Shown here: piece after piece, positions 1 to 64,000 of the stretch
How positions within the stretch are numbered: position 1 is the first letter of the stretch
Layout of the letters: the number at the start of each line of letters is the position of its first letter
Virus record (IMG/VR): IMGVR_UViG_3300045051_000978
Location: 62,001 to 126,000 of that record
Strand: one strand, 5' to 3'
DNA: 64,000 bases
From: a virus
The notes under the pieces: generated by a model
What the model saw: the letters and a program-made list of their open reading frames with translations, nothing else
Databases searched by the model: none
Told to the model about the DNA's origin: nothing
Position numbers and translations under genes: made by a program

Positions 1-1
1 C

Positions 2-199
2 ACCATCACGGCCAGCACGAAGGCCGAAACACATCCCGACTCAGGATCGATGGTGGACAAACTGGACAACGCGCAAGCGGAGCGCGACAAGCTGGCAGCG
101 GAGAAGTACAAAGGCACGACGCCTCACGGGCGCGAGATCGTGCGCAAGAAGTTGGAAGCGGAGAAGAAGAAGCTCCTGGCCGAACGTTCGACCAGGTAA
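2..199 (+). CDS. 3' end of a coiled-coil protein (5' truncated)
   Basis: The frame is open from the first bases of the window and stops at TAA 197-199, giving at least 65 residues. They are very rich in Lys, Glu and Ala with heptad-like spacing (for example KKLEAEKKKLLAE), so a charged coiled coil is likely. The position two genes before the terminase large subunit makes a small terminase subunit or scaffold-like protein possible, but nothing visible proves that. The start lies outside the window. Confidence 0.6.
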   Translation, partial: TITASTKAETHPDSGSMVDKLDNAQAERDKLAAEKYKGTTPHGREIVRKKLEAEKKKLLAERSTR

Positions 200-205
200 T
201 CTGTT

Positions 206-227
206 CTTTGCAGTGTGCACTGCAAAG
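206..227. repeat. Perfect 22-bp inverted repeat, with a third half-site
   Basis: CTTTGCAGT and ACTGCAAAG face each other around a 4-bp GTGC centre. The half-site CTTTGCAGT recurs at 293-301, just before the HNH gene. It could be an operator or an RNA hairpin. The whole 200-305 interval holds no gene. Confidence 0.6.
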
Positions 228-305
228 ACCCGGCGGTAGGCCATCCCGTTCTATCCGGCTGCGTAGGCTGCCGGGCGTAACCATCGGCGGCTCTTTGCAG
301 TCACG

Positions 306-686
306 ATGGGAAAACGCCAGAGAAAATGGGCGCGCCGTGCGTATGAAAAGCTTATTCTCCAGCTCGGTGGAAGATGCGTTGTCTGTGGCTCTCTCCATAG
401 CCTGTCCATCGATCACAAAGACGGCAAAGACTGGAGGGCCTGCAAAGTCGAGTGGAGTCACCGCATCAGCATTTATCGACGCGAAGCTCGCGCAGGACTT
501 CTCCAGGTCATGTGCGTCAAGTGCAACAGCAAGAAGGGCGCACCCGAACTCCCAGTTTTCAACGACGCAGACGACGGACAGTACAGTTTGTTTACACCCG
601 ACAACGATGCTGTCGGCGATGCGGACGAAAGCCTGCTTCCGCAACAACCGTACGACTGGGCACCGACTGATGACGCGCCGTTTTGA
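306..686 (+). CDS. HNH endonuclease
   Basis: 126 residues. A zinc-knuckle HNH core is visible: CVVCG near residue 25, SIDHKDGKDW around residues 36-45 supplying the catalytic His, and CVKCN around residue 72 completing the metal site. The C-terminal third is acidic and probably disordered. HNH proteins beside terminases, as in the HK97 group, assist DNA cleavage during packaging, which is the likely role here. A free-standing homing endonuclease is the alternative. The next gene overlaps its 3' end. Confidence 0.8.
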   Translation: MGKRQRKWARRAYEKLILQLGGRCVVCGSLHSLSIDHKDGKDWRACKVEWSHRISIYRREARAGLLQVMCVKCNSKKGAPELPVFNDADDGQYSLFTPDNDAVGDADESLLPQQPYDWAPTDDAPF

Positions 687-933
687 GGTGATGCCTGGCG
701 CGTGCATTTCGGCAAACGAACTGAAGGTGCTTCACGCGGTTCGCGAGCTTCCGAACAAGTCCGCAGACTACATCAGTGCCGCGCTCGGCCTGAGTTCGCG
801 CAGGCTCAGCGCCACCCTGCGCAGGCTCAAAAACGACGGATTTGTAAGGATCAGGTACGCACCTATGTGCGTATACACTTTAACCGCGAAGGGCTTTTCT
901 GTCTGTGAGCACGCGCAAGCAAACCAAGACTGA
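670..933 (+). CDS. Small winged-helix DNA-binding protein
   Basis: 87 residues from ATG 670; ATG 691 is an alternative start. LKVLHAVRELPNKSADYIS, then SSRRLSATLRRLKNDGFV, then VYTLTAKG reads as a MarR/IclR-like winged helix with helix 2, recognition helix and wing. It overlaps the HNH gene upstream and TerL downstream. It may be a small-terminase-like DNA-binding subunit or a local regulator. A GTATAC site lies at 871. Confidence 0.6.
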   Translation: MTRRFEVMPGACISANELKVLHAVRELPNKSADYISAALGLSSRRLSATLRRLKNDGFVRIRYAPMCVYTLTAKGFSVCEHAQANQD

Positions 934-3037
934 GCGCGTCGATAGCGCAGCCGAAGACGTACTCCAGGGTGGGTCCAAGGACAGCGAGCTGAACGAGTAC
1001 GAGCGCAAGCTGTACGACGAACTCATCGAACGTTTACGGAATGGTGAATCCGACGTGATTGGGGATTTGTGGCGCTTGGACTACGTCAAACCGCCACCGG
1101 ACATTCGGAAATTCATCCTCGACGACTACTACGTAGGCGCAAGCCTCCGACCTATTCCGGGTGAAAACGAAGGCATCTGGCCTGCCTGGCTGGAAATCTT
1201 CACGAGGGACTTCGACCTAGACAGCTACATCCACAACCTGGTCATCACAGGATCACTCGGTATCGGCAAGACCTGGATGATGGTCACGGTGCTGCTGTAC
1301 CGCATTTGCATCGCGACGCACCTGAAGAACCCGCAGAACTTCTTCGGCATCAGCCGCGGGTCACGCATCATCTACAACTTCCTGTCCGTGACCAAGGAAG
1401 CGGTCCGCGACACGGCTTTCGGCGACGCCATGAACTTCATGGGCAGTTCGCCATACTTCCGCGAGGTGTGCGGCTTCGATCCAGACATGGACTACGCCGG
1501 GTTCCGCATCCCGATGCTGAACAGCCTACCTGGAGGCGGCACGTCGAACATCTACCTCACCGCCGGTTCCAAGGGTCAGCACATCCTTGGTCGTAACGTT
1601 GTCGGCGTGGGACTGGACGAAGGTAACTTCCGCCTGGAAAAAGACCCTGATCTGAAAGCGTACGTGCTCTATGACGCCGTGCGCACGCGTATCAGCAACC
1701 GCTTCCAGAAGCTGTCAACGTTTCTACCTGCCCTCTCTGTAATCGCGTCCTCGGCAGCAGACGAATCCAGTTTCACTGAAAAGGTCGTAGACGAAATAGA
1801 GAAGCAGAACGCGGCCCGCGATGCCGACAACGCAAAGCTGCCGCCTAGTCAGCACATACCCAAGACTCAGGTCGTTTACAGAAATGCCGTATACAAAATA
1901 AAACGGCACGCGCTTCAGGACATTGGCCCAAACCACCTCTGGTTCAAGGTCGCGTACGGGCTCAAGAACATGGAGCCCTACATCCTCACCGGCTGGTACC
2001 GTGAGGACGGAACACCGGTAGGCGACGAGTCCCACGAGGAACCACCGTCCGGCGCGAAAACGGAGCTGGTTCCGAAATTCTACTACGAGGCATACCGGCG
2101 CAACTGTCGCACGAACCTCCAGGCCCTGTCCGGCATCAGCGTCAGCGGCGCACACCGCCTGTTCGCCTCGATGGTGGATGTTGAGTGGTGCATCGCGCAG
2201 TCAGAAGCCGAGGGCGTTCCAAACTCCGTGCGCCCCGGCATCGAGCGCATGGCGATTTCCAACGAGGACGGCTCAAACATCTGGGATTTCCTCATCCACA
2301 AAAACTTCGTCCAACGTGTCGCCAGCCGCCACATTCCGAAAAGGCATCCTGATCGTTTACGATACGTGCACATCGACTTGGCTACGCAGAATCTGTGCGG
2401 CGTAGCCATCTGCCACCTGGTCGGCGCTCAGCTTGTTGAGGGCATCGTGAAGGAAGGAGGGCAACCATTCGACGAATACCGCTTGATCGTCGAGTACGAC
2501 TTCATCCTGACCATCTGCGCAGGTCAGAACAAACCCATCTCCATTGAGAAGGTGCAGAACTTCATCTTCTGGCTGCGTGATATATGCGGTTTCCGATTCG
2601 GAAAGGTAACTGCCGACATGTTCCAGTCCGAAAGCATGCTCCAGGCCCTCGACGCAAAGGGATTCGAGACGGACAAGCTCTCGCTGGACCGCGACAAGTC
2701 CGTCTACCATGCCTGGCGCTCTGGCTTCGAGGAGCGTCGAATTCGTTTACCGCGCAACGCCCAGATGATTCGAGAAGCCGAGGCCCTTCTCGAAATGGAC
2801 AAGAAATACGACCACCCACCGGACGGTTCAAAAGACACCACCGACGGCGCGGCCGGGGCCTACTACAACGCGATCACGTCTGAAGAGACGATGACCCTCA
2901 TGAGCGTCAATGCACCGACACTGGTCACGAATCGGCGCGCTGACGATCCGGAGGCGCAGCAGGTCGAGCGAGCGAAGGTACCTATCGAGACCGTTTTGCC
3001 GAAGGGGTACACCCGCGTGAAGAACTTCACTGCATGA
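905..3037 (+). CDS. terL: Terminase large subunit
   Basis: 710 residues from GTG 905, the phage DNA-packaging motor. Walker A is at about residues 115-123 (TGSLGIGKT) and a Walker B-like GVGLDEGNF is near 235. The C-terminal RNase H-like nuclease carries HIDLATQN near 490, TADMFQ near 567 and DTTDGAAGAYYN near 645, giving the expected acidic residues. It is longer than lambda- or T4-type TerL, with an N-terminal extension of about 100 residues. The start overlaps the preceding gene by 29 bp, and the stop overlaps the next ATG. Five GTTTAC sites lie within or beside it. Confidence 0.9.
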   Translation: MSTRKQTKTERVDSAAEDVLQGGSKDSELNEYERKLYDELIERLRNGESDVIGDLWRLDYVKPPPDIRKFILDDYYVGASLRPIPGENEGIWPAWLEIFTRDFDLDSYIHNLVITGSLGIGKTWMMVTVLLYRICIATHLKNPQNFFGISRGSRIIYNFLSVTKEAVRDTAFGDAMNFMGSSPYFREVCGFDPDMDYAGFRIPMLNSLPGGGTSNIYLTAGSKGQHILGRNVVGVGLDEGNFRLEKDPDLKAYVLYDAVRTRISNRFQKLSTFLPALSVIASSAADESSFTEKVVDEIEKQNAARDADNAKLPPSQHIPKTQVVYRNAVYKIKRHALQDIGPNHLWFKVAYGLKNMEPYILTGWYREDGTPVGDESHEEPPSGAKTELVPKFYYEAYRRNCRTNLQALSGISVSGAHRLFASMVDVEWCIAQSEAEGVPNSVRPGIERMAISNEDGSNIWDFLIHKNFVQRVASRHIPKRHPDRLRYVHIDLATQNLCGVAICHLVGAQLVEGIVKEGGQPFDEYRLIVEYDFILTICAGQNKPISIEKVQNFIFWLRDICGFRFGKVTADMFQSESMLQALDAKGFETDKLSLDRDKSVYHAWRSGFEERRIRLPRNAQMIREAEALLEMDKKYDHPPDGSKDTTDGAAGAYYNAITSEETMTLMSVNAPTLVTNRRADDPEAQQVERAKVPIETVLPKGYTRVKNFTA

Positions 3038-3396
3038 ACGCTCGACGCATCATCTCGACCCTCATCTTCTTTGCGCTGCTCGTCGTTTCCGTTTACACGC
3101 GAGCAGGTAAAATCGACCTGGAGTGGGATCACAGTCCAGACCCGCTGGTCGTCGGCTACCGCATTTACGCCGGCACGAACAGCGGCATGTACACGCAGAG
3201 CCAGACGGTCCCTCGAACCAACTGGACGACGTTTTCAAACCTGACCTACGCCGTGCGCTACTACTTTGTGGCAACCGCCTTCAACGCAGCCGGCGTCGAG
3301 AGCATTCCGTCGAACGAAGTCGCAGCCACCATAGGCCAGCCTCGCACGCCTTCCAACCTGGCACTCACCAACGCGCCGCCAAAACCCGGTACCTAA
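3034..3396 (+). CDS. Exported fibronectin-III-like protein A
   Basis: 120 residues. An N-terminal hydrophobic segment (about residues 6-22, IISTLIFFALLVVSV) looks like a Sec signal peptide or anchor. One FnIII-like module follows: LEWDHSPDPLVVGYRIYAG, then YYFVATAFNAAGVES, then SNEV. The start ATGA overlaps the TerL stop. An exported protein directly after TerL is odd, because phage FnIII domains usually sit in virion proteins without signal peptides. A surface role in the host is inferred. Confidence 0.75.
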   Translation: MNARRIISTLIFFALLVVSVYTRAGKIDLEWDHSPDPLVVGYRIYAGTNSGMYTQSQTVPRTNWTTFSNLTYAVRYYFVATAFNAAGVESIPSNEVAATIGQPRTPSNLALTNAPPKPGT

Positions 3397-3399
3397 GCT

Positions 3400-3723
3400 A
3401 TGAGGAAAACGCTCGCGCTCAGCTTTCTGGCCATCGTTGCCCTCACGTGCAGCGCCGGTCTGCGCGTCCGCTGGAAGGCCAATCCGGTAGAGGACAACGT
3501 GGTCGATTACCGCGTGTTCTGCGCCACAGGCGACACGCTGGTCTGGGTCAAATCCGCCGGCACAGCGACGCAGCTTGACCTCACGGGAACGGTACCTGAA
3601 GGACTGCTTCGACTCCACGTCACTGCCGTAGACGAAATCGGACTCGAAAGTCTGCCGTCTGCTCCAGCCTACTACACCAACAAGCGCCCCAGCCGGCCAA
3701 ACCTCAAGCAACCACAAGGCTGA
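3400..3723 (+). CDS. Exported fibronectin-III-like protein B
   Basis: 107 residues. The N-terminus MRKTLALSFLAIVALTCSAG is a typical signal peptide. One divergent FnIII-like sandwich follows: VRWKANPVEDNVVDYRVFC, then LRLHVTAVDEIGLESLPSAP. It is a paralogue of the preceding gene and of the proteins at 19766-20817. It ends in a basic, Pro-rich tail. Its stop overlaps the next ATG. Confidence 0.75.
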   Translation: MRKTLALSFLAIVALTCSAGLRVRWKANPVEDNVVDYRVFCATGDTLVWVKSAGTATQLDLTGTVPEGLLRLHVTAVDEIGLESLPSAPAYYTNKRPSRPNLKQPQG

Positions 3724-3956
3724 TGAACCCAATCGTACGTCGAGTCCTCGGAGAATCCGTTGAAGCCAAGCCCCTGGTGCGCTCGTCCAAGCCGCAGGAC
3801 ATCCTCGTGTGCCCGCACTGCCAGAAGGAAGTCTTGGAGAAGCACACGTACTGCGAGAACGGCGTCGATTATCACAGCGACTGCGGAGGGGCCATCGCGT
3901 TTCCGAAGCCGGACCCCGCTTCGATTCCTGCCTGGCTCAAACCCTACATGCCATGA
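3723..3956 (+). CDS. Small zinc-ribbon protein with LxE tag
   Basis: 77 residues. The start MNPIVRRVLGESVE carries the recurrent [IV]Vxx.LxE tag, here as LGE. A possible zinc site follows: CPHC near residue 30, then two further Cys (TYC and DC) and a His. It is coupled to both neighbours by start/stop overlap. If the tag is a capsid-targeting sequence, this is a packaged protein. Function is otherwise unknown. Confidence 0.65.
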   Translation: MNPIVRRVLGESVEAKPLVRSSKPQDILVCPHCQKEVLEKHTYCENGVDYHSDCGGAIAFPKPDPASIPAWLKPYMP

Positions 3957-4297
3957 TCGAGCCTTCCGAAATCGTAGACAGTCTGCTCGAAGCCTCGGGC
4001 AGCAAAACGCGCCGTCTGATTCTTCAGAAAATGGATGCTGTGCGAAAGCGTCCAGGCTTGAGCGCAAATTACGCTCAACTCGTCTCAGGCCCATTCGGTG
4101 CCATTCCATCGTATGCCGAAGAGGACCCCAACTCGGAGTGGTGGGATAGTTCTGCCGCTCAAAACCTGTTGCGAACGCTGACCGACATGCTGTCCCCTGA
4201 CAGCGATTACGGTGTCAAACCCGGTGGGCCGACCCACGTGTACCCCGGTGCCCGTCAGAGCTGGCAGAAGACTGACCGCGATGTTGCCGGCCGATAG
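3953..4297 (+). CDS. Tagged protein of unknown function
   Basis: 114 residues from ATG 3953, which overlaps the preceding TGA. The N-terminus MIEPSEIVDSLLEASG is a clear tag (IV, then LLE). The rest has no recognised domain, though the C-terminus is rich in Gly, Pro and aromatic residues. Its TAG stop is the first part of the TAGTTAG motif preceding the next gene. Confidence 0.65.
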   Translation: MIEPSEIVDSLLEASGSKTRRLILQKMDAVRKRPGLSANYAQLVSGPFGAIPSYAEEDPNSEWWDSSAAQNLLRTLTDMLSPDSDYGVKPGGPTHVYPGARQSWQKTDRDVAGR

Positions 4298-4304
4298 TTA
4301 GAGC

Positions 4305-4625
4305 GTGGCAGGCCAACGCATCGAGCTTCCAAAGCACAGCATGTGGAGCGACACTCCCGTCTACGAAGTAGGCGGCGAGGTGGTGTTCGGGCTCCTCAAA
4401 GATTCTGTCGTTCCCGATGCTTCCGACGAGCTGTACGTCGTGCCTACGGCCGGTGCGGGCAGGCTGGACCTGATCTCTGACCACGCCTACGGCACGCCTG
4501 AACTGTGGTGGGTCATCGCCCGCGTCAACAACATCGCTGACCCGTTCATCGGACCATCAACCGCACAGGAGCTGCGCATCCCAACGCGTGCGCGCCTGGT
4601 CAACCTCGGACTTCTCCAGGTATGA
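4305..4625 (+). CDS. Baseplate wedge protein, gp53-like
   Basis: 106 residues from GTG 4305. The core YGTPELWWVIARVNNIADP followed by ELRIPTRARL is the signature of the T4 gp53/LysM-like baseplate wedge family, in which a short LysM-like fold ends in a conserved IP-R-L motif. It is evidence for a contractile tail. It is coupled to the next gene by an ATGA overlap. TAGTTAG lies 3 nt before the start codon. Confidence 0.8.
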   Translation: MAGQRIELPKHSMWSDTPVYEVGGEVVFGLLKDSVVPDASDELYVVPTAGAGRLDLISDHAYGTPELWWVIARVNNIADPFIGPSTAQELRIPTRARLVNLGLLQV

Positions 4626-5281
4626 GCGCCGCATCCCGCATCGTGCATAAGCTCCTGGAAGATGATTTTGATTTTGATCTGCGAGACGAGATCGAACAGA
4701 TCAAAGCTCCCAAGACGCATCGTTGGAAAATTCAACAGCTGACGTTTCGCGGCTGGGCTGACGTAAAGGTTTCGACAAACAGAGGGTGGTACAGAACGCT
4801 GTATTTCGGCTCCGAAGCAGGCGCACGCGCTGAAATAGCCGGAATGCGCATCCCCGGCAATGACGATGACGAGTACCGGGTGGTAAGTGAGGAAGTACCT
4901 CAGGAGTTCGACCTGTACGAAGACGAGGACGATTTTCGCGACGAGATCGAAGCGATCCCCGTAACAAGCCGAACCGTTACGCGCATCGACGGTCGGTACA
5001 CGGAAGACGGCGATCTGTACGACCACGACACCCATGACCCCGTCGTCATGGAACTTGACGAGTACGACATCGAAGACGGGAAAACGCTTACAGACATCGT
5101 CGTTCGGCACCTAGTTGACGACGGCGCATGCTTCGCATCCAGCTCACACTTTCATCCTGGCGTCTGGTACGACGGTCAGTCCGAGTTCATCGACGATGGC
5201 AGCCAGCAATCGAGCTGGCATCTCAAGGGGTTCTCTGAGGAAGAGGAAGAAGCCATCTTCAAATCGATGATGGGGCGATAA
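4622..5281 (+). CDS. Tagged acidic protein
   Basis: 219 residues. The N-terminus MSAASRIVHKLLEDDFDFDL is a full-length tag with acidic follow-on and DEIEQI. A second, tag-like acidic block (YEDEDDFRDEIEAI) lies near residue 100, suggesting duplication. The protein is very acidic overall and no enzyme motif is visible. A GTAAAC site (5285) lies in the short gap after its stop. Confidence 0.7.
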   Translation: MSAASRIVHKLLEDDFDFDLRDEIEQIKAPKTHRWKIQQLTFRGWADVKVSTNRGWYRTLYFGSEAGARAEIAGMRIPGNDDDEYRVVSEEVPQEFDLYEDEDDFRDEIEAIPVTSRTVTRIDGRYTEDGDLYDHDTHDPVVMELDEYDIEDGKTLTDIVVRHLVDDGACFASSSHFHPGVWYDGQSEFIDDGSQQSSWHLKGFSEEEEEAIFKSMMGR

Positions 5282-5293
5282 AACGTAAACACT

Positions 5294-5767
5294 ATGCCAT
5301 ATCTCACAGAAAACCAACTTGCAACGACGCTGGACATGCCGGTGGCGCTGCCAGCCACTGAGCTGCGCCAGGGAGATTGGCTCGTGATCGCTTCCATCTC
5401 CGTCGTCACGCCCATGCGCCTGCGCTTCAAGCAGGTGAACCTCAGCCTGCTCTCCTGCTCGGTCAACACCAGCCTGATCGCCAACAGCAATCGCATCTTC
5501 GGCAACCTGGGATTTGTCTACCTCGCTCTCCGCAAGGACTACAGCGGAGAATCTCCCGGTTCGGCTGACGCGAAGGACGTTTTCGGCGTCACGGCGCTCG
5601 GAACTTACGCCAGACCCGGAGAAGAGCTGGTGCTGTCCGAAAGCGGTGTCTACTCTTGGATCATCGCCAACAACATGAAGGCGAGCGCCACGTCCAGCGT
5701 CCCTACCGACACCGAAATCAATTTCAGGGTCGCTGTGACAGGTATGGCTCGTCTGGAGATGGAGTAA
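5294..5767 (+). CDS. Putative virion protein, paralogue 1
   Basis: 157 residues, predominantly predicted beta strand. The stretch LPATELRQGDWLVIAS followed by MRLRFKQVNLSLL aligns with LPQTELKRGRSVRVAS and LELRSLTLHVL in the next gene, so the two are paralogues. It is placed between baseplate-type genes. A role as tail decoration or adhesin is likely but not proven. Confidence 0.65.
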   Translation: MPYLTENQLATTLDMPVALPATELRQGDWLVIASISVVTPMRLRFKQVNLSLLSCSVNTSLIANSNRIFGNLGFVYLALRKDYSGESPGSADAKDVFGVTALGTYARPGEELVLSESGVYSWIIANNMKASATSSVPTDTEINFRVAVTGMARLEME

Positions 5768-5771
5768 ACCC

Positions 5772-6191
5772 GTGTCTTACGTCAACACCGCCAGCTACGC
5801 CAAAACGCTCACAATCCCAATCAGCCTGCCCCAGACCGAACTCAAGCGTGGTCGGTCCGTGCGCGTGGCCAGTTGGAACCTGAAGCTGGGCGAGAGGCTT
5901 GAACTGCGCTCGTTGACTCTGCACGTCCTGCGCATCCTGACGCCAGGGCCGCAACCGATCTACACCAACACCGCGCTCGGAGCTGCCAGCGCCGGCATCT
6001 ACCTCGGGGAAACCGTCACGAGTCCTATCGCATGGACCTTCGTTGGAAGCGTGGGCGCAGCTTCCACCAACCCGTTCCACGTGCGCCGAATGATCACGCC
6101 AGGCACGTACACGGTCATCGTCAGCAACAACACTGCGAACCTTGATCTGGCGGTCTGCGCCACCGGCTGTGTTCGCCTGCTCAGCCTATGA
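5772..6191 (+). CDS. Putative virion protein, paralogue 2
   Basis: 139 residues from GTG 5772, four bases after the preceding stop. It is a small beta-rich protein and a paralogue of its upstream neighbour. Its stop overlaps the ATG of the large structural gene that follows, suggesting joint expression with it. Confidence 0.65.
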   Translation: MSYVNTASYAKTLTIPISLPQTELKRGRSVRVASWNLKLGERLELRSLTLHVLRILTPGPQPIYTNTALGAASAGIYLGETVTSPIAWTFVGSVGAASTNPFHVRRMITPGTYTVIVSNNTANLDLAVCATGCVRLLSL

Positions 6192-8686
6192 ATCAGCTCG
6201 AATCAGCCCTGGTTCTCCGCCTTCGGACTCCGTTCAAGTGGGGTTCTGCCATCGACGCAACGCCGGGTTCAACGATCTCTGAAAGCGGCGTCCTGCATCC
6301 TGTCTACGGAACGCAGACGTTCAACCCTCTGGACTACCAGTACCGCGACCGGCAGCTGCGCTACCTGGACCTGATCAACGCCGCGGCACTGGTGGACGTG
6401 GCGATGCAGGTCTCCGATGTCTGGAACGCTCCGACCGACTATCCATCGATGGAGGGTCCGGCTCCCAAGGCGATGCCGGCCATCGTGAGCGCGCAGCTCA
6501 CTTCGTACGGCGTCGGAAGCCTCGTGCGCTACGTCTCCGGCACCTCGACGCCCTATGACGCCCGCACGACCGACAACGACCTGTACGGCCGGGACCTGCT
6601 CCTGCACGAAATCCTGGCGCGTGCCTGCGCCATCTTCAACGAACCACCCATCACCCCGCTCGACAGCACAGGCACCGTCGTCCCCAGCACAGGCACCTGG
6701 TCGCTGGCGGACGGTCTCGAAACCCCAGCGGACATCAACGCAGCGCTCCCGCTGACCAAGTCCCTCTTCAAGAATCCGGATCGGCATCTGGCCGACCGCG
6801 ACAACCAGCTCGCAGCCTACGTGGCCCGCGTCGTCCAGGCGCTCAAGAACCCATTCGCGTTCGCGCATCGCCTCTACGTGCAGGCTGAGGACGTAGAGGC
6901 CACAGAGCCCGAGGTGTTCGTCCTGACCTCCGACACCAGCGCGCAGCGCGTCTGGACTGCCGAACCCGCTCTGAGCGGCCGGAACCGGATCATCTACGAC
7001 ATCGCCGACCAGACGCTTCAGTGGTTCCGCGAACGCCTGGATGAAGTCCACGTGCCCCAGCTGGTCGCCCTGGAGATTCCTGGCGTGCTGCCTGGGCAGA
7101 TCGTCAAAACGCTGCCGAACATCCCCAGTCAGACCGACGCTCAGTTCTGGCGGCAGAAGGCCGCTCGCGTGATCCCATTCGGTGGCTCCGTTTCAGACGA
7201 GCTTTCGCTCGGCTTCACGGCGTCCGACGCCGCGGTTGGAGGCTACACGCAGATCAAAGCAGCAAGCCTCACAGTCCCTGGAGAGCTTTCCATCACGCTC
7301 GACGGCGCTCTGGATGCCGGCGTACACCGCGTCGCCGTCCTGGCCGTACCGAACCCGACAGTCGAGATCGCCGGAGCCAGCAACGCCACCAACGACAGCG
7401 GGACGGACGGCGGAGCCACGTTTGCGGTGAACGTGGCCAGCGGAGCCATCGGAGTGAAGCGCTACCTGGTCATTGGCGGCGATGGCATCATCTACAACTC
7501 CGGCACCTACTACAGCGGAAACGTCTTCGACGGCGTCGATGGAGTCACCACGTACACACAGGTTGGCGCACCTTCCACCGTACGGCAGTATGCCATGGCC
7601 TGGAAGCTGGCGCTGCCCCCTGGCGCGTGGAAGCTGCGGATCGACTACACCAACGTCAGCGGTTCCACGACAGGCTTTGGCGTTGGAGCCAACTACGTCG
7701 AGGGAGGCAACACAGTCCAGGTCATCAAGGACACGACAGCGCTGCCGTTTACAGAAGCGAACGGCGTCGTTGTGTCGAGTGCCGAAGGCGCTTTTGACGT
7801 GCTCAACGGCAACGAATTCTCGATGCCGATCTACTGGAGCTACGGCGACGGTCAGCTGCACATCCGCAAGCTCACCTTCACCAACACCGACCTGACCGAC
7901 TGTCGGATCGCGATGTCCGGAACCATCGGCATCGGCGAAGCCCAGGTCAACGTGGTCGGCACCCGGTACCAGCCAGAGGTGCTCCTGTTCACTCTCCAAA
8001 ACGACGCCCAGACGCCGCAGACGGTCGTCACGTTCCGAATGGGCGGCACCATCGGAGTGGACCCTTTGCTGCCGATCCAGATCAAGCAGGTGGCTGTCCA
8101 GAACGTCGGCGACTACAATGCCACGCTCGATGCCGACGGCTTCCAAGGTTGGCGGCAGGAGTGCGTAGACCGTGCGGAACGCGCCATCGCGACGACGTAC
8201 AACACCACCGTGCGCGAATACGGCACAGCCTTCTTCCCGACCTTCTACAGCTCAGGCACCGCCTGGAGCGCCTACAACACCGAGGTGTGGATGGCCGTCG
8301 CGCAGGCCAAGCACCCAAGGCTGCGCGAGCTGACCGCGATTCCGACCACAGGGATCGCTCCGGGACGACAATACGAGGTAACGACCGGGCCAGTCACCTA
8401 TGCCAGCTCCGTCTACGTCGCAGGCGAGACTTTCTACGGCGTCGAAGGCGAGACCACGTATGCCGGCGGCAGCGTGGATCAAATCGGGGCCTTCCGGAAA
8501 TCGAACCCGGGCCACATCGGCAAACCTTGCCTTGTCCCGTACGGCCTCTCGTTCAACGGCAGCGTTGCATCCCTGACCGTCAACGGCACATCCGCGGTGC
8601 CCAGCGTCGTCGCCGCCCAACCGTGGATGATCGACCTTGGCTTCTACACGGCCCAGGAAGACTTCTGGATGCCCGAACAGCGTTGA
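6188..8686 (+). CDS. Large virion structural protein (tail or baseplate)
   Basis: 832 residues, beginning MNQLESALVLRLRTPFKWG. The N-terminal 330 residues appear partly helical; the rest is beta-rich with long Gly/Ser/Thr stretches. A short module recurs: IIYNSGTYYSGNVFDGVDG near residue 435 and VYVAGETFYGVEGETTY near residue 755, both of the form YxxGxxFxGVxGxTTY seen in phage tail proteins. Size and context suggest a baseplate or fibre component. The stop codon lies inside the -35 box of the next promoter. Confidence 0.7.
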   Translation: MNQLESALVLRLRTPFKWGSAIDATPGSTISESGVLHPVYGTQTFNPLDYQYRDRQLRYLDLINAAALVDVAMQVSDVWNAPTDYPSMEGPAPKAMPAIVSAQLTSYGVGSLVRYVSGTSTPYDARTTDNDLYGRDLLLHEILARACAIFNEPPITPLDSTGTVVPSTGTWSLADGLETPADINAALPLTKSLFKNPDRHLADRDNQLAAYVARVVQALKNPFAFAHRLYVQAEDVEATEPEVFVLTSDTSAQRVWTAEPALSGRNRIIYDIADQTLQWFRERLDEVHVPQLVALEIPGVLPGQIVKTLPNIPSQTDAQFWRQKAARVIPFGGSVSDELSLGFTASDAAVGGYTQIKAASLTVPGELSITLDGALDAGVHRVAVLAVPNPTVEIAGASNATNDSGTDGGATFAVNVASGAIGVKRYLVIGGDGIIYNSGTYYSGNVFDGVDGVTTYTQVGAPSTVRQYAMAWKLALPPGAWKLRIDYTNVSGSTTGFGVGANYVEGGNTVQVIKDTTALPFTEANGVVVSSAEGAFDVLNGNEFSMPIYWSYGDGQLHIRKLTFTNTDLTDCRIAMSGTIGIGEAQVNVVGTRYQPEVLLFTLQNDAQTPQTVVTFRMGGTIGVDPLLPIQIKQVAVQNVGDYNATLDADGFQGWRQECVDRAERAIATTYNTTVREYGTAFFPTFYSSGTAWSAYNTEVWMAVAQAKHPRLRELTAIPTTGIAPGRQYEVTTGPVTYASSVYVAGETFYGVEGETTYAGGSVDQIGAFRKSNPGHIGKPCLVPYGLSFNGSVASLTVNGTSAVPSVVAAQPWMIDLGFYTAQEDFWMPEQR

Positions 8687-8711
8687 CCGTGGACGCGAAA
8701 TCGTATACAGT
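8683..8711 (+). promoter_or_regulatory. Sigma70-like promoter, near-leaderless
   Basis: TTGACC (8683-8688), a 17-bp spacer, then TACAGT (8706-8711) preceded by GTA. The ATG at 8721 is only 9 nt downstream, so transcription would begin within a few bases of it. No Shine-Dalgarno is present. It matches the other promoters of this class in the window. Confidence 0.65.
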
Positions 8712-8720
8712 TTCGGCAGC

Positions 8721-8927
8721 ATGAAGCTCAGCACCGAAACCACCACGGGAACACTGCACAAGGACACCGCCGGCAAATGGTACGCCAGGACAGGCTTGAT
8801 TGCGAAGGCGTACCTCGACGGAACGATTCAGCACCGACCCGATCCCAACCTCGAAGGCGTCGAGGTCAACGTGACCCTCAAGGGCGCTGGACCCACCTGG
8901 GTTGTCACCGAGTACAGCTTCATCTGA
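8721..8927 (+). CDS. Small protein of unknown function
   Basis: 68 residues from ATG 8721, chosen because a promoter ends 9 nt upstream. The sequence appears beta-rich (TGTLHKDTAGKWYARTGLI). It is followed by a strong bidirectional terminator, so it is an isolated single-gene unit. Confidence 0.65.
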   Translation: MKLSTETTTGTLHKDTAGKWYARTGLIAKAYLDGTIQHRPDPNLEGVEVNVTLKGAGPTWVVTEYSFI

Positions 8928-8943
8928 TCCCGGCCTTGAAAGC

Positions 8944-8975
8944 AAAAAGCCCCCGCCAGCAAGCGGGGGCTTTTT
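8944..8975. terminator. Bidirectional intrinsic terminator
   Basis: A 13-bp stem (AAAAAGCCCCCGC paired with GCGGGGGCTTTTT) closes a CAGCAA loop, with a U-tract in both directions. It separates the + gene ending at 8927 from the - gene ending at 8992. Confidence 0.9.
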
Positions 8976-8991
8976 CGTGCTTCCAGGCACC

Positions 8992-9126
8992 TCAGCCGAG
9001 GAACGAAATCTGCGCAGTCGGGTACCTGGCAGTGATGATGCCCCGCGCCTGGGACTGGCTGGTTGCCTGGACCGTTTCGGTGAAGGTTTGGCCGTTCACG
9101 AAGACTCGCCAACGATAGGTGTTCAT
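8992..9126 (-). CDS. Small protein MNTYRWRV..., 44 residues
   Basis: ATG 9126 to TGA 8992. The protein begins MNTYRWRVFVNGQTF and contains ATSQSQARGIITARYPTA, a strand-strand-helix pattern resembling short phage DUF-type proteins. It is bounded by a promoter 8 nt upstream of the ATG and a terminator downstream, which strongly supports a real gene despite its size. Confidence 0.75.
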   Translation of the reverse strand: MNTYRWRVFVNGQTFTETVQATSQSQARGIITARYPTAQISFLG

Positions 9127-9134
9127 CGCCGAGC

Positions 9135-9162
9135 ACTATACGCCCCGTTGATATTTTGTAAA
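9135..9162 (-). promoter_or_regulatory. Sigma70-like promoter on the minus strand
   Basis: On the minus strand TTTACA (9157-9162), 16 bp, TATAGT (9135-9140), then 8 nt to ATG 9126. A GTTTAC site forms the -35 region. The upstream boundary is the terminator at 9164-9191. Confidence 0.6.
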
Positions 9163-9163
9163 C

Positions 9164-9191
9164 AAAAAACCACCGCCGTGAAGCGGTGGTT
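9164..9191 (-). terminator. Intrinsic terminator for the minus strand
   Basis: A 9-bp stem AACCACCGC/GCGGTGGTT with a six-base loop is followed on the minus strand by a run of T. It ends the transcript of the exported repeat protein at 9216-9545. Confidence 0.85.
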
Positions 9192-9215
9192 CTGGAACCG
9201 AAGCAAAGCGAAGGA

Positions 9216-9545
9216 TCAGTAGCCGCGAGGAGCCCGCGTGCCGACCTTGCCGGTGTAAGGGTTGATGTTGGGGTAGGTGGAGAAGTTGTTGTTGAACGAC
9301 CGATCAGGCGTCGTGCGGAAGTGCGGGGCGACGTAGGTGCCGTTACCGCGGAAATACGGCGAAACGGTGGTCACGCTGGGCGACGGCAGTCGCGGCATGG
9401 TGTACGTCGGCATGGTGTACGTCGGCGTACGGGGCATCGTGTACGTCGGCGTACGGGGCAACCCGTACCGATCCGCACCGCGGGATTCGCCACCAGGAAT
9501 GAGAAGAGCCGCGAGGGCAACTGCGACGAGAAGCATGGACTTCAT
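9216..9545 (-). CDS. Exported protein with PRTPTYTMP repeats
   Basis: 109 residues from ATG 9545 (MKSMLLVAVALAALLIPGG), a classical signal peptide with predicted cleavage near SRGA. Next come degenerate repeats of PRTPTYTMP, then a C-terminal motif GTYVAPHFRTTPDRSFNNN...NPYTGKVGT. That ending matches small exported bacterial proteins of unknown function that share a GTYVxPHxRTxPD...NxNPYTG signature (from memory). It is probably bacterial in origin and acts at or outside the host envelope. Confidence 0.8.
   Translation of the reverse strand: MKSMLLVAVALAALLIPGGESRGADRYGLPRTPTYTMPRTPTYTMPTYTMPRLPSPSVTTVSPYFRGNGTYVAPHFRTTPDRSFNNNFSTYPNINPYTGKVGTRAPRGY
9394..9460. repeat. Short tandem repeats inside the exported-protein gene
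   Basis: A 15-bp unit (GGCATGGTGTACGTC) occurs twice in tandem at 9394-9423. It is followed by a 24-bp unit beginning GGCGTACGGGGCATC and a partial second copy. They encode the Thr-Tyr-Thr-Met-Pro repeats, and slippage here could change repeat number in frame. Confidence 0.75.
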
Positions 9546-9589
9546 GGGCGTGAGCCTGCCTGAATGGCTGGCGAAGTTCAAGAACTTGT

Positions 9590-10015
9590 TTACGAAAAGT
9601 GCTTGCAGGCATCCCGAATCTGCCGAGCGTTTTCCCAGGCCAGCTCTGGCAGGTTCGACACCTTGGCCCAACGCACCTTTTCGGCGTCATCGTCGGCCAC
9701 CGCCTTCGTTCCTGCCGGCACCCATGTCCAGAAGAAGGTGAGGTGACCGATGTCTACGTCATCCTCCTCGAACTGGTGCATCTCGTCCGCCTCGATGCCC
9801 GTCTCCTCGGTCAGCTCGCGGTACGCTGCATCGCGGTCGCTCTCTCCGCTGTCCACGTGGCCACCTGGGCATGCCCATTTGCCCTTCATGGGCTCACCGC
9901 CACGCTTGATGATCAAGGCTTCCGGGTCCTCGCGGTTACGCAGGACGACGATCCCGACGTAGCGTGCCTGCTCTTCCAGCAAGCGCGCCGCGACTGCGTG
10001 AGCGATGCCTCTCAT
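9590..10015 (-). CDS. Nudix hydrolase with LxE tag
   Basis: 141 residues from ATG 10015. A complete Nudix box is present, GHVDSGESDRDAAYRELTEE then TGI (pattern Gx5Ex7REUxEExGU), around residues 50-72, so hydrolysis of a nucleoside diphosphate derivative is expected. The N-terminus AHAVAARLLEEQ matches the recurrent tag, which would make this a packaged, injected enzyme. The substrate cannot be told from sequence. The stop codon TAA lies in a GTAAAC site. Confidence 0.85.
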   Translation of the reverse strand: MRGIAHAVAARLLEEQARYVGIVVLRNREDPEALIIKRGGEPMKGKWACPGGHVDSGESDRDAAYRELTEETGIEADEMHQFEEDDVDIGHLTFFWTWVPAGTKAVADDDAEKVRWAKVSNLPELAWENARQIRDACKHFS

Positions 10016-10368
10016 GCTGTTGTCTCCACCCACTTGTAGGCGCTGATCGCGCCGCGCAGCGTCGGCTTGCACACACCGGCACGATGCGTGTTGCAGCAGT
10101 ACCAGGTCTTTCCGTTTACGACAGACTTCCAGACGGCCGGTGTCGGTTTGTCCTGGTGGCTGTAGTGCCAGACTGCTCCTGCATCCATGACCTGCTTCCG
10201 CTCCTTGGCTGTAAGCGCCACCTTGCCACGCTTCAGCTTCGCCATGGTCGGCCCGCGCTTGGCCTCCAGGACGCGCCGCGCAAATCCAGGCGGCATGTCC
10301 AGGACAACTTCAACCAGAGCCTTGACCTGAAAAGGCGTGTAGAATTCAGTCGGCATACGGGCAATCAC
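10012..10368 (-). CDS. Unknown protein, Cys-containing C-terminus
   Basis: 118 residues from GTG 10368, which overlaps the upstream stop; ATG 10356 is possible. The middle is basic (AKLKRGKVALTAKERKQVMD), and the C-terminus has WYCCNTHRAGVC, possibly a metal-binding or nucleic-acid-binding patch. No family was recognised. It is coupled to the Nudix gene. Confidence 0.6.
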   Translation of the reverse strand: MIARMPTEFYTPFQVKALVEVVLDMPPGFARRVLEAKRGPTMAKLKRGKVALTAKERKQVMDAGAVWHYSHQDKPTPAVWKSVVNGKTWYCCNTHRAGVCKPTLRGAISAYKWVETTA

Positions 10369-11585
10369 AAACTCTCACGCCAGCGCGCAGACGCCAGAAA
10401 GGTTTCAGTCGTACCGGAAATCCTGGTCGCGCAAATCCAAATCTGGTCGCTGACCCCGGCGATGCTTGCTCCGAGCGAAAGAAAGCCCCTGATCTCTCCC
10501 GATGACGAAGGCGAATACCCACCGCCTTGCTGATCGTACCCGCTGAGCACGATGAAATTCGGACTGCTTACTGTTGTCGCATTGGTTGGAGTAGCCGATT
10601 CAAGCGCACTGTTCGTGACTGGTACCCACGTCGGCGCTGTACCGGCCAAGGTAGGGTTGAAGCACACCACGTATCGGTACGTGGCCGTAGACGTACACAA
10701 AATGTTAAAACTGATCGGTCGAACAGTTGCGCTTTGATGCGTGGATTTCAGGCGAAGCCCGAGCACTGGATAAAGACTAGTGTCGTTGTTCGTTACCAAC
10801 CCAGTGATGCCAGTATCAACTCCGCGCTCAACACCCGTATCGTCAAGACCACCCTCACTGGTTACCGTGCAGCAGATGCAGTCCATGCTCGTAGCTGCTC
10901 CGGCTCCCGTGTTGCTAATCTCGTAGCGCATCGGGAGGTTAGGCGTCGAAGTGTAAACAGACGTTTCAATGTTGGCGTGGTCGATCTGATGCGCGATCAA
11001 GATACGACCATCGAGCACGAACCCAAGGCGTATGCTGCCAACGCCAAGCCACTCGAAATCGAAGTAGAACAGCTGCGCTTTTGTCAGATCGAGTGTGAAG
11101 CCGCTGTAGCCGCCACCGTCGAGCCTGTCGAGATTCCAACCTGACTGAGGGTATACACGATCAACACCTGCCTTACGAACGACGAACGACAAAGTCGTAC
11201 CGTCAAGTTGAAGGAAAACACCGTTGTTGCTGTCGTACAAACCAGCCCGTTTGATCACGCTAGCCACACCGCCATTGAAATTGAACGTCATGAACGCAGT
11301 GTGGCTCTTACCCGGCTGGTAATTGAACCGCCGGAAAGTCTGGCGCACACGTGTGCCAGCAGTAGCGTTCGAGACAGCCAGCCGAATGCGAGCGTCGGAC
11401 TGCAAGTACGTGCTCGAAGTTCCTGAACCTGAAATTTGCTGATCGTCCCAGAAGAGGGTCGGCATGTCCGCCACGATCAGCTTCGAGTCGAACAGCGTTT
11501 TTGGCTCGCTGGTGCGCAGTCGGCCGAAAGCGTCTCGGTACGCTTGAGCCTCGTTGGGATGCGGATTTGGTTGAAAAAGTCCCAT
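10365..11585 (-). CDS. Putative tail or particle structural protein
   Basis: 406 residues. The N-terminal stretch AFGRLRTSEPKTLFDSKLI followed by a YQPGKS motif near residue 90 is, from memory, shared by virion proteins in several myoviruses and marine phages. The remainder is beta-rich with many Thr/Ser/Gly, as in concanavalin-like fibre domains. It heads a group of minus-strand tail genes. Confidence 0.65.
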   Translation of the reverse strand: MGLFQPNPHPNEAQAYRDAFGRLRTSEPKTLFDSKLIVADMPTLFWDDQQISGSGTSSTYLQSDARIRLAVSNATAGTRVRQTFRRFNYQPGKSHTAFMTFNFNGGVASVIKRAGLYDSNNGVFLQLDGTTLSFVVRKAGVDRVYPQSGWNLDRLDGGGYSGFTLDLTKAQLFYFDFEWLGVGSIRLGFVLDGRILIAHQIDHANIETSVYTSTPNLPMRYEISNTGAGAATSMDCICCTVTSEGGLDDTGVERGVDTGITGLVTNNDTSLYPVLGLRLKSTHQSATVRPISFNILCTSTATYRYVVCFNPTLAGTAPTWVPVTNSALESATPTNATTVSSPNFIVLSGYDQQGGGYSPSSSGEIRGFLSLGASIAGVSDQIWICATRISGTTETFLASARWRESL

Positions 11586-11588
11586 AGG

Positions 11589-11939
11589 TCACCTGATCAA
11601 TTTACGTTTGGCAGCCGCAGCTACAGCCACGAGCGTCTCCGCCATCCTCACGAGCCACGCCTTCTGTGGTGGCGGCAGCTGATCCTCTGGTTTGTTCTTG
11701 CTGCGGGCTTTACCGGTCATCTCCAGCACTACCTCTCGAACCAACGGCTGCACGACGTGTCCGTCTACACGTGGCATACCGTCCGAACGATTGGCCATCA
11801 CGTAGACAACGCAGTCATGCGTTACGTTTACAGAATTGTAGCCGGGTCGTCCGGCCACCTGCCGAATGAACTCCCTGATCAATTTCTTGATCTCATCGCG
11901 ATGCTCACCGACATCGGGTGATTCGTAGCGCTGGATCAT
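11589..11939 (-). CDS. Unknown protein between tail genes
   Basis: 116 residues. A helical N-terminus (DEIKKLIREFIRQVAG) is followed by VTHDCVVYVMANRSDG and an Ala/Lys-rich C-terminus (VAAAAKRKLIR). No family was recognised. It overlaps the upstream gene by ATGA. A GTTTAC site lies at 11826. Confidence 0.55.
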   Translation of the reverse strand: MIQRYESPDVGEHRDEIKKLIREFIRQVAGRPGYNSVNVTHDCVVYVMANRSDGMPRVDGHVVQPLVREVVLEMTGKARSKNKPEDQLPPPQKAWLVRMAETLVAVAAAAKRKLIR

Positions 11940-12478
11940 CGAACGCTGCCGAGGTAAGTTGTCAGTACACCGTTACCGGCGACGTAGGCCGCGCTGATAT
12001 ACTTGCTCGGACCAACCAGCACGTGCACGACCGACTCCCTGTCCACCGCTTCCACGTGCCAGTTCACGCCGTCCATGGAGCTGCGCGTCTGCACAGACAC
12101 CGTCCCGTTTATCAGGTGCTGCACCGTGTGATATAGGCGACCAGCAACAAGCGCCGCTGGCGAAGCCCCTGGGCCTGTGGCGGCGTTGAAGAGCGTGGTC
12201 TCGTAGAGCGTACCCGCACTGACGGACAAGGCAATCGCCTCCAACGTAGACTGGCGCAGGACGTTGCCTTCGTCGTCCACAGGCTGAACAGGCACGACGA
12301 CAGACGCTGCTCCGCGAGGCTCCGCAGCCGTTCCGAACGGCAGCCGAACTTCAGTTCCAGCCGACTTCAGCTCAACCGCGCCAATGGCGTTGGTACCTGA
12401 CGAAAAAGTCGCAGTGATCGCAGACGTTACATCTGGATCACGCACAAAGGTCACCGGTAGACCGCCGCTGTCGATCAT
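11936..12478 (-). CDS. Putative tail fibre or head fibre protein
   Basis: 180 residues, Ala/Gly/Thr/Val-rich. RSSMDGVNWHVEAVDRES followed by an AYVAGNGVLTTYLGSVR ending resembles phage fibre or decoration proteins. Coupled to the next minus-strand gene. The start lies opposite the 5' region of the divergent FkbM gene. Confidence 0.55.
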   Translation of the reverse strand: MIDSGGLPVTFVRDPDVTSAITATFSSGTNAIGAVELKSAGTEVRLPFGTAAEPRGAASVVVPVQPVDDEGNVLRQSTLEAIALSVSAGTLYETTLFNAATGPGASPAALVAGRLYHTVQHLINGTVSVQTRSSMDGVNWHVEAVDRESVVHVLVGPSKYISAAYVAGNGVLTTYLGSVR

Positions 12479-12506
12479 CTTGTCCTACCTACCCGTTCTT
12501 AGAGGC

Positions 12507-13106
12507 ATGTATTCGCAGAACGACGAGGAACGCCACATTGTAGAACACCTTTCCGGAATTGCGCCGGCTGACGGTCGCTTCCTGGACATCGGCGCGTACG
12601 ACGGCAAAACGCTCAGCAACACCTACCGCCTGGTCGAGCTGGGCTGGGGCGGGCTGTGCATCGAGCCATCGCCGTACTGCTTCACCCAGATGCTCAACAT
12701 TCACCGCGGCAACGAGCGCGTGCAGCTGCTCAACACTGCCGTGATCCCGGGAGCCCACGCGGCCATTCTACCATTCCACGATTCTCAGGGTGACGCTGTC
12801 AGCACCCTGGTGGACTCGCACGTGGCCCGCTGGTCCTCCTCGGTCAAATACCGAAGCTTCTTCACCCAGGCCATGCCGTTGCGCGCCGTGTTCGCCCAGT
12901 TCGGCGTCAACTACGACTTCATCAACCTAGACGTGGAAAGTCTGAACATCGACCTGTTCCGCGAACTGCCGTTCGACCAGCTGACCCGCCTGAAGCTGAT
13001 CTGCGTCGAACACGACGGCCACTACCCGGAGATGCTGACCGAGCTGGCCAAGCACGGTTTCCGCCTGTTGGCGCAGAATGGCGAGAACATCATCGCCGGC
13101 CGGTAA
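12507..13106 (+). CDS. FkbM-family methyltransferase
   Basis: 199 residues from ATG 12507, preceded by an AGAGG ribosome-binding site. FLDIGAYDGKTLSNT (about residues 24-38) is the SAM-binding motif I, IEPSP follows, and INLDVESLNIDL is the characteristic later motif. FkbM enzymes O-methylate sugars or small molecules. It is a + strand gene embedded in minus-strand tail genes, like a moron. Glycan methylation on host surface or virion is inferred. Confidence 0.85.
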   Translation: MYSQNDEERHIVEHLSGIAPADGRFLDIGAYDGKTLSNTYRLVELGWGGLCIEPSPYCFTQMLNIHRGNERVQLLNTAVIPGAHAAILPFHDSQGDAVSTLVDSHVARWSSSVKYRSFFTQAMPLRAVFAQFGVNYDFINLDVESLNIDLFRELPFDQLTRLKLICVEHDGHYPEMLTELAKHGFRLLAQNGENIIAGR

Positions 13107-13127
13107 TTACGGTGGAGCCGTTTGGGC

Positions 13128-13155
13128 TTGAAAACCGTAAACAATTTGATACCCT
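13128..13155 (+). promoter_or_regulatory. Candidate promoter before the 13162 gene
   Basis: TTGAAA (13128-13133), 16 bp, TACCCT (13150-13155), then 6 nt to ATG 13162. A GTAAAC site sits in the spacer. The match is weaker than in the TTGACG sites but has the same geometry. Confidence 0.4.
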
Positions 13156-13161
13156 GCTGCC

Positions 13162-13644
13162 ATGTCTGAAATCGCGCCCAGCCTCGTCGGTAAGCTCCTG
13201 GAGGACGGTGAGCAGCCTAATCCCGAACGGGAAGAGCTGCATCGTCCGGAGGACGCAGACAAGTGGGAAGGTGCCTACAGGACCTTCGACGAGCTGTGGG
13301 CGCTCAAGCAGAAGCAGATGGAGCTGTTCCGCGAGCTGGGCGCGTCCATCGCCTACCGGCGGGCTCTGCACAAGGTCGGTCTGGTGCCTGGACAGGTGAA
13401 GAATGTCGTGCGCGCCAGTGACATCTACGAGACGACGCCCATCACGCCTGGGCACCCGCTCAAGGCCATCCGCTTCAGCTACGCGAAGCGGTATCCGAAT
13501 GCCCTGGTCGGTGTCGTCACCAAGGACGACCGACACGTCTACTTCCACGATCCCGTGCCGCGGCAGTACGGCGAGCAGGCACCGACCTACGCCGAGTTCA
13601 ACGCTAAGCGGCAGGCGGCTCGGGAACAGGCAGCGGGTTACTAG
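13162..13644 (+). CDS. Tagged protein of unknown function
   Basis: 160 residues. The N-terminus MSEIAPSLVGKLLEDGE is a tag. A charged helical region follows (WALKQKQMELFRELGASIAYRR), then a small mixed domain with VGVVTKDDRHVYFHDPVPR. It is convergent with the next gene, the 3' ends overlapping by 41 bp. Function unknown. Confidence 0.7.
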   Translation: MSEIAPSLVGKLLEDGEQPNPEREELHRPEDADKWEGAYRTFDELWALKQKQMELFRELGASIAYRRALHKVGLVPGQVKNVVRASDIYETTPITPGHPLKAIRFSYAKRYPNALVGVVTKDDRHVYFHDPVPRQYGEQAPTYAEFNAKRQAAREQAAGY

Positions 13645-14482
13645 GCTCAGCGTAGAAAGCCGAGAAGGTGACGGGCAGAATTTCGGACGTGCGCAGCCGC
13701 ATGTCGTCGGGCAGATGCACGCGGACGTTTACAAATCCGCGATCCATGAGGTGCTGCCGAATGGTGCGCGCAATGTCGCCGACGTTCTGCCGCGTCATCT
13801 TCTGCCGCAGCCTTCGCCCACCTGACGCGTGCGTGATGACGCGGGCGCTTACGTTGACGATTCCCTTCCCCTCGTACCAGTTGACGTGCTCGATCTCGTA
13901 GACACCTGGCACGACAGCGCGCAGCTTCGGCAGGAGATCGCCGTGCTCGTTGGGCCACTGAATCTCGTCGGCGATTGAGCCGTCGTCGTCCAGGCTCTCT
14001 TGGCGCGAACCAAACTTGCGCTGCCACTCCTGTTCCTTCCAGAGCCTGCGTTTCTTCGCGATGGACCACCAGTCCCTGTACTTCGGCGGCGCGTACAGCT
14101 TGGGCGCGACCCTGAACGAGACCATGCCTCGCCCAGGCGCATCACTGAGGTTCACGTAGACCTCCACGACAAAAAGATCGTGGGCCGTCGCGAAGCGCTC
14201 TGCACCGCGGCGCAGACGCGTGCGTAGAGCCGACTGTGATGTCTCGGGCGGAGCCTGTACGTCAACCTGGAGGTAAACGTCCCGGTCATCGTGGCCGAGA
14301 TCGCGGCTGTCGTGGGCCAGGTGAAACTTCCAGGGTTGAAGATTGTCGTTGAAGAATTTGACGACCTCTTCTTTTGAAAACGCCGTGGGCGACGCGGCAC
14401 GAACCAGCTCCTCCGAGTCAAAGTCATCGGGCGCTCCATCTTCCAGGAGCGCCCGCGCAACCGAACTGGCCGACGAGATCAC
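13604..14482 (-). CDS. Large tagged protein
   Basis: 292 residues from GTG 14482, which follows the TAGTTAG motif by 3 nt. The N-terminus MISSASSVARALLEDGAPDD is the tag. The body is mixed alpha/beta with two similar-looking strand pairs (VYLQVDVQAPP, VFVVEVYVNL) and a Pro-rich end. No catalytic motif is evident. Confidence 0.7.
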   Translation of the reverse strand: MISSASSVARALLEDGAPDDFDSEELVRAASPTAFSKEEVVKFFNDNLQPWKFHLAHDSRDLGHDDRDVYLQVDVQAPPETSQSALRTRLRRGAERFATAHDLFVVEVYVNLSDAPGRGMVSFRVAPKLYAPPKYRDWWSIAKKRRLWKEQEWQRKFGSRQESLDDDGSIADEIQWPNEHGDLLPKLRAVVPGVYEIEHVNWYEGKGIVNVSARVITHASGGRRLRQKMTRQNVGDIARTIRQHLMDRGFVNVRVHLPDDMRLRTSEILPVTFSAFYAEPSNPLPVPEPPAA

Positions 14483-14835
14483 GCCCTAACTAGCGGCGTC
14501 TGCGCGGCCAGCCATGCCTGGTAGCAGCGTTCCGCGGCCAGCTTGGAATCGTCGCGAGCACTCATCATCTCGCGAGCGCGTTGCTTGGCCTTGAACAGCA
14601 ATCCTGTCGGGAACCAGTGCGGCGCGGCAACGCTCAGGCGCTGACGGATCGCCTCGTAGCGTGGCGTATCCACCTCCGCCCGCTGCTTCACAGCGCTGCC
14701 TGAGTTCGGGTTGACGGACCGAAGCCGGTGCTTGTGCGCCCACTTCAGGTCACGGATGTTGGCACTCAGCTGTCTGTACTCGGCGCGCCACTCAGAACGC
14801 CACAGCAGGTAATCTTCCTTGGTCTTGAATTCCAT
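14479..14835 (-). CDS. Basic helical protein of unknown function
   Basis: 118 residues, strongly basic and helical (RSEWRAEYRQLSANIRDLKWAHKHRLR). Could bind nucleic acid, but no domain was recognised. It overlaps the following gene's GTG start (GTGA). Confidence 0.6.
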   Translation of the reverse strand: MEFKTKEDYLLWRSEWRAEYRQLSANIRDLKWAHKHRLRSVNPNSGSAVKQRAEVDTPRYEAIRQRLSVAAPHWFPTGLLFKAKQRAREMMSARDDSKLAAERCYQAWLAAQTPLVRA

Positions 14836-14837
14836 AA

Positions 14838-15047
14838 TCAGCGATCAAATACGGGGTTGATGTCAGCCAGTCTGTAAACGTTATCGACGCGCCTGTCGTT
14901 CTCCTTCCAGTCCTTGTTGATGGACTCGGCGAAGCGACACGCAGCCGCGTCATCCTCGAAGGTCAGCACTTCCGTCTGCGTATCGGTTCGCCGGCAACAG
15001 CCGCAGAAGTAGCCGTTGCCAACGGTGTAAACAACGAGGTAGGGCAC
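14838..15047 (-). CDS. Small Cys-containing protein
   Basis: 69 residues from GTG 15047. YFCGCCRRTDTQTEVLTFED then CRFAESINKDW suggests a small strand-helix domain with a possible metal site. Function unknown. Confidence 0.6.
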   Translation of the reverse strand: MPYLVVYTVGNGYFCGCCRRTDTQTEVLTFEDDAAACRFAESINKDWKENDRRVDNVYRLADINPVFDR

Positions 15048-15070
15048 CTACGTGGGTTCAGTCTGTTCGC

Positions 15071-15445
15071 TCATGGTATCAGTCGAAGGCGCTTGGTGAT
15101 GTGTTCCACTTCGTCTCTGGTGGCCGGGCCAAATCCGAGCGCCGTAACGGTCGGCTCGCCGCCAAAGAAATCGGGGCATCCTGAGTCCACGACCAGGAAA
15201 TGGGGGATGCCAGAGGAAGCGCAGAGATCGGCTGCGCGCAGGAGATGAGAGTAGGACGCGGTGAGGGCGACCTTGGTGCCAGGAAGGTCAGCAGCGTACG
15301 CACGCGCCACCTCCGGCCGGGAGGACTGCGAGGACAAAAAAGAGCCCAGGAACGCGTGTCCAGCTTGGCTGGCAGCTTTTCCTGGGGTCATGCCGGCGTC
15401 GGAGCGGACGACGGCGTACAGACGAAGCGTTGGGTCAGACGACAC
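15071..15445 (-). CDS. pth2: Peptidyl-tRNA hydrolase 2-like protein
   Basis: 124 residues from GTG 15445. The PTH2 pattern is visible: MTPGKAASQAGHAFLG (family GKxAAQxxHA), GTKVAL, GIPHFLVVDSG, and GGEPTVTALGFGPATRDEV (family TVTALGxGP). Pth2 is the archaeal/eukaryotic-type enzyme that releases peptides from peptidyl-tRNA; bacteria also have Pth2-like proteins. A phage copy could rescue stalled tRNA during infection. The catalytic Lys and His of the first motif are present. Confidence 0.75.
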   Translation of the reverse strand: MSSDPTLRLYAVVRSDAGMTPGKAASQAGHAFLGSFLSSQSSRPEVARAYAADLPGTKVALTASYSHLLRAADLCASSGIPHFLVVDSGCPDFFGGEPTVTALGFGPATRDEVEHITKRLRLIP

Positions 15446-15543
15446 CTCTTCCGTGAGGATCGGAGGAGGGGTAGAGTTGGAAACCTACGTCGGCTTCACG
15501 TGGGACACTTTTGCTTGAAGCGTTGAAGGTGTCAAGCGCGAGT

Positions 15544-15951
15544 TCAGAACTGACGGTGAAAAGCTTTGATCAGCTCTTCACCGCCGGCATCCAGTGCCTT
15601 CAGGCGCTTGCGCACGCTGTGCTTCCCACCGTGGTCACGACAGGAGACGTGCCGACCCTGCACGCCGTGGAACACCTCAGCTTGGTAACCGATACTGTCG
15701 AGGTAAACGTCCAATCGCCAATCGGGCAAGCGCCCAGTGAACACCTGAACGTCTACAGTTCTGACGATTACGAAGCCGGCACCTTTGACGCCACAGAGCT
15801 TCAGCTGCCCAGGTTTCACGACCTCGACAGATCGAAGATGAAAGGCAGACCCTTCGGAAATGATCACAGGCTGCGTGCCGTTCCGCATGACCGGAGTTGG
15901 GCGTGTGAACACAGCCAGCAAACCATCACGGACTGCCTTCTCGTGCTTCAT
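15544..15951 (-). CDS. Unknown protein
   Basis: 135 residues from ATG 15951. Beta-rich first half, then a basic C-terminus with CRDHGGKHSVRKRLKAL. No family recognised. Coupled to the next gene upstream by ATGA. The 98-nt gap to the Pth2 gene holds a TTGACA (15531-15536) but no convincing -10. Confidence 0.55.
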   Translation of the reverse strand: MKHEKAVRDGLLAVFTRPTPVMRNGTQPVIISEGSAFHLRSVEVVKPGQLKLCGVKGAGFVIVRTVDVQVFTGRLPDWRLDVYLDSIGYQAEVFHGVQGRHVSCRDHGGKHSVRKRLKALDAGGEELIKAFHRQF

Positions 15952-16475
15952 GCCTGGATGGTTGGAGGCGTGGGGCGCTCAGGCGCAGGCTCCGCGGCGG
16001 GCGCAGAGACCGCAGACTTCTTGGGTGGCGCAGACTTCTTGGGTGCCGTCGGTTTGGGCGTAGGCTTCTTGGGTGCCGCGGTCGGCTTCGCCTTGGTCTT
16101 CAACGCAGCCTTGGCTTTCCTGTGTGCCGCCCAGCGCTTCTTGGCTGCCGCGACGATCTTGGCGCGGCCGGCTTCGCTCAAACGGTACGGAGCCTTGCTC
16201 GACTGCTTGGGCGCGGCCCCGTAAACCGTAGACGGCTGCACGACGCGCACCGTCGCGTCGGTGACCAAGCCCATGCGCTGAAGAATGGTGCCGACAGCAC
16301 CACGACACGTCTGCGCGAACGGCTGGGCAGGGTCGTACAAATGCCAGATGTGCCACCAGAGGTTCAGATACTTGGGCTTGAGCATCTCGTCGATGGCCCG
16401 CACATCGAACTGCATGCACGCCACAGTCCATCTCTGCATGAACTGCTTGATCTCGGCTTGGGACGGGGTCTTCAT
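15948..16475 (-). CDS. Protein with histone H1-like Ala/Lys/Pro tail
   Basis: 175 residues. The first 75 residues look globular and contain many Trp (NLWWHIWHLYD). Then LSEAGRAKIVAAAKKRWAAH, a basic helix found in many DNA-associated proteins, leads to a long tail built from repeats of AxPKKPTPKPTAPKKSAPPKK. This looks like a nucleic-acid-binding tail of the histone-H1 type and could compact or tether DNA. Confidence 0.7.
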   Translation of the reverse strand: MKTPSQAEIKQFMQRWTVACMQFDVRAIDEMLKPKYLNLWWHIWHLYDPAQPFAQTCRGAVGTILQRMGLVTDATVRVVQPSTVYGAAPKQSSKAPYRLSEAGRAKIVAAAKKRWAAHRKAKAALKTKAKPTAAPKKPTPKPTAPKKSAPPKKSAVSAPAAEPAPERPTPPTIQA

Positions 16476-16478
16476 GGA

Positions 16479-16775
16479 TTACTGTCTCGACGCCAACGCC
16501 CTTTCGTAGAAGAAAGCACGGTGCTCCGGAGGAACGCGACAAATCACGACCGTGGGTGAAAGCTGGGTGATCATCGCTTCATACCCGGTGTTCCCGCCTT
16601 GGGTAAACCGGACAACCAGCAGGCGCATCGTGGGCGAAATGCCTTCAAACCCAGAAGCTGTCCCGCCTTTCGGAGCCGGCGGAGGCGGGTTGCACGCCGT
16701 CCAGACGAACTCCGTTGCGCGGGCGCGATCCATCAGATCGCAGACTTGGGCTTGAACTCCCTTGAACAAGGACAC
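16479..16775 (-). CDS. Small protein of unknown function
   Basis: 98 residues from GTG 16775, selected because a promoter lies just 6 nt upstream. A Pro-rich stretch (NPPPPAPKGG) separates two small ordered parts. No family recognised. Confidence 0.6.
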   Translation of the reverse strand: MSLFKGVQAQVCDLMDRARATEFVWTACNPPPPAPKGGTASGFEGISPTMRLLVVRFTQGGNTGYEAMITQLSPTVVICRVPPEHRAFFYERALASRQ

Positions 16776-16781
16776 GGCAGA

Positions 16782-16809
16782 ACTGTATACGATTCTGCCG
16801 TTCCGTCAA
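16782..16809 (-). promoter_or_regulatory. Sigma70-like promoter, leaderless geometry
   Basis: Minus strand: TTGACG (16804-16809), 16 bp, TACAGT (16782-16787), preceded by GTA. GTG 16775 is only 6 nt downstream. No Shine-Dalgarno fits in the gap. Confidence 0.65.
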
Positions 16810-16817
16810 CCGCAATC

Positions 16818-17774
16818 TCAGCTGTACCCGGCGAACTCGAAACCGTCAGGCAGGCCATCACCGTAGCCGTTCACCTCGTTTACGTGCCGCTCTGGATCGT
16901 GCCGGATCGTGATGTATACGCGGTCCATCTCGCCACGGGGCATCGCCTGTCCAGGCTGAAGCTTGATCTTGGAATTGTCGCAGAAAACCGTGACCGTGTA
17001 CCCCTTGTAGCCGTAATCGGCGATCTCGGCAAAATGACGACGCAGGTCCTCGTAGATGCGCTGCATGTCCGACCTGGTGATCCTGCGGTCGAGCGACCGA
17101 GGAACCGCGGTGACGCACAGCTCCTGCGGACCTTTTGACGAACGCCGCCGGTAGACGCTGACGCCGAAGCCCATTCCGCGGAAGACCCGGCGGATTGAAG
17201 GGATGTCGATTTGCATGAGCGGCTCCATGCTCGAAAGCAGCTCGTCGAAATCGTACGCGCTGTCGTCTTCGACGGACTCGCTGATGCTCTGACCGATCTT
17301 GCGGAACCTGTCGAGGACCTGGCCGCGCTCCTGCCAGTCTCTGATTGAGCTTGCCTGCCCGATGACCTCCTCGATCTGCTCCAGGAAGTACCTCAGGCGC
17401 GACCCCTCGATGTCAGGTGTTTTGACGACGAGCTTCGTGTTCGCCTGAGGCGTCGCACGCGGATTGTGCGGGTCATCGCTATCCGTAGACAAAACTGCCC
17501 CAAGCCATTCAGTGAGCTGCTCCCCTGAATCACCGACGCGAGTGCGACGAATCAAAGTGACGACAAGACCGGACCATGTGAACGCGCTCCAATCGCTGCC
17601 AATATCCCACGCTGGATCGAGCTTGAAGAGCTTTCGGTACGGACCTTCGGGTTCGCGCTTGTTGGTCGTGTAGCCGTACTCGCGAAGCGCAGACCTGTAG
17701 TCGAGCGCCTCGACCTCGTCGGTAAAGTCGAAGTCGTCCTCCAACAGCCTGTTTACGATTGCAGCAGCGCGCAC
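16818..17774 (-). CDS. Large tagged protein
   Basis: 318 residues from GTG 17774, which follows TAGTTAC by 3 nt. The N-terminus MRAAAIVNRLLEDDFDFTDE is the best example of the tag. The body contains predicted helices around residues 120-170 and a C-terminal mixed domain with YKGYTVTVFCDNSKIKL. No enzyme motif seen. Confidence 0.7.
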   Translation of the reverse strand: MRAAAIVNRLLEDDFDFTDEVEALDYRSALREYGYTTNKREPEGPYRKLFKLDPAWDIGSDWSAFTWSGLVVTLIRRTRVGDSGEQLTEWLGAVLSTDSDDPHNPRATPQANTKLVVKTPDIEGSRLRYFLEQIEEVIGQASSIRDWQERGQVLDRFRKIGQSISESVEDDSAYDFDELLSSMEPLMQIDIPSIRRVFRGMGFGVSVYRRRSSKGPQELCVTAVPRSLDRRITRSDMQRIYEDLRRHFAEIADYGYKGYTVTVFCDNSKIKLQPGQAMPRGEMDRVYITIRHDPERHVNEVNGYGDGLPDGFEFAGYS

Positions 17775-17784
17775 ACCGTAACTA

Positions 17785-18204
17785 TCAACGTGCGCGCAGC
17801 TCCATGCACAAAATCAGCTGCCTGCCGCACTCCGGGCACCAAGCTTGAAACGTCGCTTTCACTTCGTCTTCAGGCTTTGACAGCCGTCGAAAAGCCTTCA
17901 TGTCGAACGGCACTGTGAACCGTGAATGGTACGTGTTTTCAGCCGAAAACAGATGGGCGAACCTACCCGATAAAAAGCCCGTCTGGAGGTAACCAACTTG
18001 TCCGGCCCCTGGTAGTTTGGCTGCGATCTTTGCCGCCCTGTCAAACATGAGCGTGTTGTACCGCTCGTTTTCCATCAGCACGACAGCACGCGAGTGCAAG
18101 CCCCGCAAATCGTGGTCCAGAGACCGAGCTGCCGTCTGAAGCAAAGATCGGTACGAAATAGAAGTAAACCAGCTCAGCGTGAGAGCTGTTCTGTTTACAC
18201 TCAT
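17785..18204 (-). CDS. Unknown protein with CPEC
   Basis: 139 residues. CPECGRQLILC at the C-terminus may bind zinc with a distant partner. The rest (RSLDHDLRGLHSRAVVLMENERYNTLM) appears helical. It diverges from the + gene at 18273 across a 68-bp gap that contains GTCTAC but no convincing promoter boxes. Confidence 0.6.
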   Translation of the reverse strand: MSVNRTALTLSWFTSISYRSLLQTAARSLDHDLRGLHSRAVVLMENERYNTLMFDRAAKIAAKLPGAGQVGYLQTGFLSGRFAHLFSAENTYHSRFTVPFDMKAFRRLSKPEDEVKATFQAWCPECGRQLILCMELRAR

Positions 18205-18272
18205 GAAATTAGGAGTTGAACGAAAGCGCCGACAGATGCAGATTACCGGAATAGCGTTCGGTTTGTCTACAG

Positions 18273-18746
18273 ATGAAACTCAAGGTCATCATCAGCGGAG
18301 GGCAAACTGGAGCCGACCGCGCCGGTTTGGATTTTGCACGCGAAAACGGGATGTACCACGGCGGCTTTTGTCCGGCCGGCAGGCGTGCAGAAAACGGACG
18401 AATACCAGAACAGTACAAGCTGATCGAGCTGGACACGGACGACTACGCAGTGCGTACCGGCCTGAACGTGCTCATCAGCGACGCAACCGTGATCGTACAC
18501 GCCAACCCGATCACGCCTGGATCGGCGCTGACGATCCGCTGCTGTGAAGAAGCCAATCGGCCCTACCTGCTGATTCCTGTGAACATGGTTCCTCTGGAAG
18601 CAGCTTCAGCCCTCAGGAAATGGGTGTGGGCGCGAAATATCCGAGCGCTGAACGTGGCTGGCTCCCGCGAATCGCGCTGCCCAGGCGTCTACGCCTACAC
18701 GCTCGACATCCTCAATCGAGCGCACGCGATGGATCAGCCCGAATAG
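18273..18746 (+). CDS. SLOG/putative molybdenum-carrier-like protein
   Basis: 157 residues. IISGGQTGADRAGLDFA at the N-terminus, HGGFCPAGRRAENGRIPEQY, and RTGLNVLISDATVIVHAN match the putative molybdenum carrier family, a Rossmann-like SLOG member that binds nucleotide-like ligands. The SGGQTGAD loop is intact. SLOG domains are used as sensors or nucleotide hydrolases in phage-defence conflicts, so a signalling or nucleotide role is plausible. Confidence 0.8.
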   Translation: MKLKVIISGGQTGADRAGLDFARENGMYHGGFCPAGRRAENGRIPEQYKLIELDTDDYAVRTGLNVLISDATVIVHANPITPGSALTIRCCEEANRPYLLIPVNMVPLEAASALRKWVWARNIRALNVAGSRESRCPGVYAYTLDILNRAHAMDQPE

Positions 18747-18753
18747 TTAGGCC

Positions 18754-19011
18754 GTGAACAGTCTGGTCGCAAAGGTCACAGGCATCAACGAAGCCGCGGA
18801 GCACACGGTGGAAGGCTTCATCGCCATCGGACCTGACGGCCGGGTGTTCAACGGCAACGGGCAGACCGGAGCCTACGTCGTGCGCAGCGCCAATTACCTC
18901 GCCAGGATCGCCTTCCCGGGTTCTGCCATCGTGCCGGTCAAGCTGACGATCCAGGCTGACCCCTCCATCGACCCCGCAGTCCTGGCTCGCGCCATCGAGA
19001 GCATGCGCTAA
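18754..19011 (+). CDS. Small protein of unknown function
   Basis: 85 residues from GTG 18754, 3 nt after TAGTTAG. VEGFIAIGPDGRVFNGNG followed by AYVVRSANYLARIAF suggests a small alpha/beta fold. Linked to the SLOG gene by a 7-nt gap. Confidence 0.6.
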   Translation: MNSLVAKVTGINEAAEHTVEGFIAIGPDGRVFNGNGQTGAYVVRSANYLARIAFPGSAIVPVKLTIQADPSIDPAVLARAIESMR

Positions 19012-19162
19012 AACGCGGACGCCCTGCGACCGCGCCCAAGAAACGCAGCCGCAGGGCTCCTTGCATGGCACTCAAACTCCCGCTTACGTCCTAACTACGT
19101 TGGAGCAAATCGTCAACAATTTGCTTGCACCACTACTGTTTTCGCGTATGCCCATGCCCTGC
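19012..19162. other. Intergenic region before the PEP-CTERM gene
   Basis: A hairpin with 8-bp arms GCCCTGCG/CGCAGGGC (about 19020-19060) lies after the upstream stop, but lacks a U-tract. A short inverted repeat GCAAAT/ATTTGC lies around 19101-19120. A weak candidate promoter (TTGCAC, 16 bp, TATGCC) ends 10 nt before ATG 19163. No other gene seen. Confidence 0.4.
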
Positions 19163-19798
19163 ATGAAGCACATTATCCTCAGCCTCCTGATGGCCGCGGC
19201 ATTCTCCGCCAACGCCTCCAACATCACCATCGACACGCTTCCGGCGACTTCCAACGTCGGACCGTTCTCGGACACCTCCATCGCAACCTGGGGCCAGACG
19301 TTCCGCTCTCCTGGAGCTGGCACGCTCGACCGGTTCCGGCTGTCGCTGGACATCGTCGAACCGGGCGAGTTCAAGTTCTACCTCAGCGAGTGGGCCGGCG
19401 ACCGAGCCACCGGAGTCCTGCTCTACGAGAGCATCCTGCTCAGCCCTTCCGCTGGCGATTTCCTCCTCGACGTTCAGCCGAACGTGGCGCTCAAGGCCAA
19501 CACCGACTACGTCGCGTTCGTAAACAATTCGGCGTTCAGGAACACCGGATTGCCCCTGAACGCCGGAATCGACACGGGTGCCAGCTACCTCGGCGGCAAC
19601 CTCTATTTCAACGACAACGGCACATCGTTTCCCGCCTTGTCCGTCTCATCCTGGATTGACGTTGGTCTCGACGCGGCTTTCCGCGCCGACATCACCGTCT
19701 CCACTGTCCCCGAATCCGGAAGCACGACGCTGTACGGTGCGATGGCCCTTGGTGTACTGGCCTGGCTACGGTTCCGTCGGAATCAGCAGCAGGTTTGA
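19163..19798 (+). CDS. Exported protein with PEP-CTERM-like sorting tail
   Basis: 211 residues from ATG 19163; in-frame ATGs exist at 19148 and 19154. MKHIILSLLMAAAFSANA is a signal peptide. The middle is a beta-sandwich-like domain (TWGQTFRSPGAGTLDRF...). The end VPESGSTTLYGAMALGVLA plus LRFRRN is a complete PEP-CTERM tripartite tail: VPE-x-GST motif, membrane helix, Arg cluster. In bacteria this tail is recognised by exosortase. This phage copy should be anchored or sorted in the host envelope. It is flanked by exported FnIII-like genes. Confidence 0.85.
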   Translation: MKHIILSLLMAAAFSANASNITIDTLPATSNVGPFSDTSIATWGQTFRSPGAGTLDRFRLSLDIVEPGEFKFYLSEWAGDRATGVLLYESILLSPSAGDFLLDVQPNVALKANTDYVAFVNNSAFRNTGLPLNAGIDTGASYLGGNLYFNDNGTSFPALSVSSWIDVGLDAAFRADITVSTVPESGSTTLYGAMALGVLAWLRFRRNQQQV

Positions 19799-20200
19799 TG
19801 GCACCCCCTCGACCACGCCGTTCAACGCCGACATCGAGACGAACGTCAACGGCTTACTGCCGCCGGCTACGCCACTCATCAAAACCTTCTGCGCTGTCTT
19901 GGGAAGGTCCACTGAGTTTGTAGCACCACCGCTTCGCCACCAGTACAGGCGATACCCGCTGATTGAAGTGTCTACGGTTTGATCAGGCAGCAAAGGCTGC
20001 GTCCAGGAAAACACCTGAGCACCGCGGCCCACGATGTAGACACCAGACAGGTTTGTAGCGTCCGTCACAGGGACGCTTGGAGCCGCTACCGCAGAGACCG
20101 AGATGACGCGCAACGCGCCTTTCTCGGTCTCTTTCTTTGCCGGAGCAGCCGTCTTGCACCCAACGGCCATCAGGAGCAAGACAAGCGGTAGGAAGCGCAT
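19766..20200 (-). CDS. Lipoprotein with FnIII-like module
   Basis: 144 residues. MRFLPLVLLLMAVGCKT is a lipoprotein signal with lipobox A-V-G-C, Cys at residue 15. A linker and an FnIII-like module follow (VFSWTQPLLPDQTVDTSISGYRLYWW). It overlaps the convergent PEP-CTERM gene by 33 bp and is preceded two bases upstream by the stop of the next FnIII gene. Confidence 0.75.
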   Translation of the reverse strand: MRFLPLVLLLMAVGCKTAAPAKKETEKGALRVISVSAVAAPSVPVTDATNLSGVYIVGRGAQVFSWTQPLLPDQTVDTSISGYRLYWWRSGGATNSVDLPKTAQKVLMSGVAGGSKPLTFVSMSALNGVVEGVPSNLLLIPTEP

Positions 20201-20202
20201 GC

Positions 20203-20817
20203 TCAGTTGCGGCGCACGTTGACGGACGCCGGGATGCGGAGGTTGAGCGCAGCGCTCTGCGCGGACTCAAGGCTGTTCGTGCCGACGGCTGAAACCTGCA
20301 CGGCGTAGAGCACTCCGGGCACGAGGGACGGCAGATCGATCACCACAGGTGACGCTGTTCCACGTGGAACGGTGAGCATCAGCACGCCGTTCGTAGACAC
20401 CTTGAAACTGCCCACCGAGGTGTCGGCGTACGGAAACGTGACGCCAGCCTTACCGCGCCCACGGTTTGCTGCGGCAAGCGACACAGGAACCGCCGGAGGC
20501 TGCGGCGTTGCTACCGTCGCCGAAACTTCGTTCGAGAACTCCGACTCCAGCCCGGCCGAGTTGAACGCGGTGACTGCGAAGTAGGTGGTGATGTCGTAGA
20601 AGACGTTGGTGACTGTATACGTCGTCACCAAACCCAGCGTGACGGTGTTCGTGTAATTCCGAGAGGCCGTACCGTAGTAGACCTTGTACCCTGCCAGATC
20701 GGGCTCCGTGTTCGCGTCCCACGCGAGACCCACCGAGGCAGCATTGATTTTCGGGCCAATGAGAATGGCCACGAAAAGCGTAAACAACAGGACAACTTTG
20801 TTGGTAATGTTCTTCAT
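20203..20817 (-). CDS. Exported protein with FnIII-like modules
   Basis: 204 residues from ATG 20817. MKNITNKVVLLFTLFVAILI is a signal peptide with cleavage near INA. First module: VGLAWDANTEPDLAGYKVYYG, then FAVTAFNSAGLESEFSNEV, a canonical bacterial FnIII. A second, divergent module ends PGVLYAVQVSAVGTNSLES. It is the largest of four exported FnIII-like proteins in this window. Confidence 0.8.
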   Translation of the reverse strand: MKNITNKVVLLFTLFVAILIGPKINAASVGLAWDANTEPDLAGYKVYYGTASRNYTNTVTLGLVTTYTVTNVFYDITTYFAVTAFNSAGLESEFSNEVSATVATPQPPAVPVSLAAANRGRGKAGVTFPYADTSVGSFKVSTNGVLMLTVPRGTASPVVIDLPSLVPGVLYAVQVSAVGTNSLESAQSAALNLRIPASVNVRRN

Positions 20818-20823
20818 GGGCAA

Positions 20824-20865
20824 AGTGGGCCGTGGTTTGCGGCCCTGCCCTAAGTAGAACCCAAC
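20824..20865. other. Short intergenic hairpin
   Basis: GGGCCG and CGGCCC pair around a TGGTTTG loop between the genes at 20817 and 20866. On the minus strand it lies just before ATG 20817 and could act as a weak terminator or mask translation. Confidence 0.4.
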
Positions 20866-21120
20866 TCAGCCGTGCAGTATTTGCGGCCCCAACGTAGCGC
20901 CCATCACGCGAGGCGGCTCAGGAAGGTCAAGCGGTCTGAGCGCTATCCGCACCATCACCTGCGCATAGCTGCTGTTGAATGTGTTCTGGAGCATCTCTCC
21001 CTGAAGCGTCCAGCCCTTGGCCAGAAGGGCGTTTACCCCTGTCTCGAAGTCCTCGGCGGTTGCGGCGCGCACGATCTTCAGCTCTACGGGTTGCGGATGC
21101 AGCGGCATGTTCATGCTCAC
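20866..21120 (-). CDS. Small protein, DUF1737-like
   Basis: 84 residues; ATG 21120 or a second ATG six bases later. AEDFETGVNALLAKGWTLQGE is the short strand-helix pattern of proteins annotated DUF1737-like. It overlaps the 3' part of the sigma-factor frame by 194 bp, which is unusual here and discussed as a finding. Confidence 0.6.
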   Translation of the reverse strand: MSMNMPLHPQPVELKIVRAATAEDFETGVNALLAKGWTLQGEMLQNTFNSSYAQVMVRIALRPLDLPEPPRVMGATLGPQILHG

Positions 21121-21799
21121 GTAGAACCGACTTGGCGCGAATCTTCCGCCGAAGCTTGTCCAAAATCCGACCGTGCATCTGGCATACGGCAGCCAGCGTT
21201 ACCCCGAAGTGGTTGGCGATAGCCTCGAACGTCGAATCGTGCATGTAGCGCTGAATCAAGACGTAGCGCTCGCGCTCAGAAAGGTCGTCGAGATAAGGAG
21301 CCAGGGACCGAAGCTCGTCGCTGAGTTCGACGGCAGCGCTGGGCGTCGGCCGGTCGTCTGGCAACACCTCTTCCGGGGCGACTCCGTGGCAATAGGTGTC
21401 GATCAGCTTGAACAGCTCGACTTCAGACTCCGGCAGGCTGAGCAGCTCGCCGATCACGTCATGCGCGACATCCGCGCCGCGCAGCTGCTGAATCGTCTGC
21501 CTGTGCTCGTCGTACCGGTTGAAGCGCTCCAGCTCAGATCGCGTGAAGAAGCTCTGCCGGCGAAGCTCGTCGTAGATCGCGCCTCGAATTCTGAGGGCCG
21601 CGTACGCCTTGAAAGTTGCTGGATTACCTCCAACGCCTCGAACCGCCGCCTTCCACAGCCCTACGAGCCCTGCCGAGCGTAGCGCCTCAATGTCCAGCGA
21701 CCCTACCTGGCTGAGGCCCGAGATCACGTTCTGAGTGACCCCAAGCGCGTACCTGTAGTATTCCTCGAATAGGCGCTCAGCCTCGACGTTCGGCTGCAC
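20927..21799 (-). CDS. RNA polymerase sigma factor, sigma28-like
   Basis: 290 residues in the open frame. Region 2 is visible at about residues 15-85 (DIEALRSAGLVGLWKAAV, then AYAALRIRGAIYDELRRQ) and region 4 at about 165-225 (LSERERYVLIQRYMHD then SFEAIANHFGV-like helix-turn-helix text). FliA/WhiG-type factors are of this kind. A phage sigma would redirect host RNA polymerase. The last 65 residues are an Arg-rich tail overlapping another gene and may not be a normal part of the protein. Confidence 0.8.
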   Translation of the reverse strand: MQPNVEAERLFEEYYRYALGVTQNVISGLSQVGSLDIEALRSAGLVGLWKAAVRGVGGNPATFKAYAALRIRGAIYDELRRQSFFTRSELERFNRYDEHRQTIQQLRGADVAHDVIGELLSLPESEVELFKLIDTYCHGVAPEEVLPDDRPTPSAAVELSDELRSLAPYLDDLSERERYVLIQRYMHDSTFEAIANHFGVTLAAVCQMHGRILDKLRRKIRAKSVLREHEHAAASATRRAEDRARRNRRGLRDRGKRPSGQGLDASGRDAPEHIQQQLCAGDGADSAQTA

Positions 21800-21807
21800 G
21801 CCATAAC

Positions 21808-23157
21808 CTACGCATGGGGATCGGCCAAAACGCCAGTGGTAAACGTCTTCTCAACGCTGGTGCGCCCTTCGGAGTAGAGCGCCAGCGGAATGCGAAGCCC
21901 GACCGAGAACAGGTTCGCAAGGTCGTCCGTTTTGAGATTTTCGACGCGGCAGGACGTGATCGGACGCACACGTTCCAGCTGCGCAGACTGACGTTTACGC
22001 GCTTCCAGGTCGTCAGCGTCGAGCGGCTTGAGGGCGAACGGCTGCGAACTGCGAAGGCCCTCGGTAAGGCGAAAATCACCCACGCGAGCAATCTGGTCGA
22101 GGCAGGTCACTGCCAGCGCGTCGAGCCCGCCGTTTGTCTTGGCGACATCGATGCTGTACCGGAGGATGTCCAGGTTCCACCAGCCGCAGCGAAGCTTGCT
22201 CTGCCACGGATTCTCGGGGTTGTACTCGTCCGGCAGCGCCTGCGTAAGCAGATCATCCTGACCTACAAAAGGCCCGGCTCCGTGGCGTGTGGCGTAGGCG
22301 CGGATGACTCCGATGACCGTCCGTGGGCACCTGACCTCAGCTTCGTCCAGGACGACGTGCGCGTTGCGCGCCGTGGTGGTGGACCAAGTCGTGTACGGAT
22401 GGAATCCGTAATTCTCGTCGAGGAGAACGCCCTGGGCACCCTCCATGATCGCCGTATCGTACCGGTTGAGCAGCTCCGCAACCTCCATCGGATCGTTCAG
22501 GATCGTGACCTTCTGGCCCCAGGCCACGTAGCGCTGGACCAGGTCTGAAACAGGCACGTCCATGGTGCTCAACTCCTTGACAACGATCTTGTTGGTCAGA
22601 TCGAGCGGAAAGCGCCCCACAGTCTGCCGCATCACGGTTCGCAGGTGCTGAAGCTTGGTTTCAAGCAACTCAGGCTGAAGAACATCTTCGATCACCGGAG
22701 CCATGGTGAGCGCCGCGGTGGCGTAGGCGACCGTCTCGCCGATGCCCATACCGCAGCTGCCGTGCCGGTTGTCGCCGCGGGCCAGCTCGCGCAGCCGGTT
22801 GGCCATCCGGTGGTAGGGCGTGGTCATCAGGCACCGGCCGTCCACGTACATGCGGTTGAACGCTCCGGTGACGCCTTGCTTCACGAGGTGAGCTTCCTCG
22901 TGGACCATCGCCAGCGGGTTGACCAGACACGGCCCGGCCAGGAGCGTCCGGCACCCTGGAACAAACGTCCCTGAGCCGAACTGCGCGAAGCAGTGGTGCT
23001 TCCCTGAGATCGCATCGACGACGTTATGGCCGGCTTGGGCTCCTCCGTTGAAACGGACGACCAGCTCGGCTCCGTACCGGCGCACCAGGGCATCCACCAC
23101 GGTGCCCTTGCCGGAGTCTCCGTATCCCAGGTCAACGACGACGAACGCGTTTTTCAC
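21808..23157 (-). CDS. Divergent adenylosuccinate synthetase-like enzyme (PurA/PurZ family)
   Basis: 449 residues. The P-loop is GYGDSGKGTVVD, where E. coli PurA has GDEGKGK: the catalytic Asp is kept but the next Glu is Ser. AQAGHNVV keeps the His of PurA GHNAGH. RHGAGPF matches RVGAGPF. The guanine-specificity motif TKLD is TCLD here, so GTP preference may be lost. Phage PurZ enzymes make 2-aminoadenine precursors but replace the Asp with Ser, so this is not a typical PurZ. It is likely a purine nucleotide ligase acting on IMP or dGMP-like substrate. Confidence 0.8.
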   Translation of the reverse strand: MKNAFVVVDLGYGDSGKGTVVDALVRRYGAELVVRFNGGAQAGHNVVDAISGKHHCFAQFGSGTFVPGCRTLLAGPCLVNPLAMVHEEAHLVKQGVTGAFNRMYVDGRCLMTTPYHRMANRLRELARGDNRHGSCGMGIGETVAYATAALTMAPVIEDVLQPELLETKLQHLRTVMRQTVGRFPLDLTNKIVVKELSTMDVPVSDLVQRYVAWGQKVTILNDPMEVAELLNRYDTAIMEGAQGVLLDENYGFHPYTTWSTTTARNAHVVLDEAEVRCPRTVIGVIRAYATRHGAGPFVGQDDLLTQALPDEYNPENPWQSKLRCGWWNLDILRYSIDVAKTNGGLDALAVTCLDQIARVGDFRLTEGLRSSQPFALKPLDADDLEARKRQSAQLERVRPITSCRVENLKTDDLANLFSVGLRIPLALYSEGRTSVEKTFTTGVLADPHA

Positions 23158-23314
23158 GGTAGCTCACTCGATCAGGTTCAAAGTTCAACTCACGCCGCGT
23201 CATGTTGCGCACTTCGGCGTCCGCATGCAAAATCGATTCCGCAGTCACCTCGCCCTCCATCTTCACCTTGACGCCTCCGGATTTGCCGGTGGCGCGGAAG
23301 GCGTATCGTTTCAA
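23132..23314 (-). CDS. Small basic protein
   Basis: 60 residues from TTG 23314, which overlaps the upstream stop (TTGA). KRYAFRATGKSGGVKVKMEG then SILHADAEVRNMTRRELNF looks like a small DNA-binding or signal-type fold, but no family is recognised. It overlaps the PurA-like start by 26 bp. Confidence 0.5.
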   Translation of the reverse strand: MKRYAFRATGKSGGVKVKMEGEVTAESILHADAEVRNMTRRELNFEPDRVSYREKRVRRR

Positions 23315-23670
23315 AACGGGTGCAGCTCCATCTCCATCTCGTCGATCTGTTGGCATAGGTCAAAGTAGCGTTCGGTCCATTTCAGATCACCGCGTTTACA
23401 CCCGAGCGAGTTCACCTCGCAGGTGTGTCGAGTGCAGATCGGTCGAAGATGAGGGAGCACCGTACACCCGGCCGGTCCCATGAACGGCAGCCGAGGATGA
23501 CCTGTTCGCGCCAGGGTGACGCCCCACTTCTCCTGCGCCCAGCGCTCCGCTTCACGGCAGTATTCGGCACCGCAGCACGAGTTGGGTACTCGACACGCAG
23601 CGCACTCCGGCCGCGTCAGGTCCGACAGCTGGCGGTACAGCTCAACCAGCTGCTCTTCGCCAGGGCTCAT
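23311..23670 (-). CDS. Cysteine-rich protein, possible Fe-S or zinc cluster
   Basis: 119 residues with about ten Cys: CAACRVPNSCCGAEYC near residue 25-40, then GCTVLPHLRPICTRHTC. This resembles the CxxC...C clusters of YkgJ-like metal-binding proteins. No catalytic domain is obvious. Coupled to neighbours on both sides. Confidence 0.65.
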   Translation of the reverse strand: MSPGEEQLVELYRQLSDLTRPECAACRVPNSCCGAEYCREAERWAQEKWGVTLARTGHPRLPFMGPAGCTVLPHLRPICTRHTCEVNSLGCKRGDLKWTERYFDLCQQIDEMEMELHPF

Positions 23671-23972
23671 ACCGACTTGATGAAGCTGGAAATATCCCTG
23701 ACCAACCGCAATTGATCCTCGGGGAATTTTTCCAAGGTGCGTTCATCGGCAACCTCCAGGTCCTTCTCGCCGTATACCAAAATCGCGCCGCAACGACCGC
23801 AGACCGACAGGTCACCCGGCTTAGGTGAAACCTTGTCAGCATCAGTGACCGCTGTCGCGCCGTCCATCTTGACCAAGCACACCGGGCACTCGTACCACTT
23901 TGTTTTCACGGAGTGCTCCGCGACAACGATGACGCGCTTTTCAGGGCGCATCGGTCCAGTGGGGTCTCTCAT
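23667..23972 (-). CDS. Zinc-ribbon protein
   Basis: 101 residues. CPVC near residue 30 and CGRC near residue 58 form a four-Cys zinc ribbon, followed by a helical C-terminus. It is the first gene after a terminator and a promoter, and leads an operon with the Cys-rich, small basic and PurA-like genes. Confidence 0.7.
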   Translation of the reverse strand: MRDPTGPMRPEKRVIVVAEHSVKTKWYECPVCLVKMDGATAVTDADKVSPKPGDLSVCGRCGAILVYGEKDLEVADERTLEKFPEDQLRLVRDISSFIKSV

Positions 23973-23979
23973 TGTTTAC

Positions 23980-24008
23980 AGTTTACGCATCAGTGCCTTC
24001 AGTTTCAA
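23980..24008 (-). promoter_or_regulatory. Sigma70-like promoter on the minus strand
   Basis: TTGAAA (24003-24008), 17 bp, TAAACT (23980-23985), then 7 nt to ATG 23972. Two GTTTAC-type sites (23974, 23981) overlap the -10. Transcription should start almost at the ATG. Confidence 0.6.
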
Positions 24009-24010
24009 TA

Positions 24011-24040
24011 CAAAACGGCCCCAGGTTTCCCTGGGGCCGT
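24011..24040 (-). terminator. Intrinsic terminator with GNRA loop
   Basis: An 11-bp GC-rich stem (ACGGCCCCAGG paired with CCTGGGGCCGT) closes a GAAA tetraloop on the minus strand and is followed by TTTTG. It ends the vWA transcript. Confidence 0.85.
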
Positions 24041-24092
24041 AGTGCTGAACAAGCCAACCGACCAAGCTGCCTGGAAGCCGACCAGGCAAAGA

Positions 24093-25100
24093 CTACAACC
24101 GCGGCGTGCGCTTGCCGGCGGTCTCGACCAGGGTTCCGCCCGTGACCTTGGCACCCTTCACCACGCTCTTGGTGCCTGCATACGTCGCCAGCGCCGTCGA
24201 AGCAGCAGCGACCGCCGCGGCCGACAGGCCGACATCCTTCAGCGCCGTGCCGACCTCGTCCAGCTCGTAGCCCTCGCAGAGCCCGATGGTCGTCGTGATG
24301 GTCTCCACAACCGTACCGGCATCAGCCATCTTGATCAGGTTCTGGCCGAACATCTCCTTCAACGGCTCGACCACTTTGGGATCATTGAAATGGCTCGTGC
24401 CTCCTGGCAGCAGCCAGAACACCTCGAAGCGCTCGCGCAGCTCCGCCAGGATGGACGGCGTGGGAATCGGTTCGCCGATGTCGTCGCCGATGACCTTCTT
24501 CACCTCGGCAGGGCTGACCTGCTTGTACGGCAACTCGTCACCAAGGAAAAAGGCGTAGCCCTTCTTGCCCCGCTTGTTGACGCTGTCCAGATCGGTGTGC
24601 CGCGCCAGGAAGTACATGCCCAGCTCGTAGGACTCCGTGTGCTGCCCGCCGCCGTTGCCCTCCAGGAAGATGTTGGTCAACGCCGCATCCATCTCGTTGC
24701 CGGCCTCGAACTGCCCGACCTGGAGGGGCACCTCGTCGCTCTTCGCGTCGCCGATGGCACCGAAGAGAATGTGCGGATGCTCGATGAAGCCGCGCTTCAC
24801 CAGGGCAGCCATCAGCTTGCCGAGTTTTTCGACGAAAACACGCGGCGTGTTCGCCATGGACCCGGTCACGTCGAACATGATCGCGACCGGGATCGAGTTG
24901 GGATGAACGTCACTGTCGAACGACTCCCGAATGACCTTGCCTGCCTTGTTCTTGCGTGACGGATCGAGGGTTTCGTGCAAGGAAGACGCTGCCGTGCCTG
25001 CCCTGACGGCAGCAGTATGTGCGAACACATCCGCTCCGGTTGATTTCGCCGTCGTGAGACGGGCCGAATAGACTGCATCACTGTAGCTGGAACCACCCAT
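24093..25100 (-). CDS. von Willebrand factor A domain protein
   Basis: 335 residues. A vWA domain begins at about residue 70 (IPVAIMFDVTGSMANTP); DVTGSM is a perfect MIDAS metal site. Downstream text (HILFGAIGDAKSDEVPL, then KGYAFFLGDELPY) fits the rest of the fold. The C-terminal 60 residues are Ala/Thr/Gly-rich. A strong AGGAG ribosome-binding site precedes ATG 25100, unlike most genes here. It is the first downstream partner of a J-domain/pseudokinase gene. Confidence 0.85.
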   Translation of the reverse strand: MGGSSYSDAVYSARLTTAKSTGADVFAHTAAVRAGTAASSLHETLDPSRKNKAGKVIRESFDSDVHPNSIPVAIMFDVTGSMANTPRVFVEKLGKLMAALVKRGFIEHPHILFGAIGDAKSDEVPLQVGQFEAGNEMDAALTNIFLEGNGGGQHTESYELGMYFLARHTDLDSVNKRGKKGYAFFLGDELPYKQVSPAEVKKVIGDDIGEPIPTPSILAELRERFEVFWLLPGGTSHFNDPKVVEPLKEMFGQNLIKMADAGTVVETITTTIGLCEGYELDEVGTALKDVGLSAAAVAAASTALATYAGTKSVVKGAKVTGGTLVETAGKRTPRL

Positions 25101-25129
25101 GGGTATCTCCTCTTCTGGTTGTTGACGGT

Positions 25130-25678
25130 TTACTGACGAGACTGAAAAATCGTAGACAGCGTAAGCGCGCCATCAGGGATGGGAGGCAGGTTGGGAGGCT
25201 CAGGACGCTCGGTCTCCAGATTGGCAGCAGCGCGTTCCTCGTCCCGCTTCTGATCCTCAAGCGCCCGGTTGTTCTGGTACGCCCAATGACCTGGCACGTA
25301 CTCGACGAAATGAACGTTCGGGCCAGAAAAAGGAAACCGGTCAGGTCCGCTACCGCCCAGGACCATCAGCTGACCCTCGGCTGCGCGCTTCAGCTGCACC
25401 TCGGCCAGAAGAGCATCGACAGCCCCCGGCGGCACCATGCGGCTGTCGATGCAGGCCACGCCAAAAGGCAGGTCCTTGAACTCCATCGCGAAGAACTCCA
25501 GGAACTGGTTGCGCGGAGTCTGCGGCCTGAAGTAGCGCCATTCGAGCGCTGTCACGAAGTGCAAGAAACCGGCACGGAGAGCCATGCCGACGTAGCACTG
25601 AATGTGTGGGTTTTGCTGAACAGCGCGCACCGCTGGCATCAGCGGGCTTTCAATCACGCCGGACATGTCTTTGAACAT
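25130..25678 (-). CDS. Unknown protein between vWA and J-domain/kinase genes
   Basis: 182 residues from ATG 25678. Hydrophobic core segments (VGMALRAGFLHFVTALEW) and a Pro/Glu-rich C-terminus (ERPEPPNLPPIPDG). It sits between the J-domain/pseudokinase and vWA genes, so is likely a component of the same system. No family recognised. Confidence 0.6.
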   Translation of the reverse strand: MFKDMSGVIESPLMPAVRAVQQNPHIQCYVGMALRAGFLHFVTALEWRYFRPQTPRNQFLEFFAMEFKDLPFGVACIDSRMVPPGAVDALLAEVQLKRAAEGQLMVLGGSGPDRFPFSGPNVHFVEYVPGHWAYQNNRALEDQKRDEERAAANLETERPEPPNLPPIPDGALTLSTIFQSRQ

Positions 25679-25682
25679 AGAT

Positions 25683-26753
25683 TTACAGTGTGAAGTGCCG
25701 AAACGAAGGTTTGCCGAAAGCGTTCCGAAGAACCGTGTCAAAATCGGTATACAGTTCAATGGCCTCCTGCGTCCGGCCGCTGTAGCCGAGCAGGCAGGCG
25801 CGCAGCACCGAAGCCATCGCCCTGGGCGCGTGGTCGAGCCCGCCGATCAGCTGCTCGAAGCACTTCACCGCCATGTACAGGTCGAGCCCATAGCTCGCCG
25901 GCATCTTCTTGCGCACGTCCTCCGGGTAGTAGAGTGCGCTGTCCTCGGCCATCGCCTTGGGCTTGTCGCCCTTCTTCACGGCATAGGAGAAGTCGAGAAG
26001 GATGCCGTTGTGCGCTCCCTTCTCGGTCTTGTCCAGGAGGCAGACCAAAACGTGCTTCGGCACAACAGCCGTGTGCACGTACCCGGCCCCATGCACGGCC
26101 ATGAGCGCACCGACGAGCCGGCGGAACATCCAGGCCGCGTCCGGCACAGCGATGCCGCACGGGTGTCGCTCGATGATCTCGGCCAGAGTGTGGTAGCCCG
26201 CACCCGGGTCTTTCAGGACGTTGACGCGCCGACCGTCCACATCGAACTGGTCAACGAAATGTGGCAGGTGAAACTCGCAGAGCTGCTCGGTCTTCGCTGC
26301 CGCGGCAGCTTCACGTATGGCTTTCAGCGCAGCGCGCTCGTTGTCGAGCAGATCGTTGTCACCTGGGTGACGCGCCGCTTTGAATATCAGGGGCGCGTCC
26401 TTGGCGCTGGACGCGTAACCGCTGTAGACGTTCGAGATGTCCCCAGGCGGGCGCACGCGCACGAGTTTGTACTCGGCCTTCTTGGTCGCGACGGTGATGT
26501 TGACGACATCGCGCTGTCCGAAGGTACCGGCAGCGATCTTGTCGTCTGCCTCCACTTTGAAGTCGTCGAGCAGCTTGAAGCACTCCTCCGCGATCTTCTT
26601 TTCGCGCTTGCCGCTGTACAGGTCAGGATGAACCACCTTGGCCAGCTCGCGATACCGCTTCTTAACGTCTTCGTCCGGTTTTCCGTTTACAGGAAACACG
26701 TCCTCGCAGTAGCGAGCTTCAGTCAAGATTGTCCTGGCCTCAGTGAGCGTCAT
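25683..26753 (-). CDS. J-domain fused to a protein pseudokinase
   Basis: 356 residues. The N-terminal J-domain (about residues 15-70) has KKRYRELAKVVHPDLYSGK with the HPD motif, so it should stimulate an Hsp70. A protein-kinase-like fold follows: LIFKAARHPGD (VAIK-like Lys), NERAALKAI (alpha-C Glu), VHTAVVPKHVLV where HRDxKxxN is expected, and LLDFSYAV where DFG is expected. The catalytic Asp and Asn are lost, so it is probably a pseudokinase. ATGA overlap joins it to the small lipoprotein gene. Confidence 0.8.
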   Translation of the reverse strand: MTLTEARTILTEARYCEDVFPVNGKPDEDVKKRYRELAKVVHPDLYSGKREKKIAEECFKLLDDFKVEADDKIAAGTFGQRDVVNITVATKKAEYKLVRVRPPGDISNVYSGYASSAKDAPLIFKAARHPGDNDLLDNERAALKAIREAAAAAKTEQLCEFHLPHFVDQFDVDGRRVNVLKDPGAGYHTLAEIIERHPCGIAVPDAAWMFRRLVGALMAVHGAGYVHTAVVPKHVLVCLLDKTEKGAHNGILLDFSYAVKKGDKPKAMAEDSALYYPEDVRKKMPASYGLDLYMAVKCFEQLIGGLDHAPRAMASVLRACLLGYSGRTQEAIELYTDFDTVLRNAFGKPSFRHFTL

Positions 26754-26902
26754 TGCGTGAGTAGCGAATAGTTGACCGGCGGCATTGGAATCACGTTGTT
26801 GGTGCTCGGCGGCGCGAGCGGAGGCGCAGGAACGGGCGCAGGCTCCGGAGTGCGGCAAGCGGTGAGGACGACGAGACCAAGGAGAGCAAGAGCTGCTTTC
26901 AT
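26750..26902 (-). CDS. Small Pro-rich lipoprotein, Rz1-like
   Basis: 50 residues, start ATG 26902, stop TGA overlapping the next ATG. MKAALALLGLVVLTAC ends in a lipobox LTAC with Cys at 16. The mature peptide is Pro-rich (PEPAPVPAPPLAPPS), as in the outer-membrane spanin Rz1. No adjacent inner-membrane spanin is evident, so a role in lysis is only one possibility; a surface role in the operon is another. It is too short to be found by length filters. Confidence 0.7.
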   Translation of the reverse strand: MKAALALLGLVVLTACRTPEPAPVPAPPLAPPSTNNVIPMPPVNYSLLTQ

Positions 26903-27384
26903 AGGCGGAAGAGCATGCAGGATTGGATTTCGGTTTTCGACGGCCGAAGGATACGACCGTTCTGTGGTTCCATGAAACCGATTTCCAAAGTGCCGCCTTG
27001 GTGCAGCGTGTGAAAAAACGCGTTGACCGCGTGCGGCCCCTGCGCAGGCGTAAACCAGAATTCACCGAACGCCAAACCGGCCGCAGGCTTCACCGGTCCC
27101 TTGCCCGGCTGGCGGGACTCCTGGATGGTGCGATTGTTCAGGAGCTGCGCGTAGCCGGCGCACATGCGGGAGAAGTCGTCACAGTCGTTGGCGTCCGCCT
27201 GATACTGGCCGATGCCGAGAACCTGCATGGTCTGCAACCACGCGTCCGAGAACGTGGACTCAACCCACGGAAGCGACGGCAGAAGGTAGGTCTCGTCCGA
27301 AAACAGCAGCGCGTTTGCGCTGATGCCACAGGCAACAGCAGCACGGACGAGTTCGTGAGACTGGGCTTGAGTGAAGTAGCTCAT
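26899..27384 (-). CDS. Papain-like fold protein, MOA-type
   Basis: 161 residues. DANDCDDFSRMCAGY around residues 65-78 supplies a candidate nucleophile Cys, GPHAVNAFFHTL a His, and IGFMEPQNGR a third site. The NDCDDF...HAxN...EPQ arrangement is that of agglutinin-like (MOA C-terminal) papain-fold domains. Function could be a cysteine protease or transglutaminase. No signal peptide. Confidence 0.55.
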   Translation of the reverse strand: MSYFTQAQSHELVRAAVACGISANALLFSDETYLLPSLPWVESTFSDAWLQTMQVLGIGQYQADANDCDDFSRMCAGYAQLLNNRTIQESRQPGKGPVKPAAGLAFGEFWFTPAQGPHAVNAFFHTLHQGGTLEIGFMEPQNGRILRPSKTEIQSCMLFRL

Positions 27385-27791
27385 GCTGGGGAGAACTCCA
27401 TTCGAGTGTAGTCCGCAAAGCGCTTTCCGGATTTGCGGTGCGCGTTGATGGCGACGACTTCACGCAGACCGGCGCTCGTGAGGCTGACAATCGGATGAAT
27501 ACCTGTGCCACCGACACTGACGTAGCCTGCCTTCTCCAGGTCATCCAGACAGTCCCAGTCATCGTGCCCGGATTCGGTTCCGTTTTTCAGGCGGGTGGAG
27601 TACACCTCCCGCCAAGTCAAAAGCGCCGCGTGCCGATCCGTGCGCAAACCTGGATGCCGACCCACATTGCAGCGCAAGCGGCTGCGGTCTACTTCCGCGT
27701 GCTCACCAAGAAGGTTTGCGCAAGCTGCGCCGACGTAAGCCAGCAAACTCCAATGGTCCTGGCCAAATTCGTCAGGCGGAATCGTACGCAC
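27381..27791 (-). CDS. Unknown protein
   Basis: 136 residues from GTG 27791, chosen because a promoter lies 6 nt upstream. The second half (DDLEKAGYVSVGGTGIHPIVSLTSAGLREVV) resembles a winged helix. It heads the operon running through the papain-like, lipoprotein, J-domain and vWA genes. Confidence 0.6.
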   Translation of the reverse strand: MRTIPPDEFGQDHWSLLAYVGAACANLLGEHAEVDRSRLRCNVGRHPGLRTDRHAALLTWREVYSTRLKNGTESGHDDWDCLDDLEKAGYVSVGGTGIHPIVSLTSAGLREVVAINAHRKSGKRFADYTRMEFSPA

Positions 27792-27797
27792 AGTAAA

Positions 27798-27826
27798 ACC
27801 GTATACAAACAGGCAACGTGAGTCAA
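27798..27826 (-). promoter_or_regulatory. Sigma70-like promoter on the minus strand
   Basis: TTGACT (27821-27826), 17 bp, TACGGT (27798-27803), preceded by GTA. GTG 27791 is 6 nt downstream. It should drive the five-gene operon down to the vWA gene. Confidence 0.6.
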
Positions 27827-27828
27827 CC

Positions 27829-28029
27829 TCAGTTTCGCACGATGTCCTTGACCGGCGTGATGTCGATCTCGCCGATGCTGCTCAGGTCGTTCTTATCCCC
27901 CACGCCGAGAACGCGCTGGCTGTACAAGCCGCAACGCAGACAACGTCTCCGCTGGAAGATCGTGTAGCCGTGAGCGTGCGACAGCATCCACTTCGACCAC
28001 TTGTGCATGAACGGAAAGCATCTTTTCAT
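27829..28029 (-). CDS. Small protein with CxxC
   Basis: 66 residues. RRRCLRCGLYSQRVLGVG near residues 27-45 with upstream His suggests a small zinc-binding fold. Follows the upstream gene by an ATGA overlap. Function unknown. Confidence 0.55.
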   Translation of the reverse strand: MKRCFPFMHKWSKWMLSHAHGYTIFQRRRCLRCGLYSQRVLGVGDKNDLSSIGEIDITPVKDIVRN

Positions 28030-28352
28030 GGCGTATACGGAATCAGTTTAAGGTCGTAATCGTCAACCACGCCAGTCTCCCAGTCCCTGCGCTCGTTGCA
28101 CGCGATGACCGTGTACAGCCCGTCTTCAACCGAGTCCAGGTTCACGATCATCTGCGCAGCCAGGTCAGCCCCAACAGCGCTGATCTCCTCTTCCAGAAGG
28201 CATGCCTGCGGCCCCGAGAGTTTACGCATGAAGCTCACGTCGCGCCTGACGGAAAGCCCGCGGCGCGTCGCCCAAGTGGACGTGCGCACGCGCACCACGG
28301 TGCGGTACAGCCGCTCCTTCGTCTCATCCACCGGATCGAGTTCCAGGTTCAT
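28026..28352 (-). CDS. Unknown protein
   Basis: 108 residues from ATG 28352, which overlaps the upstream stop. TTRRGLSVRR-like basic segment (ATRRGLSVRRDVSF), helical middle, beta C-terminus ending PYTP. No family recognised. Confidence 0.55.
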   Translation of the reverse strand: MNLELDPVDETKERLYRTVVRVRTSTWATRRGLSVRRDVSFMRKLSGPQACLLEEEISAVGADLAAQMIVNLDSVEDGLYTVIACNERRDWETGVVDDYDLKLIPYTP

Positions 28353-28627
28353 ACGCCAAGCTTCTGCCGCAGCGCGGACCACGCGGCGTCGGTCGGCTCA
28401 GCAAGGACGCCCATGCGGTGCAGCAGCATGATCTGGTAATCCCGTGCGCCGCGGCACAAGTGCGTCTCAGGCTTCCCGTGCAAACGAGGATGGTGGCAAA
28501 CCTGCGAAGTCTTCAAAACGCGTGCCTCCACCTTCGCACGAACCTGCCTGTCGCCTCGCGGTCCGAACGGGCACGTCGGACAACACTTGGCCATCACCTG
28601 CATATCCCTGACGATCACTTCATCCAT
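28349..28627 (-). CDS. Cys-rich small protein
   Basis: 92 residues. CCPTCPFGPRG, CHHP and HLCRGARDYQ give five Cys and His in a pattern seen in phage-encoded small metal-binding proteins. No further function can be given. Confidence 0.6.
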   Translation of the reverse strand: MDEVIVRDMQVMAKCCPTCPFGPRGDRQVRAKVEARVLKTSQVCHHPRLHGKPETHLCRGARDYQIMLLHRMGVLAEPTDAAWSALRQKLGV

Positions 28628-28857
28628 TGCCTGAGCTGTTTGCTGAGCCGGCCGTAACGTCGCGCACGGCGCATCAACTGTTCGTGTTCAAACGAGCGCG
28701 GAGCAAAGCCGCTCGCCTTCAGACGAGCGGCTTGTTCTGCCTCAGCCAGTGCCCGCAGCAACGTAGGACTCTGCCTACGCACCGCGTACCCGAGCGTCGC
28801 GGCTTCAAAGTCTTCCAGCAGCGATGACGTGCTCGAAGTCTTCGGTTCGGAAGGCAT
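28615..28857 (-). CDS. Small helical protein with LLED motif
   Basis: 80 residues. TSSTSSLLEDFEAATLGYAV near the start contains LLED but lacks the preceding I/V-V, so it is only a weak candidate for the recurrent tag. The rest is helical and basic (RRARRYGRLSKQLRQ). Confidence 0.55.
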   Translation of the reverse strand: MPSEPKTSSTSSLLEDFEAATLGYAVRRQSPTLLRALAEAEQAARLKASGFAPRSFEHEQLMRRARRYGRLSKQLRQWMK

Positions 28858-29212
28858 AGTGGATGGCGGCGCGGCTCATCTGGGCATCCAGAGGGTGCAC
28901 GTTGCGCTGAACCAGGGCTTGGATGCGCTCGCGCACTTTGTTGACGGCCTTCTTGAACGCCGCCTCGGTCTTGATCTGCTGGTTCCAGGAGACGCTGATG
29001 TGAACCACGCGCAGGACGCCGTCTGCGTCTACGGACGCAATCATGCGCATGCCGTCACGCCAGTCGAACACGTGCTTACGCAGCTGACCAGGGCGCTTGA
29101 CGAGGCCGGCAACGACAGCGCCAGTCTGCACGTCCGGGTAGAGAGCCTTCGGAAAGCGCTCCCTGATCTCCTTGTCGGTTTCCGGCTCAAAGGGTAGGCG
29201 CTCGTCGCTCAT
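28805..29212 (-). CDS. Unknown protein
   Basis: 135 residues. VLRVVHISVSWNQQIKTEAAF and KAVNKVRERIQALVQ suggest a mixed alpha/beta protein. Overlaps the next gene by 53 bp. No family recognised. Confidence 0.55.
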   Translation of the reverse strand: MSDERLPFEPETDKEIRERFPKALYPDVQTGAVVAGLVKRPGQLRKHVFDWRDGMRMIASVDADGVLRVVHISVSWNQQIKTEAAFKKAVNKVRERIQALVQRNVHPLDAQMSRAAIHYAFRTEDFEHVIAAGRL

Positions 29213-29214
29213 GG

Positions 29215-30015
29215 CTACGCCTCCAGACCCAGCACCAAATCGTCTACATTTTCAACGACAAACTGCGCGAGACGCAGCGGAGCGTCCGCATCCATCTTGC
29301 CCTCGGCATCCGGCTTGGCCGCAGCAGCGAGGCGGGCCAGCTCGAACCGAAGGCGCTTCGCGTTCAGGACCATGTCCACCGCAGCCATCACGTTGGGGAA
29401 ATGCTCCTCGATGATCGGCCGCACCGCGTTGGCCACCTGCCGGTGCTCCTTCTGCGTGGTCGGCTCCTCGCGCACCATCAGGTAGTGAATCCAGGACCGG
29501 ATGCTGCCCTTCATGTAAAGGCGCGTGCGCGTCGAAAGCGGCAGAACGAACCGAGCCGTTTCGTTGGATGCACCACGCTCGATGCACTCCTCGTACAGGA
29601 GAAACGAGCGGGAGATGTGATCGGTGACGCGCTCGTCCAGGGCCACGTTGCCCAAGGGCTCCTCGCTCGATTGCCGGCTGGTCGCGCCCGGCTTGCGCAA
29701 CTCGATGGGCTCCGACTGCGTGACCTTGGCATACCGCTGGCTGAACTCCTGGAAGCGAAAGGAGTGGTGGCGCAAAATCTGCGCAGCGATGGCCCGGCTC
29801 GTGGTGATCTCCACCGTCACATCCGCCTGATCGAACACCGACCAGTGCTTCTTGCGGATGCAGTAGGCAAGGAGGCGCGGAGCCGTGGCCGTGTTGAGCT
29901 GGTTGTTCGGATTGCTGACGCGTGCTTCGTAAACAATCAGCTGCTCTGCTGTCAGCTCCTGGCCGTCTTCGTCGCGGACAAAGGACTTGGTGATGGAAGC
30001 AATGGTGACGTTCAT
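29215..30015 (-). CDS. thyX: FAD-dependent thymidylate synthase
   Basis: 266 residues from ATG 30015. The ThyX signature appears as RHHSFRFQEFSQRY (family RHRxxSxNExSxRY, first R and S present), with further support from SNETARFVLPLSTRTRLYMK, the typical later ThyX motif. It makes dTMP from dUMP using FAD and methylene-folate. The start overlaps the upstream stop. ThyX is common in large phages. Confidence 0.9.
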   Translation of the reverse strand: MNVTIASITKSFVRDEDGQELTAEQLIVYEARVSNPNNQLNTATAPRLLAYCIRKKHWSVFDQADVTVEITTSRAIAAQILRHHSFRFQEFSQRYAKVTQSEPIELRKPGATSRQSSEEPLGNVALDERVTDHISRSFLLYEECIERGASNETARFVLPLSTRTRLYMKGSIRSWIHYLMVREEPTTQKEHRQVANAVRPIIEEHFPNVMAAVDMVLNAKRLRFELARLAAAAKPDAEGKMDADAPLRLAQFVVENVDDLVLGLEA

Positions 30016-30320
30016 ACGGGAGTTTGGTTTTCGGGTACTAGAACAGCGTCGATCTGGCTCTGAAGCACTGGGTCGCTGACATGCGGACGAACTGTACACA
30101 AAACCACCAGGACCTGCGCAAGCTTTCTGCGCAGCTGTTCGATTTCGCGTTTGGCAGATTGCGCGTACCCGGCACCATCGAGCAGCTCCTCGGTCTGGTG
30201 ATCCAGCCACTGCTCAATGGTGAGGTCCTTGCGGTCGAGGCTTACCCCGTACTTCCTCAACCCGGTCGCGTCGCGCTCAAGAAGACGACCAATCAGATTC
30301 TCCGTTACCTTAGACGCCAT
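30012..30320 (-). CDS. Tagged small protein, RKYG family
   Basis: 102 residues. LRKYGVSLDRKDLTIEQWLDHQTEELLDGAGY near residue 20-52 is a motif block shared by many phage proteins annotated as MazG-related or unknown. VTENLIGRLLERD at the N-terminus matches the recurrent tag (LIGRLLE). Coupled to ThyX. Confidence 0.65.
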   Translation of the reverse strand: MASKVTENLIGRLLERDATGLRKYGVSLDRKDLTIEQWLDHQTEELLDGAGYAQSAKREIEQLRRKLAQVLVVLCTVRPHVSDPVLQSQIDAVLVPENQTPV

Positions 30321-30325
30321 GCTCC

Positions 30326-30658
30326 CTAGAACGCGGCATCCGGATCGATGCGCGAGTACCAGAGGGAAAGCATATAAGCGACCGCGGCAACCTTGTGCCG
30401 ATAGCTGACGTGGAACGAACCCAACACGGCGCGCAGGTGGCGCATGGCTACCCTGTGGTCAATGCCGTCCTTGGGCTCGTAAACAGTTGCTTGAGGCAGC
30501 CCGTCGTAAAACCAGCGACTGGCCAGGACGTGCCAAGCGTTGGTGGTATCGTAGAATTCGGCAGGAATCGCCTCTTCGCCTGGAAGCAATGTTGCCGATT
30601 GCGTGGGTAACGCGGTGTCGAAGTCGCTTACCTCTTGTGGCTGGATTGGGATAGCCAT
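30326..30658 (-). CDS. Unknown protein
   Basis: 110 residues. HVLASRWFYDGLPQATVYEP followed by HLRAVLGSFHVSYRHKVAAVAYML, predominantly helical. No family. A GTAAAC site is in the coding sequence. Confidence 0.55.
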   Translation of the reverse strand: MAIPIQPQEVSDFDTALPTQSATLLPGEEAIPAEFYDTTNAWHVLASRWFYDGLPQATVYEPKDGIDHRVAMRHLRAVLGSFHVSYRHKVAAVAYMLSLWYSRIDPDAAF

Positions 30659-30855
30659 CGAGTGATAGCCGCCGGGCTCTGATCTTCGAGCTTCCGAACA
30701 GCGATGTTGTCCTCAGGACTGAATCGACGGTGGTCGCCACGCACCTCGCACATCAAACCCGCGTTTGGGTAACACAGGGTGACCTCACCTGAGGCTAAAC
30801 GCGCCTCGTAGAAGTCTTTGTCGTAATCCCCGTCCCACGCGCCGAATTCAGGCAT
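30628..30855 (-). CDS. Small protein
   Basis: 75 residues beginning MPEFGAWDGDYDKDFYEARL. It overlaps the gene at 30658 by 31 bp. No family recognised. Confidence 0.5.
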   Translation of the reverse strand: MPEFGAWDGDYDKDFYEARLASGEVTLCYPNAGLMCEVRGDHRRFSPEDNIAVRKLEDQSPAAITRWLSQSSHKR

Positions 30856-30904
30856 AGCTCAAAACGTGTCCGTACTCAACATAGGTAGCGAGGCTGCGTT
30901 TCGT

Positions 30905-31114
30905 TTACACAAAACTGTTGCAGCTGTTCGCAGGCTCGCCGATGTCGCCCAGTGCCGTGAGGTTGATTTTGCCGATCAAGCGGCGCAGGACAGCTCGATC
31001 CGCCTTGGTGACGCGCCAGAGCAGGGTCCTGTACGGGCTGCGCACTCCCCAAGTCGTGAGGTTGGTGACGTGAATTCGCAGCGTTCCGCGCTGCTGTAAC
31101 GTCAACCAGGTCAT
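30905..31114 (-). CDS. Small basic protein
   Basis: 69 residues from ATG 31114. RGTLRIHVTNLTTWGVRSPYR and RAVLRRLIGKINLTALGDI suggest a small alpha/beta fold. A longer upstream frame exists but is out of phase with the known neighbours. No family recognised. Confidence 0.5.
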   Translation of the reverse strand: MTWLTLQQRGTLRIHVTNLTTWGVRSPYRTLLWRVTKADRAVLRRLIGKINLTALGDIGEPANSCNSFV

Positions 31115-31134
31115 GGGGATAGTTGCCGAAGCCT

Positions 31135-31479
31135 CTACGGCAACTGACCGGGCTGGATGTCGAACCTTCTTCGATGGCCGCTCTCCACCCAGATGCCCGC
31201 GATGTGGTTTCCGTCCTTGTGCGCGTGCACGCTTTCCAGGAGGCCGTTTTCGTCGCCTTGTGTCCATGTTCCAGTCTGGGTTGCCGGTGTGATGCGCAGC
31301 TTGTATCGGATTGGCCGGCGCGTCCGCTCGTCGATGCCCTTGCAGAATGAAGCCTCGAATGCCTCCGGCCGCTGCTGCACCCATTCCAGCTGGCAGGTTT
31401 CGACTGCGCCTCGGCTGTCGAACTCAGACAGCTTGATGTTCCACGGCTGGGGTGAAGGCTCGGTTGTCGGTGTCGTCAT
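31135..31479 (-). CDS. Unknown protein
   Basis: 114 residues from ATG 31479. IKLSEFDSRGAVETCQLEW then RYKLRITPATQTGTWTQG, a beta-rich sequence. Overlaps the upstream gene by 56 bp. No family recognised. Confidence 0.5.
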   Translation of the reverse strand: MTTPTTEPSPQPWNIKLSEFDSRGAVETCQLEWVQQRPEAFEASFCKGIDERTRRPIRYKLRITPATQTGTWTQGDENGLLESVHAHKDGNHIAGIWVESGHRRRFDIQPGQLP

Positions 31480-31648
31480 AAACGGTGAACTGATCGAGGT
31501 TGATGCCCGTGCAGAACTCGCGCAGGTCGTGCAGGAGCGCCTCTGTTGAAAAATACTGGCGCGTGTTGATGGCAATGGCGGTGCCATTCAACTCGAACCG
31601 GAACCCGTAAGTTCCAGGCACGTACTCGAACAGCACCAGCTTCAGCAT
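31424..31648 (-). CDS. Small protein with good ribosome-binding site
   Basis: 74 residues from ATG 31648, chosen because GGAGG lies five bases upstream. MLKLVLFEYVPGTYGFRF then FSTEALLHDLREFCTGI. No family recognised. Confidence 0.55.
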   Translation of the reverse strand: MLKLVLFEYVPGTYGFRFELNGTAIAINTRQYFSTEALLHDLREFCTGINLDQFTVYDDTDNRAFTPAVEHQAV

Positions 31649-31664
31649 TCCATCCTCCAGAACG

Positions 31665-31943
31665 TCATTGGAGGTTGAGCTGCCACTTCGGGCTGTAGGG
31701 GTCTGCGGCGTCAGGGGTGAGGGGCTTGAGGGCATCGATGATCTTCTGGGTGGCTTTCCAGTCCACGCGCTTGACGTTCTTGCCCGGCGGGCGAAACACG
31801 AGATGCAGCTCGTGCCGACCTTCATCGACCAGGGTACGGAACTGGAACACACGATCCGGGAAGCCCGGCCTGTGGACCAGGACATGGTCGCCTTGAAGCT
31901 GCGTGATTGTCTCGCGTTGGGTCAGATCGAGAACAGGTCGCAT
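31665..31943 (-). CDS. Unknown protein
   Basis: 92 residues. HVLVHRPGFPDRVFQFRTLV then ELHLVFRPPGKNVKRVDW suggests a beta-rich small domain. It diverges from the + gene at 32025 across an 81-bp region. Confidence 0.55.
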   Translation of the reverse strand: MRPVLDLTQRETITQLQGDHVLVHRPGFPDRVFQFRTLVDEGRHELHLVFRPPGKNVKRVDWKATQKIIDALKPLTPDAADPYSPKWQLNLQ

Positions 31944-31966
31944 GGACTGAAGAACGGTTTTTGAAG

Positions 31967-31995
31967 TTGACCGGCGTGCTCAAAGTGTTTACATT
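31967..31995 (+). promoter_or_regulatory. Sigma70-like promoter in a divergent region
   Basis: TTGACC (31967-31972), 17 bp, TACATT (31990-31995), preceded by GTT. The leader to ATG 32025 is about 29 nt, longer than at the other sites. A GTTTAC site forms the -10 core; a weaker TTGCGT-15-TAAACA match exists on the other strand through the same hexamer. Confidence 0.55.
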
Positions 31996-32024
31996 TTTCG
32001 AGGACGACGCAAGCCCTTTCAACC

Positions 32025-32231
32025 ATGACCACACGAGACCCGAGAAACGACCCGCAGCCTGGAGACGTGATCCGCAAAGGCACCGCCCACCGCGTCATCG
32101 AGCGGCACGTCCTTCGCGTCCACGAGAACAACGTCTACTACCGCACGTCCAACTCTCAAATCGAGAAGTGCGCCTGGATCACGACGTGGCGCACGTGGGC
32201 CAGGGACGCTTCCGTCGTCAACAAGTCCTGA
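32025..32231 (+). CDS. Small protein
   Basis: 68 residues. DPQPGDVIRKGTAHRVIERH followed by SQIEKCAWITTWRTWARDA resembles small phage proteins of unknown function. First gene of a plus-strand run of small coupled genes. Confidence 0.6.
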   Translation: MTTRDPRNDPQPGDVIRKGTAHRVIERHVLRVHENNVYYRTSNSQIEKCAWITTWRTWARDASVVNKS

Positions 32232-32234
32232 GCC

Positions 32235-32909
32235 ATGGCCAGAGGCAAAAAGGACCGCAAGGTCGAGACGATCCATCACCGGTCAGGGGTGAAGGTGGAC
32301 ATCATGTTCGACCCGAACCCTGGCGGTGAGTACGGGCTCACCTTCAGTGCGCGTGTTGGCGACAAATGGTTTCGCGAGCCGAGCGCTGCTGCCATCAAGC
32401 GCGCCGTCTACAAGTACCTGGACGAGCAGGTTCAGATGACATGGATTCCCGTGATCATCGTTTCCGAAATCGCACCCTTCCACCCTGGGACCGCTTCTTT
32501 CGTCGGCATCGAGGTCACACGTGCCTACATGGCCAACGGTGCTGATGGTGCTGTCCGCCGGCTCAACTGGGACGACTACCACGCCGAAGCCAACACGTTC
32601 GCCGGTCCTTCCGAAGGGGAAAACGTGGACGCTTGGCGGCTCCTACGCGCCCAAACGGCGTACCTGGGCATCAAGAGCGTGCCTGACGGCCTACCCTTCG
32701 TCACCAAGAGCAGCGACAAGGAGACGCGCATCCTGCCGTACACGGAAGAATTGTACACAGGACTCGTCGAGATCGACCGCGGCATCGAGCGTCTGCGCGA
32801 GAAGCTGCGCGAGCTGCTTGGCAACAAGGATGGCTGGTCACGGATCGCCGAGATCGGCAGCCAGATGATGAGGATGCTTCCGGCTCCGACTGAAAATGAA
32901 GGCGAGTGA
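32235..32909 (+). CDS. Unknown protein with helical C-terminus
   Basis: 224 residues. Mixed N-terminal half (RSGVKVDIMFDPNPGGEYGL) and a charged C-terminal helix (DRGIERLREKLRELLGN) that may be a coiled coil. Overlaps the following ATG. No family recognised. Confidence 0.6.
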   Translation: MARGKKDRKVETIHHRSGVKVDIMFDPNPGGEYGLTFSARVGDKWFREPSAAAIKRAVYKYLDEQVQMTWIPVIIVSEIAPFHPGTASFVGIEVTRAYMANGADGAVRRLNWDDYHAEANTFAGPSEGENVDAWRLLRAQTAYLGIKSVPDGLPFVTKSSDKETRILPYTEELYTGLVEIDRGIERLREKLRELLGNKDGWSRIAEIGSQMMRMLPAPTENEGE

Positions 32910-33177
32910 AATCACCGTCGGCCGGGTCTACACGAACGGGCGCACCTTCCGGTGTGTCCTGGCCGTAGACGACGCCGGCAAGGTCCAGGTGGCCGAGGTG
33001 CAGCAGGGGCAGCCCAGGACGACCACCATGCGACGCTGGATCGGCAGGACGACGCTGGCGCGATGGGCGGTCCGCGACGCCCTCTGGAGCCAGTGCTGCA
33101 ATGTCCCCTACGACATCGTTGGCAGGACGACGCTGCACGCCAGATGCCCTACCTGTGGAGAATCCTGCGACCCATGA
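32896..33177 (+). CDS. Small protein with C-terminal CxxC
   Basis: 93 residues. CVLAVDDAGKVQVAEVQ near the start and ARCPTCGESC at the end suggest a zinc-binding C-terminus. Coupled to both neighbours. Confidence 0.6.
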   Translation: MKASEITVGRVYTNGRTFRCVLAVDDAGKVQVAEVQQGQPRTTTMRRWIGRTTLARWAVRDALWSQCCNVPYDIVGRTTLHARCPTCGESCDP

Positions 33178-33428
33178 TTGCCTACATCGGCTGCCTTAGG
33201 AACACGCACACGGACGAGGTCGAACTCATCCGCAAGCTCTGCGCATTCGAGGGAATCATGGTGTTCGAGATGCCTGTCCAACACCTCAAAACCTACTACA
33301 AGGGCGGACGGCCAGTCGTCGTGTACGGCAACGAATTCATCGACGTACCCAGCGAGCGCCGCGTTGTCGTTTACGGTTTCTATGCTTTTGTCGAGCACCT
33401 CACCAAGCACGGTTTGATTCGCGCATGA
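33174..33428 (+). CDS. Unknown small protein
   Basis: 84 residues from ATG 33174, which overlaps the upstream stop. HTDEVELIRKLCAFEGIMVFE suggests an alpha/beta unit. GTTTAC near the 3' end. Confidence 0.55.
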   Translation: MIAYIGCLRNTHTDEVELIRKLCAFEGIMVFEMPVQHLKTYYKGGRPVVVYGNEFIDVPSERRVVVYGFYAFVEHLTKHGLIRA

Positions 33429-33613
33429 ACGCACCAGGAAAAACCAGGCACAAGAAGCTTCTGATCGCCCTAGGCAGGCCCAAGCACTTTCTGTTTACGG
33501 TCATGAACCGACAGCGGCGGGCCTGCGGTGCAATGTCCGGAGAAGGTACCACCGACAAGAGTGAGGTCGATTGCCTTCAGTGCCGTAAAACCGTAGCCTT
33601 CAAGGAGAGCTGA
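33425..33613 (+). CDS. Small basic protein with CxxC
   Basis: 62 residues. HKKLLIALGRPKHFLFTVMNRQ then VDCLQCRKTVAFKES suggests a possible zinc-binding C-terminus. ATGA overlap with the upstream gene. Confidence 0.55.
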   Translation: MNAPGKTRHKKLLIALGRPKHFLFTVMNRQRRACGAMSGEGTTDKSEVDCLQCRKTVAFKES

Positions 33614-33616
33614 CGC

Positions 33617-33877
33617 ATGAACCCACGAGGCCGACTCATTGCCCAGTGGTACGTGTTCTGCAACCTCTGTTCCAACCAGCACCTGCTTGGAAAGCCGCGT
33701 ACAACTTCAGTCAAGGAGGCTGAAAAGCGCATTCGGGCTGATGGCTGGGTCTCGCACCGCGAAATGGTCATGGGCGAGCGCCTGACCTACTGGACCTGCC
33801 CGTCTTGCGCGGCAGATCGCAAACGCTTCTTCGAGCGCGAGAAAGCGATTCGTCAACGCCGGCAATCTCGATCCTGA
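33617..33877 (+). CDS. Zinc-ribbon-like small protein
   Basis: 86 residues. VFCNLCSN near residue 14 and WTCPSCAADRKR near residue 60 form a plausible four-Cys zinc ribbon, followed by a basic C-terminus (REKAIRQRRQSRS). Confidence 0.65.
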   Translation: MNPRGRLIAQWYVFCNLCSNQHLLGKPRTTSVKEAEKRIRADGWVSHREMVMGERLTYWTCPSCAADRKRFFEREKAIRQRRQSRS

Positions 33878-33886
33878 AAGGCAGCC

Positions 33887-34348
33887 ATGACCGAAAAAGA
33901 ATGTGAGGGTATCTTCACCACGGCCGGCATTCCGTTTACGCACAAATGGGAGCTGATGAACCAGTATTGGCCTCGTGCGTATCCCGACATGATCCTCAAC
34001 AGCCCCTGGTGGCTCGTGGAGACGCCTATGGGCCTGATCCGCATTGGCTGGAGAAAGCGCGTGATCGAGATCGACTGGTCGCACACGCGCTTCGAGCACA
34101 AGGTGACCACGGACAGCGTCACCATCAGCAACACGAGCGTGCACGCCTGGGAAATGCCGAAGGCCGCTGAGTACCTGAAGAATCTGTATACGGCTTGGTT
34201 GTCCCTGCCGAGTCAGCGCAAGTGCGCAGTCGATGGGTGTACCCAGCACGCGTCCTGTGAGCTGGCTGTCGAAGGTGAATGGTTCCCTGTCTGCACCACA
34301 CATTCGACCAACGTGCTCATGCCGCGTCGCCAGCTTCAACTCCAGTAA
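33887..34348 (+). CDS. Unknown protein
   Basis: 153 residues. RAYPDMILNSPWWLVETPMG, then VIEIDWSHTRFEHKVTTDSV, with a Cys pair VDGCTQHASC and VCTTH near the end that may bind zinc. No family recognised. Confidence 0.55.
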   Translation: MTEKECEGIFTTAGIPFTHKWELMNQYWPRAYPDMILNSPWWLVETPMGLIRIGWRKRVIEIDWSHTRFEHKVTTDSVTISNTSVHAWEMPKAAEYLKNLYTAWLSLPSQRKCAVDGCTQHASCELAVEGEWFPVCTTHSTNVLMPRRQLQLQ

Positions 34349-34352
34349 TCCG

Positions 34353-34754
34353 ATGGCCTTCGAGATCAAGCCAGACCGCTACTTCATCGGCATGTGGCAT
34401 TACCCGTTGCCGCCACTGCTCTCGGAGTACGGCAAGGGCGGCAACGTCTGCTGCATGGTCTGGCGCGATCCAGGGATGCCGCCGGATACCTGGACGCTTC
34501 AGTTTCGATTTCGGCACTACAAGGACGACCGCGTCTTCGAGCACAGCGACAAGATGTCCTGGTACATTGGCACGCTCAACGGCGCAGAAGCCGACATCGA
34601 GAAGCGCGTGGGGATCGTCTACAACATCCAGACTATTGCTGCCGGCAGCACGCTCGACTTCTATCCGCTTCACTGCACTGGCGATGAAGCGTTGACCAAG
34701 TTTCAGGAGAAACCGCCGTACTGGATGCACATCCAGCAGGCCCTTGCCGAATGA
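34353..34754 (+). CDS. Unknown protein
   Basis: 133 residues from ATG 34353. WRDPGMPPDTWTLQFRFRHY, DMSWYIGTLNG-like text (DKMSWYIGTLN) and a hydrophobic core. The stop overlaps the next ATG. No family recognised. Confidence 0.55.
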   Translation: MAFEIKPDRYFIGMWHYPLPPLLSEYGKGGNVCCMVWRDPGMPPDTWTLQFRFRHYKDDRVFEHSDKMSWYIGTLNGAEADIEKRVGIVYNIQTIAAGSTLDFYPLHCTGDEALTKFQEKPPYWMHIQQALAE

Positions 34755-34951
34755 CACGCTACCCTCGACGTGAGATGGTGCGCTACCGCCGTGTGCGGCT
34801 GAAGCGCGTCCAACGGCTCCACCCCTTTCCGGCCGACGGCGTTCCCGTTGCCTCCTGGCGCGAACTCCAGGACGGCAGCGTCGAATGCACAACGCCCGCC
34901 GGCCGGAAACACATCTACGCACCCAACCGAATCACCTGGACCCTGCGATGA
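34751..34951 (+). CDS. Small basic protein
   Basis: 66 residues, basic N-terminus (RYPRREMVRYRRVRLKRVQR). ATGA overlap. Nucleic-acid binding is possible from charge alone. Confidence 0.55.
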   Translation: MTRYPRREMVRYRRVRLKRVQRLHPFPADGVPVASWRELQDGSVECTTPAGRKHIYAPNRITWTLR

Positions 34952-35280
34952 GCAAAAACGACATCCGAGTTGCCCTATCCCCGCTCAGCGGGCGCGTTTA
35001 CGCGGGGCGCGTCAACAAAGACGGCATGACCTGGCGCGAGGGGCACAAATGGGATGTGACCGGCGACGTGATTCGTGCCGTGGTGCACCTTCTGGAGAGA
35101 GGCCCGCACCTGGTTCGTGTTGACAACGAGCCAACCTACGTCCTCAAACTGGAGAAGATTTCGAGCGGCGGTGTGGAAGCCCAGTCCCAAGCGGGAAAGG
35201 CGGCGTCAGCAGCTCCCGGGCTCCGGAAGCGCTCGTCGGGACACACCGGACCACGCAGGCGGACAAAAGGCACTACGTGA
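34948..35280 (+). CDS. DUF7446-like protein with a questionable C-terminus
   Basis: 110 residues. IRVALSPLSGRVYAGRVNKD matches small phage proteins I recall under DUF7446. After YVLKLEKISSG, where such proteins usually end, a basic low-complexity tail (about 36 residues) follows and may simply be read-through into a structured RNA region. The stop is at 35278-35280. Confidence 0.6.
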   Translation: MSKNDIRVALSPLSGRVYAGRVNKDGMTWREGHKWDVTGDVIRAVVHLLERGPHLVRVDNEPTYVLKLEKISSGGVEAQSQAGKAASAAPGLRKRSSGHTGPRRRTKGTT

Positions 35281-35282
35281 TT

Positions 35283-35417
35283 GCCCCAGCGCTTGGCGGC
35301 TGCCTACTCGGAGGCAGCGGAAGAGCCCGCGGGTGATCAGCCACGCGTGATGCGTCTGTCATACGGTCCGCAGCAGCCAGGCCGAGCAACCTGCCTGTCG
35401 CTGGGGTAGCGCCCAGC
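35283..35417 (+). ncRNA. Structured RNA candidate
   Basis: No gene lies in this stretch on the + strand. A 9-bp closing stem (35283-35291 with 35399-35407, one G-U) encloses a second stem (35292-35297 with 35376-35381) and at least two hairpins, including GCTGCCT/AGGCAGC (35299-35318). The 3' arm of the closing stem, GCTGGG (35400-35405), can instead pair with CCCAGC (35412-35417), giving two exclusive folds as in a switch or attenuator. No known RNA family was recognised. Confidence 0.5.
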
Positions 35418-35425
35418 CCGCTCGA

Positions 35426-35548
35426 TTACTTCTCCACCACGTGAACGACAGCCGTCGTGGTCGCCTGATGCACGATGACGATCACGGCAACCGCCGCAGC
35501 GAACGAAATCAGTGCCATCAGCGCCAGTTTGAGATTCTCCCTGTTCAT
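35426..35548 (-). CDS. Small single-pass membrane protein
   Basis: 40 residues from ATG 35548, overlapping the upstream stop. MNRENLKLALMALISFAAA followed by VAVIVIVH is one long hydrophobic helix. Could be a holin-like or virion-associated peptide. It is too short for length-filtered gene calls. Confidence 0.65.
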   Translation of the reverse strand: MNRENLKLALMALISFAAAVAVIVIVHQATTTAVVHVVEK

Positions 35549-36306
35549 TTGCGCGTGATGATGTTGTCGATCCCGCCGAAGTAGTTCAAGTCGTTGTTGC
35601 TCGCAGTACCGCCCGCCGGATGGCAGATGTAAACGGCGGTCATCGTGGTCGCAGCACCTGAGTTGAAACGCGTGTCCCCGGTGTAGTCGATCATCAGGAC
35701 GCCGTTGTACGTGACCTTGATGAAGCCGGACAGGCCAAGCCTAATTTCGTAGCGAATGCCACGCCAATTACCTGCATCGGGCGTGATCGCACCCGTCAGC
35801 GTCGGAAGAACGCCTGATGCGGGAGCCGCAGAATCTCCGGCCGTACTGTTCAACCAGACACCGAACACATTGGTGCTTCGTATACCGAATGCGTGCCAGC
35901 GCGTGCCGTTGCCGATGGTCAGCCACCCTGCGATAGACGAGCTGTAGCCCTGCGTTGCGTCCTGCTTCGCGTACCCGCCGAGGCTTGGAAACTTCACATC
36001 GGAATCGATGCGTAGATCGGTGGTGATGCCCTGGTTGGTGAGGTACGTGCTATTCAGGATCGTCTGCGTCCTGAACAACGAATTCTGGCTACCTCCCACC
36101 TGTGACTGCGTTGGAAAACGCAACGCTTGACCGCCATTTTGGCCGGTCCAAATAACAGGCGAATAGCCAAAGTCACCACCGAACGACCAGCCGGTCGCCG
36201 GGCTGACGACGCCGCTTTCAAAGCCGGCCGTATGCAGGAGCGTCCACACCTTGGACGTGATGCGCTTCGATCTCGAAAGCCCGCGTGGACCGATGACCAG
36301 GCTCAT
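35545..36306 (-). CDS. Putative structural protein, concanavalin-like
   Basis: 253 residues from ATG 36306. The sequence is beta-rich: TGFESGVVSPATGW-like text, KFPSLGGYAKQDATQGYSS, RYEIRLGLSGFIKVTYNGV. Resembles lectin/LamG-type folds in phage tail fibres. Overlaps both neighbours by ATGA. Confidence 0.6.
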   Translation of the reverse strand: MSLVIGPRGLSRSKRITSKVWTLLHTAGFESGVVSPATGWSFGGDFGYSPVIWTGQNGGQALRFPTQSQVGGSQNSLFRTQTILNSTYLTNQGITTDLRIDSDVKFPSLGGYAKQDATQGYSSSIAGWLTIGNGTRWHAFGIRSTNVFGVWLNSTAGDSAAPASGVLPTLTGAITPDAGNWRGIRYEIRLGLSGFIKVTYNGVLMIDYTGDTRFNSGAATTMTAVYICHPAGGTASNNDLNYFGGIDNIITRK

Positions 36307-36719
36307 GCTGCGGTGTCTCCTGTGAGGAGGAAGTCGTTCGTTCCGTGTGCGAAGAGCGTCACCACCGCGTACTGCGCGGCGGTCTTGGTGTGGGACTGGC
36401 TGTTTCGGACGGTGGCACCGCTGCCGGTGACGGTGACCTGGCCCGCTCCGAGCTGGGTGAGCGCGACGCTGAAGCCCTGGCGCAGCCCTGACGGCACCGT
36501 GACAGCGATGGCCCCAGCGTTGTTCATCAGCAGCGTTCGCCCGTCGTCCGTCGATTGAATCGTATACGCGGTGCCGTTCTGCGTCGCAATCGTAGACGCC
36601 GGAACGGTTGTCCCGTCTGACGTGCTTGTTCCGGTGGACGAACTCGTGTAAACGACAGCCGCGCCGTCGGCTTTTGACGGATCGGGCACAGGAGTAGTTG
36701 GCAAGCCTTGTCGCGACAT
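36303..36719 (-). CDS. Putative tail fibre domain protein
   Basis: 138 residues. TLLMNNAGAIAVTVPSGLRQ then GFSVALTQLGAGQVTVTGSG is the common beta-fold that follows tail fibre shafts. Starts opposite the + glycosyltransferase. CTAAATA (36726-36732) lies 6 nt before its ATG on the minus strand. Confidence 0.65.
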   Translation of the reverse strand: MSRQGLPTTPVPDPSKADGAAVVYTSSSTGTSTSDGTTVPASTIATQNGTAYTIQSTDDGRTLLMNNAGAIAVTVPSGLRQGFSVALTQLGAGQVTVTGSGATVRNSQSHTKTAAQYAVVTLFAHGTNDFLLTGDTAA

Positions 36720-36736
36720 GACATCCTAAATAGACG

Positions 36737-37507
36737 GTGACCCTTTTCACGCCCATCTGCGAACGGTGTACCCTCTTGCCGTACTACCTCAGGTACTACC
36801 AACGCCTTGGGATCGATCAGTTTGTCCTGGCACTCTGGAACGGGCCGGACAATCCGGAGATCGAGGCCATCCGAGCGTTCAGCCAGGGCTACAACGTGAA
36901 GATCGAAACCTCCGTGCGCTGCGCGTATGAGGACTACTGCGGGCCGGCTGAGACGAATGGGCTGAACGACCTGCGCGAGCGCTACGTCCGCGCCGACGAG
37001 TGGTACGTCATCGCCGACCTGGACGAGTTCTGCTGGTTCGGTGGCTATCCTCTGACCGAGCTGCCCCGGATCGCCGAGGAACGGGGCTTCCTGGCCGTCC
37101 ACGGGCGTTTCCACGACCGCCTGGGTGAGAACGGCCGGCTCATGCCCGTGCCTGTCAACGGCAGCCTGGACAACACGTACCCGTGGCAGGTCTGGCTCAC
37201 CAACCGAACAGGAGCCTGCCACGACAAGGTCTGCCTGGCGCACAAGAGCGTCCCGATCCACAGCGGGCACCACGAGGCACCTGGCATCGAACGCAGCCAG
37301 CTCTGGCACGACCTTCTCGAAGTCCACCACTTCAAGTGGATCGCGGGCGTTCAGCACGTCCTGCGCGCCCGGCACAAGAACTACGTGCGTCAGGGGCACT
37401 ACTGGGCCAACGAAAGCCGGGATTTCCTCGGCATGCTGAAGGGCGACTGCTTCGACCTGTCCATCCCCGAGCTTGGGGCGCAGCGCGCTCGACGCCTGGG
37501 CATCTAG
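36737..37507 (+). CDS. Glycosyltransferase, family 2/92-like
   Basis: 256 residues from GTG 36737. LLPYYLRYYQRLGIDQFVLA at the N-terminus and VIADLDEFCWFGG with the DxD metal-binding motif mark a GT-A fold glycosyltransferase, as in the glycosyl transferase family 2_4/92. HGRFHDRLGE and a His-rich stretch follow. It is a + gene inserted among minus-strand tail genes. It may modify the phage fibre or host glycans. Confidence 0.75.
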   Translation: MTLFTPICERCTLLPYYLRYYQRLGIDQFVLALWNGPDNPEIEAIRAFSQGYNVKIETSVRCAYEDYCGPAETNGLNDLRERYVRADEWYVIADLDEFCWFGGYPLTELPRIAEERGFLAVHGRFHDRLGENGRLMPVPVNGSLDNTYPWQVWLTNRTGACHDKVCLAHKSVPIHSGHHEAPGIERSQLWHDLLEVHHFKWIAGVQHVLRARHKNYVRQGHYWANESRDFLGMLKGDCFDLSIPELGAQRARRLGI

Positions 37508-37764
37508 CGCTGCATGTCGAAGTCGGAGCAGGACATGAAGTAGCCGCACCTCGGGCACCGCAGCTTGCACTTCAGCTCGGTCAGCCTACCGCCGCAGTTG
37601 AGGCAGTAGAGCCAGTGCTCACCCAGCTCTACGCGTTCAGGCGTATCCAGGTGTCCAGGTACTCCAGCTTGTCCTTCCTGAGCAGGTCCTCTCGCTCCTC
37701 CAGGTGCTCGATCTGCTGAAGAAGCATCGTCACCAGGGGGACAGCTTTGCGAAGCGTCACGCAT
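37504..37764 (-). CDS. Zinc-ribbon frame without a clear start
   Basis: The recognisable part is the last 43 residues: HWLYCLNCGGRLTELKCKLR and CPRCGYFMSC form a clear four-Cys zinc ribbon. In frame, no ATG or GTG lies between residue 1 of this ribbon and ATG 37764, which would overlap the preceding gene by 136 bp. It may start at a rare codon near 37645 or be reached by frameshifting from the 37629-38285 gene, whose stop (TAG) lies just before it. Confidence 0.45.
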   Translation of the reverse strand: MRDASQSCPPGDDASSADRAPGGARGPAQEGQAGVPGHLDTPERVELGEHWLYCLNCGGRLTELKCKLRCPRCGYFMSCSDFDMQR

Positions 37765-38285
37765 CGGGAAATCGAATACCTGGGCGAATCGTGGAAGGAG
37801 TAGCCGATGCGCGTACCATCCTCCGCCCACTCGCGGCTGCGCACTCCGATCTGAACCCATTCGTCACCCTCGGATCGAACGGTCACCGACAGGGCCAGTT
37901 CCCCGGGCAGCTCCTTCTCGTAATACTGCGCCCAGTGCTCAGGGCTCGGAGCGAGGCGCGCCACGTCGAAGCCCATCTGGCGCAACATCTGCAATTCCGG
38001 AACCTGGTTCCACCTGAACTCCGGCGTGTCGGCGTAATCGTCCAGGGCGTCGCCGAAATCGACATCCTCGTCTTCCAATAGCGTCTCAACCACTCTGTTG
38101 ACGTGCTGACGCATCTTCTTGAAGTGCGCAGCAGCAACGGAAATCGGCATGCGTCGGGGCTCCAGCATCTGCACCAGGCGCGCAATCTCCTGCTGAATGA
38201 GCGTCGTGGACTGGCCTGTCGAGTCGAGCCTATCCAGCTCGGCGCGCAGCTCATCGAGACGATGCTGTATTTGTTTACGGTTCAT
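37629..38285 (-). CDS. Tagged protein, internal tag
   Basis: 218 residues. A coiled-coil N-terminus (KQIQHRLDELRAELDRLDST) is followed at about residues 63-75 by NRVVETLLEDEDVDFGD, the recurrent tag with acidic follow-on; ATG at MPISVAAAHF could be the real start. The C-terminus is helical and charged (QQIEHLEEREDLLRK). Function unknown. Confidence 0.65.
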   Translation of the reverse strand: MNRKQIQHRLDELRAELDRLDSTGQSTTLIQQEIARLVQMLEPRRMPISVAAAHFKKMRQHVNRVVETLLEDEDVDFGDALDDYADTPEFRWNQVPELQMLRQMGFDVARLAPSPEHWAQYYEKELPGELALSVTVRSEGDEWVQIGVRSREWAEDGTRIGYSFHDSPRYSISRCVTLRKAVPLVTMLLQQIEHLEEREDLLRKDKLEYLDTWIRLNA

Positions 38286-38854
38286 CGAGGCGCGCCGGCT
38301 GCATTCGGACCTGGGTTGTTGCGGCTCACTCCGGCAGCGTTAAACCCGACTCGAAGATTTGTCCCCGCAATCGCCCCATCCGACTGAACACCTTTGCTAC
38401 TGTCTACGAAATCAAGCACAGCCGCAGGCGCTAAGGTCTCGATAGGTATAAACAAGGGTGCGTCAACAAGTCCGGTACCAGTCTCGCCGTCAGCAACTCG
38501 AAGCTCCACTTCCTTCGACAAGCCGTCTGTGTTTGGCAGTGCGTTAAACAGCGCTACGAGAGCTGCCGCAGTCAGTGTCGAAGCACCTTCGCTGTCAGTC
38601 GGAAAAAGTACGGTTGCTGAAAACGAATTCGTTTCTATCGTGATAGGCTGGTCAGCACCGAAATTAAGCATGGTCATACCAAACGTGCCACGATCCGGTG
38701 CCCGATTGATGATGGTTACGTTGCTGTTCGGATTCAGCAATCCGCTGGTGGTCGCTGTGCCAGGAACAAGCGTCTTGGCCGAAGATTCAACAGCACCTGC
38801 GACGTTGGGGCCTGCGTCGTACTGAGCGTTTGGGTTGTTTCGAGCGTAGGCCAT
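38282..38854 (-). CDS. Putative virion protein with repeated termini
   Basis: 190 residues. The N-terminus ARNNPNAQYDAGPNVAGA is echoed at the C-terminus as SRNNPGPNAAGAPR. The rest is Ala/Thr/Gly-rich beta. Low-complexity structural protein. TAGTTAGG occurs 9 nt before its ATG. Confidence 0.6.
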   Translation of the reverse strand: MAYARNNPNAQYDAGPNVAGAVESSAKTLVPGTATTSGLLNPNSNVTIINRAPDRGTFGMTMLNFGADQPITIETNSFSATVLFPTDSEGASTLTAAALVALFNALPNTDGLSKEVELRVADGETGTGLVDAPLFIPIETLAPAAVLDFVDSSKGVQSDGAIAGTNLRVGFNAAGVSRNNPGPNAAGAPR

Positions 38855-38863
38855 AGTCTTTTC

Positions 38864-39652
38864 CTAACTAGGCTCATTGCCGAAGGTGGTCGTCCAGTCG
38901 ATCCAGTTGAAGCTTACCTCGACGGACACGTCGCCAAGCGTAGCCTCCACGCTCTCCAGGTCCAGCGTGTTGTAGATCGTATTGACCTCCTCGACGCGCA
39001 TGTTGCTGAACTTGAAGCCAGCCCGGCGCAGCGCTCCTCGAAGCGTGTTGGTCGCGAACAGCGCGAACTTCCTGACGCTCTCCTTCGTCAGCTCTGGAGC
39101 AGGAATCGCACGGGCTCCCGCCTCGTTCCACATAGCCCTGTGTTCCTGATCGAAGAAGGTTCCAATCACGGTGAAGGTTTCATCCTTCGCCTCACCGTGC
39201 ACCTCGACGCTCATCCAACCGCGGTCGTAGAGGTCGTCCTCGATGCCAGCCTTGAGCCGCTTCTTCGGCGCATCCCAGTCCAGCTCGCCGAGCGTCGCCT
39301 CCAGGTCAGGGTCCAGCTCGTCCTCCAGGAGAGTGCTGACCACACACGCGGCGCTCTCGACAACGTCCTCAGCCGACAGCTCTCGGTTCGGCTCAAACCC
39401 GTCCATGGCGTCACCCTTTCCGTAATCAGCGCGTACCTGACCAGCGCTTGTTGCGATTTCGTGTGCCTGCTCCCTGTCTACAAACTCACCACGATCCGTA
39501 ACGAACCCATCCACCCACGGACTATGGGCAATGAACGCCTCGTACGAACCGGACTCGTCGCGAAGCCGGTCGTAGATGTGCGCATGACTGGGACCGGTCA
39601 AAACCCGCCCATCCTTCAAACGCACAGCCGCAGCTTTTATGCGCGTCGTCAC
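38864..39652 (-). CDS. Tagged protein with N-terminal domain
   Basis: 262 residues from GTG 39652, which overlaps the upstream TGA. AAVRLKDGRVLTGPSHAHIY and GFVTDRGEFVDREQAHEIA form an N-terminal domain common in phage proteins. VVSTLLEDELDPDLEATL around residue 105 is the recurrent tag in an internal position, so cleavage there would remove the whole first domain. A C-terminal mixed domain follows. Confidence 0.65.
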   Translation of the reverse strand: MTTRIKAAAVRLKDGRVLTGPSHAHIYDRLRDESGSYEAFIAHSPWVDGFVTDRGEFVDREQAHEIATSAGQVRADYGKGDAMDGFEPNRELSAEDVVESAACVVSTLLEDELDPDLEATLGELDWDAPKKRLKAGIEDDLYDRGWMSVEVHGEAKDETFTVIGTFFDQEHRAMWNEAGARAIPAPELTKESVRKFALFATNTLRGALRRAGFKFSNMRVEEVNTIYNTLDLESVEATLGDVSVEVSFNWIDWTTTFGNEPS

Positions 39653-39957
39653 AGGTAACACTCCGGATGGTAGATGGGATCAGGGCTCCCTGGTTTGAGC
39701 GGCGCGTCAGGCTCATGCACCGACAGCGCGCCGCAGATGTTGCAGACGACCGTGTCCGAGAGCGTGCCGAGCTGAACCTCCTCATGCCTGGAGCCCTCGC
39801 GTCGGCTTGCGGCTTCGGCGTAAATCTCGTCCGGGTCCGTCGTGCCGTACGCCGCGTAGATCATCTGCACAGCTGTCTCGGGCATGGCGTTGACTTCGTC
39901 GGTCAGATCGTCGCCGTCCGCTTCGAGCAACTTGTTTACGATTCGATCAGCGTTCAT
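39649..39957 (-). CDS. Tagged small protein with zinc motif
   Basis: 102 residues from ATG 39957. MNADRIVNKLLEADGDDLTDE is a perfect tag. VVCNICGALSVHEP and HPEC at the C-terminus suggest a zinc site. Coupled to both neighbours by ATGA/GTGA. The tag's Val-Asn is encoded GTAAAC, one of the over-represented hexamers. Confidence 0.7.
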   Translation of the reverse strand: MNADRIVNKLLEADGDDLTDEVNAMPETAVQMIYAAYGTTDPDEIYAEAASRREGSRHEEVQLGTLSDTVVCNICGALSVHEPDAPLKPGSPDPIYHPECYL

Positions 39958-40589
39958 GGCAGTACGCTTCCCTGGGCCACGCGAGCGAGCTGCGCTTCCT
40001 TGGTAGCCTGATGCACGCAAAACTGCGACAGCAGCTCGTCGTTCGGAAATCCCTGCTCGATGAGGGAGAGCGGATCGTCAGCGATCATCGCGCATTGCCG
40101 AAAATACTCGGCCCGCGCTTCGTACCATTCTGCGTACGAATACTTCGCCTTGGCCTGCTCGTACTCCGGAGTTCCCCACGAATACGAACCTTCCGCGTGC
40201 ACTTTGCTGCCTGTGTAGTCACCAACCATCACGTCGATGACGATGATCGGCGCGCCATCGTCTGGACCTGGGTAGAGCGTGATGCCTGGAAAAATCCGCC
40301 TCAGGGTGAATTCACCGTACCGACCTGGGACAGGCCAAAGCGGATAGTCCTTCTGCTGCTTGCGCGGCGGCGTGTAGTCGGTCTCAGCCTCGCACTTGTG
40401 GATGCTGAGGATGAAGTCCGCAGGAGCAAAGTGAATGATGTCCCGCAGCTCAGCAGGCCATGCCGCCCGCGCCTCCTCAACGGAAGCAGCGACCGCCGCG
40501 TCGGCTGCGTCAATTTCGTCCACAAGATCAGCCTCGTCGTCGTCGAGACCGTCTTCCAGCAACCTGTTTACGATACGCGCCGCGTTCAT
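39954..40589 (-). CDS. Tagged protein
   Basis: 211 residues. MNAARIVNRLLEDGLDDDE is the tag, followed by a very acidic segment. The body includes IHFAPADFILSIHKCEAE and PLWPVPGRYGEFTLRRIF, and a helical C-terminal part (YEQAKAKYSYAEWYEARA). No family recognised. Confidence 0.7.
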   Translation of the reverse strand: MNAARIVNRLLEDGLDDDEADLVDEIDAADAAVAASVEEARAAWPAELRDIIHFAPADFILSIHKCEAETDYTPPRKQQKDYPLWPVPGRYGEFTLRRIFPGITLYPGPDDGAPIIVIDVMVGDYTGSKVHAEGSYSWGTPEYEQAKAKYSYAEWYEARAEYFRQCAMIADDPLSLIEQGFPNDELLSQFCVHQATKEAQLARVAQGSVLP

Positions 40590-41767
40590 GACTGCGTTCG
40601 GACGTAGGGTGCTTTGCCGGTGGCAGCAAACGCCGCCCTGACCTGCTGCCTGTACGTCGCGTCAGGAGGCACGTAGGTTCCGCCCTCGGTCGTGTACCCG
40701 AAGTCGGAGATGGAGTGGATGTCGCCGTCGATCTTGCGTCCTGGGTACGCTCGCTGAAACTCCTCTATGTCCAGCCGGCTCGGCGTCTCCGGCGGCTCTT
40801 CGTCCTCCCAGTCCTCAGTGTCCGCGTAGGGCATGTACTCGATGCAGCGACCGCTGGCGTCGAACACGTGCTCTCCCCAGTCGGAGACAACCTTGATTCG
40901 CAAAACCTCCGCCGGCTTGAGCTGATCGATCTCATCGCGCAGATCGTCTTCGCTCTCGTCGATGTAGTCGTCCTTCAGCGCTGGCCATACCGGATCAAAG
41001 ATCAGCCCGAAACTGTTGCCCAGCGAGCGCGCCTCGAACTTCCGGATATGCGGATACAGCTCATTGAACGTCGCGTATACGGTTTTTTGCGCTTTGTCGG
41101 CACGCTCGATGTACGGTTCGTCGCCGTCTGGAACACTCCAGTACACAGCAAACATGTCCTTGTGACTGCCATCGGGCATCGCCATGGCCACGGCATGGCA
41201 GAGCGTGCCAGGCAAGCCGCGCTGACGGAGGCCGCGCACCAGGTCCTCAGGGTCGAAATACTCCGGAAGCTGATCGACCTCGTCCTCAATGTCCTCGATC
41301 AGTTTCCGCACAACCCGGTGCGCTGCGCTCTCGGGCACAGCCTTCCACTCGGTCCGGTCAATGCCCCACTCCTCGACATACTTGGCCATGTCCCGATCCG
41401 CCAACGCGGTCTGGAACGCGGTCTTCCAGCTTTTGGTGTGGCCTTCCTCGGTCTCCCGGTACTTGCGGCGCGCCGTTCGCAGCCAGGTCCGCCAGGCGCG
41501 CTCAGCGTGCTTCTTGGCCTCAGGAAGCTTGGCGCGCTTCAGCTCACCGTCGCGGATCGCACTCAGGCCACGGGGATACTTGATGGATGCCCAGACGCGC
41601 TTGATCTCCTCGTCGCCGGGGAAGACCACCGCCATCGCCGTCAACGAATCCTCCCAGTCGTTGGCTCCGACATACAGCGACCAGCCTGCGCCCTTCTCGA
41701 CGGAGTCGAAATTCTCCGGCTGCCGGAAACGCTCCGAGGACTTCTGCGCTTTCTCGTGGAGGTTCAT
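40586..41767 (-). CDS. Large protein with two internal tag-like segments
   Basis: 393 residues. Positively charged first part (RTARRKYRETEEGHTKSWK), tag-like RVVRKLIEDIEDEVDQL at about residues 150-166, and a second acidic segment ESEDDLRDEIDQL near 275. The last 110 residues (RLDIEEFQRAYPGRKIDGD and following) are homologous to the C-terminal half of the neighbouring 41770-42234 protein, so a module is duplicated. Confidence 0.65.
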   Translation of the reverse strand: MNLHEKAQKSSERFRQPENFDSVEKGAGWSLYVGANDWEDSLTAMAVVFPGDEEIKRVWASIKYPRGLSAIRDGELKRAKLPEAKKHAERAWRTWLRTARRKYRETEEGHTKSWKTAFQTALADRDMAKYVEEWGIDRTEWKAVPESAAHRVVRKLIEDIEDEVDQLPEYFDPEDLVRGLRQRGLPGTLCHAVAMAMPDGSHKDMFAVYWSVPDGDEPYIERADKAQKTVYATFNELYPHIRKFEARSLGNSFGLIFDPVWPALKDDYIDESEDDLRDEIDQLKPAEVLRIKVVSDWGEHVFDASGRCIEYMPYADTEDWEDEEPPETPSRLDIEEFQRAYPGRKIDGDIHSISDFGYTTEGGTYVPPDATYRQQVRAAFAATGKAPYVRTQS

Positions 41768-41769
41768 GG

Positions 41770-42234
41770 TCAGAGCTGTCCGTCAGCGTAAAGCCGGTCC
41801 TGAACTCGATTCATCGCCTCCCTGTCGAGCTTGCCGTACTCCGGGTACGCCGCAGCCCTGATTTCGCGCAGGTGCATGTCGCGCCGCCAGTCCTCTTCGG
41901 GCGCGCCGTACTCCCCGTTGGCCATCCAGAAGCCCCAGTCCAGGATGTCGTGATGACCGTCGAGCGGGAACGTCGGATACGTCCTCCTGAACTCCTCGAT
42001 GTCGAGACGCACCGGAGCGTACTCCGGGTTCATGTCGTCCTCACCCGGGCCGTAGGTGAGGTTGTCCTCTACCACGTTGCCGTAGCCGTCGAAGGTGATC
42101 TCGCCGTGGCTGGAGCCGAGCGTAATCGTGATGGTGGCCGGATCGTACGGTACATGCTCGATCTGCTCGATCTCGTCGTTGAAATCGGCGTCGTCCTCGA
42201 TCAGACGGTTTACGATTTGATCAGGCGTTTTCAT
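41770..42234 (-). CDS. Tagged protein sharing a module with its neighbour
   Basis: 154 residues. MKTPDQIVNRLIEDDADFND is the tag; NDEIEQI follows. RLDIEEFRRTYPTFPLDGHH begins the module that is repeated at the end of the 40586-41767 protein. Overlaps the next gene by 14 bp. Confidence 0.7.
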   Translation of the reverse strand: MKTPDQIVNRLIEDDADFNDEIEQIEHVPYDPATITITLGSSHGEITFDGYGNVVEDNLTYGPGEDDMNPEYAPVRLDIEEFRRTYPTFPLDGHHDILDWGFWMANGEYGAPEEDWRRDMHLREIRAAAYPEYGKLDREAMNRVQDRLYADGQL

Positions 42235-42760
42235 CGTCCTCGTTTTCCGCGTTGAGCGGCGTGATGGTGAAGCCTTCCCAGTAGCCACTGCCGAAAACGC
42301 TCTCGAAACCGTACATGCGGTACAGGTCGTAGATTTTGTGCGGGAGCGGAAGGGCGTGCCACTCAAACTCAGCCATACCGTTCATCTGGGCAACTTCGCC
42401 GAAATCAGCCCAGTCGTACTCCGTCTCAAGGTTCAGGTTTTTGGCAATGTCAGCCCGGTCAAAACGTTTACGGCTTTCATCTCCAAGCGTGTCGCTGATG
42501 TTGTAGATGAAGATGTACTCGTCGCCAACGTCAGCCCAGGCGATGCCGTACTCAAACAAACTCTCTTCCAGGCTCGCATCCGGACCCTCAAAATTCAGGT
42601 AATCCAGATACTCCAGATGCTTGAGGTTGTCCGTGTGGTGGAGGTTGTCCGGCACCGGCAGGAACGCCGGAATTGCTTCGATGTCCGAACGGAGATCGTC
42701 GTCTCCGAGATCGTCGTCCTCCAGGAGACGGTTGACCGCGGTCTGTGCCAACGTCTTCAT
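42221..42760 (-). CDS. Tagged acidic protein
   Basis: 179 residues. MKTLAQTAVNRLLEDDDLGD is the tag; DDLRSDIEAIP follows. Acidic, aromatic-rich body (FEYGIAWADVGDEYIFIYN). The start overlaps the next gene by ATGA. No family recognised. Confidence 0.7.
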   Translation of the reverse strand: MKTLAQTAVNRLLEDDDLGDDDLRSDIEAIPAFLPVPDNLHHTDNLKHLEYLDYLNFEGPDASLEESLFEYGIAWADVGDEYIFIYNISDTLGDESRKRFDRADIAKNLNLETEYDWADFGEVAQMNGMAEFEWHALPLPHKIYDLYRMYGFESVFGSGYWEGFTITPLNAENEDDENA

Positions 42761-43092
42761 CGGATCACCTCCACCTTCCAGCCGGCGTCGCTCCACTTCT
42801 TCATCTCCTGCTCGATCCAGCGCTGCGCCTCGTCCGAATCCCGCACAGGCTGGTGCGCAGCCTTGATGACGCGCAGCTTGCCGGTGTAGTCGTCGAGCCA
42901 CCACTTCGACATCCGGTACTCGAAACGCGTCTTACTCCCAGGCGCAGGTTCCAAACGCCACTCCACGCGCTCCGGATCGTTCCTGGCGACGAAGCCCGCC
43001 GGGTAGTCGTACTCGCTGGGCTGATCGAGCGGATCGTCGATGTCGTAGGCCGACATCTCCAGCAAACGATTGACGATGCGCTGCGCGTTCAT
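42757..43092 (-). CDS. Tagged small protein
   Basis: 111 residues. MNAQRIVNRLLEMSAYDID is the tag. The middle contains SKWWLDDYTGKLRVIKAAHQ and the C-terminus is helical (QRWIEQEMKKWSDAGW). Overlap with the next start. Confidence 0.7.
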   Translation of the reverse strand: MNAQRIVNRLLEMSAYDIDDPLDQPSEYDYPAGFVARNDPERVEWRLEPAPGSKTRFEYRMSKWWLDDYTGKLRVIKAAHQPVRDSDEAQRWIEQEMKKWSDAGWKVEVIR

Positions 43093-43493
43093 TTGACCAC
43101 CCACCCTCCAAAGAAGCCGTCGTGCCTGACGTAAACGTCCCGCCACTCATCGGCGTATTCGCCGGTTTCAATGTGCGTCAACGAGTCAAAGTCCACACAG
43201 CCCTCGTCCCAAACGTAGCCGACAACGCTGCAATCGCGCCGCACCTTGACCGGCACGTCGTGGTCAGGGTCAATGTCCGGGCACTCGTACCTGGCCAGGA
43301 AAAAGTCCTTCTCCGAGCAGCGCTCAGGATTCTGAAGCTCAGTGGGCGTAAACGGCCAGCGGGCCACGCCACGCGTCACCTCCGCGTGCGCGGTCTCCAG
43401 CTCGTCGCGGATGTCGTCGTCCTCCGACAAAACGCCACGAACCCCGCCGGATTGCTCCAGCAGGGTTCGTACGATGCGCTCGGGCGTCTGCAC
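43089..43493 (-). CDS. Tagged protein, end of the tag cluster
   Basis: 134 residues from GTG 43493, 3 nt after TATTTAG. MQTPERIVRTLLEQSGG is the tag, and DDDIRDELE follows. The rest is acidic with C-rich stretches (NPERCSEKDFFLARYECPD). It begins a block of nine minus-strand genes (43493 to 37629), eight of them tagged. Confidence 0.7.
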   Translation of the reverse strand: MQTPERIVRTLLEQSGGVRGVLSEDDDIRDELETAHAEVTRGVARWPFTPTELQNPERCSEKDFFLARYECPDIDPDHDVPVKVRRDCSVVGYVWDEGCVDFDSLTHIETGEYADEWRDVYVRHDGFFGGWVVK

Positions 43494-43520
43494 GACCTAA
43501 ATAGCTGGTCAGCTGAAAGG

Positions 43521-44015
43521 TCAGCCCGTGCAGGGCGGGCACACAACCGCCTGGAAGGTCTCCTCGTGTTGGGACGGCACGTCGCCTGCCGCGTTCACCT
43601 CGACGACCCAGCCAGCCCTACGCCACGCTGCCGCTTCAATTTCGATCCTGAAGCCCTCCGACGGACCGTAGACAAGCGGCTTGCCGGCCACGATCTCGTT
43701 CATCAGTTTGTGCGCGTCCGTCAACGACACGCCAGGGCTGCGCTCGCGCAGACAGCGCATGGCCCTGATCTTCGCGTAGTCACCCGACTGAATACCCACG
43801 ACCCGCATTTCCTTGTGCACGACCGCACCGGGCGGAGGGCCTTCCGCGAGGCGCTTCGGATTGGCGTTGAAGATGGACAGGCCCAGAGCGAACAGCTCCT
43901 CACTGTAGACCGAGGCAGCCCACTCCGTGACCGTATTCAGGTCCTCTCCCTTCACGCGCCGGATGCACTCCAGAAGCTCACGCAGCGCGGCCTGTTGCTC
44001 GATGGTGGCGCTCAC
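43521..44015 (-). CDS. Protein with an L7/L12 C-terminal-like domain
   Basis: 164 residues. KIRAMRCLRERSPGVSLTDAHKL around residues 105-130 follows the pattern of the ribosomal L7/L12 C-terminal domain (KIxxIRxVRExxGLxLxEAKxL). Such domains occur in phage proteins where they bind other proteins. The C-terminus has VVCPPC. Stop overlaps next ATG. Confidence 0.6.
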   Translation of the reverse strand: MSATIEQQAALRELLECIRRVKGEDLNTVTEWAASVYSEELFALGLSIFNANPKRLAEGPPPGAVVHKEMRVVGIQSGDYAKIRAMRCLRERSPGVSLTDAHKLMNEIVAGKPLVYGPSEGFRIEIEAAAWRRAGWVVEVNAAGDVPSQHEETFQAVVCPPCTG

Positions 44016-44299
44016 TGATTGGCTTTCTGGTAGCGCAACCCTTCACGCCGGCCGCTGATGTACGACTGCACGACGAGTGCTCGCTCCTCGATGCGGCGGT
44101 GCCACGCCCGAACCTTGACGAGGCGGCGAAGGTCCATCTCACACTCGTTCAGCTCAGCTTCGGTCTTGGCCGTCTTGGCGCGCTCCAGGACAGCGTCGAA
44201 CTGCCGGTAGAGGTCCTGGGTGTCCATCGCCAGCCAGTACATGCCGTAGACGAGCAGGCCACCGATGACGATTCCGATGAAGATCAGGAGATAGGGCAT
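44012..44299 (-). CDS. Small membrane-anchored protein
   Basis: 95 residues. N-terminal transmembrane helix (YLLIFIGIVIGGLLVYGMYW) followed by a charged coiled-coil-like tail (FDAVLERAKTAKTEAELNE). Resembles phage o-spanins or anchors but without evidence of lysis function. Confidence 0.65.
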   Translation of the reverse strand: MPYLLIFIGIVIGGLLVYGMYWLAMDTQDLYRQFDAVLERAKTAKTEAELNECEMDLRRLVKVRAWHRRIEERALVVQSYISGRREGLRYQKANQ

Positions 44300-44317
44300 A
44301 GGGGTCGGAAGTGTGGT

Positions 44318-44719
44318 TCAGATGTTGTCCTCGTCGAGCAGGAAACTGACGGCGTAGCACTTCCACATTCCGCTCACCTTGGTCTCGACGAACGCGTGCC
44401 TGTTGACGAAATGCTTGCAGAAGACGCAGAAGGCGTCGGCGTCCTCCTGCCTGGGCATCTTGACCGACACGTACGCGCCACGCGCCGTGATCTCACCGGT
44501 AACCGGCAGCGATGCGCGGAGACCGAAGGAGGTGCAGATGTTCTCCAAGCGCTCCATCAGGATGCGCGCCGCCACGGTGACAGGGTCAGTGTCCGAAATG
44601 GGCGTGAGAGCGTCATCGACCTGCTTGAGAGCTTTGGGATCGTTGGCGAGCAGCCAAAGCCGAATAGCCGGCGTCTGCGCGATGACGTTGAGGGCGTTAA
44701 AAGCATCGGTGATCTTCAT
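44318..44719 (-). CDS. Unknown protein
   Basis: 133 residues from ATG 44719. ARILMERLENICTSFGLRAS and EDADAFCVFCKHFVNRHA, the last with a possible Cys/His site. No family recognised. Confidence 0.6.
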   Translation of the reverse strand: MKITDAFNALNVIAQTPAIRLWLLANDPKALKQVDDALTPISDTDPVTVAARILMERLENICTSFGLRASLPVTGEITARGAYVSVKMPRQEDADAFCVFCKHFVNRHAFVETKVSGMWKCYAVSFLLDEDNI

Positions 44720-44726
44720 GGTGGTA

Positions 44727-45014
44727 TCAGGTGGTGGTGACGCGGCCGGTGAAAACGTTGACGACACGAGCGCCAGGACCGAAGGCGGCGCGCATCTCAC
44801 ACAGCTCCTCCGAGGTCGGCTCCTTCTGGTTGGCACGGTACTCGGCGAGGAAGGCGTCCAGCTCCTGGTCGCGTACGGCTTCCATTCGGGCCAGCTCAGG
44901 ACCGGTGATGCCCATCTCCTTCAAGCAGTCGGTCGGCGGGACCTGATCGTTGCTATTCCAGCGGCGGATGCCCTGGGCATCGAGGTGGCTGTCGGCGAGG
45001 AAGCGTGCGTTCAT
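44727..45014 (-). CDS. Unknown protein
   Basis: 95 residues. Charged helices (PELARMEAVRDQELDAFLAE) and an ending VVNVFTGRVTTT. No family recognised. Confidence 0.55.
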   Translation of the reverse strand: MNARFLADSHLDAQGIRRWNSNDQVPPTDCLKEMGITGPELARMEAVRDQELDAFLAEYRANQKEPTSEELCEMRAAFGPGARVVNVFTGRVTTT

Positions 45015-45023
45015 GACCGGGGC

Positions 45024-45320
45024 TCAGATGAAGTTGAGGCCGCGGAACTCCATGGCGAACTTGAGGCCGGGAATCTGCTTGGCGCGCTCGTCACCGACAG
45101 CCTGGGCGATCAGGCGGGCCAGGGCCACGAAGGTGGTGATGACCTGACCGTGCTTCTCGCGAGCGAGCTTGTGCTCGTACCAGCCGGGCTTCTTGGTGTC
45201 GGCCGGACCCATGGCCTTGTAGTGCTCAACCGCGTCCTTGGCGCGATCCCAGGCGAGATCGAAGTCGAGGCCGAGGGGGCTGCTCTTGCGGAGGTCAACT
45301 TTCAGTGCGCCGTTCGTCAT
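45024..45320 (-). CDS. Unknown protein, promoter-proximal
   Basis: 98 residues. KVDLRKSSPLGLDFDLAWDR and EHKLAREKHGQVITTFVALA. First gene after a leaderless promoter whose -10 lies 6 nt before the ATG. No family recognised. Confidence 0.65.
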   Translation of the reverse strand: MTNGALKVDLRKSSPLGLDFDLAWDRAKDAVEHYKAMGPADTKKPGWYEHKLAREKHGQVITTFVALARLIAQAVGDERAKQIPGLKFAMEFRGLNFI

Positions 45321-45326
45321 GGCGCT

Positions 45327-45354
45327 ACTGTATACGGAATGACGCTGCCGTCAA
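45327..45354 (-). promoter_or_regulatory. Sigma70-like promoter, leaderless geometry
   Basis: Minus strand: TTGACG (45349-45354), 16 bp, TACAGT (45327-45332), preceded by GTA. ATG 45320 follows 6 nt later. Confidence 0.65.
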
Positions 45355-45364
45355 CCTCAAATAC

Positions 45365-45847
45365 TCAACCGCTCGCTTTTTCTGGCAGGAGGCCGCGCAT
45401 ACCCGACGCCTTCAGCCGCTCGTAGAAGGTCGTCCTGGTCGCCGAATTGTAGACGTACGGCAGGAACACGGCCAGGAAGTCCGCCTGCTTCAGCGCGATC
45501 AGGCTGAGCTGCACCTCGACCCAGTCCTGCATGAGCTTCCAGGCCGTGCGCTCAGCCTGAGGCAGGAAGTCCTCCGCGGTGTACTCGCGCCGCACGCGCC
45601 GCTGCCGGGCGCAGAAGTCGTCATGCAGCCGACTGGCCAGCGCACGCGCATTCACCGGCAGATGGACAGTGACCGAGCTACCGCCCACATCGATGTCGAA
45701 CTTCAACGCAGCCACGTCGGCCGCTGGACCGTACTCCTTCACGACGGAGGCAGCGCCAGCCTTAGCCAGGGCCTGCTCGATGCGCGCAATGGTGCGCTCC
45801 ACAGGCACGGCGCTCGTGTAATTCTTGATCTTGAACGTTGGCTTCAT
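45365..45847 (-). CDS. Unknown protein
   Basis: 160 residues. KPTFKIKNYTSAVPVERTI then ARIEQALAKAGAASVVKEYG is a conserved-looking N-terminal part, and RTTFYERLKASGMRGLLP ends the protein. I have seen similar proteins in large phages without function. Confidence 0.6.
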   Translation of the reverse strand: MKPTFKIKNYTSAVPVERTIARIEQALAKAGAASVVKEYGPAADVAALKFDIDVGGSSVTVHLPVNARALASRLHDDFCARQRRVRREYTAEDFLPQAERTAWKLMQDWVEVQLSLIALKQADFLAVFLPYVYNSATRTTFYERLKASGMRGLLPEKASG

Positions 45848-46035
45848 ACCTGTCCTGTTTCAACGAACTGCCAGTCACGGTAAAAGGTCTCCTTCAGCAC
45901 CCAACCGCGCCAAAGCATGCCTTTGATCAGCAGTCGGTCCTTCTTTTCCACCATGATCCGTGCAGTGGAATTGTACGCCTTGCGTTGAACCAATCGGCCT
46001 ACAAACGTTGTTTGTTTTGGGCTGGAACTTTTCAC
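45844..46035 (-). CDS. Small basic protein
   Basis: 63 residues from GTG 46035. MVEKKDRLLIKGMLWRGWVLKE-type segment. Diverges from the + tagged gene at 46050; the 14-bp gap is built around GCTAGTTAGC, so both start codons sit next to the same motif. Confidence 0.55.
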   Translation of the reverse strand: MKSSSPKQTTFVGRLVQRKAYNSTARIMVEKKDRLLIKGMLWRGWVLKETFYRDWQFVETGQV

Positions 46036-46049
46036 GGCTAGTTAGCTGC

Positions 46050-46472
46050 GTGAAGCGCAGCCGCAACATTCAAGACCCGGCAAGAGTCGTCGCGGAGTGC
46101 CTGCTCGAAACGGCGGACACCTCGTCGAACTTCTGGCTGGGCAAGGGCAAGCTGCATCACGCCATCTATGGGCACGAGCAGTGGGTCGTAGACAATTTTC
46201 CAGACCTGGCCCTGGAACACTCTGGCGGCGACGAAGAACGCGAGGAGCAGCGCTACGAGAACTACGCGATTGCCGAGAAGGCCGGTTACGTCCGTGCGAC
46301 ACGCATCCGAGACACCCTGTACATCGACACGACGACGTACGAGCGGACCTGGACAGACCTTCCGCGGAAGGATCGCAAAGCTGTCGAGGACTACGCATTT
46401 GCCGGCAACCTCGCCGTGGTGTTCGATGGCATCACTGTGCTTGAACGCCCACATGATCCGTCAGCTTCCTGA
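46050..46472 (+). CDS. Tagged protein, isolated plus-strand gene
   Basis: 140 residues from GTG 46050, 4 nt after TAGTTAG. NIQDPARVVAECLLETAD is a good tag. LHHAIYGHEQWVVDNFPDL follows. It overlaps the convergent gene by 12 bp. No family recognised. Confidence 0.65.
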   Translation: MKRSRNIQDPARVVAECLLETADTSSNFWLGKGKLHHAIYGHEQWVVDNFPDLALEHSGGDEEREEQRYENYAIAEKAGYVRATRIRDTLYIDTTTYERTWTDLPRKDRKAVEDYAFAGNLAVVFDGITVLERPHDPSAS

Positions 46473-46664
46473 GCTGGACTTGGAAATCTTCACCGACCGC
46501 ACCGTGCGTGATCCAGGACGATCCACCGTGACCTTCCCAGGCACCGGCCACACCGAAACCGTGTAGTAGTCCTCCGGCTTGATGCGCAGCGCAGCGCGCA
46601 CGTTCTCGTCCTGGCCGAGCGGGTCAGCCAGGTACTTTTCGAGAAGCGGTTGCGGAATGGTCAC
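46461..46664 (-). CDS. Small protein
   Basis: 67 residues from GTG 46664, which overlaps the upstream TGA. TIPQPLLEKYLADPLGQDE then RIKPEDYYTVSVWPVPG. No family recognised. Confidence 0.55.
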   Translation of the reverse strand: MTIPQPLLEKYLADPLGQDENVRAALRIKPEDYYTVSVWPVPGKVTVDRPGSRTVRSVKISKSSSGS

Positions 46665-46981
46665 TGGAGGAGTTTGAACAGCCGCTCGACCTGGCTGTCC
46701 GCCAGCATGATGTCCTCGTCGTGCAGGAACTGCCGCACTGCTGCGACACGATCTCGCTCGTTCGTCACCACCTGGATGCCGCTGGTGATGTAGTTCGCCT
46801 GGGCCATGTGCCGAACGGTCTTGAACCAGTCGCAGATGGCCGGGATCGCTTCCTCCTGCGTCTTGCCCTGGAGATGCTGGGCAAGCGTGAGCGCGAAGAG
46901 CTGCTCGCTCATCTCGCACTGCCGGTTCATCTGCTCCACCTGCTCGTTGGTGGCCCGTATACGAAACGTGATCTCTTTCAT
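46661..46981 (-). CDS. Unknown protein
   Basis: 106 residues, mostly helical (TNEQVEQMNRQCEMSEQLFA). GTATAC near its 5' end. No family recognised. Confidence 0.55.
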   Translation of the reverse strand: MKEITFRIRATNEQVEQMNRQCEMSEQLFALTLAQHLQGKTQEEAIPAICDWFKTVRHMAQANYITSGIQVVTNERDRVAAVRQFLHDEDIMLADSQVERLFKLLQ

Positions 46982-46995
46982 ACCTGGTAGAACTG

Positions 46996-47427
46996 TCAGA
47001 CTGCACCTTCACGGCTGATGACATACCGATCCGAAGGCGCGATGATCTCGGCGTGCATAGCGCGGATGGCGACTGCCGATAGGCTCTGGTCACCCGCGGA
47101 AACAGCGCTGAACATCACGTGATCCACGCTGCCGTCATCGTGCGTAGACAAGACAAAGGCGTGCAGCACGATCTGGTTGCTCTTGTCCACCTCGCTGCCG
47201 ACTGCCCTCCTCAGCTCGGTTGTAGCGCTGCCCCTGTAGTCAGGACTACGCGGCTGAAGCTCGACCCCGAGCGCAGCCCGAATGTCATCCATATCGACCA
47301 CCATGGCTGCCAGAGTGGAATCGTCGGCGAAGACGTAAGCAACCAGGTTGGGGTACGCCGCGACCAGGTGCGCGCCCTTGGTGTGCGCCCTGAGCAATTG
47401 ATCCAGACTGAATCGTGCTGTCATCAT
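46996..47427 (-). CDS. Unknown protein
   Basis: 143 residues from ATG 47427. YVFADDSTLAAMVVDMDDIR and LHAFVLSTHDDGSVDHVMF suggest an alpha/beta fold. No family recognised. Confidence 0.55.
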   Translation of the reverse strand: MMTARFSLDQLLRAHTKGAHLVAAYPNLVAYVFADDSTLAAMVVDMDDIRAALGVELQPRSPDYRGSATTELRRAVGSEVDKSNQIVLHAFVLSTHDDGSVDHVMFSAVSAGDQSLSAVAIRAMHAEIIAPSDRYVISREGAV

Positions 47428-47437
47428 AGGTGATCCT

Positions 47438-47758
47438 TTAGCTGGCTGAGTAATCGCTTCCTCGTCTGAACCAATGGCAGCGTGGCCAACTGTCGCTTGG
47501 GCCTTTACCCCACAGGTAGCACTTGTCCACCCTGAACGACTCTGCGTGCGGCACGTTGTCATGACGCACGAACTGGTGCTCGGGCTCGATCCAGATGCCG
47601 TAGATGACGATGGCCCCGCGGCGCAGCTCGACGAAGCGCCCGAAGAACACTTGCATGTGGCCGTTCAGCATGCGCGTCCCGTAAACAGTATCGGTACGGC
47701 TCAGCTGACGAGGTGTGCGCTCGTGCAGGTTCTCGACGCGTTTGTTCTCTCGTTTCAT
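47438..47758 (-). CDS. Unknown protein
   Basis: 106 residues from ATG 47758. FFGRFVELRRGAIVIYGIW then Trp-rich ending (SDSWPRCHWFRRG). No family recognised. Confidence 0.5.
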   Translation of the reverse strand: MKRENKRVENLHERTPRQLSRTDTVYGTRMLNGHMQVFFGRFVELRRGAIVIYGIWIEPEHQFVRHDNVPHAESFRVDKCYLWGKGPSDSWPRCHWFRRGSDYSAS

Positions 47759-47760
47759 GC

Positions 47761-47907
47761 TCAGCAGGGATCGTGGTGCCACCGGACTTCGCCGGTACGT
47801 GTGTTGCGGTAACGGTGCGAGAAGCTGTGCAGCCAGGGAATGCTCGCTTCGAGCGTCCAACCGACCTTGAGCCACCAACGCAGCTGAATGCACAGTTTGC
47901 GCATCAT
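47761..47907 (-). CDS. Small basic protein
   Basis: 48 residues from ATG 47907, overlapping the upstream TGA. MMRKLCIQLRWWLKVGW and HRYRNTRTGEVRWHHDPC. The TGxVRW ending looks conserved. Too short for length-filtered calls, but the exact ATGA overlap supports it. Confidence 0.6.
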   Translation of the reverse strand: MMRKLCIQLRWWLKVGWTLEASIPWLHSFSHRYRNTRTGEVRWHHDPC

Positions 47908-48269
47908 CGCCCTGAGAGCATGGCCAGCATGATGAGCAACGCATCGCGCTGCTGATCAGACGGCGGAGTGTGCTTCACGTAGAGACCGGCCACGATGTCG
48001 TCGCCCACGCTCTCCTGCTTATGCCCACCGAGCGCGAGGGCACAGGCCCCCAGGGCTCCCGTGGCAGCGGACAGCTCGCCTTCCCCGACGGCTTCGTCGT
48101 GGTACTTGTTGGTGTAGGCTTCGTGCGCGTCCACGACCATTCGATTGGAACGGAGCACGTCCGCGACCCGCGACCGGAAGGCAGCGGCCGACTCATCTTC
48201 CGCCTTGGGCGCGATACCGAACTGCCCGACGTACATGCTGGCGATTTCGATTCCGTCTGATGCTGGCAT
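47904..48269 (-). CDS. Unknown protein
   Basis: 121 residues. FRSRVADVLRSNRMVVDAHE, Ala-rich middle and helical end (QQRDALLIMLAMLSGR). No family recognised. GTTTAC lies in the gap just upstream of the ATG. Confidence 0.55.
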   Translation of the reverse strand: MPASDGIEIASMYVGQFGIAPKAEDESAAAFRSRVADVLRSNRMVVDAHEAYTNKYHDEAVGEGELSAATGALGACALALGGHKQESVGDDIVAGLYVKHTPPSDQQRDALLIMLAMLSGR

Positions 48270-48295
48270 AGTGTGTTTCTTTGTTTACGGGTTGA

Positions 48296-48853
48296 TCACG
48301 CAGATTCAACCCAGGTTTGGAGGGGAAAGATTTTGCGGTCGCCACCCAGGCCGTCCCTGTGCAACAACGAGCAGACGCCCTCGGCCTGCTCCTTGGTGTC
48401 GTGGGTGTCCTTGGAGACGTTGTGCGGGTACTCGGTGCTGACCTGGACCGGCCACTTGGCGCAGCTGCGGTACTTCCCGATCTGCGTGGTCAGCACGGGG
48501 TTGTCGATCTTGCGCACGATGTCCAAGGCGAACGGACAGCCGATGATCTCAGGGTCCCTGGCAGCGCTGACGCCCTTTGCGTAATCGACAGCCTTCTCGA
48601 AATCCGTAAACACCGTGCGCGTGGCCAGGACACGCGCCATGGGCTGATCGCTGTCGTCGTTGCAGATGACGAGGAAGCCCGGGTAGCCGGTGATGGCGAC
48701 GGCTTGCCGGTAGACGGCGAGCTTGGCGTAGTAGGCAGTCCACTCCGGCGCATCTCGGTCGCTGACCGTGGCGAGACTGCGGGTGGCGGCGTGGGCGGCG
48801 TTCTTGGCCGCATCCACGTCACGCTTCAGCTGGATGATCTCTCGACTCGTCAT
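48296..48853 (-). CDS. Phage protein with HNVSKDTHDT motif
   Basis: 185 residues. The C-terminal part, with EYPHNVSKDTHDTKEQAEGV then GDRKIFPLQTWVE, is a widespread phage motif of unknown function, often annotated hypothetical. The N-terminus is coiled-coil-like. Coupled downstream. Confidence 0.65.
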   Translation of the reverse strand: MTSREIIQLKRDVDAAKNAAHAATRSLATVSDRDAPEWTAYYAKLAVYRQAVAITGYPGFLVICNDDSDQPMARVLATRTVFTDFEKAVDYAKGVSAARDPEIIGCPFALDIVRKIDNPVLTTQIGKYRSCAKWPVQVSTEYPHNVSKDTHDTKEQAEGVCSLLHRDGLGGDRKIFPLQTWVESA

Positions 48854-49185
48854 AGGGGTTTCTCCTCGAAGAACGCCGCCTGGAACGGTCCGACCTGCTC
48901 AGCCGGGCGGACAGCGCGGATCAGGTTACCGAGGGCTCGCGTCATGCTGATGCCGGCACCGTACTTGGCACCGACGTGCGCCATGACAGGCGCGAGCCTG
49001 CCCTCGGCCATGATGCGACGAACCAGGACGACGAAGCGCTCCGCAGTGATGCCCTCGCTGCGCAGCAGGCCGGCGCGGATGCGATCCTGAAGATCAGCCA
49101 TGTCCTGCGCCACCGTCTTGCCCTGGGCGCGCAGACTGGCTTCGTAACGCATCCGGTTGCGCGCTGCTCGCTGCTTCTGGGTCAT
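48850..49185 (-). CDS. Unknown protein
   Basis: 111 residues, helical and basic. RMRYEASLRAQGKTVAQDMA and ISMTRALGNLIRAVRPA. No family recognised. Confidence 0.55.
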   Translation of the reverse strand: MTQKQRAARNRMRYEASLRAQGKTVAQDMADLQDRIRAGLLRSEGITAERFVVLVRRIMAEGRLAPVMAHVGAKYGAGISMTRALGNLIRAVRPAEQVGPFQAAFFEEKPL

Positions 49186-49191
49186 ATTCGT

Positions 49192-49452
49192 TTACACTGG
49201 GAGTTCCGTTTTGAACATCTCGCGCCACTCCTGGCGCACGAGCGCGCCGTAGCCTCGGGTCACGAGACCGCGAGCTGCCTGAAGCGCCTTGCGCCTCCAC
49301 GCTTCGCTGACGCGCTTCTGGTTCATCTTGCCCCAGTAGTGGTACCAGGAGGCGTTCTGGCGAAACTGCCTGAACAGGTCCTGATCAGGCGCAGGCATGC
49401 GGCGGAAGCGAGCGCGCTCCTCGGCACTGGCATACTGTGCTGCGGTCTTCAT
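49192..49452 (-). CDS. Small basic protein
   Basis: 86 residues. RFRRMPAPDQDLFRQFRQNA and KALQAARGLVTRGYGALV. Its TAA stop is part of GTGTAAAC, one of the over-represented hexamers. Confidence 0.55.
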   Translation of the reverse strand: MKTAAQYASAEERARFRRMPAPDQDLFRQFRQNASWYHYWGKMNQKRVSEAWRRKALQAARGLVTRGYGALVRQEWREMFKTELPV

Positions 49453-50009
49453 GACTTGGCTTTGAGGTAGAGGGTGCAGCCGGTGATCCAGATGCGCCGC
49501 ATGTCGCGGGCATCCTCAGGTGTCTGCTTGTAGTTGAGCCACCGGCATCGAGCGTAAGCGTGTGTGAACTGGATGGCGCGCTTGGCAGATCGAGCGCGCA
49601 CGTGAAGCACGAGCTGGCGCGTCTGGTCGCCGGCCGCAGTGACGCGGTAGTTGTTACCGGCCGTCTCCCTGTTGACGACCATCGAGTCGAACGCCGGCAC
49701 CAGCTCCGGGTGCATCTCGATCTCCTTCACCGGAACGGGCAAGCGCCCAGGCATGGTAACGGTCCAGATGCTCTCCCATTCGTACACCTGGACGTGTCCG
49801 GCGTGCCCGCTGAAGAGGAAGTGTCCGAACCTCACGTGCTGCCGCAGGACCACGCGCTCCTTCCGCCTGTAGTCGAGGAACGTGCTCAGCGCCTCCGTCT
49901 GCTCCGGGATGTTGGCGAACGGAATCAGCTGCCCGCGCTTGGTGATGGCGAACGCGCCGGACGCCGGAGCGTAGTGGAACTGACAGCCGTAGTAGGGTTC
50001 AGATTTCAT
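49449..50009 (-). CDS. Unknown protein
   Basis: 186 residues. IWTVTMPGRLPVPVKEIEMH and YRVTAAGDQTRQLVLHVRAR, beta-rich with a basic C-terminus. No family recognised. Confidence 0.55.
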   Translation of the reverse strand: MKSEPYYGCQFHYAPASGAFAITKRGQLIPFANIPEQTEALSTFLDYRRKERVVLRQHVRFGHFLFSGHAGHVQVYEWESIWTVTMPGRLPVPVKEIEMHPELVPAFDSMVVNRETAGNNYRVTAAGDQTRQLVLHVRARSAKRAIQFTHAYARCRWLNYKQTPEDARDMRRIWITGCTLYLKAKS

Positions 50010-50033
50010 GGTCAGACGGGTGGGCGATGACGG

Positions 50034-50609
50034 TTACGTGGTGACGCCAGGGATGCTGAGGACTTCGCTGAACTTGGCGAACAGTTCGTCCGCGGTGCGT
50101 CCGGTGACGTAGATTTGCAGGCGAGCGCCGGCAGGGCCTTCGCCATCGGTGCAGACCGTGACGAACTTGTTGTCGTTGCCAAACGCAACGCGCAGGCGCT
50201 CATTCACCTCTTCGGCGATCCGCTTGGCTTCGTCGCGGATGCCGCTGTGCTTCTTCCGATTCGCTTCCTGCTGATCGAGGGTGGCCTTCGCGATGGGAAT
50301 CTGCTCACCGATCCACTGGCTGACGACGGACTCCCAGTTGGCGTCGGTGGTCTTGACGCGCAGCTCGGCCAAGCAGTGGATGCGTCCCTTGCAGCCGCGG
50401 CGGGGGTCCACCTCGAAGACCAGGGTGGAGAAGTCGGAGGAGTTGCGCGTCCGACGCACGCCGATGGACACGCCTTCGCGGTGGATGAAGGTCTGCCAGC
50501 GGTTGTGGTAACCCTGACGGAGAAGCGCCTCTTCGCTGCGCAGGAAGCCCAGGCGCATGAGGGCGGGGGCGACAGACTCGGCGGAGACGGACTCGGTTGC
50601 GGCGTTCAT
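50034..50609 (-). CDS. Unknown protein, promoter-proximal
   Basis: 191 residues from ATG 50609, 9 nt after the -10 of a promoter. RVAFGNDNKFVTVCTDGEGP then LQIYVTGRTADELFAKF. No family recognised. Confidence 0.65.
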   Translation of the reverse strand: MNAATESVSAESVAPALMRLGFLRSEEALLRQGYHNRWQTFIHREGVSIGVRRTRNSSDFSTLVFEVDPRRGCKGRIHCLAELRVKTTDANWESVVSQWIGEQIPIAKATLDQQEANRKKHSGIRDEAKRIAEEVNERLRVAFGNDNKFVTVCTDGEGPAGARLQIYVTGRTADELFAKFSEVLSIPGVTT

Positions 50610-50618
50610 TGTGGCGTC

Positions 50619-50647
50619 ACTGTATACAGAATGAACGCCACCGTCAA
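50619..50647 (-). promoter_or_regulatory. Sigma70-like promoter, near-leaderless
   Basis: Minus strand: TTGACG (50642-50647), 17 bp, TACAGT (50619-50624), then 9 nt to ATG 50609. Strong match. Confidence 0.65.
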
Positions 50648-50664
50648 CCACAAATGTGAAACGT

Positions 50665-50961
50665 TTACAGAAGCTGCGTCATCGGTTCCTGGTCTGGTGG
50701 CTCAGGCAGGTTCGGATCAGGCAACACGTCCGGCACGTCTTTGAGCGCCTGGGCAATCGCCTGAACCGTGCGCACCCAGAGATCGCACTGGCGTGGATTA
50801 TCAGAGAAGGGCACGTCGTCCGAACGCCGGTACGCTTCAAGCACCAGATCGAAGCCGTTGATCGTGATCACCTCAGGCACGTTGGTGCTGTGCCCACGGC
50901 AACCGTTTGGAGTGCAGGGCTGCCCGCACTCGTACTCACCGCAGACAACCTCAACGTTCAT
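50665..50961 (-). CDS. Cys-rich small protein
   Basis: 98 residues from ATG 50961. CGEYECGQPCTPNGCRGHST near the start is a dense Cys cluster likely to bind metal. C-terminus is Pro/Leu-rich (DPNLPEPPDQEP). Confidence 0.6.
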   Translation of the reverse strand: MNVEVVCGEYECGQPCTPNGCRGHSTNVPEVITINGFDLVLEAYRRSDDVPFSDNPRQCDLWVRTVQAIAQALKDVPDVLPDPNLPEPPDQEPMTQLL

Positions 50962-51236
50962 GGCTCCGATCCTCCCAGCCAATCTGCGCTGTACCAGCCG
51001 GCGTCGAGCCAACCCTGCTCAACGCCGTGGCAGCACTTGCTCTGCACCACGATGCCGGTCACCGCTCCAGGGTCTTCCTGAATGCCCGTGACGATCACCT
51101 GGATCGGAACAAACTGACAGTATTCGCACACTCTTCTATCTGTTCGCCTAAACTCTGGCATCTGTGCGTAGTGGGAGAACAGGCGCGCACCAGGCGTGAT
51201 GCGCGCCGCCGTTTCCCGGGTGAAGCGCACACTCAT
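50958..51236 (-). CDS. Small protein with CxxC
   Basis: 92 residues. CEYCQFVPIQVIVTG and KCCHGVEQGWLDAGWYS suggest a zinc site. Coupled to both neighbours. Confidence 0.55.
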   Translation of the reverse strand: MSVRFTRETAARITPGARLFSHYAQMPEFRRTDRRVCEYCQFVPIQVIVTGIQEDPGAVTGIVVQSKCCHGVEQGWLDAGWYSADWLGGSEP

Positions 51237-52345
51237 ACCTGCACGGGTTCAGCGCCGTCGTCTACAGCTTCAGCACCTTCCTGGAGCACGTAGTCCTGCC
51301 ATGGGTGGTCGGGTACGCCGATCCAGGTGCAATCCTCTTCGTAGACCTGCGTCACGCCCGCGCCGCGCAGCCGGCCCTTGGAAGCGTTGACACCCCGGGC
51401 AACGAACGTGCAGCGCTGCAAACGCGTCTGCTCGATGTACGCATTCGGCGCAGCTTCGAGCAGGATCGCTTGAGCCCACTCCGTGTTGCTCTGCTTGAAT
51501 ACGAAACGCGAATCAGCAACGACCATGCGCGTGCGCAACGTGCCCTCGGCCACGGCGCGGAAGTCGAGCGCCCAGTTACAGTCCCAGGCGCTGAAATTGC
51601 GCACCAACACGTCCGCGGCGTTGTCCGTGTCGCAGAAGATCGCCCGAATGAATCCCTCGCTCGTGCAGTCCGTGATCGTCGTGCGGTCGTTGACACCGAA
51701 GCCGGCGTGCGCGGGCGTCGGCGCAAGCACCTGAACGTTGGTGACGTGATTGGCCATGTGCAGAAGACCAGGACGCTTCACGCAGCCCATGTAAACAGCC
51801 GTGATGTAATTCTCCACACCAGCGAGCGCCCGCGTGATGACCCTGCAATCGACGATGCTGTTGCCGCCGTCAGCAAGCGCTTCAGCTGCGTTGTTGACCA
51901 GGATGCCGAAACCTTCATTCACCTCGCCCGACCAGACGCGCATGCCCACCACGTCCTGGACGACCACATCCTTCACCGTCGCGCAGGTCGAGTAGATGTG
52001 GATCGCAACGGTCGGCACCTTGATCTCGGAGCAGTCCAGGGTGAATCCCTCCATCCGCATGGCATGGGAAACGCCCTTGGTGCGCGCACCACCCGTCAGC
52101 AGCTCAACGTACTGCGCGTCCTTCCCTCCGATCTTCGTGTCCACGTTCCTGGCCTTGATCTTGGTCAGGTGCGAACCAGCACCGATGAGGAAGCAGCCTG
52201 GAGCAAGGACGCACAGGTCGTTGCTCTCGAACGCGAATCCGCCCTGCGTCGTGTACTCGCCTTCCATCAGCTGGAAGGTTGTCCCGGGCTGCCGGTTGTT
52301 GCGCAGCACCGTGTCGATGGAGCCTGGAGGAATGGTAATGGTCAT
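51233..52345 (-). CDS. Beta-helix tailspike or receptor-binding protein
   Basis: 370 residues. MTITIPPGSIDTVLRNNRQP, then repeated short strands with N/D turns (LVNNAAEALADGGNSIVDC, VTNVQVLAPTPAHAGFGVND, ADSRFVFKQSNTEWAQAI), as in pectate-lyase-like right-handed beta-helices. In phages these bind and often cleave host surface polysaccharide. It matches a phage that also encodes glycan-modifying enzymes. Confidence 0.75.
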   Translation of the reverse strand: MTITIPPGSIDTVLRNNRQPGTTFQLMEGEYTTQGGFAFESNDLCVLAPGCFLIGAGSHLTKIKARNVDTKIGGKDAQYVELLTGGARTKGVSHAMRMEGFTLDCSEIKVPTVAIHIYSTCATVKDVVVQDVVGMRVWSGEVNEGFGILVNNAAEALADGGNSIVDCRVITRALAGVENYITAVYMGCVKRPGLLHMANHVTNVQVLAPTPAHAGFGVNDRTTITDCTSEGFIRAIFCDTDNAADVLVRNFSAWDCNWALDFRAVAEGTLRTRMVVADSRFVFKQSNTEWAQAILLEAAPNAYIEQTRLQRCTFVARGVNASKGRLRGAGVTQVYEEDCTWIGVPDHPWQDYVLQEGAEAVDDGAEPVQV

Positions 52346-52857
52346 GGCGTCTGTGTGTGTTCCAGTTTGCTGAAGTGCTCGGCAGCCCCCTTCATTCCCC
52401 GCTCCGAGCAGACACGTTTGAACAGCCTAGCAAGCGTAGCGCGCTCCTGGGCGTCAGCGTACGACATGAGATCGTGGGCCGATGCGTGCATGTACTTCGG
52501 GTCGAACCAGACCTCGTCCGCCGTGGTCTTCACGGCACCCTCCTCGTCGTACGGCCGGTGCTCGTTGTCCAGGCGGATGGCCTCGGCCAGGATTAGAAGG
52601 GCGTTGCGGACACGCAAGCTCGAACCGCCGCCGGCATGCGTGCGAAAGCGCGTGCTCGGCATCCCGGATGGTTCGGTCAGAGACATCCCCAACCAGGCGT
52701 CACCGTCGTCGCTGAAGATGATGCGTATCTTGGGGAAGAAGGTGCCGTCGTGGTCGTCGTGCGACCGCTCGTAGATCGTTCGTGTGCGGAGCTGCGGCAG
52801 CCAGAAGTTATCTTCCAATAAGCTCCGCACCATAGACTGGGCTTTTTCTGGGGTCAT
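52342..52857 (-). CDS. Tagged protein
   Basis: 171 residues. MTPEKAQSMVRSLLEDNFW is the tag (MVRSLLED). The body has IRIIFSDDGDAWLGMSLTEP and RNALLILAEAIRLDNEH. No family recognised. Follows the tailspike by ATGA. Confidence 0.65.
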   Translation of the reverse strand: MTPEKAQSMVRSLLEDNFWLPQLRTRTIYERSHDDHDGTFFPKIRIIFSDDGDAWLGMSLTEPSGMPSTRFRTHAGGGSSLRVRNALLILAEAIRLDNEHRPYDEEGAVKTTADEVWFDPKYMHASAHDLMSYADAQERATLARLFKRVCSERGMKGAAEHFSKLEHTQTP

Positions 52858-53035
52858 AGTCGTCAGGTTGGTTGTCGAAGGCTGAGAGGACGAGCAGCAG
52901 GAAGATGACGAAAATACAGAGGAAGCCGATCACCAGGATGGTCGTATGAAAGCGCGTGCGCCATGCGACGTGCGCCATCAGCTCATCGGGCGGTTCATCG
53001 GCCGATGGTTCCGTAAACAACCAGCGCAGCTTCAT
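52808..53035 (-). CDS. Small membrane protein
   Basis: 75 residues from ATG 53035. One strong transmembrane helix (TTILVIGFLCIFVIFLLLVL) in the centre. Overlaps the next gene by 50 bp. Confidence 0.65.
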   Translation of the reverse strand: MKLRWLFTEPSADEPPDELMAHVAWRTRFHTTILVIGFLCIFVIFLLLVLSAFDNQPDDYDPRKSPVYGAELIGR

Positions 53036-53313
53036 CGCATCGCCCATCCTTGCACGCGCACGAGGTTGCCGTCTTCATCGTACGTCAGGTGAAGCCGCGC
53101 CTTGTTCGAGCGCGCAATGGATCGATGCGCCTCGACAAGCACGGCATCTTTCTCCGGGAAGCGCGACACGAGCCTGTCACCCTCGTAGTGATTGACCTCG
53201 GCGCTGCCGGTGTGCGCGATGTTCACGAAGCGCCGCAGCACCTCCTGCTCCACCTGCTCCAGGTCAACGGTGATGACCTTATTGATGGTCAGGGTTTTCT
53301 TGGGCGGCTGCAT
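53032..53313 (-). CDS. Unknown protein
   Basis: 93 residues from ATG 53313. [20 protein letters not shown] then [20 protein letters not shown]. Overlaps the HldE 3' end by 35 bp. No family recognised. Confidence 0.55.
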
Positions 53314-54763
53314 GGATGGATGTGCTGGACAGTGGGAGGTTGCGGTGAATGTATACGGCTTGTCCACCGTATTTCTGGACCTTCTCACGCTCCTCGATGC
53401 CGGCGGGCGTGTCCTTCGATTCGTCGCCGTGAACGACCACATCAGGACGCAGGCGCTCAATGAGCGCGGCTGGTGAAGACTCGTCAAACCCCACTACTGC
53501 ATCGACGCAGGCCAGGGCTGCAAGGACTTCAGCGCGATGTGACCAGGTGTTGATCGGGCGGTCCTGGCCCTTGAGTTCACGAACGCTGCGGTCGGAGTTG
53601 AGCGCCACGATCAGCTTGTTGCCGAGCGCGCTGGCCTGCTTGAGCAGGTCCACGTGCCCAGCGTGCAGCAGATCGAAGCAGCCGTTGGCCATGACGATGA
53701 CCTCCTCCGGCTCGCGCTGGTCGTAAACCTCAATGAAGTCGTCCACCGTCTCAAACACCTTCTGTTCCCAAACCGTCTGCGGCAGTGCGTCCAGGAGCTG
53801 CTCGCGCAACACTGGCGCTGTATACGGCATGGCCACACAGATGCGTCCAGCCTCGCACGCCAACTGACACGCCTGGTCGAGTGGCACGTTGCTGCCAAGG
53901 CACAGCCCGAGCACTGCGGCGATGGTGTCACCTGCGCCTGTCACGTCCATCACCTCCACCTCGCCAGCCTTGGCGTGCTTCGCGAATTTGCTGGTCCGCT
54001 GGTGGTAGTAGATGCCCTCGTGCCCCGCGGTGATGACGACACCGTACGCGTTGAAGCGCTCCATGAGGTGACGCATCACGTCACCGATGGGCGTGTCCTG
54101 TGTGATCGTGCGCCCGTAGAAGTGCTCCGCCTCCGTCCAGTTGGGCTTGATGAGCGTGCATCGTGCGTACGCCTCCACCGCGGCTGATCCAGGCTTCGGG
54201 TCCACGATCCACGGAATGCCGCGACGGTCGCAGAACTCCTTGATCACGATACAGGCTTCCGGCGTCACCGTGCCCTTGCCGTAATCCGAAACGATGACGG
54301 CATGCACCTCGTCCTTCGTTTCGAGGAAGCGCGCCAGGAAGGACGCGTCGCAGGTACAGGCAGCGTCGTGATCGAGGCGCACGTACTGGTGCATGCGCTG
54401 CCCCTGCCGGCCGATGATGCGCGTCTTGCGCGTCGTGTAGTTGGCCGAGGCTGCGGGCGTGATGGTGAGTCCGTGACCGCTGACCAGGTTCATCAGTCGC
54501 CTGCTGGTGTCGTCGTTGCCGTAGCAGGTGATCAGATTTGCCTGACCGCCGAGACTCACGACGTTGGCCGCGACATTGCCTGCCCCTCCCAATCTGTAAA
54601 CGGTTTCGTGCGGCTTGAGGACCGGCACAGGCGCTTCAGGCGACAAGCGCGTCGGCGTGCACTCGACGTACTCGTCCACCATCACGTCGCCGAAGACGAC
54701 AACCTTTTTGTTTTTGAAGCCGCGAACGGCCTGTCGCAGTTGATAAGCGCTACTGGAGTTCAT
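53279..54763 (-). CDS. hldE: Bifunctional heptose-7-phosphate kinase / heptose-1-phosphate adenylyltransferase
   Basis: 494 residues from ATG 54763. The N-terminal ribokinase-like kinase has [17 protein letters not shown] and DVTGAGDT (near residue 273). The C-terminal nucleotidyltransferase begins [17 protein letters not shown] near residue 355, with the HxGH-type motif. The pair makes ADP-heptose precursors for LPS inner core. Both domains are complete and length fits HldE. A phage copy suggests LPS or glycan remodelling. Confidence 0.92.
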
Positions 54764-55157
54764 GGATAAGGTTGAGCGGCCCACTGTAATTGACCAGTAT
54801 GGACCGATCACCTGTCAGAACCGCAGCGCAGAACCTGTGGTGACCATCGATGATGGATGGCCTGAACGGAGTCGTCTGGTGCCATATCCAGTCGATGGCG
54901 ATGGGGTCTTCCCAGCCTGTGTCGATGAGCCAGGCGATGCGGCCCATGTGGTAGGATTTGTCGCGCAGCTTGACCGGCAGGTGCTTCACCTGATGTGGCA
55001 CGCCAGCATAGGCATCCGCTTCATGCGACACGTCAAAAACTGTAAACGGATTAGCCTCGTACGGATTCAGGTACTGCGCGATCCGTACGAGGCTAAGTTC
55101 GCAGATCAGATCGTCAGTTCGCCTGAGCTTGCACGTCAGCTGCGGGTTCGGGCGCAT
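54750..55157 (-). CDS. ParB/Srx-like protein
   Basis: 135 residues from ATG 55157. [18 protein letters not shown] is the GHHR motif of ParB/sulfiredoxin-fold domains. These domains bind nucleotides or act as nucleases. A GTAAAC site lies in the coding sequence. Overlaps the HldE start by 14 bp. Confidence 0.65.
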
Positions 55158-55377
55158 CACTGACCGGTACACCCGACGGATCACCTGCACCGGCTTGAAG
55201 CTTGACGCTGTCTTTGACAGCTGCTTTGTGTTCTGCGATCTGGCGCTCGATGCTCTTCGCGACTTCATACAGGCGATCTGACTCACGCCGAAGAGCGAGG
55301 GCGCGTCTACGCGTCGCTGCGGCCATCTCGACAGCTTCGGCGATTTCCACGGAAACAGAAACGACGCTCGGGTTCAC
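55114..55377 (-). CDS. Coiled-coil protein
   Basis: 87 residues from GTG 55377, just before the upstream stop. EIAEAVEMAAATRRRALAL then LYEVAKSIERQIAEHKAAVK is a likely coiled coil; the C-terminus is Pro/Ala-rich. Overlaps the next gene by 44 bp. Confidence 0.55.
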   Translation of the reverse strand: MNPSVVSVSVEIAEAVEMAAATRRRALALRRESDRLYEVAKSIERQIAEHKAAVKDSVKLQAGAGDPSGVPVSDAPEPAADVQAQAN

Positions 55378-56057
55378 ACCTCTTTTGCGAGATTGGATTG
55401 GTACTTGACGACCAGGGCAAAGCGCCCGTCCTCCATCTGGCGCGCCGAGCGCACCCAAGACCTGATCGTGCCGTCCTCCAGCTTGCAGCCGTAGACGTAA
55501 GCCGGCTCGCCGGTCGCCTCGATGAACAGGTTGGCCGAACATCCGTGCGTGATCGTGTACTCGCCACCCGTCCGCACATGCTTCACGCGATCCCCCGGCG
55601 CAAACAGCCAGGCCGGCGTGAACTCACGACGCACCGTCTCCTTCGACCGGCACATCCGGATCACGTCGCACAGGAACTGCACGACATCCGGCGACGCCAG
55701 GGACTCGGTCGCCTCGCGCAGCAGGACCGCGGCGCGGTGGGCCAGCTCCATGGGCGTAAGATCGCAGCTCCCGGCCACCGCAGGCAATCCGCCTTCAGGG
55801 GCGTGCTCCGCCTGATTGAGCGCCAGGACGACAGCCATTGCTGCCGCATCCCAGGACGCCGCGATGTCAGGCTTGGTCTTCCGCAGCTCGGTGAAGTCCG
55901 GCAGCTTGTCGCCGTTGAACGCCTTCCAGCCGCGAGTCTCGCAGTATTTCGTATACGCGATGTCGCCGGGTCGGTTGGGCTCGTGCTCAGGCTCGCTGAT
56001 TGGGGTGCTCGCCGCAGGCGGACCTTGATCTTCGTCGTCGTACAGGTTTTGTCCCAT
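55374..56057 (-). CDS. Unknown protein
   Basis: 227 residues. ASWDAAAMAVVLALNQAEHA, then FAPGDRVKHVRTGGEYTITH and VYGCKLEDGTIRSWV, a beta-rich segment of the kind found in SH3-like domains. No family recognised. Confidence 0.6.
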   Translation of the reverse strand: MGQNLYDDEDQGPPAASTPISEPEHEPNRPGDIAYTKYCETRGWKAFNGDKLPDFTELRKTKPDIAASWDAAAMAVVLALNQAEHAPEGGLPAVAGSCDLTPMELAHRAAVLLREATESLASPDVVQFLCDVIRMCRSKETVRREFTPAWLFAPGDRVKHVRTGGEYTITHGCSANLFIEATGEPAYVYGCKLEDGTIRSWVRSARQMEDGRFALVVKYQSNLAKEV

Positions 56058-56087
56058 GGTGATGTGCTTTGAGGGTTGACCGAAAGG

Positions 56088-56345
56088 TTACTCAGCGATG
56101 CGCCGCCGGTATTCTGCGACGCACTTCTTGGCGTCCAGGCACGAAATCGAAGTGCGCGCCTCAGCGCTTTTCATGATCAGCTCGCTGCGCTTCCATCGTC
56201 CGCACAGGCAGGTAGCGGCCCTGTCTTCGATGAAGTGAAAACGGTTGCTGCTGATGCAGGTCGGGAAAGCCCAGACGCCGTGCAGCCTCTTGACGTGTGC
56301 TCGCGCACTGGTGATGGCAGCCGGTGGTTGAGGAGGCGGCTTCAT
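56088..56345 (-). CDS. Small Cys-rich protein, promoter-proximal
   Basis: 85 residues from ATG 56345. CISSNRFHFIEDRAATCLCG and SCLDAKKCVAEYRRR suggest a zinc-binding protein. Its promoter -10 is 11 nt upstream. Confidence 0.6.
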   Translation of the reverse strand: MKPPPQPPAAITSARAHVKRLHGVWAFPTCISSNRFHFIEDRAATCLCGRWKRSELIMKSAEARTSISCLDAKKCVAEYRRRIAE

Positions 56346-56356
56346 GGGATCGGCAG

Positions 56357-56385
56357 TCTGTATACGAAAGCTGCGCCTGCGTCAA
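56357..56385 (-). promoter_or_regulatory. Sigma70-like promoter on the minus strand
   Basis: TTGACG (56380-56385), 17 bp, TACAGA (56357-56362), then 11 nt to ATG 56345. It lies at the end of the helicase gene; the -35 overlaps its last codons. Confidence 0.55.
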
Positions 56386-57938
56386 TACTCGCCCTCGGCG
56401 TCGTCATCGTCGCCAACGTCGTCCTTGGACACGCGGCCGGCATTCATGCGCTCGCGCAGACGGAGCAGGTACTCGTTGGGCTCGCCGCGGAAGAGACCGT
56501 GCACAGCCCCATTGAGCGCGACCTGTTCGATGCCGCGGGTCATGGCCACGTACAGCAGGTTGATCTCGTTGGAGTCGATGCTGCGGAACACGTCGTCGCC
56601 CTTCACCGGCTTCTTGCTTGGCTCCAGGGGCGTGCCGACCTCATCAGTGAGGAACGGGAAATCGTTGGCGATACGCACGCGCCGCCACTCGCGGCCCTTG
56701 GCGCGATGCGCGGTAACGAGCAGCACCTCCGCATCCTCGTCAGACACCAGCCTGGACTGGATGCGCTCCACCACCGACGGCAGCGTGGTCGAGTACGTCT
56801 CGACGATGTCCATCTTGCTGGCGAGTTGCGTATCCCCACGACGCGTTGCCCACGCCTTCAGTTCCTCCCAAGGTGCGAAGATGCGCGCCAACGGATTCTT
56901 GCACTTCTCCGAGCGCCCCTGGTGTGCCTGAAGCAGGTCGAGCAGCTCCGCCATGAAGCCGTTGAAGCTGTCGCCGCCTGTGAGCGCGATCTTCGTTCCG
57001 CGCTGCGCCAGGGCGTGCGCTTCACGGAACAGCGACGCGTTGCCGCGGAAGAGATGCGTATACGGAAACGGCAGGGTGACCGGTTCGCCTTCAGCTTCCG
57101 GATTGATGCACTCGGTGTAGACGCGGTCGTTTCCGACGAGCGGGTGCTCGATGGGGTAGAAACGGTTCAGGAACTCCGTGGCCATGTCCGCCAGATTGTC
57201 ACCGAAGCGCCAGGACTTGGTGAGGAAGTAGCGCGCACCGCGCAGATTGTCCATGGCGTCCACCGCGCCGTTGAAGGCGTAGATTTGCTGGAAGGGGTCA
57301 CCGACAGCCACCACGCGACAGCGCTTCGCATCCAGCTGCTGGTTGAGGATGTCGAGCATGAGCGGGTTCGCATCCTGCGCCTCGTCGAGCAGGATGGCGT
57401 CCTGCTTCAGCTTGGGCTGACTCAGCTGGTAGAGCTTGAGGTAGCAGTTGTGCGTCATGTCGAGCTGCCCGGTGCGCAGCGCGTCGAACACCTTCTGCGC
57501 ACGCTCGGCGATCACGTCCCGGATCGCTTCATCCTGCTCGGCCTCGAACCTGAACGGAACCACGTCGGCCGTGATCTTCGGGTGCGCGCTGCGCATGAAG
57601 ACTTCGACCGTGTCCACCACGTCTACAGCCTCGGGCAGGCTGATCCTGAGCAGCTTGGCGACCGAGAAGAAGCTGATGAAGCCCGATAGCTGCCCACGAA
57701 TGCGCATGGCGCTGTAGGCCAAGGAATGGATCGTCGAGCAGTACGTGTTGCTGGGGAAGGCCGCTTCGGCAGCTTCGCGCACCGACTTGTTGTACGCGAG
57801 GTAGAGGAAACGCGAGTGCGGGCGAGCCTCAGCGTAGCGCGCAAGTGTAAACGTTTTGCCGGTGCCGGCGTAGGCGATGATGCTCTGCGCGTCGTCGTCC
57901 TGCGAGTCTACGATTGCTGATTGTTCTTCGGTGAGCAT
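56382..57938 (-). CDS. UvrD-family helicase
   Basis: 518 residues from ATG 57938. Motif I IAYAGTGKTFTL near residues 20-31, motif II ILLDEAQDANP near 195, motif III GDPFQQIYAFNGA, and motif VI LLYVAMTRG near 480 are all present. The family unwinds DNA in replication, repair or recombination. The end is acidic (DDVGDDDDAEGEY). Overlaps the next gene by 31 bp. Confidence 0.9.
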   Translation of the reverse strand: MLTEEQSAIVDSQDDDAQSIIAYAGTGKTFTLARYAEARPHSRFLYLAYNKSVREAAEAAFPSNTYCSTIHSLAYSAMRIRGQLSGFISFFSVAKLLRISLPEAVDVVDTVEVFMRSAHPKITADVVPFRFEAEQDEAIRDVIAERAQKVFDALRTGQLDMTHNCYLKLYQLSQPKLKQDAILLDEAQDANPLMLDILNQQLDAKRCRVVAVGDPFQQIYAFNGAVDAMDNLRGARYFLTKSWRFGDNLADMATEFLNRFYPIEHPLVGNDRVYTECINPEAEGEPVTLPFPYTHLFRGNASLFREAHALAQRGTKIALTGGDSFNGFMAELLDLLQAHQGRSEKCKNPLARIFAPWEELKAWATRRGDTQLASKMDIVETYSTTLPSVVERIQSRLVSDEDAEVLLVTAHRAKGREWRRVRIANDFPFLTDEVGTPLEPSKKPVKGDDVFRSIDSNEINLLYVAMTRGIEQVALNGAVHGLFRGEPNEYLLRLRERMNAGRVSKDDVGDDDDAEGEY

Positions 57939-58189
57939 GTCGTTTCCTTTGCGCGCTTGGCGGCTTCCTCGCGTGCGAACACCTCCACCAGGGTCAGGCC
58001 CTTCGGCCTCTGCTCCGGTGCGAGCGCCGCAGTCGCTTCTGCCAAGAACGCATCGGCGTTGGCTTCTGCCCACTGATCAGGCGTCAGGTGCGCAGGCGAT
58101 TCGCCGACGTGTTCCGCGTGGTTCTTCCAGCCCAGCGCGTACGCACGCGCCAAGGCACGCGCTACCTTTTGTATACAGTTTTGCGTCAC
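57908..58189 (-). CDS. Small helical protein
   Basis: 93 residues from GTG 58189, overlapping the upstream TGA. KVARALARAYALGWKNHAEH, Ala-rich helices. No family recognised. Confidence 0.55.
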   Translation of the reverse strand: MTQNCIQKVARALARAYALGWKNHAEHVGESPAHLTPDQWAEANADAFLAEATAALAPEQRPKGLTLVEVFAREEAAKRAKETTCSPKNNQQS

Positions 58190-58692
58190 TCGCGTCCAGC
58201 TTCTTTTCGGTCCGTGGCGATGCAGCGATCCACCCAGGGCTGCGCCGCCTGGACGACATCCTCGACCTTGTCCACGTAGACCCAGTGCGTGCGGTAGTGG
58301 CCCCAGCCGGACCGGTAGATGTCGTCATCCGGCTTGTCGTACTGACGAACAGGCAGCGCCACCTGGACGAGGAAGCCGAACTTGCCGGCGCGATGTGCTG
58401 CTGTGAGCAATTCCTCCGCGTCGATGTTCTCCTCACGCACCATCTTCTTGCCGGCGCAGGATGAGCACTCGGTGCCCTTGTCGCTCTCTCCGGTGCCATC
58501 GCACGCTTCGCACTCCACCAGCTCGCGAGGATCGGCGATCTCCAGGAGCTTGATCAGCTCGTCCGGATCATCGTCCACCAGCTCCTTGAAATCGTCCGAC
58601 GGGCGGGCGGCGATACCGGCAAGCCAGATGATTTTGTGTACGGCTAGATCGGCGTCGAACAGGTCGGACGCCAAGCGTCGATGATGGCTCAT
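58186..58692 (-). CDS. Protein with a DnaJ-type zinc motif
   Basis: 168 residues. CEACDGTGESDKGTECSSC near residues 60-79 resembles the CxxCxGxG zinc repeats of DnaJ. The rest is helical and acidic. The neighbouring helicase suggests but does not prove a link to replication. Confidence 0.65.
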   Translation of the reverse strand: MSHHRRLASDLFDADLAVHKIIWLAGIAARPSDDFKELVDDDPDELIKLLEIADPRELVECEACDGTGESDKGTECSSCAGKKMVREENIDAEELLTAAHRAGKFGFLVQVALPVRQYDKPDDDIYRSGWGHYRTHWVYVDKVEDVVQAAQPWVDRCIATDRKEAGRE

Positions 58693-58895
58693 TGATCGTC
58701 TCCGACGCTGATGATGTGCGTGCGCTTGCCGCTGTAGTCGTACGGCCCGTCAGCCACCTCGTGGCAGGTTGCCTTGCAGCCGTTTTCCTGGGCCAAGGTG
58801 CGCGCCCAGCCCTCGGCGTCAGCCCGGTTGTTGCGGTTGACGTGTACGTGTTCCTTGCCGTCCCATTTGCTCGTGTATCTGATTTCGTAGGACAT
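58689..58895 (-). CDS. Small protein
   Basis: 68 residues. VNRNNRADAEGWARTLAQEN and a beta-rich end (GPYDYSGKRTHIISVG). ATGA overlap with the next gene. Confidence 0.55.
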   Translation of the reverse strand: MSYEIRYTSKWDGKEHVHVNRNNRADAEGWARTLAQENGCKATCHEVADGPYDYSGKRTHIISVGDDQ

Positions 58896-58898
58896 AGG

Positions 58899-59252
58899 TC
58901 ATGCGGTGCGATGGTAACGTTGAGGTTCAGAGAACTGTGCGCCCTTGGCCAGCTCCGCGGCACGGTGATCCTCGGCTTTCTTTTTGTCTACGAAAACCCA
59001 CAGGTATCGCCAGGTCATCGAGTGCCCGTTGGTCTGATCGAAGATCGCCCAGACATTCTCCGCACCCTTCACGTGCCCGCGGCGCATCGTCATCTTGACG
59101 GCACGCTTCTTATCGCGCTGCCGCATGTACCCGGCGCGCTTGTACGTGTGCTCGAACCAGGTAGCGTGCGCCCCTTCCTCAAAGGAGGGTTCGTCGTCTT
59201 CAACAGCCAACAGGATCAGGCTGCGAGTGGGGAGGTACTGAGTTCCAGGCAT
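58899..59252 (-). CDS. Unknown protein
   Basis: 117 residues from ATG 59252. SLILLAVEDDEPSFEEGAHA and AVKMTMRRGHVKGAENVWAI. No family recognised. Overlaps the upstream gene. Confidence 0.5.
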   Translation of the reverse strand: MPGTQYLPTRSLILLAVEDDEPSFEEGAHATWFEHTYKRAGYMRQRDKKRAVKMTMRRGHVKGAENVWAIFDQTNGHSMTWRYLWVFVDKKKAEDHRAAELAKGAQFSEPQRYHRTA

Positions 59253-59569
59253 GGCAGGTCGATGCGGTGAATGATCTGGTTGGGAAGACGGAACAGGGCG
59301 ATGCCGATGCCCTCCTGATGTTCGTAGCGCAGCAGCCAATCGCCTGGGCGCATGTCGTAAACGATTTCCTCGAAGCGTGCATCCAGGTGGCGCGACGCCT
59401 CATCACGCCGGAGCAGCTCGGCGACATCGCGCACGAACGCCGCAGCAGACACGTTCTGCGCGACGGCCACAACCTGGACCGGTTTGAGGCCGGGTGTGTT
59501 GAATCGCTCCGGGAGATTGAATCGCGTGGACCAAGGCAGATTACCGAACGGGAACAGGAACTTCTTCAT
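59216..59569 (-). CDS. Unknown protein
   Basis: 117 residues. PGLKPVQVVAVAQNVSAAAF then YDMRPGDWLLRYEHQEGIGI. No family recognised. Confidence 0.5.
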   Translation of the reverse strand: MKKFLFPFGNLPWSTRFNLPERFNTPGLKPVQVVAVAQNVSAAAFVRDVAELLRRDEASRHLDARFEEIVYDMRPGDWLLRYEHQEGIGIALFRLPNQIIHRIDLPCLELSTSPLAA

Positions 59570-59946
59570 TTGAGGCGCAGTTGATCGCGAATCGTGTCGA
59601 GTGAACCCATGTAGCCTGCGCGCTCGAAAGCGTACTGCCGCTGCAACACCTCACCAGCGTTGCTCGGCGGAGCGCACTTCAGGACCTTCACGCACGCTGC
59701 ATGTGCTTGGTCCAAAAGAACGCGACGGCTGAGCGTGCGCACCAAGAACAGCGCGCTGATGGTCGTAAACGAGCCGTGGACCACAGCTCCGCGCATGTCG
59801 TCGTCCACAATTCTGTTTACGAACAGCACGAGCATCGCGCCCAGAGCGGCAAAACCGACCATCAGCGCCAGGTAGTTCCACTTCGACTGTACGCTGATCT
59901 GCTCGAAAACCTGAACGACTTTATGCCGATCTGCTTCTTCGTCCAT
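59566..59946 (-). CDS. Membrane protein
   Basis: 126 residues. A hydrophobic segment YLALMVGFAALGAMLVLFVN near residue 25-44, then FTTISALFLVRTL, suggests one or two membrane passes. The start diverges from the + gene at 60085. Confidence 0.6.
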   Translation of the reverse strand: MDEEADRHKVVQVFEQISVQSKWNYLALMVGFAALGAMLVLFVNRIVDDDMRGAVVHGSFTTISALFLVRTLSRRVLLDQAHAACVKVLKCAPPSNAGEVLQRQYAFERAGYMGSLDTIRDQLRLK

Positions 59947-60084
59947 CTACGCGAGGGGGTTGAGGTGTGAACTGACGAGCGCCCGCTCGTCACCGGGACC
60001 GTTTACACTTCTCGCTTGCCAAAATCAAGCCGTCAACCGAAAAAGTATCCCGCCATACGGCCTCTTCCCACAACCATTCCTCCC
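59947..60084. promoter_or_regulatory. Divergent intergenic region
   Basis: The 138-bp gap between divergent genes holds GTTTAC at 60001 and a possible minus-strand promoter (TTGATT, 17 bp, TAAACG). No clear promoter for the + gene was identified. Confidence 0.35.
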
Positions 60085-60489
60085 ATGCCTGAAAGCGAAA
60101 ACCCCCGAGAAAAGTTCCGCGCACGCCTTGCGAAGCTCACTCAAAAGCCCGCCCAAAATCCCGGTACCAAGCGCGCTCCCAAGTCCAGCTTCGTCAGCGA
60201 AAAGCTGGAAGCAGACTTTGAACGGTTGAAGGGCTTGGCGAAAGTCCTCAAGCCTTGCGACTGCACGCACGATTCTGAAGTCCCGCGATGCAGCCATATC
60301 GAACGCAGGATCAAAGCCAGGGCGGAGCGAAGTCACCTGCTGGAAAAGGACCAGGTTTACCTGTGCTTCGTCTGCGCAGATGAGCTAAAGGCGGGCTACA
60401 CTGATTTGTCGAACTGGACGAACGGCATCTGCGATGGGTGCGGACACCTGCAAGCTCGCGAATGCGCCATCCCAGTTCCTGAGGACTAG
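60085..60489 (+). CDS. Zinc-binding protein with basic N-terminus
   Basis: 134 residues from ATG 60085. PCDCTHDSEVPRCSH near residue 60 and CFVCADELKAG then GICDGCGHLQARECA give two Cys clusters. Basic linker rich in Lys/Pro (LTQKPAQNPGTKRAPKSS). Likely a nucleic-acid-associated zinc protein. Confidence 0.6.
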   Translation: MPESENPREKFRARLAKLTQKPAQNPGTKRAPKSSFVSEKLEADFERLKGLAKVLKPCDCTHDSEVPRCSHIERRIKARAERSHLLEKDQVYLCFVCADELKAGYTDLSNWTNGICDGCGHLQARECAIPVPED

Positions 60490-60495
60490 CCTCCC

Positions 60496-60702
60496 ATGCT
60501 CCTCGTCTTCGCCGCTACCCTGGGCTACCGGCTGCTCCTCTTCCTGGTTTGCGTAGGGGCGCTCTGCACCTACTTCTACGGAGTGCCCCCTCCTGGACCG
60601 GACATCTTCCTGGTGGCGTTCTCCATTGCGCTGGGTCCATGGCTGCGCGCTGGATACGTCCGTTGGCAGGCTGAGCGCGCTTTCCTGCTCCGCAAATCCT
60701 GA
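60496..60702 (+). CDS. Membrane protein with two hydrophobic segments
   Basis: 68 residues. LLVFAATLGYRLLLFLVCVG and IFLVAFSIALGPWL. Could be holin-like by size and topology. No other evidence for lysis. Confidence 0.55.
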   Translation: MLLVFAATLGYRLLLFLVCVGALCTYFYGVPPPGPDIFLVAFSIALGPWLRAGYVRWQAERAFLLRKS

Positions 60703-60710
60703 ACACGCTT

Positions 60711-61037
60711 ATGCTCGCCGTACCCTGGGTGGCTGAACATCACGCCCAACCTGCTTCAGGCACTCCCGTTCCTGGAATGGTCTCTGATCTGCCCAGGGTA
60801 CGCGCTTTAGTGGAGGAGCTGCATGCCTGCTCCTGCACTCCGGGCTGCTTCACCTACGGCTGCAAGCACACCGTTCGGCGTTTGAGGGCTCGGCTCTGGG
60901 CTCCCACGTATGGGGCGGTGCTGTGCCGCATCTGTGCTGAGGAGCTGGGGGTGCCGCTCAAGAGTGCTGAGGTTGCTCGGCGCTGCTCCAGCTGTGCTTC
61001 CTGGCACGCACATGAGGTCTTGAGCTGGCCTGCATGA
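60711..61037 (+). CDS. Cys-rich small protein
   Basis: 108 residues. HACSCTPGCFTYGCKH, then LCRICAEELGVP and RRCSSCASWH, about nine Cys. Likely metal-binding. The stop overlaps the following ATG. Confidence 0.6.
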   Translation: MLAVPWVAEHHAQPASGTPVPGMVSDLPRVRALVEELHACSCTPGCFTYGCKHTVRRLRARLWAPTYGAVLCRICAEELGVPLKSAEVARRCSSCASWHAHEVLSWPA

Positions 61038-61417
61038 TGAGCGTCGAGCCTGAAGCACGTGCGCTGGCGGCTTCCTTGGTGCGCGATCTGCGTGCTGCCT
61101 TGCGCCCCAGGGTGATCGTGCTGCGCATTGGCATCCTGGCCTGGCTGGTTGCCCTGGGCTTCCTGGTGCTCGATCTCGCCTTGGCGCACTGGTGGACGGC
61201 TCTTCTGGTGCGCGTACCCCTCTTCGCGATGGTTTCGTTCATGGTCTGGGAGGTGCGTTTGACCGTCCAGCTGTACCGCCGGCTCATCTGGCTTTACCAG
61301 CGCGTGCAGGCTCAGGACGAGCGCAGTCGGGAGTACGTGGTTCTCGCCAACAAGATTGTGCAGGCTGTGAACAAAAATGGTTGGACAACCGCGGCGAGAA
61401 AAACGTATACAGAATGA
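61034..61417 (+). CDS. Membrane protein with two hydrophobic segments
   Basis: 127 residues. GILAWLVALGFLVLDLALAH and TALLVRVPLFAMVSFMVW, followed by a charged helix. Coupled by ATGA to both neighbours. Confidence 0.6.
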   Translation: MMSVEPEARALAASLVRDLRAALRPRVIVLRIGILAWLVALGFLVLDLALAHWWTALLVRVPLFAMVSFMVWEVRLTVQLYRRLIWLYQRVQAQDERSREYVVLANKIVQAVNKNGWTTAARKTYTE

Positions 61418-62037
61418 CCATGACCGACTCCTCCGACGAATTCATCACTGAAATGCCTGACGGCAAACCGAACGCCAAGCTGGCCAGCGCGCATGAACGC
61501 GTGAGGGCCATCCTGGATGAAGCGGGACTGTACTACGACTGCACTTTCACGGACGGCAAGAACGGCGTTGTTTTTACCAAGCTGCCCGTCGATACCGACA
61601 CGCCCACACCGGAGGAGGCTCTGAAGCGCATAGCGCCTGACGATCTGTCGAAGGTTGCCAGTGTTATGGCCTTCCTGATCGACGCTGATCTCACGCACGC
61701 CGGCCGCAACCTGATGCTGTGCAGTGCCATCTTCGACCTGATCTACGCGGGCAAGGCTCCGAAGCTGTCCGCCGAGAGCTTCGGACAAAACATTTTCATG
61801 GCGCTCGGACACTTTGCATCGAGCTTCGACGAGTTGCTGGCCATGGCCAAGAAGGCTTACGAGAACATGGAAAGCGTGCACGAGGAGCTGCAAGCAGTCA
61901 TGAACGAGGTCGTGAACGCACACAAGACGCCGGAAGAAGCGGTTGCAGACGTGCAGAAACTCATGCGCAAACGGGGCTTCAAGCTCGGCAGCGCACGCGC
62001 AACGCCTCCCTCGGAGGAGAAGGAAGGTGCAGCGTGA
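61414..62037 (+). CDS. Unknown helical protein
   Basis: 207 residues from ATG 61414; ATG 61420 is 8 nt after GTATACA and may be used. PDDLSKVASVMAFLIDADLT and EELQAVMNEVVNAHKTPEEA suggest an all-helical protein. Coupled to the next gene by GTGA. Confidence 0.6.
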   Translation: MTMTDSSDEFITEMPDGKPNAKLASAHERVRAILDEAGLYYDCTFTDGKNGVVFTKLPVDTDTPTPEEALKRIAPDDLSKVASVMAFLIDADLTHAGRNLMLCSAIFDLIYAGKAPKLSAESFGQNIFMALGHFASSFDELLAMAKKAYENMESVHEELQAVMNEVVNAHKTPEEAVADVQKLMRKRGFKLGSARATPPSEEKEGAA

Positions 62038-62549
62038 GCATCAGCATCGTTTCGCCCAAGGACCTCAAGCTCACCCCTGAGCAGGAGGAGACTTCCAAGC
62101 GCTGGCTCAAGCTCTGTGACGAGATCACCGAGTTCGCCAAGGCTCGTGGCGTGGTCCTGATGGGCTACATGGCCGTCAACAGCCTCACCGGCCAGATCGC
62201 GCAGCAGACGGCCGAGTGGAGTGGCTGCCTGAGCCAGGAGCCCAACTGGGATGCTGTGGTGGCCGCGGTGCCGCCGGAGAAGATGGAGACCTTCGTCATG
62301 CTCCAGCTCGCCGGCCTCCAGCAGGCTGCCCTGCTCCTCAGCAAGCAGCTGATGATGCTCAACGCAGCTGCCCAGGCTGCCAGCGACGAACTCGCCTCCG
62401 ACGCGCTGCCCAAGACGGTGCAGATCATGTACGAAGTGCACCAGGGCATGCAGCATGGTGCCCGCATCTTCCAGGAACGCTACAAGCACCTCTTCGACAA
62501 GCTCGATGAACCGAAACCTTCCCCAGGGCCTCCCGACGGGGGCGATTGA
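62034..62549 (+). CDS. Unknown helical protein
   Basis: 171 residues from GTG 62034. LMGYMAVNSLTGQIAQQTAE and MLQLAGLQQAALLLSKQLMM, helical with Ala/Gln/Met-rich stretches. The tail ends PSPGPPDGGD. No family recognised. Confidence 0.55.
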   Translation: MSISIVSPKDLKLTPEQEETSKRWLKLCDEITEFAKARGVVLMGYMAVNSLTGQIAQQTAEWSGCLSQEPNWDAVVAAVPPEKMETFVMLQLAGLQQAALLLSKQLMMLNAAAQAASDELASDALPKTVQIMYEVHQGMQHGARIFQERYKHLFDKLDEPKPSPGPPDGGD

Positions 62550-62922
62550 AGTCAGCACCTGCACGGTCCCCGGCTACTACTGGTGGCTGCCCTCCTGCGC
62601 TGTCAACGAGGCGCAGGAGGAGAAGCAATGGACCATCGTCAGCTTCCATCCGGACAACCCGCAGCGCCAGAAGTCCGGCTGGTTCCTTGGCCCGCTCCTG
62701 TGCCCGGTGGCGAACAAGCCTGCGGTGGCGTCGCGTCTGCCCAAGGGCCTCGAAGCGGCCGAGGGCCTGCGTGTGGACTTCAAGGACTTCGCTCGCCACG
62801 CCAAGCCCGACGAATTGCTGGTGCTCGCGGAAGTCCTCTCACGCGCCTGCATCGCCGAGCAGTGGTTCGAGATGGCGGCGGTCTTCCGTGAGTACATCAG
62901 GTCGTGCAAGAGGAAGACCTGA
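62506..62922 (+). CDS. Unknown protein
   Basis: 138 residues from ATG 62506. EVSTCTVPGYYWWLPSCAVN, FVxLP-type core and a helical end (LVLAEVLSRACIAEQWFEM). No family recognised. Confidence 0.5.
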   Translation: MNRNLPQGLPTGAIEVSTCTVPGYYWWLPSCAVNEAQEEKQWTIVSFHPDNPQRQKSGWFLGPLLCPVANKPAVASRLPKGLEAAEGLRVDFKDFARHAKPDELLVLAEVLSRACIAEQWFEMAAVFREYIRSCKRKT

Positions 62923-63203
62923 TCGATCACGACGCCCTCGTCGATGACAGTCTGCCCAGTCGAGGTTTCTACACCTTCACTCGGGCACGAGTTTCGTATA
63001 CGTTCCTGGAGGACAGCCTCGAAGTCGCCTGCCACCACTTCTTCGAGTACCTCCAGGAACACCACCATGCCCTGCGCGTGGCGGAGGAACCTGTTCACTA
63101 CGTCCTGAAACACTATGAGTGGTCCTACCGCCCGCCGGACGACCCGGATGCCCCACGTCCCTTTCGATACCTCCGGCACTACTACGCGCATCGACGCGTT
63201 TAA
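62904..63203 (+). CDS. Small protein
   Basis: 99 residues from GTG 62904. RARVSYTFLEDSLEVACHHF and YEWSYRPPDDPDAPRPF. No family recognised. Confidence 0.5.
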   Translation: MQEEDLIDHDALVDDSLPSRGFYTFTRARVSYTFLEDSLEVACHHFFEYLQEHHHALRVAEEPVHYVLKHYEWSYRPPDDPDAPRPFRYLRHYYAHRRV

Positions 63204-63444
63204 GCTCCACCCTGGCGACGTGCTGATCGGCACCACGGCGGAGGAGTGCGCCGGTCCCGGCTGGACCAACAAGCCCCTCTGGGTCCACATCCGCACCGTG
63301 GACGGCAAGCTGCGCACCGAGTGCCTCCAGCCTGAGGATCAGCCTCGAATTATCGCCATGCTCCACCACCTCAAAGCCTGGCTCGACCAGCGCTTCCTGG
63401 GCATCCTGGATCGCGCTCTTGTGCGCGCCCGAAAGAAGCCATGA
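63148..63444 (+). CDS. Unknown protein
   Basis: 98 residues from ATG 63148; a longer start at 63115 is possible. LHPGDVLIGTTAEECAGPGW then IRTVDGKLRTECLQPEDQ. No family recognised. Confidence 0.5.
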   Translation: MPHVPFDTSGTTTRIDAFKLHPGDVLIGTTAEECAGPGWTNKPLWVHIRTVDGKLRTECLQPEDQPRIIAMLHHLKAWLDQRFLGILDRALVRARKKP

Positions 63445-63644
63445 ACCTCGAAAGTACGCCAGAAGAGCTACGCACCGCTGCGAAGGTACTGCGCAGGCAG
63501 CTCCATGCCATCGTCTACGTTTACACGGAGATGGGCCTCATCTCACGCATGCTCTCCTGGTACAAGTATCACCGCATGCGACACGCCCTTCTCTTCCTGA
63601 TCGCCGGCCTTGAAATCGAGGCGGATAGGATCGAAAAAGTGTAG
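63441..63644 (+). CDS. Small helical protein
   Basis: 67 residues. LRTAAKVLRRQLHAIVYVYT and RHALLFLIAGLEIEADRI. Helical, possibly membrane-peripheral. Starts with an ATGA overlap. Confidence 0.55.
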   Translation: MNLESTPEELRTAAKVLRRQLHAIVYVYTEMGLISRMLSWYKYHRMRHALLFLIAGLEIEADRIEKV

Positions 63645-63677
63645 ACAATTTGATCACCCTACTCTACTACTCTTCTC

Positions 63678-63860
63678 ATGATCCTCGCCCTCGCCACCAA
63701 CATGAGCCTTGCCGTCGCTGTGATCGCGACGCTCTTCTCCGTCGCCCTTCTCAGCCAGCCCTACGTGCGCGCCTTTGGTGGTCGCATGTCCGTCTGGAAA
63801 CTTGGCCTTCTCCACCTCCTGCTCGGTGCCGCCGTCTATGTCATCGCCCGATCCCTCTGA
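63678..63860 (+). CDS. Small membrane protein
   Basis: 60 residues. Hydrophobic segments MSLAVAVIATLFSVALLSQ and LLHLLLGAAVYVIA. Holin-like topology by size. Overlaps the next gene by 23 bp. Confidence 0.55.
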   Translation: MILALATNMSLAVAVIATLFSVALLSQPYVRAFGGRMSVWKLGLLHLLLGAAVYVIARSL

Positions 63861-64000
63861 ACGACTGCGGCTCGCGCATCTCCTGATCCGCCAGCGCCGG
63901 CAACGCGAGGAAGCACGTTTCAAGGAAGCCCTGCGCGACAAACGCTGGAGCGCTCTCCCCGGCCAGGATGGGATCACCCTTGGCCTCCTGATCGCCGAAC
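63838..64000 (+). CDS. 5' end of a basic protein (truncated)
   Basis: At least 54 residues from ATG 63838, running off the window. LRLAHLLIRQRRQREEARFK is a strongly basic helix. Nothing more can be said. Confidence 0.5.
   Translation, partial: MSSPDPSERLRLAHLLIRQRRQREEARFKEALRDKRWSALPGQDGITLGLLIAE

Follow-up and report, generated by a model that had tools for sequence, protein, structure and literature searches.

We describe two pairs of genes encoding small exported proteins in an uncultured large phage, represented by a 126.9-kb record, within which we analyzed a window of 64 kb. In our assessment, the two pairs, 3034/3400 and 20203/19766 (ORFs are denoted by their leftmost position in the window), are likely to be accessory (moron-type) genes for small exported proteins that bind the cell envelope. 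The sequence basis of this proposal consists of export signals at the N-termini, two or more stand-alone fibronectin type III (FnIII) domains, tight coupling to neighboring genes, the lack of the first pair at the corresponding site of relatives, and the recurrence of this architecture in many other phages. Similar stand-alone proteins occur as optional cargo in dozens of other environmental phages, and their site of action is probably the infected cell's envelope, not the virion.

Exported proteins of the window and the insertion beside the terminase gene

The first-pass annotation of this DNA listed exported products at 3034, 3400, 9216, 19163, 19766, 20203, and 26750. All these coordinates correspond to ORFs, and the count of seven exported products proved correct. 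Export signals (a signal peptide or a lipobox) were called by a crude in-house N-terminal rule, which identified signal peptides in 3034, 3400, and 20203, a lipobox in 19766, and export signals in 9216 and 19163 as well; 26750 was recognized as a lipoprotein by reading its sequence. Two additional lipoproteins are encoded elsewhere in the record. The description of this set as a secretome does not extend to its size: the exported share was 5.1% of the genes, whereas Rhizobium TM30, Thermus phiLo, and Vibrio SIO-2, the cultivated phages to which we applied this rule for comparison, gave 2.1–3.6%. The excess is slight, and the number of exported genes is not exceptional.

The assignment of FnIII domains to four of these proteins held in part: the domain is secure in 20203 and 3034, likely in 3400, and unproven in 19766. 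The curated cut-off of the Pfam fn3 profile (PF00041, 25 bits) was passed by 20203 alone (31.3 bits), with 3034 just under it (24.2 bits, E 3.9e-5), followed by 3400 (16.1 bits, E 0.013) and 19766 (12.6 bits, E 0.16). Both 3400 and 19766 scored well with a family HMM whose alignment contained the window sequences, but this HMM was discarded as circular; we therefore used an independent HMM built without the window sequences, which yielded E-values of 8.7e-17 for 3034, 3.8e-4 for 3400, and 3.9 for 19766.

The first pair is located on the plus strand, immediately after the gene for the terminase large subunit (905..3037, plus strand), which was identified by tblastn to phages (339 records; for example, 27.6% over 85% to Thermus phage phiLo) and is 52–69% identical in six related viral contigs. 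The terminase stop codon is overlapped by the start codon of 3034 (ATGA; 3034..3396), which encodes a 120-aa protein with a signal peptide and one FnIII domain, and 3 nt downstream lies 3400 (3400..3723), encoding a 107-aa protein with a signal peptide and the probable FnIII domain. The next gene (3723..3956, plus strand), encoding a 77-aa Cys/His-rich protein, was inserted along with the pair. In all six relatives, the gene after terminase is a homolog (49–61% identical) of the conserved gene 4341 (4341..4625, plus strand), and 3034/3400 are missing between the two. Judging from this comparison of gene order, 3034/3400 are accessory genes inserted into the late structural operon, anchored by the terminase gene on the left and bordered by 4341 on the right. 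A blastp homolog of the Cys/His-rich protein is encoded in the relative G002 (9274–9495; 52% over 62 aa), 12 nt before an exported protein (9507–10040) that, by eye, looks beta-barrel-like. A search for a sigma-70 site that might serve expression of 3034/3400 found none.

The second pair is encoded on the minus strand. The 20203 gene (20203..20817), with the start better set at the ATG at 20817 than at the TTG at 20823, encodes a 204-aa protein that consists of a signal peptide, an FnIII domain, and a weak second FnIII-like half. In the AlphaFold2 model, domain 1, predicted at a pLDDT of about 97, adopts the FnIII beta-sandwich fold, and its top matches in the PDB are FnIII domains (E 3e-5). 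The 19766 gene (19766..20200), which begins 2 nt after the 20203 gene, encodes a 144-aa lipoprotein with the only clear lipobox among the four proteins (LLMAVGC, followed by K), whereas 3034 and 20203 look like signal peptidase I substrates. The proposal that the clusters at 3.0–3.7 and 19.2–20.8 kb arose by duplication is supported neither by pairwise comparison, which revealed no convincing similarity between 3400 and 19766, nor by the tree, in which 3034 does not join 20203, the latter being grouped with another phage's protein. A homolog of the 20203 protein (58% identity over 104 aa) is present in the related phage G004; the gene for this homolog occupies a different late-region site, 8 nt downstream of a structural gene.

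Of the three remaining exported products, that of 9216 (9216..9545, minus strand) is a 109-aa protein with a signal peptide, Pro-Thr-Tyr repeats, and a tail of the form VAPHFRTTPD...NPYTGKVG, which matches PHROG 29674 (unknown function; E 1.2e-12). The 211-aa product of 19163 (19163..19798, plus strand) ends in a CTERM-like tail, in the order VPESGST, hydrophobic stretch, RFRRN, and resembles PEP-CTERM and VPDSG-CTERM proteins in combining a signal peptide, a short motif, a hydrophobic stretch, and an Arg-rich end. It differs from these proteins in being phage-encoded and in scoring below both family cut-offs (VPDSG-CTERM, 14.2 vs 25 bits; PEP_CTERM, 11.4 vs 16 bits); the cut-off for TIGR03382 (MYXO-CTERM; 15.85 bits) was exceeded on the isolated tail only (16.3 bits). 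Over 179 aa, the body of this protein shares 27% identity with an exported protein encoded by a genome sampled from the same phylum as a Verrucomicrobia MAG, and no relatives were found in the viral contigs searched; the structure predicted without an alignment was unusable (pLDDT 32). Finally, 26750 (26750..26902, minus strand) encodes a 50-aa proline-rich lipoprotein (MKAALALLGLVVLTACRTPEPAPVPAPPLAPP...; reading MKAALALLGLVVLTAC|RTPEP...) and overlaps the end of the ORF at 26899–27384. Being short and proline-rich, with a lipobox, it resembles Rz1-type o-spanins and is a candidate for this role, although no i-spanin was recognized alongside.

A family of small exported FnIII proteins

Searching viral contigs, we identified 67 distinct small FnIII proteins with signal peptides, with a median length of 141 aa. 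Complete FnIII ORFs of at most 260 aa accounted for 79 of 102 in viral loci compared to 22 of 74 in bacteria, and 68 of these 79 small viral ORFs encode a signal peptide, compared to 79 of 418 other genes of 100–300 aa under a similar permissive rule. In 346 of 370 cases, a gene near a family member points in the same direction as that member. Among the neighbors are terminase, portal, head-morphogenesis, lysis, and replication genes; with functions this mixed, no single pathway stands out. Some members carry extra domains that, by eye, appear to be discoidin-type or dockerin modules, which would fit surface binding.

In environmental bacteria (Acidobacteria, Deltaproteobacteria, Nitrospirae, KSB1, and Verrucomicrobia MAGs), most of the nearest relatives are large exported proteins with several domains. 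They share with the phage proteins the signal peptide and a WDxNxEPDLAGYxxYYG-type domain, which is identical at up to about 58% of its positions. The phage forms comprise a single domain and a short tail and then stop, whereas the bacterial forms mostly continue further. When 20203 and four other members of the family served as queries, cultivated phages yielded no stand-alone homolog, the few matches being tail or decoration proteins, and we found no papers that describe signal peptides on phage FnIII proteins or PEP-CTERM proteins in phages. Together, the 67 viral members, the large size of the bacterial relatives, and the lack of a stand-alone homolog in the cultivated phages searched mark the small exported FnIII proteins as a recurrent class of phage cargo that, as far as we could find, has not been described.

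Known systems and competing explanations

The four proteins resemble the superinfection-exclusion lipoproteins Llp of T5 and Cor of T1 (PMC9586334, PMC13164509) in being small, phage-encoded, and exported, with the envelope as the proposed site of action, and one of the four, 19766, shares the lipobox. Compared by description, the other three differ in having a signal peptide without a clear lipobox, and unlike Llp, which is described as an early product, the first pair is located in a late operon. The FnIII fold, secure in 20203 and 3034, is a further difference.

Two competing explanations appear unlikely to about the same extent. Under the first, the exported FnIII proteins would be lysis accessories that assist holin, endolysin, and spanin; located in the periplasm or outer membrane, they might, for instance, make the outer membrane looser. 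The late gene position fits this role, a holin or endolysin gene is found no more than three genes away from several members (GTA_holin_3TM, twice; Peptidase_M15_3, twice; Amidase_2; Phage_lysozyme), the C-terminal tails of some members, such as L008, L010, and L020, resemble, by eye, cationic amphipathic helices, and in T1-like phages such a part has been proposed for an SH3 protein that stands alone (PMC13164509). That protein is reported beside the lysis cassette, has a different fold, and is described with no mention of a signal peptide. Against this explanation, the roughly 8 recognizable lysis genes among 234 neighbors are not clearly above chance, and the window pairs have no recognized adjoining lysis gene and no amphipathic helices in their tails. 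Scans for enrichment beside lysis genes, run with no matched background, gave a mixed set of neighbors and no clear enrichment.

The second explanation is that the phage borrows host-type surface proteins as adhesion or surface-coat cargo, altering cell-cell or matrix binding by infected cells. The large exported proteins that are the nearest bacterial relatives, the CTERM-tailed 19163 in the window, and the PEP-CTERM proteins in late regions of other phages are compatible with this possibility, but a coat protein expressed late has little time to act in a lytic cycle, and no sign of lysogeny emerged in analyses directed at other questions.

Still less likely, the proteins could decorate phage heads or tails, with the hydrophobic N-terminus not serving as an export signal. 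That phage FnIII domains usually belong to virion proteins, as the first-pass annotation stated, fits the PHROG matches, which are nearly all tail or head proteins, and the matches in characterized phages, which are virion-borne. The placement of the genes among structural genes also favors decoration. With the virion FnIII/Ig-like proteins (tail fiber J, minor tail, and Hoc-type decoration proteins; PHROGs 31, 1696, and 10993), the FnIII proteins of the window share the fold and weak profile matches, but their domain stands alone with an export signal, whereas in the virion proteins it is one module. The cytoplasm is where tailed virions are assembled, whereas the 68 signal-bearing small members display a positively charged n-region, a hydrophobic core, and AXA-like or lipobox sites; furthermore, relatives with the same structural genes lack the exported FnIII genes. 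Bacterial contamination, in which the exported genes would be host DNA that adjoins the phage record or entered it through misassembly, is very improbable: domain relatives are common in bacteria, but the genes are flanked by phage genes inside the record, one overlaps the terminase stop codon, and such genes recur in late operons of independent contigs.

A possible role at the host envelope

Taken as a whole, the initial observation largely holds, and its interpretation is supported in part: the exported FnIII proteins are not of the virion type and an envelope role is likely, even though the duplication of the clusters is not supported. We consider it highly probable that these proteins act at the envelope of the infected cell. 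They could have originated from the N-terminal part of large bacterial exported FnIII proteins, trimmed until only the signal peptide, a single FnIII domain, and a short tail were left. Made late, they would cross the inner membrane via Sec, one of them becoming lipid-anchored through its lipobox, and would bind a component of the envelope or surface of the infected cell. Our first choice of role, by analogy and only tentatively, is masking of receptors on infected cells and debris, such that progeny would not be lost after lysis, as with T5 Llp. Superinfection exclusion is possible as well, but proteins with this function have been described as early products (PMC9586334), and the late-operon position of 3034/3400 fits an early-acting exclusion protein poorly.

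A broader, speculative reading, which we regard as a minority possibility, is that environmental tailed phages share an undescribed class of small binding proteins, made late and exported, by which the infected cell's envelope is remodeled or masked; some phages would rely on host exosortase-type machinery to deliver their proteins to the cell surface. The class so conceived combines a signal peptide with a single FnIII domain; its genes sometimes form tandem pairs, and CTERM-tailed proteins accompany it.

A few model phages are known to encode envelope proteins. At present, profile searches label genes such as those described here as tail fiber or give them no name; the combination of a signal peptide, WDxNxEPDLAGY, and a short tail provides a simple sequence handle for finding and testing them. 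A recurrent class of exported FnIII proteins in uncultured phages, with none detected in the cultivated phages searched, would point to a widespread late step of phage infection at the host envelope.

Export signals and FnIII assignment

The 126,921-bp virus record, of which the window covers bases 62001-126000, encodes a terminase large subunit (905-3037) with matches in 339 cultivated-phage records, among which Thermus phage phiLo is listed first (27.6% over 85% of the query); the terminases of six further viral contigs (G001-G006, here the relatives) are 52-69% identical to it. The ORFs named as exported in the first-pass annotation were all present. A simple in-house rule, crude and distinct from SignalP (positive n-region, hydrophobic core and AXA-like site or lipobox), identified signal peptides in the products of the genes at 3034, 3400, 9216, 19163 and 20203, the last with ATG 20817 as the most likely start, and a lipobox in that of 19766. 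A proline-rich lipoprotein of 50 residues is encoded at 26750-26902, and two more lipoproteins lie beyond the window (record positions 40059-40448 and 60003-60263). This record (60003-60263, locus L043) and G001, G003, G004, G005 and G006 each have a small lipoprotein gene near the terminase; these genes are possibly homologous, judging by eye only.

These products had been described as a phage secretome; their number is not unusual. When a single gene caller and a single export rule (80 aa or more, without a downstream transmembrane segment) are applied throughout, 9 of the 177 genes in this record (5.1%) score as exported; on inspection, two or more of them resemble membrane proteins or miscalls. 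The share is 3.6% in Rhizobium phage RHph_TM30, 2.1% in Thermus phiLo and 3.6% in Vibrio SIO-2, these genomes being covered in part only, and 2.3-5.2% in the six relatives; therefore, a handful of exported products is frequent in large phages, and 5.1% is unexceptional.

The assignment of four FnIII proteins held for two. The 20203 protein scores above the Pfam FnIII cut-off (31.3 bits), and in its AlphaFold2 model, built from a 24-sequence alignment, the first domain reaches a pLDDT of ~97, with FnIII domains as its best PDB matches, and the second half is of low confidence. The 3034 protein, slightly under the Pfam cut-off (24.2 bits versus 25), scores E 9e-17 against a family HMM from which window sequences were excluded and is likewise well supported. 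With the same HMM, 3400 is a probable member (E 4e-4), and 19766 gave no match (E 3.9), leaving its assignment unproven.

Genomic context of the two gene pairs

The terminase stop codon shares bases with the 3034 start codon (ATGA), and 3400 begins 3 nt past 3034. Downstream of the terminase, none of the six relatives carries FnIII genes; in all six, a homologue of the 4341-4625 gene follows, directly or past unrelated small genes. From this comparison, the 3034/3400 pair is accessory. The 3723-3956 gene accompanies the insertion, and its G002 homologue lies 12 nt upstream of the gene for an exported protein that by eye resembles a beta-barrel.

The two clusters had also been taken to suggest duplication. 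In G004, a relative of the 20203 protein (signal peptide, two FnIII stretches, 58% identity over 104 residues) is encoded at a different spot in the late region, 8 nt downstream of a homologue of the 6188-8686 structural gene. In a tree built from 184 domains, 20203 clusters with this protein and a second viral protein (support 0.89) and 3034 lies apart, and 3400 shows no convincing similarity to 19766; thus, there is no support for a recent duplication linking the two clusters.

Just upstream of the 20203/19766 pair lies a FliA/WhiG-type sigma factor gene (20927-21799, minus strand). As no sigma-70 site was found upstream of the pair, a phage-specific promoter is possible there, which this sigma factor may drive. 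An adenylosuccinate synthetase family protein (21808-23157, minus strand; PF00709, E 9e-60) could be PurZ-like; the adenylosuccinate synthetase of Rhizobium phage RHph_TM30 is annotated as 2-aminooxy adenylosuccinate synthetase. The window also encodes a kinase-like protein with a DnaJ-like stretch (25683-27065, minus strand; PHROG 3043, E 9e-28) and a circularly permuted YpsA protein of the SLOG family (18273-18746, plus strand; Pfam cpYpsA, E 2.9e-49). Many otherwise dissimilar ORFs (4622-5281, 13604-14482, 16818-17774, 38864-39661, 39649-40020, 39954-40589, 41770-42366, 42221-42904 and others) carry the motif AxxIVNRLLEDD...DEIE at or near their start, as do relatives L047-L050; this motif may be a shared targeting signal or propeptide.

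The 19163-19798 protein combines its signal peptide with a C-terminus of the form VPESGST-hydrophobic-RFRRN, which in isolation scores narrowly above the cut-off of the MYXO-CTERM model TIGR03382 and under those of VPDSG-CTERM and PEP-CTERM. Its body resembles (27% over 179 aa) an exported protein encoded by a single genome among 387 sampled from the phylum to which a Verrucomicrobia MAG belongs. A VPEPSTWA DNA pattern matched 30 viral contigs (L194-L223), in all 30 as PEP-CTERM tails close to the stop codon; nearly all these ORFs have a signal peptide, and in L206, L210 and L217 the gene lies, by eye, amid terminase- or portal-like genes. A recurrent phage PEP-CTERM family (MNKLLLSAALLA...ATLQIEVFDNG) occupies late regions of some of these contigs. 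On such resemblances, our guess is a verrucomicrobial host.

A recurrent class of small exported FnIII proteins

Two scans of viral contigs returned 38 loci and then 115, of which 80 were kept. With duplicates removed, they yield 67 distinct, complete signal-peptide proteins no longer than 300 residues (median length 141). Of 79 complete FnIII ORFs in viral loci that span 260 residues or fewer, 68 encode a signal peptide, versus 79 of 418 remaining genes (100-300 residues) from those loci, a background counted with a permissive rule trying several starts; the family share under that rule, drawn from loci selected for having a signal peptide, is left out of the comparison. Complete FnIII ORFs are this short in 79/102 viral cases versus 22/74 bacterial ones, the phage-derived search seeds imposing a bias common to both samples; bacterial carriers of the domain are mostly large exported proteins. 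Most phage members end within ~40 residues of the domain, and 46 of the 67 continue into a proline-rich linker and short hydrophobic stretch (a pattern picked after inspection) that looks like the beginning of an absent next domain. By eye, some members have extra C-terminal parts: dockerin-like repeats (L134, L172) or discoidin-type domains (L140, L153, L163, L166, L186).

Genes within three positions of family members are on the same strand in 346 of 370 cases; among them are genes for terminase, portal, head morphogenesis, tail, lysis and replication functions. Some pairings recur. Export signals are enriched in adjacent co-directional genes (19/104 versus 57/862 other genes; Fisher P 3e-4), and a second exported FnIII-like gene occurs in L018, L148 and L165 and, by eye only, in L140 and L166. 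Queries with the 20203 protein and four family members found no stand-alone homologue in cultivated phages; the few weak matches are to tail or decoration proteins, encoded in the Moorella case by a 1.8-kb gene. A literature search found no paper on phage FnIII proteins with signal peptides.

Possible roles

Export, accessory status and late-type location of the FnIII genes are results read from sequence, or close to it. As a tentative first choice, the proteins might mask the receptors carried by infected cells and by debris, as T5 Llp is reported to do (PMC9586334); this reading is weakened because such masking proteins are reportedly made early (PMC9586334). It seems unlikely that they are lysis accessories, and a role as surface cargo is equally doubtful. 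Virion decoration is improbable. Judging from the domain and its companions, we infer that the exported FnIII proteins bind an envelope component, where receptor masking would be their most plausible, if tentative, contribution.

Follow-up and report, generated by a model that had tools for sequence, protein, structure and literature searches.

About one in ten proteins in an uncultured T4-like phage and its relatives start with a common short tag. Capsid targeting followed by trimming by the prohead protease is the best-supported reading of this sequence; that is, the tag is probably a T4-type capsid-targeting sequence (CTS) that is cut by this protease, and it would be borne by an unusually large set of cargo proteins. 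The DNA analysed, hereafter the window, is a stretch of 64,000 nucleotides within a 126.9-kb IMG/VR record.

The tag and its carriers

An earlier note on this DNA had described about twenty proteins with an IVxRLLE-type tag. All of the ORFs that it listed exist and have the motif at or near the places it named, and a motif count gives approximately 21 tagged proteins on the record, 16 of them inside the window; tags beyond the window are at L002:5168-, L002:8383+, L002:9954+, L001:6254-, and L003:18033+. Genes were called with our own codon-bias caller and no standard program; as the fetched stretches overlap by 2 kb, a few untagged genes are counted twice. The likely starts near 39957, 42234, 43092, and 10015 differ from the longest-ORF starts. 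The N-terminal tags of the window are the following:

3723..3755, + strand: MNPIVRRVLGE, the head-core-like LGE form, 77-aa protein 3723-3956; the G005 homologue begins MKPIQLVEALLGD
3953..3991, + strand: MIEPSEIVDSLLE, protein 3953-4297
4622..4660, + strand: MSAASRIVHKLLE, then DDFDFDLRDEIEQI, protein 4622-5281; tagged relative L146:12683 (G008)
9974..10015, - strand: MRGIAHAVAARLLE, Nudix hydrolase 9590-10015 (Nudix E 2.8e-19); the tagged orthologue G008 L146:17741 is a Nudix-thymidylate kinase fusion
13162..13203, + strand: MSEIAPSLVGKLLE, protein 13162-13644; tagged orthologue MTAKHIVDRLLEND at G006 L116:6492
14441..14482, - strand: ISSASSVARALLE, GTG start, protein 13604-14482
17739..17774, - strand: RAAAIVNRLLE, GTG start, then DDFDFTDEVEA, protein 16818-17774
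28813..28857, - strand: doubtful tag MPSEPKTSSTSSLLE with a weak hydrophobic pattern, ORF 28615-28857
30276..30320, - strand: MASKVTENLIGRLLE, protein 30012-30320
39922..39957, - strand: MNADRIVNKLLE, protein 39649-39957
40554..40589, - strand: MNAARIVNRLLE, protein 39954-40589
42196..42234, - strand: MKTPDQIVNRLIE, then DDADFNDEIEQI, protein 41770-42234
42719..42760, - strand: MKTLAQTAVNRLLE, protein 42221-42760
43057..43092, - strand: MNAQRIVNRLLE, protein 42757-43092
43455..43493, - strand: QTPERIVRTLLE, GTG start, protein 43089-43493, which opens the tagged run 43493-38864
46050..46109, + strand: ...DPARVVAECLLE, GTG start, protein 46050-46472
52813..52857, - strand: MTPEKAQSMVRSLLE, protein 52342-52857; VIQTVLES occupies this position in the G005 homologue

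The consensus of the tag is amphipathic, hhxx[L][hx]E, with the Glu at residues 11-20 and mostly at 12-15, and the segment before the presumed cut is short and N-terminal, as in T4-type CTSs (10-19 residues). L-x-E, which had been claimed to be invariant, does end every listed N-terminal tag; it corresponds to the gp21 motif L/I-x-E and is kept across lineages. A second acidic module often trails the tag, for instance DDFDFxDEIE here and GPDELRPKDY in G008. Against capsid targeting, the cleavage site comprises few residues, and a helix rich in Glu may hold L-x-E by chance.

The literal motif [IV]Vxx[LVC][LIG]E is N-terminal in 8 called window proteins (mean 0.04 and maximum 2 in 2000 shuffles) and occurs anywhere in 11 (shuffle mean 0.41, maximum 4), while the remaining listed cases are near-variants (VAARLLE, LVGKLLE, VARALLE, LIGRLLE, AVNRLLE, MVRSLLE, VVAECLLE, and IVRRVLGE). 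A broader form of the motif falls within residues 1-16 in 21 of the 183 proteins of the record, and the next four 16-residue bins hold 2, 0, 2, and 5. In an unbiased count of cases with Glu at offset 6, Leu was at P3 in 45/74 N-terminal cases versus 3/21, 7/28, and 3/31 internal ones.

Three internal copies that the earlier note had reported are real:

38073..38093, - strand: VVETLLE, residues 65-71 of protein 37629-38285
39323..39343, - strand: VVSTLLE, residues 104-110, where the two fused parts of protein 38864-39652 meet
41294..41314, - strand: VVRKLIE, residues 152-158 of protein 40586-41767

In the first protein, an in-frame ATG just before the internal copy would yield a standard tag, MRQHVNRVVETLLE. 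In the second, the N-terminus of G006 L117:9515 (MNRIVDKLLE...) matches residues 103-250, and another ORF, in G008, matches residues 4-73; the two parts are distinct proteins in relatives. The C-terminal part of the third duplicates 41770 (37.5% identity over 120 aa), and its G006 homologue retains an internal tag, VIVAKLLESD. As for the weak copy suggested in 28615, the residues SSTSSLLED are present, but this ORF is not called as a gene.

PDB sequence searches with proteins 16818 and 13604 gave no significant match. An AlphaFold model of 16818 from the single sequence, with no alignment, was poor (pLDDT 45.6), and the tag helix that it predicts is unreliable.

Protease and head genes in relatives

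The phage would fall in the T4 superfamily, as it encodes an untagged structural protein of T4-like cyanophage virions:

10365..11585, - strand: T4-like cyanophage virion structural protein (phrog_1645, E 1.4e-87), with tblastn matches in cyanophages and Salicola SCTP-2

The record also encodes a gp6-like baseplate protein. It had been proposed that the rest of the genome be searched for a prohead protease and for the motif in major head proteins; family searches of this record, which is a fragment, found no Gp21-type protease, Gp23 or other major capsid protein, or head module. Consequently, the link between tag and protease runs through relatives, from which the cognate protease is inferred. 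Searches with single tagged proteins found no close relatives, and the exact DNA pattern for IVNRLLED had two matches in IMG/VR, which were judged to be chance; contig L006, the only one of them inspected, is unrelated and rich in AT.

The T4 gp21 family (PF03420) was above the cut-off in all 20 relatives searched, and an S77 (gp21-type) protease was also found in G001 and two huge phages. In the relatives, a gp23-type major head protein adjoins the S77 protease (phrog_138, E 6e-25; phrog_207, E 5e-26). The G001 major head protein does not begin with the tag, as its IAAIMLEN lies within a longer N-terminal arm; its [LM]xE ahead of VTRT is only a candidate cut site.

Most relatives examined have the tag, again well in excess of chance and limited to the N-terminus (23/239 proteins in G006, 25/279 in G008, 20/254 in G003, 19/283 in G005, and 11/204 in G009), with weak N-terminal enrichment in G007 (9/255) and G004 (15/297, with 10 in the reversed control). 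L-x-E or LLE sits at the N-terminus of the protease in nearly every relative; that of G005 is MPRILLEDTFDF, which resembles RLLEDDFDF of this phage. Both the relatives' protease and their prohead-core-like genes start with L-x-E tags (MPRILLE|DTFDF, MDSTIKRILGE), and the core-like genes directly upstream of the protease begin MDSTIKRILGE, MADIIKLILGE, and MNKSAIVAKLLGE, among others. LLE-tagged cargo genes also lie within the relatives' head operon (L064:7004, L049:7012). In the distant huge phage LR756508, a different, unrelated-looking N-terminal tag is found on 21/123 proteins, about a dozen of which adjoin its S77 protease.

Proposed capsid targeting and its alternatives

Three observations favour capsid targeting and trimming: the gp21 motif closes the tag, a gp21-family protease and a gp23-type head protein are encoded by relatives, and the protease and prohead-core-like genes of these relatives open with tags of this sort. 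These observations also sustain part of the earlier note's idea of a targeted, protease-trimmed set, but the protease itself is not on the phage's own record. The tag would form a short amphipathic N-terminal helix to which the prohead core or scaffold binds, and proteins with nothing else in common would thereby be pulled into the prohead as it grows. An S77-family protease of the T4 gp21 type would then cleave behind L-x-E and release the mature protein within the head, ahead of DNA packaging. Fused proteins carry a second, internal tag at the join of two presumed cargo units. The cargo would probably leave the head with the DNA and work early in infection. We regard targeting and cleavage of the tagged proteins as likely, while their injection into the next host is less certain and stands at roughly even odds.

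The tagged families include Nudix, thymidylate kinase, HAD phosphatase, LigT/2H (with a weak Acb1 match, under the cut-off), and lysozyme. Against capsid targeting, Nudix, thymidylate kinase, and HAD phosphatase are no obvious virion cargo. An unlikely alternative is that tagged proteins are scaffold-like parts of the prohead core, held there by the tag and destroyed or expelled by the protease, with no injected cargo. The clearest carriers in head operons are charged, low-complexity, core-like proteins beside the protease, and in T4 the proteins of the core are degraded and cleared (PMC9026906). Nevertheless, most carriers are spread across the genome and vary from one phage to another, and they include several folded enzymes (Nudix, LigT/2H, lysozyme, and HAD); such scattered, variable, and partly enzymatic carriers fit cargo better than scaffold.

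It is less probable still that the tag directs proteins elsewhere in the infected cell, such as to the membrane or a replication compartment, with L-x-E being incidental. Amphipathic N-terminal helices do serve as general targeting devices, and some carriers are nucleotide enzymes. By contrast, when the Glu is shifted by one residue, L-x-E is still kept (IVxxLLE versus IVxxLLxE), the protease and core-like genes bear the tag, and the replication proteins on the record (polymerase, ligase, and helicases) do not. In addition, tagged genes share a late-promoter-like element, GTA[GT]TTA, with head-core and baseplate genes. It precedes 42/214 tagged versus 97/1832 other genes (p 1.6e-11). In the window, late-promoter-like elements are found at:

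14487..14492, - strand: TAGTTA, directly upstream of 13604-14482
17779..17784, - strand: TAGTTA, directly upstream of 16818-17774
43498..43503, - strand: TATTTA, at the head of the tagged run
46039..46044, + strand: TAGTTA, upstream of 46050

That the common N-terminus is left over from gene duplication or from domain shuffling and has no present role is very improbable. There are true paralogues among neighbours (40586 and 41770; four G008 proteins), but the bodies behind the tags are mostly unrelated, with 139 tagged proteins forming 113 clusters, of which 96 are singletons. Moreover, all six Leu codons are in use at the tag and codons differ at fixed residues; therefore, selection acts at the protein level. 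Orthologues of tagged proteins in other phages also retain the tag while their surroundings diverge. Finally, a promoter or translation signal over the first codons, with the peptide as a by-product, has a negligible chance of being the explanation: the promoter-like element is directly upstream of several tagged genes, but it is not part of the coding sequence and is found ahead of untagged genes too, and the freely varying codons and internal copies already contradict this idea.

If capsid targeting is correct, the capsid cargo of uncultured large phages could be read from sequence, and any gene with an L-x-E tag would be a candidate for a packaged, possibly injected, protein. Several tagged families (Nudix, 2H/LigT, and lysozyme) resemble enzymes of host takeover or counter-defence. 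The number of proteins that a tailed phage delivers alongside its DNA could be tested directly, and the tags might be usable as natural loading tags for protein delivery. A wider proposal has perhaps an even chance of holding: large T4-superfamily phages would generally use lineage-specific N-terminal loading tags that follow the L-x-E rule of each lineage's protease, on approximately 5-20% of genes; among these would be polyprotein-like fusions that are cleaved at their internal tags, and the tag list would be an inventory of proteins injected at the start of infection.

Comparison with known systems

No virion proteomics was found for this clade, nor any description of this tag in the literature, most subscription papers being beyond the search. 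The "N-terminal motif" of RaK2 concerns tail spikes and hence is not this tag. In T4, gp21 cuts after L/I-X-E, as the earlier note had it, and the CTSs are N-terminal propeptides of 10-19 residues that reportedly differ among T4 relatives; gp21 itself has LIE-9, much as the relatives' proteases have an N-terminal L-x-E or LLE (PMC9026906).

Like the CTSs of T4 IPI, IPII, IPIII, and Alt, the tag is a short N-terminal segment on differing proteins that ends in L/I-x-E, and the clade has a T4-type protease and major head protein. Unlike them, its sequence is IVxRLLE-D/E, often with the second acidic module, and it is found on about 20 proteins, enzymes included, and at internal fusion junctions, whereas T4 lists a handful; its function here is predicted from sequence. 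The tag is not known to have obvious sequence identity to the T4 CTSs, a point against capsid targeting, but such similarity was not taken as defining in view of the variation among T4 relatives. In bacterial microcompartments, amphipathic N-terminal encapsulation peptides load unrelated enzymes into a protein shell, although with no proteolysis, no phage, and no L-x-E rule. In phage P1, an N-terminal segment sends DarB to the capsid (PMC9024508), but this signal is described for one large protein and there is no gp21-type tag family. In the giant phages SPN3US and phiKZ, the prohead protease trims N-terminal propeptides off packaged or ejected proteins (PMC5694885); unlike the tag described here, these propeptides are mostly longer than 100 residues, share no common short tag, and have other cleavage motifs.

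The tag and its carriers

Genes were called with a codon-bias script, and every ORF listed in the earlier note was then checked individually. The motif that the note had placed at the N-termini of otherwise unrelated proteins was borne out: the exact pattern opens eight of the proteins called in the window (mean after shuffling, 0.04), and L-x-E, which had been called invariant, is found in all the N-terminal cases listed. ORF 28615 is a doubtful case among those listed. A broader form of the tag lies within residues 1-16 of 21/183 record proteins (following bins 2, 0, 2 and 5), and five more tagged genes are located on the record beyond the window. As the note had said, the tag is often followed by an acidic stretch, which forms a second module (e.g., DDFDFDLRDEIEQI, DDFDFTDEVEAL, DDADFNDEIEQI).

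The tag acts at the protein level, as the bodies of its carriers are mostly unrelated and the first Leu of L-x-E is encoded by all six Leu codons. In BLAST comparisons among window carriers, similarity is limited to the tag region, the exceptions being the duplicated 40586/41770 pair and a few marginal matches; similarly, 139 tagged proteins from nine genomes form 113 clusters, 96 of them singletons.

Most carriers have no known domain. Those recognised include Nudix (here and in the related phage G008, where it is fused to thymidylate kinase), 2'-5' RNA ligase/LigT (relatives G006 and G007), lysozyme (G006), PDZ-like and HAD/PNKP-like domains. One LigT carrier, whose similarity to Acb1 is weak (E 0.0077, under the cut-off), is a candidate packaged counter-defence enzyme:

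G006 L121:14163-15473, tagged LigT/2H phosphoesterase that weakly matches Acb1, an anti-CBASS protein

Internal tags seem to lie where cargo units are joined. In 38864, the internal tag is the point where alignment to the N-terminus of L117:9515, a tagged protein encoded separately in G006, begins, and the preceding segment matches a separate G008 ORF. The internal tag of 40586 is retained in its G006 homologue. In G003, ~215 residues of other sequence precede the L002:8383 family in a fusion that has FLGDLVESLDDDDESIKDILGG as its junction.

The record and its relatives

The record (126,921 bases; the window is its positions 62001-126000) probably represents part of the genome of a T4-superfamily phage, judging from a gp6-like baseplate wedge protein, a virion structural protein common to T4-like cyanophages and Salicola phage SCTP-2, a family A DNA polymerase, an NAD ligase and 18 tRNA genes clustered at one end (L001:208-9294). 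Neither a gp21-type protease, for which the earlier note had suggested searching the rest of the genome, nor a gp23-type head protein was found on these 126,921 bases.

Other genes of the record include a single tRNA with a CTA anticodon (L002:16958-17031, minus strand; tRNA-Pyl according to ARAGORN), possibly an amber suppressor; TAG is the stop codon of 37/197 called genes. A PurA/PurZ-like adenylosuccinate synthetase (window 21808-23157) and the polymerase (L001:14382-17804; weak match to DpoZ) both score below curated cut-offs, and the idea of a 2-aminoadenine genome, which this pair raises, is no more than speculation. An HldE-like bifunctional heptose kinase/adenylyltransferase (53279-54763) is also below its curated cut-off. 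A phrog_2971 protein of unknown function (24093-25100) is ~41% shared with 154-kb mycobacteriophages and is present in Rhizobium and Vibrio phages.

A search on the polymerase turned up an 83-kb contig, G001, which encodes both an S77 protease (E 5.7e-15) and a head protein of the gp23 type; the latter, as query, gave 58 loci, with contigs as long as 238 kb. PF03420 was above its cut-off in 20/20 relatives searched. G003, G005, G006, G008 and G009 likewise show tag enrichment in the first bin only; in G004 and G007 the enrichment is weak. Some tags are nearly identical to those here (G006 MSANIIVNRLLESD; G008 MNAHNIVNRLLEVGPDELRPKDY), while in variants Glu comes one residue later (G005 MKPEDLVEKLLAE, MNNAKTIVDQMLSE). 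Both forms have Leu two residues before Glu; thus, the change in helix register leaves the protease motif intact. In an unbiased count over nine genomes, Leu at P3 accompanies Glu at offset 6 in 45/74 N-terminal vs 3/21, 7/28 and 3/31 internal cases. Tagged orthologues occur in other phages for 9590 (Nudix), 13162, L002:5168 and L002:8383, and partial matches give tagged relatives of 3723 and 4622. A protein near the polymerase (L001:12984-14186), conserved in G001, G004, G006 and G008, has LFE, LLE or LTE at its N-terminus in 4/5 phages and VFE in G004, with differing flanks.

In nearly every relative, the protease itself starts with L-x-E or LLE (MRQYLIEG, MARQYLAEG, MAKQLLIEG, MSRILLEDTFDF, MPRILLEDTFDF, MSKILLEDTW; Met stands for GTG at some of these starts), the last three resembling RLLEDDFDF of the window. 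A comparable site, LIE-9, is present in T4 gp21 (PMC9026906). Directly upstream of the relatives' protease, in the position of T4 core genes, are one or two small charged genes with tagged starts:

Core-position genes: MDSTIKRILGE, MADIIKLILGE, MTSNPYLKRLLGE, MNKSAIVAKLLGE, MKNNWIGKVLGE, MSYNPFLRRLLGE, MTKNPHLKKLLGE, MRTTTVRRVLGE

In two relatives, the protease/core operon contains an LLE-form cargo gene (L064:7004 MKADVIAFKLLEADGE; L049:7012 MNAAQLAFSLLETDGE).

The 484-kb huge phage LR756508, which has an S77 protease, carries a different tag, [KR][LFIV]xx[LIV][LIV]xE (e.g., MKIQEQKLRGIIKEE, MRLKELLKED), also described as KLRxIIxEE or RLKxLLxE (L153:3124-12783). It lies in residues 1-16 of 21/123 proteins (later bins 0, 3, 1 and 0), and about a dozen tagged genes flank the protease, which appears to be split into two matched halves by an intein-like insert (L153:6480-8204). 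LR756511 has a small, weakly enriched set of starts such as MDFKEWYFINE.

A promoter-like element

TA[GTA]TTA occurs ≤20 bases from the start of 13 genes on the record vs 0.30 expected, and of 8-48 genes per related genome vs 0.3-1.5. Tagged genes make up 42/214 of those bearing the element vs 97/1832 of the others (p 1.6e-11, not a strict probability, as the genomes are related). We infer that the element is a promoter. A fuller element, GTA[GT]TTA(A/G)GG, is strongly over-represented 8-18 bases ahead of start codons in this phage and 8/8 relatives, and resembles a late promoter whose leaders would be very short:

Window 14487-14492
Window 17779-17784
Window 18744-18749
Window 36727-36732
Window 38865-38870
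Window 43498-43503
Window 46039-46044

Comparison with T4

In the main rival reading, the carriers would be core proteins that are broken down during assembly. Under the reading preferred here, the tag would bring its carriers into the prohead core, as a T4 capsid-targeting sequence (CTS) does, and a gp21-type protease would cut it off after L-x-E; ejection of the carriers into the host also seems likely, though with less certainty, at about even odds. New are the scale of the tagged set, tag codes specific to each lineage, internal tags where units join, and the tagging of the protease and core-like genes themselves.

T4 CTSs are propeptides of 10-19 residues that draw internal proteins into the core, and gp21 removes them by cutting after L/I-X-E (PMC9026906). 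The capsid-targeting and cleavage signal proposed in the earlier note holds up on the sequence side, with the protease side unmatched on the record itself. Head-core and baseplate genes, too, have the promoter-like element ahead of them, where a T4-type late promoter would likewise be expected. The tag agrees with what defines a T4-type CTS in each sequence feature that could be tested, which makes a T4-type capsid-targeting and cleavage signal the most likely identity of the tag.
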